NCBI GenBank assembly: GCA_945834475.1 | Contig: CAMAHK010000021.1 | Location: forward strand, 1-32,287 | DNA length: 32,287 bases | Direction: 5' to 3' | DNA from: an uncultured Verrucomicrobiota bacterium | GTDB taxonomy: Bacteria; Verrucomicrobiota; Kiritimatiellia; RFP12; UBA1067 | Shown here: piece by piece, positions 1 through 32,287 of the stretch | How the letters are laid out: each line of letters starts with the position of its first letter | Numbering within the stretch: the stretch's first letter is position 1 | The notes under the pieces: generated by a model | What the model was told of the DNA's origin: nothing | Database searches by the model: none | The model's input: only the letters and a program-made list of their open reading frames with translations | Translations under genes and position numbers: made by a program

Positions 1-1
1 G

Positions 2-91
2 CACATCCTCGCCTTCGAGGGCAAGGGCAAGACGACGTGGTTCGAGGGCAGCTACAGCGAGTATCACGAAATGCTCGCGAAGCAGAAGTAA
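2..91 (+). CDS. ABC-F family ATPase, C-terminal end only
   Basis: The window opens inside a gene. Frame 2 reads 29 residues starting HILAFEG and ending in a TAA at 89-91. HILAFEG...WFEGSYSEY is the typical end of the second ATPase domain of ABC-F proteins, cytosolic ribosome-associated ATPases such as EttA, where this segment follows the H-loop. Upstream sequence is outside the window, so the subfamily cannot be fixed. The next gene starts five bases after the stop, so the two are probably co-transcribed. Confidence 0.65.
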   Translation, partial: HILAFEGKGKTTWFEGSYSEYHEMLAKQK

Positions 92-96
92 GCGCC

Positions 97-900
97 GTGC
101 CGAAGGTCCTCGTCTTCAACGGCTGGGCGGCCGGTCCCGAAGCGTGGCTCTTAACCACGTTCCCGCGGGACTGGACGTTCAGCTACATCGAAGAGTTGGA
201 TGGACTGCCTGAATGGGTGATGGAAGATTCCGACGAGGTGATCCTCGTCGGATTTTCCATGGGTGGTTCGATGGCGCTGGGAACTTATCTCAAATATCCC
301 GAGAAGGTGAAGGGAATGGTGCTCGTTTCCGCGACGCCCTGCATGCTCGAGAAGAAGTCCGAAGGCTGGGCGGGCATGAGCGAGCGGCGCTTCCGTGCCT
401 TCGCGGCGGGTGTCGAGCTGATGTTTGGCGAAGATCCCGCGCCCTGGTACGAGCCGAAGCAGCTCGCGCGCGGACTCGAGTATCTGCTGAAGACGGATTT
501 GCGGAAGGACTTGGAGGGGTTGCTGGGAGACGCCGCGGGCGAGACGCACCGCGGTACGAAGCCAGTCCCGTGCCGCGGTACGAAGCCAGTCCCGTGCCGC
601 GGTGCGATGCCAGCCCCGTGCCGCGGTGCGATGCCAGCCCCGTACCGCGGTGCGTCCTCGCCCGCGGCGTCTCCAAGTAACCTTTCCTCCATCCCCGTTC
701 ATATTTTCCATTCGACGCGCGACGGGGTGGTGCGGCCGCAAAACGCGGCGTATCTGAAGTCGCTCTTCCCTCAGGCGAAGGTGACGATGGTCGAGGGCGC
801 CGAGCACGTGCTACCGGTGACGATACCCGAGCAGATCGACGCGGCGGTCAATGAGATCCTAGATGGGCTAGAGTCGCTAGAAGGACAAGATTGGTTATGA
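97..900 (+). CDS. alpha/beta hydrolase, BioH-like, with in-frame repeat insertion
   Basis: This is a small alpha/beta-hydrolase. The start is taken as GTG at 97 (PKVLVFNGWAAG), because the upstream ATG/GTG codons lie inside the preceding gene. A nucleophile elbow GFSMGG places the serine near residue 54. The acid is probably the Asp of HSTRDGVV (about 207) and the base the His of GAEHVLP (about 237), so the catalytic triad looks complete. The N-terminal NGW plus this arrangement resembles BioH, the pimeloyl-ACP methyl ester esterase of biotin synthesis, but no bio genes are nearby and the substrate is unknown. Residues about 144-194 are a Pro/Arg/Gly-rich insertion encoded by a palindromic repeat with a 24-bp tandem core (526-677). 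It lies between the lid helices and the strand carrying the catalytic Asp, so it probably forms an exposed loop. The stop overlaps the next ATG by four bases. Confidence 0.8.
   Translation: MPKVLVFNGWAAGPEAWLLTTFPRDWTFSYIEELDGLPEWVMEDSDEVILVGFSMGGSMALGTYLKYPEKVKGMVLVSATPCMLEKKSEGWAGMSERRFRAFAAGVELMFGEDPAPWYEPKQLARGLEYLLKTDLRKDLEGLLGDAAGETHRGTKPVPCRGTKPVPCRGAMPAPCRGAMPAPYRGASSPAASPSNLSSIPVHIFHSTRDGVVRPQNAAYLKSLFPQAKVTMVEGAEHVLPVTIPEQIDAAVNEILDGLESLEGQDWL
526..677. repeat. Palindromic element copy, inverted arms around a tandem core
   Basis: The left arm (526-558, GGAGACGCCGCGGGCGAG...) and right arm (641-677) are near-perfect reverse complements, differing by a one-base indel. Between them lie four 24-bp units. 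The whole element is translated in frame inside the BioH-like hydrolase. Related copies occur at 3108, 3794, 3960, 4317 and 18515. Confidence 0.85.
559..654 (+). repeat. Four tandem 24-bp units
   Basis: The units start at 559, 583, 607 and 631. Each has the form AAGCCAGTCCCGTGCCGCGG plus TACG or TGCG, with the last two starting ATGCCAGCCCC. They encode the octapeptide repeat KPVPCRGT / MPAPCRGA. The end of each unit (CCGCGGTACG) matches the tip of the flanking arm, which suggests the array grew by duplication of the arm end. Confidence 0.9.
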
Positions 901-2102
901 AACTCGAAAACGTTTACATGCTGTTGCCCGGCCGCAAGGTCGGCTTCGGATCGATTGAGATTGAAGGTGGCAAGATCGCCACAATCAAGGCAGAAACCGC
1001 CAAAGTCAACCTCAACCTCCAACCTCAACCTCGTCTTGTCCTCCCCGGGCTGGTCAATTGTCATGGGCATACGCCGATGACGCTGACGCGCGGACTCGGG
1101 GGTGGGTTGCCGCTGCAGCGGTGGTTGGAGGAGGCGATCTTTCCGGTTGAGGCGAAGATGACGCCGGCCGACGTCAAGGCCGGCGCGGTCTGGGGTATTG
1201 CCGAGATGCTGGCGGGCGGCACGACGAAGGTCGTCGACATGTACGACTTTCCGGCGGAGACCGAGACGGCGCTCGCCGAGGCGGGAATGAAGGGACATGT
1301 CTGCCGCGTCGGGCTCTGGTTTGTTCCGGGACGTCTCGACGAGTGCATCGCGTTTACGCGCGAGCATCCGAACGCGCATATCTGCGTCCACAGCGAATAT
1401 CTCACGAACGAGGAATTCTGCCGGGGACTCGCCGTGGCGAACAACGCGGAGCTGAAGCGCCCGATCCACGTGCATGTTTCCGAGACGGAGAAGGAACACC
1501 GCGAATGCCTTGAGCGCCACGGCAAGACGCCGATTGCATATCTCGCCGATACGGGACTTCTCGACCAAGGCGGTTTTGCCGCGCACTGCGTCTACTGCAC
1601 CGACGAGGATTTCAAGATCATGGCCGAGAAGAAGGTCGTCTTGGTTCACAATCCGACGAGCAACATGAAGCTCGGCAGCGGTTTCGCGCGCATTCCGCGG
1701 GCGCTCGAGCTGGGCGTCTCCGTCGCGCTTGGCACGGACGGCTGCGCGTCGAACGACAACCTCGACATGTTTGAGGAAATGCATCTCGCCTCGCTGATTC
1801 ACAAAGGGCTCGCGAAGGATCCGACGGTGCTGACGCCGTGGGACATCATCGAGATGGCGACATTCGGCAACGAGATCAAGGTCGGGGCACCGGCCGATCT
1901 CTGCGTTGTTGACCTCGACCGCCTGCACCTGACGCCGTGCCTCGACATCCCGAACCTCGTTGTTCATTCGATGCACGCGAGCGACGTCGTCCAGACGATC
2001 ATCGACGGCAAGGTCGTCTACGACCACGGCACGTTCCCGACGATCGACATGGCGAAGGCGAAGGCTGACTTCCTGTCGGCTGTGAAGAGGATCGGCCTGT
2101 GA
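897..2102 (+). CDS. mtaD: MTA/SAH deaminase-type amidohydrolase
   Basis: This is a metal-dependent amidohydrolase of the S-adenosylhomocysteine / 5'-methylthioadenosine deaminase group. Visible motifs are the metal pair HGH in LPGLVNCHGH (about residue 60), HVHVSETEKE with a third ligand His and catalytic Glu, the later His in FAAHCVY, and the Asp in LGTDGCASND. ATG at 897 overlaps the preceding stop; an in-frame TTG six bases upstream is less likely. The enzyme would deaminate MTA or SAH to the inosyl form in methyl-cycle salvage, which suits the next gene, an MTA/SAH nucleosidase joined by a GTGA overlap. Two oddities are visible. Around 1006-1033 a run of CAACCT units encodes NLNLQPQP just before the LVLPG strand. 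Near 1857-1890 the usual stretch between MAT.NGA and the ADL motif is shortened to MATFGNEIKVGAPADL, about a dozen residues fewer than I expect. Confidence 0.85.
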   Translation: MKLENVYMLLPGRKVGFGSIEIEGGKIATIKAETAKVNLNLQPQPRLVLPGLVNCHGHTPMTLTRGLGGGLPLQRWLEEAIFPVEAKMTPADVKAGAVWGIAEMLAGGTTKVVDMYDFPAETETALAEAGMKGHVCRVGLWFVPGRLDECIAFTREHPNAHICVHSEYLTNEEFCRGLAVANNAELKRPIHVHVSETEKEHRECLERHGKTPIAYLADTGLLDQGGFAAHCVYCTDEDFKIMAEKKVVLVHNPTSNMKLGSGFARIPRALELGVSVALGTDGCASNDNLDMFEEMHLASLIHKGLAKDPTVLTPWDIIEMATFGNEIKVGAPADLCVVDLDRLHLTPCLDIPNLVVHSMHASDVVQTIIDGKVVYDHGTFPTIDMAKAKADFLSAVKRIGL

Positions 2103-2728
2103 GAGCGTACGTGATTGCAATGGCGTCCGAGGCCAAGGCCGTTTATCCGGCCTTGCGCGAAGGAGACAGACTCTACATCTCGGGGATCGGCAAGGTCAAT
2201 GCCGCAATGGCGACGCAAAAGGCGATTGACGAAGGGGCGACGGAGATCGTCAATGCGGGTGTTTGCGGCGGATTTGATCCGTCGATGGAGATCGGCGACG
2301 TTTTTGAGGTTGTGCGCGCCGTGCAGTACGACTTTGACCTGTCAGATCTGAACCACACGCCTGTCGGCCAGCTTGACGAGCGGGAAAGTCCGTACTTTTG
2401 CTTGGAGACGCCTGTCGCCGAAGGCCGCGACGGTACGGTGCCTGACGGTGCGGTTCTGGGGACCGGCGATCATTTCCGCAATGGTGATGCCGACCTGCCG
2501 CTCCTGCGTTCGCTCGGCGTGACGCTCCGAGATATGGAGGGCGCGGCGGTGGCGCAGGTGTGCGAGAAGAATCACATTCCGTGTCGGCTCGTGAAGAGCG
2601 TCACGAACGTGCAGGGCAGGGGCTCGATGACGGGACAGTATGCCGACAACCTGGCGAAGGCGCTCGGCACGCTGACGAACTATTTGATGAACCATGAGAC
2701 GGATCGTGACGTTAGAAAGGACGTATGA
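2099..2728 (+). CDS. 5'-methylthioadenosine/S-adenosylhomocysteine nucleosidase-like protein
   Basis: This is a nucleoside phosphorylase-fold protein (PNP/UDP family) of 209 residues. Family signs are the N-terminal VIAMASEAKAV, the glycine-rich SGIGKVNAAMAT, NAGVCGGFDPSMEIGDV, and DMEGAAVAQVCEKNHIP, where the Met-Glu pair is expected to bind the ribose. The Asp normally following the ...VKSVTN segment as SD is not obvious here, so the exact base specificity is open. It would cleave MTA/SAH or the deaminated product of the preceding amidohydrolase to a free base and thio-sugar in the cytosol. GTG at 2099 overlaps the preceding TGA. The gene ends in an ATGA overlap with the ExbB-like gene, so translation of 97-3105 looks coupled. 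Confidence 0.8.
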   Translation: MRAYVIAMASEAKAVYPALREGDRLYISGIGKVNAAMATQKAIDEGATEIVNAGVCGGFDPSMEIGDVFEVVRAVQYDFDLSDLNHTPVGQLDERESPYFCLETPVAEGRDGTVPDGAVLGTGDHFRNGDADLPLLRSLGVTLRDMEGAAVAQVCEKNHIPCRLVKSVTNVQGRGSMTGQYADNLAKALGTLTNYLMNHETDRDVRKDV

Positions 2729-3105
2729 GCCAAGCTTTTCTCCAACTCAAAGAGATATTCCTTTCCGGCGGTCCGGTCATGTGGCCGATCCTGGCGCTTT
2801 CGGTCGTCGGGCTTGCGGTCTTGCTGTGGAAGGCGTGTGAATTCCGTGCGGGACGCAAGAATGCGCGAGGCCTCGGATTCGTTTCGACGATCATCACTGC
2901 CGAGCCGATGCTGGGCATTCTTGGCACGGTGACTGGCATTATGCAGACGTTTCGCGCACTCAATGCCGCGGACGGCGTTGCGAATCCGATGGCGGCGACG
3001 GCCGGCATCGGCGAGGCCTTGATTACGACGGCGGCGGGCCTCATCGCCGCGCTGATCCTTCTTTTCCCCTACAACGCCCTCGCCAGCGCCATCGACGAGG
3101 ACTGA
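2725..3105 (+). CDS. Short MotA/TolQ/ExbB-family proton channel protein
   Basis: The 126-residue membrane protein has one hydrophobic segment at about 17-37 (PVMWPILALSVVGLAVLLW). After only about 14 linker residues it continues with the conserved ExbB core EPMLGILGTVTGIMQTF and a C-terminal membrane segment (IGEALITTAAGLIAALILLFPYN). The final segments carry the channel signature of ExbB/TolQ. The large cytoplasmic domain normally found between the first and second membrane segments (roughly 100 residues) is missing. It is followed by exbD and tonB, so a proton-driven energiser of outer-membrane transport is the likely role. The ATG overlaps the preceding stop (ATGA). A repeat element separates it from exbD. 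Confidence 0.8.
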   Translation: MSQAFLQLKEIFLSGGPVMWPILALSVVGLAVLLWKACEFRAGRKNARGLGFVSTIITAEPMLGILGTVTGIMQTFRALNAADGVANPMAATAGIGEALITTAAGLIAALILLFPYNALASAIDED

Positions 3106-3107
3106 TC

Positions 3108-3174
3108 CGTACCGCCGTGCGCCCTCGCCCGAACAGCCGAACGAAGTGAGACAGCCGAAGGCAGCGTCTCCAAG
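3108..3174. repeat. Palindromic element copy, interrupted, between exbB and exbD
   Basis: CGTACCGCCGTGCGCCCTCG (3108 on) and GCAGCGTCTCCAAG (3161-3174) match the two ends of the right-arm form of the element seen at 641-677. About 30 bases (GAACAGCCGAACGAAG...) are inserted between them. It fills nearly the whole gap between two genes that are usually adjacent. Confidence 0.65.
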
Positions 3175-3178
3175 CCTG

Positions 3179-3565
3179 ATGAAGAAAGCTCCTAAAGTCC
3201 GCCTCGAGATGACGTCCCTGATGGACGTCATGTTCCTTGTCCTCGTCTTCTTCATCTACTGCATTTTTGACATGACCGTTCACAAGGGCGTCAAGGTTGA
3301 CCTGCCGACGGCGCCGGGCGCGCTGGAGAAGGGCGAGACGATCGTCATCACGATTCGGTCCAACAACACCTTGCAGTTCAACGGACAGGACATGGCGCGC
3401 GATGAGATCGTCTCGCGTGTGCGCGAGCTTTACGCTGTGAAGATGAAGCTTCCTGTGCTCGTGGCCGGCGACCGACGTTCCGAACTCGGCCTCGGCATTG
3501 AGCTGTTGAGCGAGCTCAAGCAGGTCGGCGTCGAGAAGATTTCGTTTCAGGTGGTTGGTGGTTAG
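3179..3565 (+). CDS. exbD: ExbD/TolR-family biopolymer transport protein
   Basis: ExbD/TolR proteins are single-span inner-membrane partners of ExbB, carrying the proton-translocating Asp in the membrane helix and a periplasmic domain. Here MTSLMDVMFLVLVFFIYCIF (about residues 10-29) gives the expected Asp at the start of the helix. The rest, with KVDLPTAPGA and VLVAGDRRSELG, matches the periplasmic part; about 128 residues is normal. ATG at 3179 is preferred. An in-frame GTG at 3146 would add 11 residues encoded by the upstream repeat element. The last codons (VVGG) and the stop are part of a 7-bp tandem array starting at 3551, so the array has replaced or extended the native C-terminus. Confidence 0.85.
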   Translation: MKKAPKVRLEMTSLMDVMFLVLVFFIYCIFDMTVHKGVKVDLPTAPGALEKGETIVITIRSNNTLQFNGQDMARDEIVSRVRELYAVKMKLPVLVAGDRRSELGLGIELLSELKQVGVEKISFQVVGG

Positions 3566-3620
3566 TTGTTGGTTGTTGGCTGTTAGTTGTTGGTTGTCGG
3601 TAGTCGGTTGTCGGTAGTCG
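3551..3620 (+). repeat. Ten tandem 7-bp units (GTTGTTG type) at exbD-tonB junction
   Basis: The array divides exactly into ten heptamers: GTGGTTG, GTGGTTA, GTTGTTG twice, GCTGTTA, GTTGTTG, GTTGTCG, GTAGTCG, GTTGTCG, GTAGTCG. It starts within the exbD coding end, supplies its TAG stop, and finishes at the base before the tonB ATG (3621). Similar units flank 7594-7676. Confidence 0.9.
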
Positions 3621-4310
3621 ATGCTTAAAATCTTCCAGTTTCTAATTGCTTCAGCTTTGATCCACGCGGCGCTTGCGGCGGGGGTCGTCTGGTGCTTGGC
3701 GGTCGGTTCGGGACCGAAGGTGCTGGCGACACTGGATCTTTCGAGCGTCGAACTGTCGTTTGCCGAGGAAGAACGAGAGGTAGCGCCCAACACCGTACCG
3801 ACCGTGTCCTCACGGCCCGGCGCTAACCAAGCGGTCTCCAAGGCTGTGCCGGTGCCGTCCGTGGAGATGCCGCGTGCGGATGATGGTGTCGCCGTACCCC
3901 CGACGCCACCGACGCCCGAGATTGCGTCCCGGGAACCGCAACTGGAGAAGATGGAACTTGTCGACGCCGCGGGCGAGGACGCGCCGCGGTACGATGCCGC
4001 GCCGTCGGTGCCGGCCGCCGCCCCGCGGCAGGCGCATGTCGATGCACCGCCACGTCCGCAACGGGTGATCCGTCCGGACTATCCGCGTGCGGCCCGGCAG
4101 CGCGGCGAGCAGGGGGACGTGGTGCTGGAAATTGACGTGGCGGCCGATGGCTCGGTCGCGTCGGTTGCCGTGGCAACGTCGAGCGGCTTTGCCGACCTTG
4201 ACGCGGCGGCCCTGAAAGCGGTAAAAGCGGCTCGCTTCAGTCCCGCGAAGTCGGGCGACCGTGCGGTCGCCTCGCACGCGCGGCTGACGCTTTCGTTCAA
4301 GTTGAAGTAG
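3621..4310 (+). CDS. tonB: TonB-family protein
   Basis: The 229-residue protein has an N-terminal membrane anchor (about residues 4-28), a Pro/Ala-rich periplasmic linker (about 60-145) and a C-terminal TonB domain. The domain shows the classic order RPDYPRAARQRGEQGDVVLEIDVAADGSV followed by DLDAAALKAVKAARFSPA, here named in pieces only to mark the motif. TonB transmits energy from ExbB/ExbD to outer-membrane receptors, and the order exbB-exbD-tonB agrees. The linker contains a translated repeat element (3960-3993, VDAAGEDAPRY) and probably a degraded opposite-strand copy (3794-3842). The start codon follows immediately after the heptamer array with no recognisable Shine-Dalgarno sequence. 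Confidence 0.85.
   Translation: MLKIFQFLIASALIHAALAAGVVWCLAVGSGPKVLATLDLSSVELSFAEEEREVAPNTVPTVSSRPGANQAVSKAVPVPSVEMPRADDGVAVPPTPPTPEIASREPQLEKMELVDAAGEDAPRYDAAPSVPAAAPRQAHVDAPPRPQRVIRPDYPRAARQRGEQGDVVLEIDVAADGSVASVAVATSSGFADLDAAALKAVKAARFSPAKSGDRAVASHARLTLSFKLK
3794..3842. repeat. Degraded palindromic element copy in tonB linker
   Basis: CGTACCG..CGTGTCCTC..GCCCGGCG, then an 11-base interruption, then GTCTCCAAG follows the right-arm form of the element with several mismatches. It is translated within the TonB linker. Confidence 0.4.
3960..3993. repeat. Palindromic element copy in tonB linker, in frame
   Basis: GTCGACGCCGCGGGCGAGGA followed by CGCGCCGCGGTACG matches the arm at 526-558 closely. 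It is translated as VDAAGEDAPRY, parallel to GDAAGETHRGT in the BioH-like protein. Confidence 0.75.
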
Positions 4311-4316
4311 TAAAAC

Positions 4317-4344
4317 CATACCGCGAGCCGTCTCGGCCGCGGCG
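4317..4344. repeat. Palindromic element copy upstream of the cyclase-like gene
   Basis: CCATACCGCGAGCCGTCTCG followed by GCCGCGGCG is nearly identical to 18515-18543. It lies in the short gap after tonB, just before the GAGGAG ribosome binding site of the next gene. Confidence 0.6.
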
Positions 4345-4360
4345 CATCCGAGGAGAAAAA

Positions 4361-5401
4361 ATGACATCAATTCTTTTGGCGACAATTTTGGGGCTTGAAG
4401 CCGCCGTGACGAACGGGGTCAGTTTCTTGCTTTCGCAGCAGGCGTCGGACGGCCATTGGAGCGATCCGCAGATGCCGGCCCTGACGGCGCTTCCGCTTTG
4501 GGCCCTCGCCGCGAACGAGCCAACCCTCCGCCATTCTTCATTCCTCATTCCTCATTCCGTGCTGACAAACGCGGCAGCGTTTGTCCTGTCGACTCAGCGT
4601 GAGGACGGCGGTTTTTACGTGCCGAAACCGGGACGCGGCGGTTCGGGCCTCGGCAACTACAATACGTCCGTGTGCCTTTCGGCGCTCTTCGATTCGGGAC
4701 TCGCGCCGGCCGGTGCGCTTCTCAAGGCGCGCACCTACATCGCGTCCTCCCAGCTCGTTGGCGATGACACGATGGCCGGAGGCTTTGGCTACGACAAGAT
4801 TTCGCGGCGGCGTTATGCCGATCTCTCCAACACGTCTTACGCGATGAGCGCGATGGCAAAGACGGCGTCCCTTGAGGAGCTGCGCACGTCGGGAAAGAAG
4901 GCCGATCTCGACTGGGACAAGGCGATAGCCTTTGTCGAGAACCTGATGAAGAAGGAGGGGCCCGACGCCGGAGGCGCCGCGTACAACGAGCGGACGCCTC
5001 AGGCGGGGACGGTTACGAACGGCCAGGGGCGCGTTCATCTGCGCGCATACGGGTCGATGACGTACGCGGCAGTTCTCTCGATGTGCTCGGCGAAGCTGAC
5101 GAAGGGGGATCCGCGTGTGCGCCAGTCACTCGAGTACCTGACGAAGAACTGGTCCGTCGAGGAGAATCCCGGAATGGGCAACCAGGGCCTTTACTACTTC
5201 TACGACATCATGGCGCGCGCCCTGGCGGCAGCGGAAGTCGACGACGTCGGCGGACACCGCTGGAAGGAAGAACTGGCCGCGCGGCTTGTCGCCCTCCAGA
5301 AGCCCGATGGCAGCTGGTCGAACGACAACAACCGCTTTTGGGAGGCGGATCCCGTCCTCTGCACGTCCTTCGCCCTGCTCGTGCTCGGCCTGTGCCGCTA
5401 G
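4361..5401 (+). CDS. Prenyltransferase/squalene-oxidase-repeat (alpha-alpha toroid) protein
   Basis: The 346-residue protein is built of repeats like those of terpene cyclases and protein prenyltransferases, with QW-like motifs: GVSFLLSQQASDGHW (about 22-36), FVLSTQREDGGF, and LVALQKPDGSWSNDN near the C-terminus. No DXDD catalytic motif of squalene cyclases is visible, so a structural or binding role in the cell envelope is more likely than cyclisation. The start has a GAGGAG binding site seven bases upstream. The first residues (TSILLATILGLEAAV) could act as a short signal sequence. It directly follows tonB and is probably in the same operon. A run of four ATTCCTC-type heptamers (4533-4560) encodes SSFLIPHSV inside the first repeat. 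Confidence 0.75.
   Translation: MTSILLATILGLEAAVTNGVSFLLSQQASDGHWSDPQMPALTALPLWALAANEPTLRHSSFLIPHSVLTNAAAFVLSTQREDGGFYVPKPGRGGSGLGNYNTSVCLSALFDSGLAPAGALLKARTYIASSQLVGDDTMAGGFGYDKISRRRYADLSNTSYAMSAMAKTASLEELRTSGKKADLDWDKAIAFVENLMKKEGPDAGGAAYNERTPQAGTVTNGQGRVHLRAYGSMTYAAVLSMCSAKLTKGDPRVRQSLEYLTKNWSVEENPGMGNQGLYYFYDIMARALAAAEVDDVGGHRWKEELAARLVALQKPDGSWSNDNNRFWEADPVLCTSFALLVLGLCR
4533..4560 (+). repeat. Four tandem 7-bp units (ATTCCTC type) inside a gene
   Basis: The units are ATTCTTC, ATTCCTC, ATTCCTC and ATTCCGT, translated in frame within the toroid protein. The same 7-bp period occurs in the arrays at 3551 and 7560, with a different sequence. Confidence 0.85.
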
Positions 5402-5488
5402 CGGCGTCCGGCCTCTCTCCTCTGCCCAGTTTCTTATTCCACAACGCATTCTGTTGCTGGCACTGTGTTTATGTATTCAATGGGTTGA

Positions 5489-5910
5489 AAATGTTGCCCC
5501 TTTGAGGTTCAGGTTATCAAAACGAAGAGGATGTTTTGGGAAAGATAGAGGCATTGCATCACGAGCATTACCGTCCTGAGTCGAAACGAGCACCGAAGAG
5601 ATTTTCTCGGCATTATTATGACATCTACCGGATGTATAAGGCCGGTGTCTTTGAGACGGCGAGGAAAGATCCTGATCTGTTGAAGGATATCGTAGACTTT
5701 ACCGCAAAGTTCTATCCCCGCAGTTGGGCGCATTTCGAGTTGTGCAAGCCGGGGACGATGCTGCTTCAACCCTCTGAACATGCGCTCCCGATCATGCGGG
5801 CCGACTACCAGGCCATGCGTCAGATGATTTACGGTGACTATCCGTCTTTCGACGAACTCCTTGAAACCCTCAAGGAACTTGAGTCTGATGTGAACTCACT
5901 TGCCGAGTAA
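5489..5910 (+). pseudogene. AbiEii-type nucleotidyltransferase toxin, C-terminal remnant with frameshift
   Basis: AbiEii proteins are nucleotidyltransferase toxins of AbiE toxin-antitoxin/abortive-infection systems. Only the C-terminal part is present. From about 5545, frame 1 reads KIEALHHEHYRPE...RHYYDIYRM and continues to FDELLETLKELE, all typical of the family. The preceding residues FEVQVIKTKRMFWE lie in frame 2 (from 5489), which joins frame 1 at GGGAAAGATAG if one A is restored, giving the conserved FWEKIEALH. Both the frameshift and the absence of the N-terminal catalytic domain point to decay. No AbiEi antitoxin is visible. Base composition is lower in GC than the neighbours, consistent with acquired DNA. 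Confidence 0.75.
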
Positions 5911-6077
5911 CCGCCAACGACGTAACCTCGCCCGCGGCGGATTGGGCGCGGATGGGTTGTCGGCTGGCATGGCGGCCGCTGGGCGTGAAGTTTTATGCCG
6001 TGGAAGGGTAATTGTGTAGCGCATGGATACCGTGAAATCTCGCCCGCATGTCCGCCTGATTTGAAATAATATTTGCA

Positions 6078-6326
6078 ATGAGCGAAGAGGCCAAGATTGC
6101 TTTTGTTGCGTTTTGCGTCGAGTCATATAAGTCCGCTAAGAATCTTGGCGGTGAGGGTGTCTCGTCGTTGTTCTCTCGTTTGGGTGTGGATCGTTATCTG
6201 TACGAAGAATACGAGGTGTTGCACACGATGGGGATAGATGCGGTTCTTGCCGACATTGATCGTTATCTGGAAGTGCCGGGCGCAGTTTCCATGATTCTGC
6301 CAGGCACAATCGTGGAAGCCCGCTAG
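6078..6326 (+). CDS. DUF3791 domain protein
   Basis: This small 82-residue protein matches the DUF3791 pattern: FVAFCVESYKSAKNLGGEGV, SLFSRLGVDRYLYEEYEVLHTMG, and a final DIDRYL. Family members are often found beside DUF3990 genes and are suspected of a toxin-antitoxin-like role, but no partner is visible. ATG at 6078 has no clear ribosome binding site. The 167 bases upstream hold no gene I can recognise, only a 13-base fragment of the palindromic element near 5931. Together with the AbiEii remnant this is a small accessory patch between housekeeping genes. Confidence 0.7.
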   Translation: MSEEAKIAFVAFCVESYKSAKNLGGEGVSSLFSRLGVDRYLYEEYEVLHTMGIDAVLADIDRYLEVPGAVSMILPGTIVEAR

Positions 6327-6338
6327 CGGCGGATTTTG

Positions 6339-6347
6339 TGGTATAAT
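6339..6347 (+). promoter_or_regulatory. Extended -10 promoter for serA
   Basis: TGGTATAAT matches the extended -10 consensus TGnTATAAT. No good -35 is visible. It lies about 45 bases upstream of the serA ATG. Confidence 0.65.
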
Positions 6348-6392
6348 ACGGGCATAAGTATTCCACTGATAAACTCTACGGAAGAAAAGAAA

Positions 6393-7559
6393 ATGAACTA
6401 CAAGTATCACTGCCTCAATCCGATCGCGGAGTGCGGCCTCAAGAATCTGGGCGACAACTACGCCCGTACCGAAAACTTCGACGAAGCGAACGCCGTCTTC
6501 GTCCGCAGCGCCAAGATGGACGAGATGGTCCCCGGCGCGAATCTCTACGCCATTGCGCGCGCCGGCGCTGGCGTCAACAACATTCCCCATGCGGAATACG
6601 CGAAGAAGGGGGTCGTCGTCTTCAATACGCCTGGCGCGAATGCGAACGGCGTGAAGGAACTTGTCATTGCGGCGATGCTGCTCGCGAGCCGCGACATCGT
6701 CGGCGGCGTCGAGTGGGTCAAGACGAATGTCGCCGATCCTGCAATCGCGAAGTCGGCCGAGAAGGCGAAGAAGCAGTTTGCCGGCACGGAGATCATGGGC
6801 AAGAAGCTCGGTGTCATCGGTCTCGGCGCGATCGGCCAGAAGATCGCGAACGCGGCAATCGACCTTGGCATGGATGTCCTCGGCTACGATCCGTATCTTT
6901 CCGTCGAGGCGGCGCTCCGCCTTTCCAACCATGTGACGGTTTGCAAGAATGTCGAGGCAATTTACCGCGAGTGCGACATCATCACGGTGCACGTCCCCGC
7001 GCTTGACTCGACGAAGGGCATGATCAACGCCGACGCGATCGGCCTTATGAAGACGGGCGTCATCGTCATCAACGCGGCGCGCGACGTGCTCGTGAACGAG
7101 AAGGACATGCTCGCGGCGCTCGAGGCGGGCAAGGTGCGCAAGTACGTTTCCGACTTCCCGAATGCGACGACGGCCGGACAGAAGGGCTGTCTCGTCATCC
7201 CGCACCTCGGTGCGTCGACCGAAGAATCCGAGGACAACTGCGCGATCATGGCGGTCAAGGAGATGCGCGACTTCCTTGAGAACGGCAACATCGTCAACTC
7301 GGTGAACTATCCGGCTTGCTCGCTGGGCATCGCCAACAAGGCGGGGCGCCTGGCGATCTGCCACAAGAACGTCGCGAACATGATCGGCACATTCACGTCG
7401 ATCCTCGGCAACGCGAAGGTCAACATCGATGCGATCGCGAACAAGAGCCGCGGCGACTTCGCCTATACGCTCATCGACACCGACTCGCTGATTCCGGCCG
7501 ATGTCGTCAAGTCGCTCGAGGCGAGCGACGCCGTCATCCGTGTGCGCGTGGTGAAGTGA
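6393..7559 (+). CDS. serA: D-3-phosphoglycerate dehydrogenase
   Basis: This enzyme oxidises 3-phosphoglycerate to 3-phosphohydroxypyruvate, the first step of serine synthesis. The 388-residue protein has a split substrate domain, a Rossmann NAD domain with GLGAIGQ (about residues 148-154), the catalytic Arg in NAARDVLVNE, and the His in VIPHLGAST. A C-terminal ACT domain begins near residue 310 (ICHKNVANMIGTFTSILG), probably for serine feedback. ATG at 6393 is chosen over upstream in-frame codons, since those lie in the promoter leader. Its promoter is at 6339-6347. A 7-bp repeat array starts at the base after its stop codon. Confidence 0.9.
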   Translation: MNYKYHCLNPIAECGLKNLGDNYARTENFDEANAVFVRSAKMDEMVPGANLYAIARAGAGVNNIPHAEYAKKGVVVFNTPGANANGVKELVIAAMLLASRDIVGGVEWVKTNVADPAIAKSAEKAKKQFAGTEIMGKKLGVIGLGAIGQKIANAAIDLGMDVLGYDPYLSVEAALRLSNHVTVCKNVEAIYRECDIITVHVPALDSTKGMINADAIGLMKTGVIVINAARDVLVNEKDMLAALEAGKVRKYVSDFPNATTAGQKGCLVIPHLGASTEESEDNCAIMAVKEMRDFLENGNIVNSVNYPACSLGIANKAGRLAICHKNVANMIGTFTSILGNAKVNIDAIANKSRGDFAYTLIDTDSLIPADVVKSLEASDAVIRVRVVK

Positions 7560-7594
7560 GTTGTTGGTTGCCGGCTGTTAGTTGTTGGTTATGG
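7560..7594 (+). repeat. Five tandem 7-bp units after serA
   Basis: The units are GTTGTTG, GTTGCCG, GCTGTTA, GTTGTTG and GTTATGG. The order GCTGTTA-GTTGTTG is shared with the array at 3551-3620. It begins at the base directly after the serA stop. Confidence 0.85.
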
Positions 7595-7675
7595 GATACG
7601 CAAAACGAAATTCAAGTTCGTCTGGTGCGAACAGGGCTTCTGCGCCCGCTCGCGTCACCCCTGTTTCCGCTGTCG

Positions 7676-7710
7676 CCAAACCAGCAACCAGCAACCGACA
7701 ACCAACAACC
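7676..7710 (-). repeat. Five tandem 7-bp units, inverted relative to 7560-7594
   Basis: CCAAACC, AGCAACC, AGCAACC, GACAACC and AACAACC are heptamers that read GGTTGTT, GGTTGTC, GGTTGCT and so on from the opposite strand. With 7560-7594 they form inverted flanks around about 80 bases that contain an AACAGGG/CCCTGTT stem (7630-7667). Confidence 0.85.
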
Positions 7711-7737
7711 AAATCGGGCTCTGGCACGATTTGGTCG

Positions 7738-8805
7738 ATGCAGATCGGCGGGGCGAAGCAGAAGACGGACATGAAGCGCGTCGAAGTGCTGCTGTTCGTT
7801 TCTGAACTCGCCGATCTGCTAGAAGCCGGCATGACGCTTGGGCAGGCGCTGCAGGCGCTCGCCACGCAGGGCGAGGAGACGTCCGCACAGCGGTTTGTCT
7901 GCCAGGATCTCTGCGACCGCATCGTGCGCGGCGAAAACTTCTCCGACGCCTGCGCACATCATCCGAAGACGTTTCCGCCGCTCTTTTCGAACATGCTCCG
8001 TGCGGGCGAGGCCTCGGGTGCGATGGTTGAGGTTCTGCGGCGCCTTGGCGACCACTACGAGCGCGACGACAACATGCGCGGCAAGATCAAGAGCGCGATG
8101 TCGTATCCGGTCATTGTTCTGGTCTTCGGCATCGCCGCGGTCATTGGTGCGCTCATCTGGATCATTCCACAGTTCCAGAAGGTTTTCGATTCGATGGGGG
8201 CGGCGTTGCCGCTGCCGACCCGTATCCTGATCGGCATGTCGGACGGGCTTACGCACTACGGCTGGCTGATGGCGATCGTCGCCGTTGCAATCGCAATCTG
8301 GTTCAAGAAGTGGAAGACGACGCCGAGCGGCATCCGCAAGATCGACGCATGGAAGCTCCGCGCGCCGCTCATCAAGGGCATCGTCGCGGCGGGCGCGTAT
8401 TCGTCGCTTGCCTATACGCTCAAGACGCTGCTCTCGAACGGCGTCAACGTCCTCCAAGCGCTCAAGATCTGTGAGGAGACGTGTGGCAACGCGGTCATTG
8501 GCGATGCGCTCGCCACGGCGCGTCAGCGCGTCACGGACGGTACGACGATCTCGGGCCCGCTTGCCTCGTCGGGTGTCTTCCCGCGGATGATGACGGACAT
8601 GCTCGCGGTCGGCGAACAGGCCGGCGACATGGTCTCGTCGCTCGAGAACATCGGCAAGCGGTATCAGAAGGACATGGACCGCAACATCGCGGCGTTCACG
8701 AATGCGCTTGAGCCGATCCTGATCGTCGCGATCGCCGGTGTCGTCGGCTTTGTCGCAATTGCGATTCTGATGGCGGTCTTCAAGGTCTCCTCGTCGATTG
8801 GTTAA
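7738..8805 (+). CDS. Type II secretion/type IV pilus inner-membrane platform protein (GspF/PilC family)
   Basis: The protein has two T2SF domains. The first begins at VEVLLFVSELADLLEAGMTLGQAL and ends with membrane segment VIVLVFGIAAVIGALIWII. The second starts near YSSLAYTLKTLLSNGVNVLQAL and ends with ILIVAIAGVVGFVAIAILMAVF. It would anchor a pseudopilus or pilus assembly ATPase at the inner membrane. Only this component is present here. The start is uncertain. The open frame extends to 7591, but 7591-7737 holds the inverted heptamer array and rare codons (AAA, CGA, AGG, CAA) unlike the rest, so I place the start at ATG 7738, with 7771 also possible. Either way the usual N-terminal segment (about 50-60 residues with the YKA motif) is missing. 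Confidence 0.8.
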   Translation: MQIGGAKQKTDMKRVEVLLFVSELADLLEAGMTLGQALQALATQGEETSAQRFVCQDLCDRIVRGENFSDACAHHPKTFPPLFSNMLRAGEASGAMVEVLRRLGDHYERDDNMRGKIKSAMSYPVIVLVFGIAAVIGALIWIIPQFQKVFDSMGAALPLPTRILIGMSDGLTHYGWLMAIVAVAIAIWFKKWKTTPSGIRKIDAWKLRAPLIKGIVAAGAYSSLAYTLKTLLSNGVNVLQALKICEETCGNAVIGDALATARQRVTDGTTISGPLASSGVFPRMMTDMLAVGEQAGDMVSSLENIGKRYQKDMDRNIAAFTNALEPILIVAIAGVVGFVAIAILMAVFKVSSSIG

Positions 8806-8809
8806 CCGC

Positions 8810-9715
8810 ATGGAACGTACCGTTGAAGAGATCGGAGCGAAGATGGACGCGCTGGACCTCTGGTCGGCGCTTGTTCCCTACAACTGGGCTGTCAAGCCGA
8901 AGGGGACGGTCTTCCCCTATTTCTGTTCGAGCCTGAAGGGCGATGCGAAGCCCGTCAAGGTTCGGCTCTTGATGCTCGAAGGCTGGCAGACGCTGCATGA
9001 CTTCGTGCGGGTTCGCGTCGACCGCAACTTCGGCTTCTATTCGACGCCGATCGAATTCGCGCATCTCGAGCTTGTCATCCTCGACTCGGGCGAGATGAAA
9101 CTTTTCCGTCACGATCCCGGCTACATGCCGCAGGAGGCGACGCCGGCGCAGCGCGCGCTTGCGGTGAAGATTCTCTGGGAGACGTACGGCATCATGCTGC
9201 GCATCGAGTCCGATCCGAAGCTCCCGATGCGCTTTGCGTCCGAAAAGGCCGTGTTCGCGCGTGTTGAGACGGCGCCGGGCGTGTGGGACGACGCGCCGCT
9301 CGAGATTCCCGATCCGCCGCCGCATGTCGAGAAGATCTCGTTTGAGAAAGCCGACCTCAAGCGGGCGAAGGACATTCCGTTCGTGCCGGGGGATGTCCTG
9401 CACGTCGACTTCGCCCTGCGTCCGCAGATCATGACGAAGGAGCCGCGTCCCAGGTGCGTCTACCGCCTGCTCGCGGCCGATCCGGCGACGAAGGAGATTG
9501 CCGTGGACCTTCGGGCATCGGTGAATCCTGAGACGGGTCTTCGCGGACTCTGGGAGGCGATGCCGCAGCAGCTGCTGCGGGCGCTTGTTGAAAGGGGACG
9601 CATCCCCGGCGAGATCAAGGTCATTTCGGGACGCGTCTTCCGCATGCTGCGTCCGCTCTGTCTCGAACTGCCGTTCAAACTGTCGCTTCACGATACCTTG
9701 GAGTTTCCTGCATGA
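8810..9715 (+). CDS. Unrecognised protein, possibly with a DUF6930-like C-terminus
   Basis: The 301-residue soluble protein has no signal peptide or membrane segment that I can see. The N-terminal third contains FRVRVDRNFGFYSTPIEFAHL-type strands; the C-terminal LLRALVERGRIPGEIKVIS resembles the end of DUF6930 proteins, where a residue pattern P..L...L...G..P..I.V recurs. That link is weak. ATG at 8810 is six bases after the GspF-like stop, and the end overlaps the next gene by ATGA, so it belongs to the same transcript. Codon use matches the neighbours, so it is a real gene. I cannot assign a function. Confidence 0.7.
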   Translation: MERTVEEIGAKMDALDLWSALVPYNWAVKPKGTVFPYFCSSLKGDAKPVKVRLLMLEGWQTLHDFVRVRVDRNFGFYSTPIEFAHLELVILDSGEMKLFRHDPGYMPQEATPAQRALAVKILWETYGIMLRIESDPKLPMRFASEKAVFARVETAPGVWDDAPLEIPDPPPHVEKISFEKADLKRAKDIPFVPGDVLHVDFALRPQIMTKEPRPRCVYRLLAADPATKEIAVDLRASVNPETGLRGLWEAMPQQLLRALVERGRIPGEIKVISGRVFRMLRPLCLELPFKLSLHDTLEFPA

Positions 9716-10005
9716 GTTACCTGACCGAAACGCCCGACGGCGTGATCCTAAACGTGAAGGCCCAGCCGCGCTCGTCGAAGGCGGGGTTGGACGGGCTTCT
9801 CGGGGATGCCGTGAAGGTGAAGATCCGATGTGCGCCGGTCGACGGGAAGGCGAACAAGGAACTCGTCGAGACGCTGGCCGACGCCTTTGATTTGCCGAAG
9901 AGTCGTGTCGTCTTCAAGATCGGCGAGACCTCGAAGACGAAGCGCATTCTCCTGCAGGGGCTGACCATCCGTCAGGTTGAGTCCGTTGTCGGGGTGTCGG
10001 CTTGA
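9712..10005 (+). CDS. DUF167 (YggU-family) protein
   Basis: The 97-residue protein carries the DUF167 pattern: VKAQPRSSKAGLDGLLGDAVKVKI, APVDGKANKELVETLADAF, then SRVVFKIGETSKTKRI. The family is small, cytosolic and widespread, without an established function. The length is normal. ATG overlaps the preceding stop (ATGA). Confidence 0.85.
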   Translation: MSYLTETPDGVILNVKAQPRSSKAGLDGLLGDAVKVKIRCAPVDGKANKELVETLADAFDLPKSRVVFKIGETSKTKRILLQGLTIRQVESVVGVSA

Positions 10006-10119
10006 GAGACCGGGCCGACATCCTCAAATGTAGATTCCTTCACGTGTTAACACTCCGTTAACAAACATCCGCTAAACTACGGGGTGTTCAATCGGGAAAC
10101 CGAAGAAAGGAAGAACATC

Positions 10120-10983
10120 ATGAAGGAATCGAAGATGAAGGTTGTGATGGCGTCGGCCGCGGTCTTTGCCGTGACGGCGCTTCTTGGATATGCCGCCTCG
10201 ACGGGCGCGGAAAAGAAGGACAGCTCGCAGAAGTCGTCCGAATCGACCGTCTCGACGAACGAGAACGGTTCGGTCTCGCGCACGTTTACGGAAATGACGG
10301 TCTCGACGAACGGGAATATGGTGACGGAACATCGTCGTGAGACGCGCACGACGCTTGACGCCGACGGCAACATGCTCGCGACGACGACGAGCGAGTACGC
10401 GCAGAGCTATCCGGTCGGGAGCGAGTCGTTTACCACGCCTGTCCGCGGGGACGCGGACGGTACGGTGGATCGCGCGGCAAGCGACTCGTTCATGGGGCTG
10501 AAGTTCGGCGAGGCATTTGGCGACGGCGAGACGAAGTTCATGAACGATTCGGACGAGCCGACGCTTCTCCGTGCGGCGTTCACGCCGAAGAAGGCGCTCG
10601 CCGGGTTCGACGACTACTATGTCTATGTGACGCCGAAGACGAAGAAGGTCGTGAAGGTCTATGCCTGCGCGAAGGAGGCGGTCGACCCTGGGACGAGCTG
10701 GCGCCGCCACTACCTCATCGAGGCACTCGAGAAGAAGTACCAGACCTGGGCGCGTCCGCGCAGCTGGTGCCGTCCCGTCTACACGTTCGACATCGGCTCG
10801 GGCCGCTACGTGACGGCGTGCCTCGCGGGTTCGTCGCGCGACTATGAGACGGTGCTTGTCGGCTGGGACGATGCGCTCCTGACGACCGCGGCGGACGAGA
10901 CGGAGGAGATCCGTCAGGAGGCCCGCAAGCAGGCGCTTGAGAAGCGTCGCTCCCGTGTGAGTGATGCGGCGGATGCTTTTTGA
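10120..10983 (+). CDS. Secreted protein of unknown function
   Basis: The N-terminus MKESKMK followed by a hydrophobic run (VVMASAAVFAVTALLGYAAS) looks like a signal peptide or membrane anchor. Residues about 45-80 hold two related stretches (TVSTNENGSV and TVSTNGNMV), a short internal repeat rich in Thr/Ser. The C-terminal half has MGLKFGEAFG, PKKALAGFDDYYVYVTPKTKKV and a basic charged tail, and resembles proteins that read out small predicted beta domains, but I do not recognise a family. ATG 10120 has a GAAAGGAAG binding site. The gene stands alone behind a 114-base gap. Its TGA stop is the first three bases of the extended -10 promoter of the next operon. Confidence 0.7.
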   Translation: MKESKMKVVMASAAVFAVTALLGYAASTGAEKKDSSQKSSESTVSTNENGSVSRTFTEMTVSTNGNMVTEHRRETRTTLDADGNMLATTTSEYAQSYPVGSESFTTPVRGDADGTVDRAASDSFMGLKFGEAFGDGETKFMNDSDEPTLLRAAFTPKKALAGFDDYYVYVTPKTKKVVKVYACAKEAVDPGTSWRRHYLIEALEKKYQTWARPRSWCRPVYTFDIGSGRYVTACLAGSSRDYETVLVGWDDALLTTAADETEEIRQEARKQALEKRRSRVSDAADAF

Positions 10984-10989
10984 TATAAT
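10981..10989 (+). promoter_or_regulatory. Extended -10 promoter of the ABC/Gld-like operon
   Basis: TGATATAAT fits TGnTATAAT exactly and lies 36 bases before the ATP-binding gene. Its TGA is also the stop codon of the preceding gene. No -35 match is evident. Confidence 0.7.
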
Positions 10990-11025
10990 ATACGCGCAAT
11001 TTTAAACATAAACATAAACGAAACT

Positions 11026-11739
11026 ATGCTAGAAGTCAAAAATCTGAAGAAGAGCTTCGGCGATTTCGAAGCGGTGAAGGGGATTTCCTTCACCGTATCG
11101 AAGGGCGAGGTTCTCGGCTTTCTCGGGCCGAACGGCGCGGGCAAGTCGACCACGATGCGCATGATCACGGGCTTTCTCCCGCCTACGTCCGGCACGGCCG
11201 TCATCTGCGGCAAGGACATTTCTATTGAGCCGGTCGCGGCGAAGGCCCATCTCGGCTATCTGCCGGAGTCCGCGCCGAGCTACAAGGCGATGACGGTGAA
11301 GGACTATCTCACATTCGTCGCCGAGATCCGCGGTTTCGCGGGCAAGGCCGGTGCCGACAAGGTCGACGCGGTCATCGTCAAGGCAAAGCTTGAGAAGGTC
11401 GTCAACCAGACGATCGAGACGCTCTCGAAGGGCTACCGTCAGCGCACCGCGTTCGCGGCGGCGATTCTGCACGATCCCGACGTCCTCATCATGGACGAGC
11501 CGACGGACGGCCTCGACCCGAACCAGAAGTTCGCGGTCCGCGAGATGATCAAGGAGATGTCGGCCGATAAGGCGATCATCATCTCGACCCATATTCTCGA
11601 GGAAGTGGATGCCGTGTGCAACAAGGTGATCGTGATTGCCGATGGCGAGAAGAAGTTCGATGGTACGCCCGCCGAACTCGCCGCGCTCGATCCGAGCGGG
11701 AAGATCGATGTTGTGTTTAGAAATCTGACTATGAAGTAA
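11026..11739 (+). CDS. ABC transporter ATP-binding protein, GldA-like
   Basis: The 237-residue ATPase has Walker A GPNGAGKST (residues 34-42), the signature LSKGYRQR (133-140), Walker B VLIMDEP (153-159), D-loop DGLDP and H-loop IISTH. The signature LSKGYRQR instead of LSGGQ is typical of the GldA/ABC-2 exporter group. It would energise the permease-auxiliary fusion encoded two bases downstream. The ATG has no clear binding site; the leader is A-rich. Confidence 0.9.
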   Translation: MLEVKNLKKSFGDFEAVKGISFTVSKGEVLGFLGPNGAGKSTTMRMITGFLPPTSGTAVICGKDISIEPVAAKAHLGYLPESAPSYKAMTVKDYLTFVAEIRGFAGKAGADKVDAVIVKAKLEKVVNQTIETLSKGYRQRTAFAAAILHDPDVLIMDEPTDGLDPNQKFAVREMIKEMSADKAIIISTHILEEVDAVCNKVIVIADGEKKFDGTPAELAALDPSGKIDVVFRNLTMK

Positions 11740-11741
11740 TC

Positions 11742-14327
11742 ATGAAAAACATCAAAGCCATTTTCAAGCGCGAGTTCAAGTCGTATTTCGACTCGCCCGT
11801 CGCGTATGTGTTCCTAGTCGCGTTCCTCGTTTTGATCGGCTTCATGACGTTCGGGGTCGCGATGTTCTACGAGCGCCGTCAGGCGGATCTGACGCCGTTC
11901 TTCTTCTGGCATCCGTGGGTCTATCTGCTGCTCGTTCCGGCGGCGACGATGGGCACGTGGGCCGACGAACGCCGCAACGGCACGGCGGAACTCCTGCTGA
12001 CCTTGCCCGTGACACTCACGGAAGCGTTGGTCGGCAAGTTCCTCGCGGCCTGGGCGTTTATGGGCGCGGCGCTGGCGCTGACGTTCCCGCTGCTGCTGAC
12101 GGTCGGCTATCTCGGCTCGCCCGACTGGGGCACGATCCTTTGCGGCTACCTCGGCTCGTTCCTTCTCGCCGGCGCGGCGTCGGCGATTGGCGTCTTCGCG
12201 AGCTCGATCTCGAAGTCGAGCGTCGTTGGCTTCGTCGTTTCGCTCGCGCTCGTCTTCTTCCTACTCCTCATCGGCTTCGATCCCGTGATCGGCGCGGTGG
12301 CGGCGTGGGGTGTTCCGACGGCGATTACGGACGCGATTGCCGGCTGCTCGCTCTTGACGCACTTCGAGGCGCTTCGCCGCGGTGTCGTTGATCTTGCGGA
12401 TGTCGGCTACTACGTTGGCATGATCGTCTTTGCGCTTGCGGCGGCGAAGACCGTCACGGACGGTCGCCGGGGCGCCGGGAAGGGCGCGGTCGGCCTTGTC
12501 GCGATTGCGGCGATCGCCGTCGCGGCTGATGTCATTCTCGGGGCGCTCCCGCTCCGCTGTGACTTCACGGCCGAGAGCCTCTACACGCTCTCGAAGGGCT
12601 CGAAGGCGGTTCTCAAGCAGCTCGACAAGGACGTCACGCTCAAGTACTACCTGAGCTCGTCCGCGGCCGAGATGCCGATGAACCTCAAGACGTACGCGAA
12701 CGAGGTGGCGAACCTCCTTAAGGAATACGAACGCGCGTCGGGCGGTTCGCTTGTCGTCGAGACTTATGATCCGACCCCCGATTCGGATGCCGAGGAATGG
12801 GCGCAGCGCTACGGCATCGAGCCGCAGCAGGGCGCGAATCCGTTTGGCGCACCGATCTACTTCGGTCTCGTCGCGGTCTGTGGCGACAAGGAGGAGACGC
12901 TTGGCGTTCTCTCGCCGCGCACGCAGTCCACGCTCGAGTACGACGTTACCCGCCTCGTCACGCGCGTCGCGTGGCCGGAGCGTCCCGTGGTTGGCGTGAT
13001 GACCTCGCTCCCCGACGTGATGGGCGGCGAGATGAACCCGATGATGATGCAGATGGGCCAGCGTCCGCCGCAGGGCTGGGCGTCGTTTGCCGAGCTCGCG
13101 AAGGACTACGAGGTCAAGACGATCGCGACGGATGTCGATGAGATTGATCCCGCGGTGAAGACGCTCGTCGTCCTCCATGCGAAGGACCTCTCCGACAAGG
13201 CGCTCTACGCGATCGACCAGTTCGTCCTTCGCGGCGGCAAGCTCGTCGCCTGTGTTGACCCGTTCTCGATCAAGGATATGCAGAGTGCGCGTCAGAAGCA
13301 GAATCCGATGATGATACAGATGGGCGGCCAGATGGATGGCCCCTCGACGCTCGGCAAGCTCTTCGACGCGTGGGGCATCACGTTCGACACGGGTCGCCTC
13401 TCCTGTGACCTCTCCGCGGCAACGCGCCTCGGCAACGGCCATGGCGGTGCGGAGGAGAATCCGGCGTTCCTCTCGCTCGGCGAGAAGAATATGTCCAAGG
13501 ACGACCTGCTCGTCCAGGGTCTTACGAACGTAATGTTCCCGTTTGCGGGTGCGCTCGCGTTTGAGAAGAAGGAGATGGACCTCACGTTCACGCCGCTTAT
13601 CACGACCTCGAAGGAGAATGCGTGCATGGTCGAGAAGATGTCCCTCATGTACGGCGGCGGCGTCAAGGACATGATTCCCGACGGCCAGGAGCGTATTCTC
13701 GCGGCGCGTCTCGACGGCACGTTTAAGACGGCGTTCCCGAAGGGTCCGGACGGCACAAACGACGTTTCGAAGGCACTCGCCGAGGGTAAGAGTGCGGTGA
13801 TGATTTTCGCCGACTCCGACTTCCTCGCCGACGACTTCTGCGTCCGCATGATGCGCACGCCGTTCGGACAGATCCCGCAGCTCATGAACGATAACCTCAC
13901 GCTCTTCTCGAACGTGATCGAGCAGTTCGCGGGCCGCGAGGAGCTTATCGGCGTCCGTTCGCGTGGCGCGTCGGACCGTCCGTTCACGGTCGTGAACGAA
14001 CTTGAGGCCGAGGCGATGCGCAAGTACCAGCGCAAGCAGGCCGACTTCGAGGCTGAGCTTCAGATGACGCAGCAGCGTCTTCAGGCGCTTCAAAGCCAGA
14101 AGGAGGCGAAGGATCGTTACGTCCTCTCCGCCGAACAGCAGGCTGAGATCAAGCGACTCCGTAAGGCCCAGGCGAATACGAAGAAGCAGCTCAAGAACGT
14201 CCGCAAGGAACTCATGGCTGGCATCGACTCGCTCGGCACGACACTGAAGACGATCAACATTGGACTCGTTCCGCTCTTGGTTGTCCTCTTCGGCCTCCTG
14301 CGCGGCTATCTTCGCAAGCGTAAATAA
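11742..14327 (+). CDS. ABC-2 permease fused to GldG-like auxiliary domain
   Basis: The 861-residue protein joins two proteins that are separate (GldF and GldG) in Bacteroidetes. Residues 1-245 hold about six membrane segments and the ABC-2 motif WADERRNGTAELLLTLPVT. After a further segment (about 248-270) the periplasmic part begins at DFTAESLYTLSKGSKAVLKQL, typical of ABC_transp_aux/GldG. It contains FVLRGGKLVACVDPF and a coiled coil at about 755-830 before the final membrane segment (IGLVPLLVVLFGLLRGYL). Met-rich stretches (NPMMMQMGQ and NPMMIQMGG) sit in two loops. The complex probably exports or extracts an envelope substrate; gliding is not implied. Confidence 0.85.
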   Translation: MKNIKAIFKREFKSYFDSPVAYVFLVAFLVLIGFMTFGVAMFYERRQADLTPFFFWHPWVYLLLVPAATMGTWADERRNGTAELLLTLPVTLTEALVGKFLAAWAFMGAALALTFPLLLTVGYLGSPDWGTILCGYLGSFLLAGAASAIGVFASSISKSSVVGFVVSLALVFFLLLIGFDPVIGAVAAWGVPTAITDAIAGCSLLTHFEALRRGVVDLADVGYYVGMIVFALAAAKTVTDGRRGAGKGAVGLVAIAAIAVAADVILGALPLRCDFTAESLYTLSKGSKAVLKQLDKDVTLKYYLSSSAAEMPMNLKTYANEVANLLKEYERASGGSLVVETYDPTPDSDAEEWAQRYGIEPQQGANPFGAPIYFGLVAVCGDKEETLGVLSPRTQSTLEYDVTRLVTRVAWPERPVVGVMTSLPDVMGGEMNPMMMQMGQRPPQGWASFAELAKDYEVKTIATDVDEIDPAVKTLVVLHAKDLSDKALYAIDQFVLRGGKLVACVDPFSIKDMQSARQKQNPMMIQMGGQMDGPSTLGKLFDAWGITFDTGRLSCDLSAATRLGNGHGGAEENPAFLSLGEKNMSKDDLLVQGLTNVMFPFAGALAFEKKEMDLTFTPLITTSKENACMVEKMSLMYGGGVKDMIPDGQERILAARLDGTFKTAFPKGPDGTNDVSKALAEGKSAVMIFADSDFLADDFCVRMMRTPFGQIPQLMNDNLTLFSNVIEQFAGREELIGVRSRGASDRPFTVVNELEAEAMRKYQRKQADFEAELQMTQQRLQALQSQKEAKDRYVLSAEQQAEIKRLRKAQANTKKQLKNVRKELMAGIDSLGTTLKTINIGLVPLLVVLFGLLRGYLRKRK

Positions 14328-14355
14328 GGTTTAGAAGAAAGGTGTAGGTGTAGAA

Positions 14356-15117
14356 ATGACGAATAAGAATTTGATTACTCTCGCCGCGACGGCCGTTGTG
14401 CTGGGCGCTGCGGCGTATCTCGCGACTTCCACGACCTCGACGAAGCGCTCGCCGCGTCTTAACGGCACGACGGTCCTCCCGAATCTGGATGTCTCGGCCG
14501 TCGCTTCGGTTGAGTTCGGCGACAAGCTGAAACTCGCGTCGGGTGCCAACGGCTGGACGGCCGCGACGTACCACAACTATCCGGTCGACCGCTCGAAGGT
14601 CGTCGACGCGCTCCTGAAGCTTTCCGAACTCAAGGTCGGTCAGGTCGTCCGCGGCAAGACGGTTGAATCGCCGACGAACCTCGTCCTCCGCGACGGCGAG
14701 GGACAGGAGCTCGCGGCGCTGCCGCTCGGCGACAAGCACGCCAAGTGGGGCCACGGCCGTTACGCGACGGTGAAGGGCGAGACGGTGCTCGTCTCCGACA
14801 CGCTCGACGCGTTCGACGGGGATGGCAAGAGTTTCGTCGAGACGAAGATCGTCGATACGCCGTATATCTCGTTCAACGACGTCGTTGAGGGACTCTCCGA
14901 GGAGGAGCTCGGCTTTGCGACGGGTGTCGTCGCGAAGGTGACGATCGGCGGCGACACGAACCGCACGGTCACGGTCGGCAACAAGGTCAAGGACGGCAGT
15001 GACCGTTACCTCAAGCTCGACCAGGGCGATTGGGTCTACAAGGTCTCGTCCTATTCGGTTGATTCGCTTCTCCCGAAGCCGCCGCCGACCAAGGAGCCTG
15101 CCGAGGAGAAAAAGTAA
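14356..15117 (+). CDS. DUF4340 domain protein
   Basis: The 253-residue protein has an N-terminal anchor (LITLAATAVVLGAAAYLAT) and a periplasmic region with the DUF4340 pattern: LPNLDVSAVASVEFGDKLKL, VDALLKLSELKVGQVVRGK, and LDQGDWVYKVSSYSVDSLL near the end. DUF4340 genes regularly follow GldF-GldG-type genes, as here. It is thought to be a partner of that export complex. The C-terminus is a Pro/Lys/Glu tail. The leader repeats GGTGTA twice. Confidence 0.85.
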   Translation: MTNKNLITLAATAVVLGAAAYLATSTTSTKRSPRLNGTTVLPNLDVSAVASVEFGDKLKLASGANGWTAATYHNYPVDRSKVVDALLKLSELKVGQVVRGKTVESPTNLVLRDGEGQELAALPLGDKHAKWGHGRYATVKGETVLVSDTLDAFDGDGKSFVETKIVDTPYISFNDVVEGLSEEELGFATGVVAKVTIGGDTNRTVTVGNKVKDGSDRYLKLDQGDWVYKVSSYSVDSLLPKPPPTKEPAEEKK

Positions 15118-15165
15118 GAGTCCACGGAAGAGCCCAAGGCCGAATAACCCCAAGGAGATAGGATT

Positions 15166-15861
15166 ATGGCAGAACTTATAGTTGCGCTTGACGTCAACAC
15201 GCGCGAAGAGGCCGTCTCGAAAGTCAAGGCGATCGGCGAGAGCGTGGACTTCTACAAGATCGGTCTCGAGCTTTTCACAGCGGAAGGTCCGGACGTCGTC
15301 AAGGCGGTGAAAGATCTCGGCAAGCGGGTCTTTCTTGACCTCAAGTTCCACGACATTCCGCGCACGGTTGAGCGTGCGGTCAAGTCAGGCGGCAAGCTCG
15401 GCGTTGACCTGATGACGATACATTCCGTCGGTGGCAAGGCGATGATCCAAGCGGCGGCGCAGGCCGCAGCCGAGTTCGGTGCTGCCGCGCCGAAGATCCT
15501 GGCGGTCACGGTGCTCACCTCGCTTGACCAGACCGATCTTGAGGACGTCGGCATCAAGGGGCGTACGCCGGTCGAACAGGTCGAGGCGATGGCGAAGTTC
15601 GCGATCGAGAACGGGGCGAACGGTCTGGTCTGCTCGCCGAAGGAAGTCGGTAACCTTTCGAAGCTCCTGAAGGCGGGTACGCTCTTCATCACGCCGGGGG
15701 TGCGTCCCGCGGGCGCAGCGGTCGGCGATCAGAAACGCGTCGCGACACCGGCGGATGCCGTCCGTGACGGCGCGACCCACCTCGTCGTCGGGCGTCCGAT
15801 TCTTGCGGCGGAAGATCCCGTCGCGGCGGCGAAGGCGATTCGCGCGGAGATGAACATCTGA
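15166..15861 (+). CDS. pyrF: Orotidine 5'-phosphate decarboxylase
   Basis: This cytosolic enzyme makes UMP from OMP, the last step of de novo pyrimidine synthesis. The 231-residue TIM barrel shows the catalytic DLKFHDIPRTV (about 58-68, Asp-x-Lys-x-x-x-Asp), LTSLDQTDL, and the phosphate-binding FITPGVRPAG and LVVGRPI. AAGGAGA lies seven bases before the ATG. The stop shares a base with the ATG of the next gene. Confidence 0.95.
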   Translation: MAELIVALDVNTREEAVSKVKAIGESVDFYKIGLELFTAEGPDVVKAVKDLGKRVFLDLKFHDIPRTVERAVKSGGKLGVDLMTIHSVGGKAMIQAAAQAAAEFGAAAPKILAVTVLTSLDQTDLEDVGIKGRTPVEQVEAMAKFAIENGANGLVCSPKEVGNLSKLLKAGTLFITPGVRPAGAAVGDQKRVATPADAVRDGATHLVVGRPILAAEDPVAAAKAIRAEMNI

Positions 15862-17213
15862 TGCGGCGCGTGGCCTGCCTGGCGCTCCTCTTCGGGGCGC
15901 TTGTCACCTGGGCCGACGAACCGATTTCGGATGTCGAGGTCTGGAACGAAGGCGTCGGATATTACGACGCCGGGGACGTAACAAACGCCTTGCGCGTGTT
16001 GCGTCCCTTGATGCTTTCGAAGACCCATGGGGGCCGTGCGGCGGAAGTCGTCGCGAAGCTTGAGCACGAGCGCGGCAATCGCGAGGAGGCCGCGAACGCC
16101 GCGCAGCTCGCGTTGCGGGCGAATCCGACGGACCCGAAAGCGAACCGTAATTTCACGCGGGCGACGGATCGTTTGCTCGAAGAGCGCGAACAGAAGCGCC
16201 TGGAGGCAATCCTCAAGGGCGCACAGGGCAAGGATCCGGGCGCGCTCCTGAAGGCGGCGACGGAGGACGCACGACGGCTTTTCACGGATTCGGGTACGTA
16301 TCGGACGAATGCCGCGCCGAAGGCGGTGGTGCTCGCTGACGCGTATGAGAAACGAGCGCGGAAGCTGGCGGACGCGTGGGTTCCGGTACGGGAGGTGATT
16401 GCGCAGTCCGTCACCAACGAGCAGCAGGCGGCGACGATCATCGCGCAGCTCGATCAGGCCGCAGCTGCGACGAAGAAGGCGGCGAAGGAACTCGGCGACC
16501 TCGATGGCAACGCATATGCGAGTCTGAGTCAGGTCGAACACGATTTTACGCGCTTTCTGAAGCTGACGATTCTGCCGCCGCAGGCGATGGATGAAGATCT
16601 CATCGCGCAGTCCAACGCATGGCAGGATGTCGAGGTTTTTAATACGCGTCCCTGGCAGCCGGAGGCGCTCGATTATACGCGGGCATTTCGCGCGAAGTTC
16701 CCGATGTGGGCACGGGCTTACGAGCAGCAGGCGCAGTCCGACACGAACAAGCCGCCGTTCACGGCCGAAGCCCAGGCGAAGGTCTCGGCGTTGGCGACGG
16801 AGCTGGAGAAGATTCAGCTCGAATGTTGCGAGAAGAACCTGCCGCCCGAGCAGGAAAAGGCGATTGCCATCATCAACGAAATCCGCGAGCTTCTGCCGAA
16901 AGATAACTCGGGGCAGGGTCAGGGTCAAGGCCAAGGTCAGGGTCAAGGGCAAGAGCAGGAGCCGCAGTCGCAAGATTCCCAGGAGGATCAGGAGTCCCGG
17001 GAGTCGCAGTCGTCTCAGGAGTCCCAGCAGGAAAATCCCGAACAGGAGCCCGAGGATACGCCTGTCGCCGAGGACGGCGACGGTACGGAGAAGGAGGATC
17101 CTGAGCTTGAGGCAATTCTGAAGAAGGCGCAAGAGCGCAATGACGAACACGAGGCGGACAAGAAGGCGCGGATGCGCAAGGCGCCGCTCCCGCCGAATGA
17201 AAGGGATTGGTGA
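15861..17213 (+). CDS. TPR protein with Gln-rich tail, BatC/BatE-like
   Basis: The 450-residue protein has a signal peptide (ACLALLFGALVTWA), then TPR-like helices (WNEGVGYYDAGDVTNALRVL and ANAAQLALRANPTDPKANRN), a long helical middle, and a low-complexity tail with seven Gly-Gln pairs (from 16912) and many Gln/Glu/Ser. The end LEAILKKAQERND...PLPPNERDW resembles the C-terminus of BatC-type proteins of aerotolerance operons, though the other bat genes are absent here. Probably periplasmic or envelope-associated. ATG at 15861 overlaps the pyrF stop. Confidence 0.7.
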   Translation: MRRVACLALLFGALVTWADEPISDVEVWNEGVGYYDAGDVTNALRVLRPLMLSKTHGGRAAEVVAKLEHERGNREEAANAAQLALRANPTDPKANRNFTRATDRLLEEREQKRLEAILKGAQGKDPGALLKAATEDARRLFTDSGTYRTNAAPKAVVLADAYEKRARKLADAWVPVREVIAQSVTNEQQAATIIAQLDQAAAATKKAAKELGDLDGNAYASLSQVEHDFTRFLKLTILPPQAMDEDLIAQSNAWQDVEVFNTRPWQPEALDYTRAFRAKFPMWARAYEQQAQSDTNKPPFTAEAQAKVSALATELEKIQLECCEKNLPPEQEKAIAIINEIRELLPKDNSGQGQGQGQGQGQGQEQEPQSQDSQEDQESRESQSSQESQQENPEQEPEDTPVAEDGDGTEKEDPELEAILKKAQERNDEHEADKKARMRKAPLPPNERDW

Positions 17214-17251
17214 TTGCGATGAAGAATTTAGGTGAAGGTTAAGGACGAAAG

Positions 17252-18313
17252 ATGAAAATTGTTGTTGCCTGCGGGGGCACGGGGGGGCATGCCTTCCCTG
17301 GGTTGGCTGTTGCGGAAGAACTGGTGCGGCGTGGACATGACGTCACGGTCTGGGACTCGGGACGCGACATCGAGTCATCGGTGATGAAACGCTGGAAGGG
17401 GGCCGTCTTCTCGACCGGTGCGCGTCAACTGTCAGCGAAGAATGCTTTTGCGATTCTCAGGTCGATCTTCCGCTGCCGGAAGGAGATGAAGCGTGCGAAG
17501 CCCGACGCCCTTCTCGCCATGGGCAGTTATTCGTCGCTGCCGCCGGTCCTCGCGGCGCGTCTCTGCGGCGTGCGCGTCTGTCTCCACGAGGCCAATACGG
17601 TGCCTGGCAAGGCGGTCGAGTTCCTTTCAAAGTTCGCGGAGACGGTGGCGATCAGTTTCGATGTGACAGCCAAGTATCTGCCCGAGGTGAAGACTGTTCG
17701 GACAGGACTCCCCGTGCGCGCGGACATCGCTTCCGGCAAGCGCTTCGACTTCATCCCTCCGAATGCGTTTGTCGTGATGATCACCGGCGGCTCCCAGGGT
17801 GCACACGCGGTCAACGAACTGTCGGCCGCGGCGGTGACGATGCTGAAGGACGATCTCTCGCGCCGCGAAGGGGCGCGTCCGCTCTACGTCATTCACCAGA
17901 CGGGCGTGGCGGACGAGGGACGTGTCATCGGCGAGTACACGCGCGCGCAGGTGCCGAGCCGTGTGCAGGCCTTTGAGCGCGAGATGGCGAATGCCTTCGC
18001 CTCGGCCGACATCGTAGTCGCGCGCGCCGGTGCCTCGACGTGCTTTGAGCTCGCGGCCTGCGGCAAGCCGGCGTTGCTCATTCCGCTCCCGTCGGCCGTA
18101 CGCGATCATCAGCACTTCAATGCTGAGGCGTTTGCCGCGAGCGGTGCCGCCGACGAGGGCATTCAGGTAAAGCTCTCCGTGCGCCAGGTCTATCGTTATC
18201 TCCTCAACCACTATGAAAATCCGTCCAAACTGGCGGCGATGTCCGAGAAGATGCGCACGCTGGCGACGCCTGATGCCGCGGCTCGCGTGGCGGATTTGCT
18301 GGAGGCGAAATGA
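17252..18313 (+). CDS. murG: UDP-N-acetylglucosamine transferase of peptidoglycan synthesis
   Basis: MurG transfers GlcNAc to lipid I to form lipid II at the inner face of the membrane. Visible motifs are GGTGGHAFPGLAVAEEL (residues 8-24), MGSYSSLPPVLAA, HEANTVPGKA, ITGGSQGAHAVNEL and the donor-binding ARAGASTCFELAACGKPALLIPLP...DHQHFNA. Length (353) is normal. AAGGA lies nine bases before ATG. Finding murG shows a peptidoglycan-making cell. The stop overlaps the next gene (ATGA). Confidence 0.95.
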   Translation: MKIVVACGGTGGHAFPGLAVAEELVRRGHDVTVWDSGRDIESSVMKRWKGAVFSTGARQLSAKNAFAILRSIFRCRKEMKRAKPDALLAMGSYSSLPPVLAARLCGVRVCLHEANTVPGKAVEFLSKFAETVAISFDVTAKYLPEVKTVRTGLPVRADIASGKRFDFIPPNAFVVMITGGSQGAHAVNELSAAAVTMLKDDLSRREGARPLYVIHQTGVADEGRVIGEYTRAQVPSRVQAFEREMANAFASADIVVARAGASTCFELAACGKPALLIPLPSAVRDHQHFNAEAFAASGAADEGIQVKLSVRQVYRYLLNHYENPSKLAAMSEKMRTLATPDAAARVADLLEAK

Positions 18314-19083
18314 AGGGCTGGTTTCTCGTTCCGTTGGCGGCGATCGTCGGACTGGTCGCGGGGTCCTGGGGGCCGCGTGCGGACTTGCGCCGCGTCAGGG
18401 AGGCCCAGCGTGAAGAGTCCGTGAAAGGCAAGGTCGCCGCGACGACGGGCTTCGACGCGTTCGCGAAGCTGACGAACATTCCGGACGTCGCGAAGCGGAA
18501 GCCGACGACGAACGCCGTACCGCGAGCCGTCTCGGCCGCGGCGGGTAAAAGCAAGTCGTCGCTGGGAGAGGCAGGGCTTGGAGACGCCGCGGGCGAGACG
18601 CACCGCGGTACGGAGGAGCTTGGAGACGCCGCGGATGAGACGCAGCGCGGTGCGGAGCGGACGGTCTTGCGCGAGGATCTTGGGGCGCGTCTTGAGCAGG
18701 CGGCTGAACTTTGGAACACGCGCGTGGCACTGGCGAAGGCGCAGTGGAAGGAGAAACTCTCGATTGCTGACGAGAAGACCTCCGCCGCGTTTGACGCCGC
18801 GCTCGGCGAGATGAATGAGCGGCTTCGCGATTCGATGGAGGCTCTGGCCGCCGAAATCGAGAAGGCGGAGAAGATGACGCCGGAACTCGGACTGCGGCTG
18901 ATGGGCGACGTCACGCGGACGATGGCCGAGACGTATGATTCGATCGGTGCGGCGCTGCCGGAAGATCGGCGCGGAGACGTTTCTGAAATGCCGGTCTTCG
19001 AGTTCATTGATCCGATGGTCGCCGAGCCGCTGATCAGTGTGCAGGACAAGCTGCAGGAGAGTCCGCGATGGTCGCGTCGCTGA
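18310..19083 (+). CDS. Membrane-anchored protein of unknown function with in-frame repeats
   Basis: The 257-residue protein begins with a membrane anchor (WFLVPLAAIVGLVAGSW) and is otherwise mostly charged helices, with a likely coiled coil at about 130-200. I do not recognise a family. Residues about 69-116 are encoded by three copies of the palindromic element: one inverted (18515-18543) and two tandem 42-bp units (from 18577 and 18619) giving LGDAAGETHRGTEE and LGDAADETQRGAER. ATG overlaps the murG stop, and its own end overlaps the next start by 16 bases. It sits before two ABC-transporter remnants, so it may have been an accessory of that transporter. Confidence 0.65.
   Translation: MKGWFLVPLAAIVGLVAGSWGPRADLRRVREAQREESVKGKVAATTGFDAFAKLTNIPDVAKRKPTTNAVPRAVSAAAGKSKSSLGEAGLGDAAGETHRGTEELGDAADETQRGAERTVLREDLGARLEQAAELWNTRVALAKAQWKEKLSIADEKTSAAFDAALGEMNERLRDSMEALAAEIEKAEKMTPELGLRLMGDVTRTMAETYDSIGAALPEDRRGDVSEMPVFEFIDPMVAEPLISVQDKLQESPRWSRR
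18515..18655. repeat. Palindromic element cluster, one inverted and two tandem copies
   Basis: CCGTACCGCGAGCCGTCTCG plus GCCGCGGCG (18515-18543) is in the opposite orientation to CTTGGAGACGCCGCGGGCGA... at 18577-18613, which repeats with four differences at 18619-18655 (42-bp period). All are translated in frame in the membrane-anchored protein. Confidence 0.85.
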
Positions 19084-19364
19084 GGCGGGTCTGGACGGTC
19101 GCGCTCGTCGAGTGGCGCACGGCGCTCGGGATTCTCGCGATGCTTGGCGCGGCCGCCTGGCCGGTTGCGCTCAGGAACCTTGTGTCGGCCTGCGAACTGC
19201 CGGAGACGATCCGGCATCTGGATGTGCTCGTGCCGCAATCCGCCTGGACGCTTCTTTGGCGGCGATCGCCGGCCGTGTTCTTCCAGGGCGCAGTTCATCT
19301 CGCCGCATTGGCCTTTTTCTATCTCGCACTCGGCTCGGCGGTTTTCCGCAGGAGGGACGTATGA
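19068..19364 (+). pseudogene. ABC-2 permease remnant, collapsed
   Basis: The 98-residue reading frame starts like an ABC-2 permease (LRRVWTVALVEWRTALGILAML) and ends like one (ALAFFYLALGSAVFRRRDV), but only about 60 residues separate the two, whereas such permeases have five or six membrane spans. A large in-frame internal deletion is the simplest reading. ATG at 19068 lies within the end of the preceding gene. AGGAGG follows near the end for the next gene. It could still make a small two-span membrane protein. Confidence 0.55.
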
Positions 19365-19612
19365 ACGGACTCGATCCCGAAGAGGCACAGCGAATGCGCA
19401 ACCTCATTCTCGCACATGCCGCCACCAGTGCCGTCGTCGTCTCGTCGCACAATCTCGGTGACCTCGAGCGCTTCTGCACGCACGTCGCCTTTGCCCGCGA
19501 CGGCCGCGTCGTTAAGACCGTCCGCCTCGCCGATCTCGCCGCCGCCGGCACGACGCTGGAGTCGGAGTATTTCCAGATTGAGAGGTCATTGACAGAAGAC
19601 GGTCGATTTTGA
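19361..19612 (+). pseudogene. ABC ATPase remnant: D-loop to C-terminus only
   Basis: The 83 residues begin MNGLDPEEAQRMRNLI, the D-loop that normally follows Walker B (DEPTNGLDP), then VVVSSHNLGDLERFC with the H-loop, then an ABC-type tail. Walker A, Q-loop, signature and Walker B are absent, so it cannot act as an ATPase. A strong AGGAGG lies six bases before ATG and the start overlaps the preceding stop (ATGA), so the start region seems to be preserved with about 140 codons removed just after it. Confidence 0.65.
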
Positions 19613-19618
19613 TATACT
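19589..19618 (+). promoter_or_regulatory. Sigma70-type promoter of rplU operon
   Basis: TTGACA (19589-19594), an 18-base spacer, then TATACT (19613-19618) preceded by TGA, giving an extended -10. It overlaps the end of the ABC ATPase remnant. This is the best classical promoter in the window. Confidence 0.8.
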
Positions 19619-19631
19619 TCCATTTCACTCA

Positions 19632-19661
19632 GCCTTTCGTGGGCAAAACCACAAGGAAGGC
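19632..19661 (+). promoter_or_regulatory. Leader hairpin upstream of rplU
   Basis: GCCTTTC-GTGG, loop GCAAAA, CCAC-AA-GGAAGGC can fold into a stem of about nine pairs with a small bulge. It begins about seven bases after the expected transcription start and ends 26 bases before the rplU ATG. There is no U-run, so it is not a simple terminator. It could be a ribosomal-protein autoregulatory site, by analogy with L21 leaders of other bacteria, but I cannot match it to a known family. Confidence 0.45.
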
Positions 19662-19687
19662 GAGGACTCAAAAGGAAACAACAAACA

Positions 19688-20002
19688 ATGGAAGCATACG
19701 CAGTACTCGAATCCGGCGGCAAGCAGACGCTTGTCAAGGTCGGTCAGAAGATCGAGATTGAAAAGATCGCGGTCGAAGCGGGTCAGGATACCGAGCTCAC
19801 GACCGTTCTCGCGGTCAGCGACGGTACGACCCTCAAGGTTGGCAAGCCCTACGTCGAGGGCGCGAAGGTCGTCCTCACGGTCGACGGCGTCATCAAGGGC
19901 AAGAAGGTCATCAATTTCAAGGCGAAGCGCCGCAAAGGCGACCGCCGTCTCGTTGGCCACCGCCAGCAGCTCACGGTTGCGACGGTCAAGGCGATTGCGT
20001 AA
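19688..20002 (+). CDS. rplU: 50S ribosomal protein L21
   Basis: L21 binds 23S rRNA in the large subunit. The 104-residue protein shows YAVLESGGKQTLVKVGQKIEIEK and the C-terminal KAKRRKGDRRLVGHRQQLTVATV (near-complete signature KRRKxxxRxxGHRQ). It is followed by rpmA as in most bacteria. It lies behind the promoter at 19589 and the leader hairpin. Confidence 0.95.
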   Translation: MEAYAVLESGGKQTLVKVGQKIEIEKIAVEAGQDTELTTVLAVSDGTTLKVGKPYVEGAKVVLTVDGVIKGKKVINFKAKRRKGDRRLVGHRQQLTVATVKAIA

Positions 20003-20016
20003 GGAGGGAATAGAAA

Positions 20017-20259
20017 ATGGCTACTTCCGCATCTGCCCGTAACGGTCGCGATTCCAATCCGCAGTACCTCGGCGTCAAGGCCTACGACGGCCAGTTCCTG
20101 ACGACGGGTTCGATCATCGTCCGCCAGCGCGGCACGAAGATCCACCCCGGCAAGAACGTCGGTCAGGGTCGTGATTTCACGCTCTTCGCCCTCAAGGACG
20201 GCAAGGTGAAATTCATCAAGGACGGCAAGGTCGTCACCATCGTCGAAGAGACGAAGTAA
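20017..20259 (+). CDS. rpmA: 50S ribosomal protein L27
   Basis: L27 reaches the peptidyl-transferase centre with its N-terminal tail. The core [20 protein letters not shown] and [21 protein letters not shown] is clear. The tail [13 protein letters not shown] is about three residues shorter than usual and lacks the lysines of the common AHKKGGGS start. No N-terminal cleavable extension as in Firmicutes is present. AAGGAGG lies upstream of ATG. Confidence 0.95.
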
Positions 20260-20270
20260 GGAGTTTCACA

Positions 20271-20477
20271 ATGAAGAGCGATATTCATCCCAAGTACGAA
20301 GACGCCACCATCACCTGCGCGTGCGGTCACGTGTTTCACACGCGTTCCACGAAGAAGGAGATGACGGTCAACACCTGCTCGGCGTGCCACCCGTACTTCA
20401 CCGGTGCCAAGACGATGGTCGACACCGAGGGTCGCGTTGACTCGTTCAAGAAGCGCTACGCGAAGTTCGCGAAGTAA
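20271..20477 (+). CDS. rpmE: 50S ribosomal protein L31, zinc-binding type
   Basis: The 68-residue protein has MKSDIHPKYEDATITCACGHVF and VNTCSACHPYFTGAKTMVDTEGRVDSFKKRY. Four cysteines in the CxC...CxxC arrangement mark the zinc-containing form of L31. AAGGAG is present before ATG. It precedes prfA, a common pairing. Confidence 0.95.
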   Translation: MKSDIHPKYEDATITCACGHVFHTRSTKKEMTVNTCSACHPYFTGAKTMVDTEGRVDSFKKRYAKFAK

Positions 20478-20481
20478 TCTC

Positions 20482-21468
20482 TTGATCGATCCCAACCAGA
20501 TCGAAAACGTTCTGGGTCGCCTCCCCGCTGTTGAAGCGGAGCTCGGCGACCCGAATGTTTTGGCGGACCGCCGGAAGTATCTGACGGTTCTCGCCGACTA
20601 TAAGTTTCTCAAGAAGCTCGATTACGTCTGGTGCGCCTATCAGCTCGAGGAGGCGACGGAGAAGGACGTGAGCGAGGCTTTGCTGAAGCCCGATCCGCTG
20701 GACGGACGCAACGCCGTCGTCGAAATCCGCGCGGGCACGGGCGGCGACGAGGCGGCGCTTTTTGCGGGCGACCTCTTCCGCATGTACAGCCGCTACGCGG
20801 AGGCGAAGGGCTGGAAGATTTCCGTGATGAACGCGGCGGAGACCTCCCTTGACGGTTATAAGGAAGTCGTCTTCACCGTGCAGGGCGAAGACGCCTACGG
20901 TACCTTGCGCTTCGAGTCGGGCGCCCATCGCGTGCAGCGCGTCCCCGAGACCGAGACGCAGGGGCGCATCCACACGTCCGCGGCGACGGTCGTCGTCTTC
21001 CCCGAGGCGGACGAGCGAGACGACCTGGAGATTCCCGAGAAGGATATCCGCATCGACCTTTTCTGTGCGGGCGGCGCGGGCGGCCAGCACGTCAACAAGA
21101 CGGAATCGGCCGTGCGCATGACGCACCTGCCGACGGGGCTTGTCGCGACGTGTCAGGACGAGCGCAGCCAGATCCGCAACCGTGAGAAGTGCTTTGCGAC
21201 ATTGAAGGCGCGTATCCTCGACCATCTCCGCCGCGAGGAAGAGGCGAAGATTGGCGGCGACCGGTTGAAGCTCCGTGGTTCGGGCGACCGCTCGGAGAAG
21301 ATCCGCACGTACAATTTCCCACAGAACCGCCTCACCGACCACCGCATCGGGCTGACGCTCTACGCGCTCGACCGCATCATCAACGGCGAGGTCGAAGAGG
21401 TTCTTTCGGCGCTTCGCGCCCACGACCTCGACGAGCGGCTCAAGGCCGCGCTGGAGGAGAAGTCGTGA
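20482..21468 (+). CDS. prfA: Peptide chain release factor 1
   Basis: RF1 recognises UAA and UAG stop codons. The GGQ loop is in FCAGGAGGQHVNKTESAVR and the codon-reading PxT motif appears as PET in RVPETETQGRIHTSAAT. The following RSQIRNREKCFATLKARI is typical of RF1. I choose TTG at 20482, four bases after the rpmE stop (LIDPNQIENVLG); the earlier in-frame ATG at 20404 lies inside rpmE. The result, 328 residues, is shorter than E. coli RF1 because the N-terminal helical domain is reduced. prmC, which often follows, is absent; a DUF212 gene overlaps instead (GTGA). Confidence 0.9.
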   Translation: MIDPNQIENVLGRLPAVEAELGDPNVLADRRKYLTVLADYKFLKKLDYVWCAYQLEEATEKDVSEALLKPDPLDGRNAVVEIRAGTGGDEAALFAGDLFRMYSRYAEAKGWKISVMNAAETSLDGYKEVVFTVQGEDAYGTLRFESGAHRVQRVPETETQGRIHTSAATVVVFPEADERDDLEIPEKDIRIDLFCAGGAGGQHVNKTESAVRMTHLPTGLVATCQDERSQIRNREKCFATLKARILDHLRREEEAKIGGDRLKLRGSGDRSEKIRTYNFPQNRLTDHRIGLTLYALDRIINGEVEEVLSALRAHDLDERLKAALEEKS

Positions 21469-21941
21469 GCTTTGCCGCGATCCAGCATTGGGACGTCTGG
21501 CGCATGTTCTGCGCGAAGTGGTATTGGTGCGGCCTCGGCGGCTGGATCGTCGCTTCGCTCATCAAGTCCGCGCTCGCCTGGCGCAAGACGCATACGTTTG
21601 ACTTCGCCTATCTCCTGCGGACGGGCGGAATGCCCTCAAGCCATTCGGCGGCCGTTTCGGCCTTGGCGTTCGGTCTCGGCTACACCGAGGGGTTTGACGC
21701 GCCGATCACGATCTTTGCAATCGGCTTTGCGATCGTGACGATGTTCGATGCGGCGACGGTTAGGCGCGCGGCGGGCGAGCACGCGAAGGTTCTCAATGCG
21801 ATTGTACGTGACATCAAGGAACTCAAGTTCAAGCCTCAGCAGCGTTTCAAGGAGTTGCTGGGGCACACACGGACGGAAGTTCTCTGGGGAATGGTCACGG
21901 GAATCGCCTGGGCGACGTTGCTCGTTTATTTCTGGGATTAA
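21465..21941 (+). CDS. Divergent PAP2-family (DUF212) membrane protein
   Basis: The 158-residue protein has the DUF212 signature RTGGMPSSHSAAVSALAFGLGY followed by FAIGFAIVTMFDAATVRRAAGEHAKVLN. Membrane segments are at about 18-35, 55-75, 80-100 and the C-terminus. The family is related to PAP2 phosphatases but its function is not established. GTG at 21465 overlaps the prfA stop. Confidence 0.85.
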   Translation: MSFAAIQHWDVWRMFCAKWYWCGLGGWIVASLIKSALAWRKTHTFDFAYLLRTGGMPSSHSAAVSALAFGLGYTEGFDAPITIFAIGFAIVTMFDAATVRRAAGEHAKVLNAIVRDIKELKFKPQQRFKELLGHTRTEVLWGMVTGIAWATLLVYFWD

Positions 21942-21945
21942 GGGC

Positions 21946-23649
21946 ATGCCGCATCTCTTTTTCGTCCTGTCTTGGCCTTTGACGGCGCTCTTCGGGACGA
22001 CGGTCTTGCCGGGCGAGCCGCGTCCCTCCGAAAAGTATGCCGCCGAAGAATACGCGGTCTGGACGGCGAGGCTGACGGGTGCGCCGGCGCCCGAGTTGGA
22101 GATCGTCCGCGATGATACGCTTGGCGAGGATGGTTTCCGCCTGCGTAATGTCGGCGGCCGGCTGGTCGTCTCGGGCGGCCGGCGCGGTGTCCTTTACGGC
22201 GTCTACGACGCGCTCGAGCGCTTTGGCGGGATCTCCTGGCTGTCGATCAATACGACGATCGTGCCGCCGAATGGTGCGCTGTGCCTACCGGAGGGACTGG
22301 ACGAGGTCCAGACGCCCGCGTTCGAGATGCGTCAGCCGTACTGGTTCGACGTGATGAACGATCCCGACTTTGCGGCGCGGCTGAAGGTCAATTCGTCGCA
22401 GTTGCAGGAACGGCACGGCGGCTGTTCGCATCTTTTCGACACGAAGCTGAGGAACTGCCATACCTTCGAGTTGTTGGTGCCGCAGGACGAGTATTTCGCA
22501 ACTCATCCCGAATACTACAGTGCGTGGGAGGGTCAACGCCGAAAGGGACGGACGCAGCTTTGCCTGACGAATCCGGAAGTTCTCCGGATCGTTACCGAGA
22601 AAGTCCTCGCCCGCATCGCGGCGAATCCAACGGCGAAGTACTTCGGCGTCTCCCAGAATGACTGGGGCTACTACTGTACGTGCACCAACTGCGCGGCGGT
22701 TGACGCCGAGGAGGAGTCGCATGCCGGGACGATGATTCGCTTCGTCAACGCGGTCGCGGACGAGGTTGCAAAGAAGTATCCCGACAAGGTGATCGAGACG
22801 CTGGCGTACCAGTACACGCGCAAGCCCCCGAAGAAGACGCGGGTGCGCCCGAACGTGATGCCGTGCCTCTGTTCGATCGAGTGCGAGTTCAGACATCCGC
22901 TCGCCACGAGCACGTATGCGGCGAATCGGTCGTTTCTCGACGATCTCCGCGGATGGGCCGCGCAGACCGACCAGCTCTACGTCTGGGATTACACGACGAA
23001 CTTTGCCGACTATCTCTATCCGTTTCCGAACGTTCTGGCGCTACAGGAGAACATCCGCACGTTTCGCGCGAACAAGGTGAAATCGCTGTTCGAGCAGGGG
23101 GCCTATCAGGGTCGCCACGCCGACTTCGCTGAGTTGAAGTCCTGGCTGCTGGCCAAGTGGATGTGGAATCCGGACCTGCCCGTGGAGCCGCTTCTCCGCC
23201 AGTTCTTCGACGGGTATTACGGCGCGGCGTCGGCCGTCGTTCGCCAGTACTTCGACGAGCTTCACGCCCTGCCGCGCGAGAACGTTCCCGGGTGTCCGCT
23301 CAGCATCTACGAGAGTGCCCGTTCGCCGCTCCTGCCCGATGCGTTTCTCGAGCATGCGTCGCGGCTCTGGGATGAGGCCGAACGCCTGACGAAGGACGAT
23401 CCCGTGAGCAACTATAACGTGCGTATGGGACGGCTATCGGTCGACACGACGCGGCTGCTCCGTCAGCGCGCCGCGGCGGCGGAGAAGCCCGAGTATCGAG
23501 CGCTCGCCGCACGCGTGATTGCGGCGTTTGACGAGGCGAAGAAGATCCGCTTCTCTGAAAGCAAGAAGTACAATGCCGCGATCCTTGCCGAATGGCGCAG
23601 GATCGCCACGGTTGACGCGACAAGTTGTCACGAAAAGGGATCGGATTAG
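21946..23649 (+). CDS. DUF4838 domain protein, glycoside-hydrolase-like, secreted
   Basis: The 567-residue protein has a signal peptide ([15 protein letters not shown]). It then has an N-terminal alpha-glucuronidase/hexosaminidase-like domain, shown by [23 protein letters not shown] (about 80-100), and a DUF4838 domain from about 170 ([50 protein letters not shown]-type cysteine pair CTCTNCA) running to [13 protein letters not shown]4838 proteins are expected to act on polysaccharides or glycans. ATG 21946 is chosen; the reading frame is open further upstream but there it overlaps the previous gene. A short palindrome GACAAGTTGTC (23619-23629) lies near its end. Confidence 0.8.
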
Positions 23650-23674
23650 GTCAGAATGTCCCGTATCTTGATTT

Positions 23675-23690
23675 TGGCACGGATTTTGCA
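23675..23690 (+). promoter_or_regulatory. Consensus sigma54 promoter (-24/-12) before clpB-like gene
   Basis: TGGCACG, four bases, then TTGCA fits the sigma54 consensus TGGCACGnnnnTTGCW exactly, with the GG and GC pairs 12 bases apart. It is the only such full match I noticed between genes. The expected transcription start lies near 23702, about 30 bases before ATG 23732. A palindrome at 23619-23629 could be an activator site. Confidence 0.7.
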
Positions 23691-23731
23691 TATGTTCTTG
23701 CAGATGATTGCCAAGGAAAGGGGAATTTAAG

Positions 23732-25807
<2,076 letters not shown>

Positions 25808-25852
25808 TCGGTCCGACAGGGATAGTCCCTTTAATGAGCAAGGGTACACTTT

Positions 25853-25952
25853 GGGTGCGATTTTCTCAGGTGACATCCCTTTGATGGGTGTGATTTTTCG
25901 GCATTTTGAAATCCTTAAAGGGGAGTGGATGTTACACGGGAAAATCACACCC
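25853..25952. repeat. Direct and inverted copies of GGGTGYGATTTT
   Basis: GGGTGCGATTTT (25853) and GGGTGTGATTTT (25886) form direct copies 33 bases apart, and AAAATCACACCC (25941-25952) is the perfect reverse complement of the second, with a 43-base loop. Nested partners ACATCCC and GGATGT also occur. A small AGGGA-TAG-TCCCT hairpin at 25818-25830 just after clpB may be its weak terminator. The gap 25808-26006 has no gene. Confidence 0.75.
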
Positions 25953-25969
25953 GGGGTTCCAATTTCCGC

Positions 25970-25998
25970 TTGATTTCGATTGCTAGATGAGATATAAT
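25970..25998 (+). promoter_or_regulatory. Sigma70-type promoter for the aminopeptidase
   Basis: TTGATT (25970-25975), a 17-base spacer, and TATAAT (25993-25998). The predicted start point is nearly at the first ATG (26007), leaving almost no leader. Confidence 0.75.
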
Positions 25999-26006
25999 TT
26001 CTCCCA

Positions 26007-27392
26007 ATGAAAATTGATTATATGTCCAAAGATAAATACTGCAGCGAGTACATGCGGTATTTGGGGCTTGCGAAGACGGAGCGGCGGAGCTATGCCGAGA
26101 GCGTCCGTCTCCTGAAGGCGAAGGGTTTCAAGGAAATCTCTACGTTCAAGGTGCTCAAGGCGGGCGACAAGGTCTACCGCGGTTACGAGGATCGCACGAT
26201 CATGGCGGCCGTCATTGGCAAGAAGAAGATTTCCGAAGTCGGCCTCAAGGTCGTCGGCGGCCATACCGATGCCCCGCGGCTCGACCTCAAGCCGAAACCG
26301 CTCTACGAGAAGGGCGCGCACGTCTACTTCGACTGCCACATCTACGGCGGCATCAAGAAGTACCAGTGGCTGACGCTTCCGCTCGCCCTGTATGGAACCG
26401 TCGTCAAGAAGGACGGCACGAAAGTTCAGGTTGCGATCGGCGACGAGCCGGGCGATCCCGTCTTCATGATTTCCGACATTCTGCCGCACCTCGGCTACGA
26501 CCAGGCGAAGGGCAAGCGTGACGAGTTCTTCCCAGCGGAAGACCTTGATGTCATCGCGTGGTCGACGCCGAAGAAGGTGAGCGGTGAGAAGGTGAAGGGA
26601 GAGAAGGAGGAGAAAGACGACTCTCCCAAGGCAGACAAGAATGCGCTTGTCGCGTACCTGAAGAAGACGTACAAGATCGACGAGGAGGATCTCCTCTCCG
26701 CTGAACTTGAGATCGTCCCGGCTGGGCTGCCGCGTGAGCTCGGCCTTGACCGCGAGCTCATCACGGGCTACGGCCACGATGACCGCGTCTGCTCGTTCGC
26801 GGGGCTCAAGGCGCTCATTAATGCGTCCGACCAAGTGCTAGACCAGACGGCTTCGATTCTCATGTGCGACAAGGAGGAGATCGGCTCGATGGGTTCGACG
26901 GGCATGCAGAGCTCGTTCTTCGAGAACACGGTCGCCGAGTTGATTGAGCGTCAGGAGAAGAACGCGCGCGACATTATGGTGCGCCGGGCGCTCGAGAAGT
27001 CCTCGATGCTCTCGGCCGACGTCACGGCCGCGATCGATCCGCACTTCCCGGACGTCGACTCGACCGGCAATGGTGCGCATCTTCACAAGGGCGTTGCGGC
27101 GTCGAAGTACACGGGCGGCACGTCGAAGGGCGGTTCGAGCGACTGCGGTCCCGAGTTCGTCGCCCAGATTCGCGACATCATGGCGAAGGGCGACGTCAAG
27201 TGGCAGATGGCCGAGCTCGGCAAGATGGAAAAGGGTGGCGGCGGCACGATCGCGCAGTACATGTCGCGCTTCGGCATGAAGGTGCTCGACATGGGTACGC
27301 CGATGTGGAATATGCACGCGCCCTGGGAAATCGTGTCGAAGGAAGACTGCTATCAGACGTATCGGTGCTACTCGGCTTACCTTCGGGCCTAA
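26007..27392 (+). CDS. M18-family aminopeptidase
   Basis: This is a cytosolic metallopeptidase of the aspartyl/aminopeptidase I family. Visible motifs are GGHTDAPRLDLK (first metal ligand His, about 85), LDRELITGYGHDDRVCSF with the bridging Asp, and CDKEEIGSMGSTGM with the catalytic Glu pair; the C-terminal NMHAPWE supplies the last ligand His. Length 461 is normal. ATG 26007 or 26022 (MSKDKYCSEY) could be the start. Neither has a binding site, and the strong promoter at 25970-25998 predicts a transcript that begins almost at the first ATG. Residues about 191-207 (KKVSGEKVKGEKEEK) come from a purine-rich run with a roughly 7-base period and probably form an exposed loop. Confidence 0.85.
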   Translation: MKIDYMSKDKYCSEYMRYLGLAKTERRSYAESVRLLKAKGFKEISTFKVLKAGDKVYRGYEDRTIMAAVIGKKKISEVGLKVVGGHTDAPRLDLKPKPLYEKGAHVYFDCHIYGGIKKYQWLTLPLALYGTVVKKDGTKVQVAIGDEPGDPVFMISDILPHLGYDQAKGKRDEFFPAEDLDVIAWSTPKKVSGEKVKGEKEEKDDSPKADKNALVAYLKKTYKIDEEDLLSAELEIVPAGLPRELGLDRELITGYGHDDRVCSFAGLKALINASDQVLDQTASILMCDKEEIGSMGSTGMQSSFFENTVAELIERQEKNARDIMVRRALEKSSMLSADVTAAIDPHFPDVDSTGNGAHLHKGVAASKYTGGTSKGGSSDCGPEFVAQIRDIMAKGDVKWQMAELGKMEKGGGGTIAQYMSRFGMKVLDMGTPMWNMHAPWEIVSKEDCYQTYRCYSAYLRA

Positions 27393-27421
27393 ACATTTGC
27401 TCGAACATAAGGAAACAAACA

Positions 27422-28990
27422 ATGATTAATACGAGCCGAAGAAATTTCATTCGTGGACTCGCGGGCGTTTCGACGCTGGCGGCTGGCGGTTGCTTTTCGA
27501 TTGCCCCGACGTGTGCAGATGCCAAGAAGATCCGTCTTGCCGCGGTCGGCATCATGGGCAAGGGTTTTTCGGACTGGTTCCCGATGATTCAGTCGGGCAA
27601 GGCCGAACTCGTCGCGCTGTGTGATGCCGATGCGACGCAGCTCGCGAAGGCGCAGGAGCAGCTCAAGAAGAACAACTTCGATCTTGATCTTTCGAAGATC
27701 CCGTTCTTCACCGACTATCGCAAGTTGCTCGACAACTGCGGCGTTCTCAGCGTCCAGGCGATGACGATCTCGACGCCCGATCACATTCATGCGCCGGTCG
27801 CGATCCAGGCGATGAAGCAGGGCATTCACGTCTACGTGCAGAAGCCGCTCGTCCGCACGTTGTGGGAACTTGACTACTTCAACAAGACGGCGAAAGAATA
27901 CGGTGTTGTCGTCCAGATGGGCAATCAGGGTTCGTCGCTCGATTCAATGCGTCGCTGCACGGAAGTCCTTCAGTCCGGCATCCTCGGCGAGGTTAAGGAA
28001 GTTCACGTGTGGACGAACCGTCCCGTGTGGCCGCAGGGCAAGGTGCTCGCCGACTACATCAAGAGCCGCGGCGACAAGGGCGATCCGATTCCGGCGGGAC
28101 TCAATTGGGAAGCCTATCTCGGGCCGGCTAAGGACCGTCCGTACCTCGGCAAGTTCCCGGACAATCTTGGCCCGTTCCACAACGACTGGAAGATCGCTCC
28201 GAATGTCTACCATGCGTTCAACTGGCGCGGTTCGGTCGACTTCGGCGCAGGTGCGTTCGGCGACATGGCGTGCCACACGATGAATCTGCCATTCCGCGGA
28301 CTTGAGCTCGGCGGCGTTTCCGATGCGGAGTGCACGATGATTGAGGGGCACAGCGATCTCATCTACCCGGTGAAGTCGATCGTGAAGCTTACGTATAAGG
28401 AGCGCACGGCCAAGTACGGCACGCTCAAGGGCGCGAAGCTCCCGGCGGTCACGCTCTACTGGTATGATGGTGACGAGAAGCCCTCGCCAGAGATCATGCC
28501 GAAGTACGCGGCGAAGAACGGCGGCAAGGTTCCCAACACGGGCTGCTACATCATCGGCACGAAGGGCTGTGTCCTCATGCAGGACGACTACGGTGCGAAG
28601 TGCGCGATTGCGCTCAACGAGGATAAGGAGTTCATCGACGTCTTCCAGCACGAGGCCGCGAAGGTTGTCGGCACGTGGATTCCGAAGATCGGCGAGGCGG
28701 TCGCGAAGGACCAGAAGAGCTCCGTCGAGATGAAGGGCTTTGCGAACGGCCACTACATCGAATTCCTCGACGCGATCAACGGCGAAGGCCCTGTCTTTGA
28801 GCAGACGCATTCGCGTTGCTTCTCCGATATCGAGTACTGCATTCCGCAAATGGAAGGCATTCTCGTTGGTTGTGTCGCGCAGCAGTTGCCAGGCAAGAAG
28901 CTCAATTGGTGCGCCAAGTCTCAGAAGTTCGATCTCGACTGCGCGAATGCGCTCGTCAAGCCGTACATCCGCGAAGGCTTCGCCTTCTAA
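27422..28990 (+). CDS. Tat-exported Gfo/Idh/MocA oxidoreductase
   Basis: The 522-residue protein starts with a Tat signal (SRRNFIRGLAGVSTLAAGGC, including a lipobox-like Cys), then a Rossmann domain with VGIMGKG and a C-terminal Gfo/Idh fold with WPQGK and FGAGAFGDMACHTMN. These NAD(P)-dependent proteins oxidise sugars or sugar derivatives. The usual EKP motif after the second strand reads QKPL here (HVYVQKPLV). It begins a three-gene set with the next two genes. ATG at 27422 is preceded by AAGGAAAC. The earlier in-frame codons lie inside the aminopeptidase gene. Confidence 0.85.
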   Translation: MINTSRRNFIRGLAGVSTLAAGGCFSIAPTCADAKKIRLAAVGIMGKGFSDWFPMIQSGKAELVALCDADATQLAKAQEQLKKNNFDLDLSKIPFFTDYRKLLDNCGVLSVQAMTISTPDHIHAPVAIQAMKQGIHVYVQKPLVRTLWELDYFNKTAKEYGVVVQMGNQGSSLDSMRRCTEVLQSGILGEVKEVHVWTNRPVWPQGKVLADYIKSRGDKGDPIPAGLNWEAYLGPAKDRPYLGKFPDNLGPFHNDWKIAPNVYHAFNWRGSVDFGAGAFGDMACHTMNLPFRGLELGGVSDAECTMIEGHSDLIYPVKSIVKLTYKERTAKYGTLKGAKLPAVTLYWYDGDEKPSPEIMPKYAAKNGGKVPNTGCYIIGTKGCVLMQDDYGAKCAIALNEDKEFIDVFQHEAAKVVGTWIPKIGEAVAKDQKSSVEMKGFANGHYIEFLDAINGEGPVFEQTHSRCFSDIEYCIPQMEGILVGCVAQQLPGKKLNWCAKSQKFDLDCANALVKPYIREGFAF

Positions 28991-29037
28991 AATGGGGAAG
29001 CGATCTCCAGACCACTTGTTAAAGAAAGGAAAAAATA

Positions 29038-30078
29038 ATGAACGTTTCTCGTCGTGAATTCTTCTCGAGCCTCGGGCTCGGCGCGGCCGCGGTCGCGCTT
29101 CCGGGTTGTGTGTGCCGTCCGCCGATGAAGGGCTGCGGTCCCAAGAAGGCGAAGATCGCCCTTCAGCTCTATTCGCTGCACAAGTACATCGGCGGTGTCA
29201 AGGATAAGGATGGTAAGGTGATTCTCGAGGGCGTCGGTCTTGATAAGGCTCTCGAGAACGTGGCCGCCATCGGCTTCAAGGGCGTTGAGTTTGCCGGTTA
29301 CTACCAGTACGCGAACAATCCGAAGGGGCTCAAGGCCGCGCTTGACAACGCCGGTCTCAAAGCCTGCGGTACGCACGTCAGCAATGCGTCCTACGGTTTT
29401 GACACGAAGGCCTGGACGTATAATCCGGAAGTTCTCAAGAAGACGTGTGACTTCAACATGTCGTATGGCAATAACCTCATCATTTGTCCCGGTGGCGGCA
29501 ACTTCCCTCCCGGTTGTACTTGGTCGACGGGGCAGGGAGGCGAGGCCGGCAAGCCCTCGCAGGAGATCGACGACTTCACCAAGAAGCTCACCGAGTTCTA
29601 TAACAAGGCGGCTGTCGACGCGGCGAAGATGGGGTGCATGATCGGCCTCCACAACCACACGTGGGAACATGCGATCCGCATGCAGGACGGCACGTCGTTC
29701 TGGGACTACTTCTTCTCGAACACGAATGCGAATGTCTGCATGGAGCAGGATGTCGGCTGGACGACCTGTGCGGGCGACTTCATCGAGGGTGTCACCCCGA
29801 TGGCCCAGTACAAGAAGTATCCGCACCGCTCGCCGACCCTCCACGCCAAGGAGAACGGCATGGGCAAGGGCGTGAAGCAGTTTGACGCGATCCTCGGACA
29901 GCCCGGCTGCGACGAGAACGGCGTCCGTTGCGCGACGCCTGTTGCGTGGGACGATCTCATTCCGGTCACCGAGAAGGACGGCGTGCAGTGGTACGTCGTC
30001 GAATGCGAGCGCCACTTCGAGGATCTCTCGGCGGTGCTTCCTTCCTATAACTTCCTCAAGGCGAAAGGCCTCAACTAA
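29038..30078 (+). CDS. Tat-exported xylose-isomerase-like TIM barrel protein
   Basis: The 346-residue protein has a Tat/lipoprotein-type signal (SRREFFSSLGLGAAAVALPG, then Cys) and a TIM barrel of the sugar isomerase/epimerase group: IALQLYSLHKYIG, FKGVEFAGYYQ, and metal-site-like GLHNHTWEH with CMEQDVGWTTCAG. Such proteins isomerise or cleave keto-sugars, and pair with Gfo/Idh oxidoreductases. AAAGGA lies upstream of ATG. TAATG overlap links it to the next gene. Confidence 0.85.
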   Translation: MNVSRREFFSSLGLGAAAVALPGCVCRPPMKGCGPKKAKIALQLYSLHKYIGGVKDKDGKVILEGVGLDKALENVAAIGFKGVEFAGYYQYANNPKGLKAALDNAGLKACGTHVSNASYGFDTKAWTYNPEVLKKTCDFNMSYGNNLIICPGGGNFPPGCTWSTGQGGEAGKPSQEIDDFTKKLTEFYNKAAVDAAKMGCMIGLHNHTWEHAIRMQDGTSFWDYFFSNTNANVCMEQDVGWTTCAGDFIEGVTPMAQYKKYPHRSPTLHAKENGMGKGVKQFDAILGQPGCDENGVRCATPVAWDDLIPVTEKDGVQWYVVECERHFEDLSAVLPSYNFLKAKGLN

Positions 30079-31604
30079 TGAACATCAACCGTCGTCATTT
30101 CCTTCTCGGCAGCGCGGCAGCCGCCACTCTCGCTGGCTGTGCGACCAGCAAGATGGGGGTTCGCCCGCTCAAAGCGGGCGAGAAGCGCACCGTCGCGATG
30201 ATCGGCATCGGCATTCAGGGGCGTTTCCTGTTGACGGAATTCCTCCGCCAGCCGAACGTCCGTGTCGTCTGCATCTGCGACTGCGACAAGACGCGTCGCG
30301 ATGACAGCGCCGCGACGGTCGACAACTATTACAAGGATGGTTCGAAGTGCGCGTCGGTCGCGGACTTCCGTGACGTGCTCAAGGATCCGATGATCGACGC
30401 GGTCTGTATCGCGACGCCGGACCACTGGCACGCCTACATTTCCGTCGAGGCGATGAAGCACGGCAAGGATGTCTACTGCGAAAAGCCGCTGACGTTCACG
30501 ATCGACGAAGCTAAGAAGGTGATGGCCGCCCAGAAGAAGTACGGTCGCGTCTTCCAGACGGGTTCGATGCAGCGTTCCTGGCGCGTCTTCCACACGGCGG
30601 CTTCGCTCGTGCGCGGCGGCGTGATCGGCGATGTCAAGTACGTGGACGCGAACTACGGCATCGGCGGCAAGAAGCTCGGCGGTCCGTCCCATCCTGTCCG
30701 TTTCTTCGACGTTCCGGAGAACGCGGCGAAGGAGTCCGAGGGCTTTGAGCAGCTCGGCGCGTGGGGCTGGAACATGTGGCTTGGCCCGGCGAAGTACCGT
30801 CCGTACTCGAACCAGCTTGCGCCGGTTGGCGTGAACAAGTTCTATCCGATGTTCTGGCGCTTTGACGACGACATCGGCTCGGGCTACAACGGTGACTGGG
30901 GGGCTCACCACCTCGATATCGCGCAGTGGGGCATTGATATGGACGATTCGGGTCCGTACAAGATCATTCGCTCCGACGAGCCGTATTCGACCGATCTCTT
31001 CCACGGCGGCCGCCGCCAGTTCGGTATGAAGATGCTCTTCAAGTCCAAGAAGGATGGCAGCGACATCGAGCTCTATCACGGTCCGTTTGGCGTGTGGGGC
31101 ACGGTCTTCTACGGCACCAAGGGTATTGTCGCCGTCAACCGCGGTAAGATCGCGCTCTGGACGGGCTTTGACGCGACGGCGCAGAAGCCGACCCAAGAGA
31201 TCCGTAAGGGCCTTCAGGACGTTACGTACATGAAGGACAAGATTGTTGCGGAATCCGTCGGCAAGGACTACGGCACCGACGCGGCCGTCAAGAAGGACAA
31301 CCGCCTTGACGCGACGCTCGACCTCCTCGAGAAGACCTACGCGGCTGAGATCAAGAAGGCCGACCTCTATGTCAGCCCGAATCAGATCCAAAACTTCTGC
31401 GAATGTGTTGACTCGCGCAAGATGACGATCTCGCCCGCCGAAGTCGGCGGCCGCAGTGGTACGCTCTGCCTCCTCTGCAACATGTCGTACCAGTACGACA
31501 CGGGCTTTGACTGGGATCCCGTGAACATGGAGATTAAGGGCTGCAACTGCAAGGGCATCTCCACGAAGCGTACGGACTACCGCGGGTGGGACATCGTTGT
31601 CTGA
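30078..31604 (+). CDS. Tat-exported Gfo/Idh/MocA oxidoreductase, second copy
   Basis: The 508-residue protein starts with a Tat-like signal (NRRHFLLGSAAAATLAGC) and has GIGIQGRF (nucleotide-binding glycines), PDHWHAYISVEAMKHGKDVYCEKPLT with the intact EKP, and a C-terminal part with DIAQWGIDMDD. It differs from the first copy in sequence and is longer in the C-terminal part, so the two probably work on different steps or substrates. ATG overlaps the preceding stop by one base. A strong terminator follows at 31635. Confidence 0.85.
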   Translation: MNINRRHFLLGSAAAATLAGCATSKMGVRPLKAGEKRTVAMIGIGIQGRFLLTEFLRQPNVRVVCICDCDKTRRDDSAATVDNYYKDGSKCASVADFRDVLKDPMIDAVCIATPDHWHAYISVEAMKHGKDVYCEKPLTFTIDEAKKVMAAQKKYGRVFQTGSMQRSWRVFHTAASLVRGGVIGDVKYVDANYGIGGKKLGGPSHPVRFFDVPENAAKESEGFEQLGAWGWNMWLGPAKYRPYSNQLAPVGVNKFYPMFWRFDDDIGSGYNGDWGAHHLDIAQWGIDMDDSGPYKIIRSDEPYSTDLFHGGRRQFGMKMLFKSKKDGSDIELYHGPFGVWGTVFYGTKGIVAVNRGKIALWTGFDATAQKPTQEIRKGLQDVTYMKDKIVAESVGKDYGTDAAVKKDNRLDATLDLLEKTYAAEIKKADLYVSPNQIQNFCECVDSRKMTISPAEVGGRSGTLCLLCNMSYQYDTGFDWDPVNMEIKGCNCKGISTKRTDYRGWDIVV

Positions 31605-31634
31605 GCCTAGGACGAAGAAGGAAATCTGCTTCTG

Positions 31635-31672
31635 AAAACGAGAGGGGTCGCTTCGGCGGCTCCTCTCGTTTT
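31635..31672 (+). terminator. Rho-independent terminator after the oxidoreductase set
   Basis: AAAACGAGAGG (31635-31645) pairs perfectly with CCTCTCGTTTT (31662-31672). The loop folds further around CGC-TTCG-GCG. The A/T flanks give a U-run in either direction, so it can serve both strands. Confidence 0.9.
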
Positions 31673-31693
31673 ATATGTTACTCACAGCCATTT

Positions 31694-31710
31694 GCCACTG
31701 TTCCAGTGGC
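31694..31710. repeat. Short inverted repeat GCCACTG-TTC-CAGTGGC
   Basis: A seven-base perfect stem with a three-base loop lies between the terminator and the LacI fragment. There is no U-run, so it is not clearly a terminator. A second short inverted repeat, TGATCG (31741-31746) with CGATCA (31757-31762), lies nearby inside the LacI fragment. Confidence 0.6.
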
Positions 31711-31713
31711 GGA

Positions 31714-31998
31714 TCAGAAGAAGGGCGTGAAGGGCAAAGGTGATCGGCAAGCGCCACGATCAGGTTTCAGGCAGGGATGACTAAGCAGGAGCGCGACGGC
31801 ACCGAACTTGCCTGTGCGAGTCGCCCGCGCGGCAGGGTTGATGCGGTAGCCCAGCTTTTGTGCGGCCTCGAGAATACGCGCACGCGTCTTCTCACTGACC
31901 CCGATTTTCTTCGTTCCGCCGTTCAGGACAACACTGGCCGCGCCGACCGAAACGCCGGCGGCTGCCGCGACTTGACTAGCCGTAATTCTTTTTGTCAA
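31714..31998 (-). pseudogene. LacI-family regulator, N-terminal fragment
   Basis: Reading on the minus strand from TTG at 31998, the first 45 residues are a LacI DNA-binding domain: KRITASQVAAAAGVSVGAASVVLNGG, then VSEKTRARILEAAQKLGYRINPAA with the hinge. After GKFGAVALLLS the sequence becomes SHPCLKPDRG and ends at TGA (31714). The effector-binding domain of about 270 residues is absent, and the sequence beyond is the terminator of the convergent operon, so the rest has been lost. A small DNA-binding product remains possible. Confidence 0.7.
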
Positions 31999-32233
31999 CG
32001 TCAGTGGATTGACTTGCTCTCGAAGTCCGGCACGCCGTTCTTCGTTTCCTAGTCGCGTGCGCTGATGAACGAAGACGTTCGCGTCGCTCTGGGGGAGGCG
32101 TTCGCCCTGACCGCATCCATCCGTCCGACGGCGCGGGCCGAGAACTGGACGGAGACTCGCACGCCGAGCCACTGGTCGGTAGGATCCTTGCGAAGATATT
32201 TCGTTCGTTTGATGGTCTTATCAGGCAAATTTT

Positions 32234-32270
32234 GATATAACCCGAGTTTGCCAGTTGAGTAACTGAACTC
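32234..32270 (+). promoter_or_regulatory. Extended -10 promoter with palindromic operator-like site
   Basis: GATATAAC preceded by TTT gives TGATATAAC (-10 at 32236-32241). The region just downstream, GAGTT-TGC-CAGTT, GAGT, AACTG-AACTC (32244-32270), is a palindrome with one three-base bulge and would span the transcription start. The gene it serves lies beyond the window. The 289 bases from 31999 to the end hold no gene I can support. Confidence 0.45.
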
Positions 32271-32287
32271 GATTCCCTTTGTCGTCA

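Follow-up and report, generated by a model that had tools for sequence, protein, structure and literature searches.

The palindromic repeat that recurs in the window (the whole 32,287-nt stretch of DNA analysed) belongs to the REP type: a hairpin that carries a GTAC tag, is interrupted by a single bulged base and often occurs in inverted pairs. Judging from gene and repeat sequences, a small transposase (RAYT) probably spreads this repeat through the genome of the gut bacterium, and selfish DNA seems to form an additional loop in many ordinary proteins. Taken as a whole, the explanation that a non-autonomous REP hairpin is spread by a RAYT, that its in-frame copies are tolerated and that coding sequence is its main habitat was considered very probable. 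REPs are named for being extragenic; in this single genome, two RAYT-linked REP families were located mostly inside predicted genes.

An earlier note had proposed a palindromic repeat family present in both orientations, and counts in the host genome bore this out far above chance. Allowing at most one mismatch, a 15-nt core matched 70 + 56 = 126 places genome-wide, whereas its reversed control matched 1 + 1 = 2; exact copies of the full 30/31-nt core numbered 40. A profile built from copies carrying the exact 15-mer yielded, in a sample of 410,563 nt (16% of the host genome, 303 predicted genes), 91 matches of at least 8 bits (reversed control 2) and 85 of at least 10 bits (reversed control 0). 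A chance origin of the copies was rejected on the reversed controls of the 15-mer and of the profile. Of the ten window places listed in the earlier note, the profile recovered eight with scores of at least 8 bits (8.8 and 9.1 bits for the copies at 4316 and 18515, at least 14.7 bits for the remaining six); the weak hairpin at 3794 and the half element at 5931 fell below this threshold. The repeat-derived features of the window were:

522..560, + strand: REP copy, 30-nt form, tag at right end, read as GLLGDAAGETHRGTK (42.2 bits; translation)
549..644, + strand: 24-bp tandem repeat between the first two copies, derived from one half of the element, CCGCGGTACG (direct-repeat family D1)
640..678, - strand: REP copy, 31-nt form, inverted, in-gene reading PYRGASSPAASPS (48.2 bits; translation)
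3106..3131, - strand: truncated REP copy outside predicted genes, immediately past the stop of gene 2725-3105 (14.7 bits)
3787..3822, - strand: degraded REP-like hairpin, weak but bearing the GTA tag of the family, read as NTVPTVSSRPGA (not among the matches of at least 8 bits; by eye, fold and translation)
3956..3995, + strand: REP copy, 31-nt form, read as ELVDAAGEDAPRYD (41.1 bits)
4316..4344, - strand: REP copy, GGCCGAG subfamily, between two genes, just past the stop of the TonB-like gene (8.8 bits; hairpin)
5926..5940, - strand: half-element fragment outside predicted genes (sequence; not among the matches of at least 8 bits)
18515..18543, - strand: REP copy, GGCCGAG subfamily, read as VPRAVSAAAG (9.1 bits)
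18576..18614, + strand: REP copy, 30-nt form, read as GLGDAAGETHRGTE (46.7 bits)
18618..18655, + strand: tandem REP copy, 42 nt downstream of copy 18576, tag lost, read as ELGDAADETQRGAE (26.0 bits)

The element is 38-40 nt long and forms a 9-pair hairpin. On the tag-first strand it consists of CCGTA, the stem CCGCGG, a bulged T, GCG, a loop TCT or TCCT, CGC and CCGCGG. The tag was GTAC in 82 of 86 copies, and all nine positions were paired around the one-base bulge in 74 of the 85 tagged copies. Across 31 distinct forms, 257 of 279 cells were paired, against a maximum of 248 in 500 arm shuffles, a count that leans towards pairing because bulge place and loop length were fitted per copy. Two-sided stem changes were observed (e.g., CCGCAG/CTGCGG, CCGTGG/CCACGG, and CCGCCG/CGGCGG), and fold z values of the hairpins ranged from -2.0 to -4.1. 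Neighbouring copies within 150 nt formed 15 tags-out, 7 tags-in and 11 tandem pairs, inverted dimers thus being present. The element is open in all six frames. An Rfam search returned no matches, and a known Rfam RNA was rejected.

The RAYT gene (G000:C1:14095-14760) is located on another contig of the host genome than the window, which explains why a window-based reading lacked this link. Ten copies in both orientations surrounded the gene, split three to seven between its two sides. The encoded protein carries the HUH motif MPNHLHVIV. Its sole NCBIfam match was REP_Tyr_transpos (E 2.6e-16), at 59.8 of 80 bits and thus below the equivalog cut-off; against Pfam it scored 20.7 of 23, just under the cut-off, and none of its PDB matches was significant (best: 4er8 TnpArep, E 0.14). 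RAYTs of relatives were flanked by different hairpins, and the tags of these hairpins agree for the most part with the RAYT tree: on a tree of 26 family RAYTs, with tag groups read by eye, hairpin tag required 7 changes, compared with 15.7 on average after shuffling, and 0 of 200 shuffles were as low. Tag group TGGAG was wholly unclustered on this tree, and CTGGG and GTGG needed 4 and 3 changes, respectively.

In the proposed mechanism, the hairpin would most likely be recognised as single-stranded DNA by this Y1/HUH transposase, which would copy it, singly or as inverted dimers, to further places in the genome. Being open in every one of its six frames, the element adds 10-50 residues to the predicted protein sequence wherever an insertion preserves the host frame. 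Copies landing in flexible loops or linkers would be tolerated and retained, so that the present distribution would reflect spread by the RAYT together with selection for tolerated loops and frames.

Coding location was assigned with a self-made hexamer gene finder. In the 410-kb sample, 63 of 85 copies were inside predicted genes, fewer than under random placement (p 4e-5); when the RAYT cluster was set aside, 63 of 75 were, not significantly fewer than under random placement (p 0.12). Pfam domains were found in 28 of 31 scanned insert-bearing proteins (37 such proteins in all), and the assigned host genes included MutS, FtsK, PheT, ArgS, TsaD, PanC, Dxr, and HydF. A second RAYT-linked REP family of the same genome had 26 of 28 copies inside predicted genes, and either family was carried by 51 of the 303 predicted genes of the 16% sample, about one protein in six. 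Counting one sense copy per gene, 25 of 29 genes used one phase (p 1.8e-8), the frame LGDAAGETHRGT being strongly preferred over two Arg-rich frames. The best explanation of this bias is that selection acts on the peptide added by the insert. The 30-nt form, a multiple of three, was not enriched in genes (32/29 inside against 11/11 outside, p 1.0).

The in-frame reading claimed for three genes of the window was confirmed. These genes were:

97..900, + strand: alpha/beta hydrolase gene with about 50 repeat-derived aa, at aa ~142-195 (Pfam Abhydrolase)
3657..4310, + strand: TonB-like gene with REP in a linker (Pfam TonB_C, E 1.1e-21)
18310..19083, + strand: 257-aa protein; the linker that follows its N-terminal hydrophobic segment contains three REP copies (no Pfam match)

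Orthologues from the same genus, and beyond it solved MutS and PanC chains, were compared. The hydrolase segment measured 72 aa here against 20-28 aa in 29 of 29 aligned same-genus orthologues. REP peptide motifs were found in 0 of 29 orthologues of the TonB-like protein and in 0 of 11 orthologues of the 257-aa protein, for which most orthologue linkers were similar in length to the REP-bearing one. They were also absent from aligned orthologues of MutS, PanC, and TsaD. In these three proteins the insert sits in a loop of variable make-up across the orthologues, and the gain in length is accordingly modest; one TsaD orthologue had a longer loop than the insert-bearing TsaD. In an AlphaFold2 model of TsaD of moderate quality (mean pLDDT 69.8), the insert region (residues 105-133) lay between two helices with pLDDT <50, as did other stretches, including residues 9-37. 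A count of orthologue gaps at the exact element columns (0/29, 7/29, 0/29) was dropped as a poor test because other residues occupy the same variable loop, and was replaced by motif absence and segment length. A conserved protein segment was rejected, as the compared orthologues lacked REP-derived peptide. Within this comparison, the refuting conditions named in the earlier note did not refute its proposal: copy number was far above chance, and the same-genus orthologues compared lacked the segments. Its view of a palindromic repeat family that enters genes and leaves them intact, in the manner of Rickettsia palindromic elements, was upheld. The 5-mer AAGED occurred in one hydrolase orthologue (L349), outside the aligned insert segment.

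The strong frame bias could also be expected if the segments were functional, either conserved protein or regulatory elements (sites of transcription, supercoiling or RNA stability), placed by selection rather than mobile DNA. Consistent with such a function, bulged, covarying hairpins are kept, with all pairs in 74 of 85 copies, and elsewhere REPs serve as targets of gyrase and may have effects at the RNA level (PMC3733652). However, copies occur at unrelated places in unrelated genes and in both orientations, their motifs are absent from the aligned MutS, PanC, TsaD, TonB and 257-aa protein orthologues and from the hydrolase segment of orthologues, and 60 same-genus genomes contained no exact copy. 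This explanation was therefore judged unlikely.

The intragenic location might instead be an artefact, in which GC-rich, stop-free repeats lengthen spurious ORFs or contigs are contaminants. The source assembly is a draft MAG (85.5% complete, 134 contigs) and the gene finder was self-made, which leaves room for such errors. Against this, both flanks scored best in the gene's own frame for 56 of 60 testable copies. The four failing copies included two in one gene without a Pfam match and the window copy at 3956..3995, whose upstream flank scored best in another frame than that of the TonB-like gene. Hosts from MutS to HydF were identified by Pfam, orthologues aligned on either side of the insert, and the listed copies were scattered over many contigs, all of which makes an artefact highly improbable.

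The present family resembles GTAG REP/RAYT systems (REPtrons, including those of Opitutus terrae), which PMC3733652 describes as 20-40 nt tagged hairpins in high copy number with inverted dimers, a RAYT flanked by copies, some in-frame intragenic copies and several families per PVC genome. Unlike in REPtrons, the tag here is GTAC rather than GTAG and most sampled copies are intragenic. The GTAG super-family of Di Nocera et al. has the unpaired tag GTAG with variants GYAG, GYRG, GTRG, GTMG, and GTGG (PMC3733652); here GTA is common to both and the fourth base differs, so that the family works like a GTAG REP without being filed as one. A mainly extragenic location also failed to apply, with 63 of 85 copies in predicted genes. 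This property was taken as descriptive rather than defining, since PMC3733652, which describes most REPs as intergenic, lists intragenic ones too. The one-base bulge and GTAC tag differ from the E. coli type (group 2) TnpA-REP substrates described in PMC8266576. Like REPINs, the family forms inverted REP doublets tied to a RAYT; Pseudomonas REPINs were defined in extragenic space (PMC3116915), whereas 11 of 15 tags-out pairs were intragenic here.

The claim of novelty in PVC bacteria was too strong, as in-frame intragenic REPs of a PVC bacterium, the verrucomicrobium Opitutus terrae, along with RAYT-REP pairs, were published in 2013 (PMC3733652). The exact core itself had no match in 113 other genomes of the family, a genome contigs collection or viral contigs. 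What is new is the family itself, the GTAC tag it carries and its predominant location in coding sequence, in-frame REPs and RAYT-REP pairs being already known from the same source. The earlier interpretation as similar to Rickettsia palindromic elements (RPEs) held for the in-frame palindrome and was incomplete in missing the REP anatomy (tag and bulged hairpin) and the neighbouring RAYT gene. Both groups are selfish palindromes found in frame in unrelated genes (PMC3767692 and PMC10969869). For R. conorii, a review gives 44 RPE integrations, almost half in ORFs, compared with 51 of 303 predicted genes carrying one of two REP families here. That the family is a true RPE, in the sense of a selfish repeat that codes for protein and has no transposase of its own, has barely any probability left: six open frames and in-frame insertions tolerated in loops of many housekeeping genes would fit, but its 38-40 nt, GTAC tag and RAYT association differ from RPEs of 100-150 bp or with CGTC tags, the latter reported without a transposase (PMC3767692 and PMC3733652). 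The present family offers translated palindromes beside a plausible transposase, none being reported for CGTC-tagged Rickettsia elements (PMC3733652).

Loss of the TAG stop of the usual GTAG tag, GTAC here, may have opened genes to this REP family, on few contrasts. A broader view is possible, albeit doubtful: in coding-adapted REPs, TAG loss would give six readable frames and make genes the main habitat, about one-sixth of predicted sample proteins would be decorated when the second stop-free family is included, REP content would be set by protein tolerance rather than intergenic space, and the RAYT-REP pair would be a standing source of new loops. The testable rule is that the ability of a REP family to occupy genes should depend on whether its tag contains a stop codon; if it holds, such genomes would represent natural insertion-scanning of MutS, FtsK, TsaD, and other core proteins.

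Copies in relatives were found by mismatch scan and counted as in-gene when wholly inside a gene; nhmmer with single short queries overlooked exact copies in relatives. A GTAG-tagged family of one relative had 0 of 14 copies in genes though 79% of the sample was coding, which so far supports the rule. In G034, the copies lying apart from the RAYT were in one gene (3 of 3) despite a stop in one frame of the tag, as were those of G053 (2 of 2), also with a stop-bearing frame. The stop-free G038 had 2 of 2 copies in one gene, G054 had 0 of 1 in genes, and G011, G005, G018, G049, and G091 had no copy away from the RAYT. The stop-codon idea is thus weakly sampled and partly contradicted by relatives' counts. 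Stop-free shuffles were obtained in 869 of 2000 cases for family 1 and 389 of 2000 for family 2, so that a stop-free state is itself unremarkable. In relatives, the CTGGG family was counted at 102 places; 30 loci retrieved from these held 44 distinct copies, of which 12 were in genes, some of them at a site shared by two or three species.

An earlier note had placed a palindromic repeat, translated inside genes, at ten places in the window. Eight of these were found by a profile at ≥8 bits; two degraded copies were missed by the profile and were discernible by eye. The repeat family was real, and its reading inside genes was common and in frame. Three window genes carried in-frame copies:

97–900, plus strand, alpha/beta hydrolase
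3657–4310, plus strand, TonB-like protein
18310–19083, plus strand, 257-aa protein ("18310 protein")

The core of this GTAC-tagged hairpin repeat (REP; family 1) occurred at 126 places in the host draft genome (G000; 2.57 Mb, 134 contigs, 85.5% complete), vs 2 for the backwards-read control pattern, and 40 copies were exact over 30/31 nt, the two length forms of the core. The exact core was absent from 60 same-genus genomes, from 53 other family genomes, from genome_contigs, a collection that may omit the host's own or near records, and from the viral contigs searched. The nearest named relatives of the host MutS were Kiritimatiellae, Verrucomicrobia and Lentisphaerae MAGs, many from ruminant gut, with identities of at most 79% among the best 80 of 567 matches.

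On its tag-first strand, the family 1 unit reads CCGTA-CCGCGG-T-GCG-TCT/TCCT-CGC-CCGCGG-CG, followed by a variable end of which TCTCCAAGC and GGTAACAGC were recurrent forms. The tag was GTAC in 82 of the 86 copies reaching it (ATAC 2, GTAT 1, no tag 1). All nine positions were paired around a one-base bulge in 74/85 copies, subfamilies maintained the stem via two-sided changes, and DNA folding gave a bulged hairpin in all six sequences tried, including one opposite strand (z −2.0 to −4.1). Neighbours ≤150 nt apart were arranged tags-out (15 pairs), tags-in (7) or in tandem (11). Three copies (window 3106–3131, G000:C1:2659 and G000:C3:13330) ended at one point of the second stem arm and continued into CCGAAC, perhaps as a separate composite element.

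A gene for a REP-associated tyrosine transposase (RAYT) of 222 aa with the motif MPNHLHVIV was located within a family 1 cluster (G000:C1:14095–14760), and mobilisation of family 1 by this RAYT is probable. Of the 113 other genomes of the family, 34 had RAYT matches, in part weak, at E ≤ 0.001. At 29 of 30 RAYT loci inspected, 13-mers were repeated in one or both orientations and mostly read as hairpins adjoining the RAYT; the remaining locus was a short fragment without them. Hairpin tags of 26 RAYTs, including a second one of G000, were read by eye before the tree was seen. These tags clustered on the RAYT tree, with 7 changes vs a shuffled mean of 15.7 (0/200 shuffles as low). Four GTA-type tags and one CGTT formed one group (98/92), and TGGAG tags were scattered.

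Family 1 belongs to an already described kind of REP/RAYT system; its tag is unusual, and so is its habitat, which is mostly coding. PMC3733652 describes REPs tagged GTAG or CGTC, RAYT REPtrons, and REPs lying in frame within genes, the GTAG ones among the latter being most numerous in Opitutus terrae; in that species the GTAG-20 family mostly carries the tag GTGG. Bulged, tagged REPs are described as substrates of the E. coli enzyme (PMC8266576), and REPINs and RPEs are covered in PMC3116915, PMC3767692 and PMC10969869. The papers listed in a literature search, with most subscription papers outside its coverage, included no account of family 1 or of Kiritimatiellae REPs in genes.

Location relative to genes was analysed in 410,563 nt (C1, C2, C3, C5, the first 40 kb of C6 and the window), chosen among large contigs with core matches, which biased density upwards; a hexamer model predicted 303 genes. 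Within these genes lay 63 of 85 family 1 copies, and 10 of the 22 outside formed the cluster around the RAYT. Random 32-bp placements fell within genes in 89.7% of cases, so that family 1 was depleted from genes over all 85 copies (p 4e-5); with the RAYT cluster left out, 63/75 copies were in genes, a depletion that was not significant (p 0.12). Family 1 occurred in 37 predicted genes. Pfam domains were detected in 28 of the 31 proteins scanned among these 37 and named, among others, IspH-UppS, HydF, MutS, ArgS, PheT, FtsK, TsaD, PanC, Dxr and Mur ligase as hosts. The predicted IspH-UppS fusion gene (G000:C1:98739–100448) carried four REP copies in tandem and a fifth, inverted one at aa 142–211; LytB matched in two stretches (best, aa 2–129), and this part of the protein therefore appears to be interrupted by the repeats.

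In-frame insertion and the REP anatomy were both well supported. A hydrolase search across the genus gave matches in 53/59 genomes (own included), and in all 29 best others, which were aligned, the span between conserved anchors was 20–28 aa vs 72 aa in the window. Corresponding segments, each against 29 orthologues, measured 46 vs 27–44 aa in MutS, 51 vs 32–49 aa in PanC and 54 vs 32–56 aa in TsaD, for which one orthologue was longer. REP peptide motifs were found in 0/29 orthologues each of MutS, PanC, TsaD and TonB and in 0/11 of the 18310 protein; one hydrolase orthologue of 29 had a REP-motif 5-mer, outside the insert segment. In an alignment with a solved bacterial MutS (7ai6), the REP peptide region lay opposite an 8-residue gap. 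In TonB and in the 18310 protein, which had orthologues of about equal or greater length, the repeat refilled a linker, with no clear lengthening. In an AlphaFold2 model of TsaD, of moderate quality with other low stretches, insert-bearing residues 105–133 had pLDDT <50 between two helices. A G054 orthologue (L186) carried an unrelated repetitive insert (GLGSRVSGLG...NPKPETR) in that loop, possibly a shared insertion hot spot. The inserts are presumably translated in the cell and probably neutral.

All six frames were open in both length forms. Sense copies nevertheless used a single phase in 32/39 cases (25/29 counted once per gene), and tag-anchored inverted copies in 16/22 (13/19); with the other half as anchor, uniformity among inverted copies was lower (14/24, p 0.03). 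The favoured readings were LGDAAGETHRGT and VPRCVSPAA, the remaining frames being Arg-richer. This bias most likely stems from selection on the peptide; a codon-phased target sequence is less likely.

A second family of G000 (core CGACAAGAGTGTCG, typically inside ACGCGACAAGAGTGTCGCGTCCCCGTTG) occurred at 103 places vs 0 for the control. In the sample, 26 of 28 copies lay within predicted genes, 18 genes being affected (51 by either family). Copies flanked the second RAYT (C17:31622–32185; locus L031, G000:C17:31366–32817) on both sides, and by our reading one was in frame in the adjoining MurD-like gene. MutS (G000:C3:36345–38861) also held a pair of family 2 copies, in a segment of 46 aa vs a median of 21.

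A different hairpin was abundant in RAYT-bearing genomes of the genus (G052, 18 copies; G053, 37; G055, 35). G100 had 10 copies, with no RAYT found there, G065 and G076 had one each, and 53 genomes had none, including five further same-genus genomes with RAYT matches. For the CTGGG-tagged family of relatives, 12/44 distinct copies from 30 fetched loci were in genes. One inverted pair of this family was found at an apparently shared site in the GH2 beta-galactosidases of G052, G053 and G100 (L291, L302, L312), assigned by Pfam for L291 and L312 and by a matching peptide for G053. The pair was in frame in all three species, which suggests that a translated REP has been kept for long; because it is common to them, inserts may outlive speciation.

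Away from the RAYT, a GTAG-tagged family of G023 had 0/14 copies in genes, in a sample that was 79% coding, vs 63/75 for family 1 (p 1e-9), in genomes that differ in much else. This contrast fits exclusion from genes by the TAG within the tag. No support for this idea came from G034, with 3/3 copies in one gene, or from G053, likewise with 2/2, although one frame contains a stop in each.

At window 3540–3628 and 7556–7712, another class of repeat was seen, degenerate, of GTTGGTTGTTGG type and oriented both ways.
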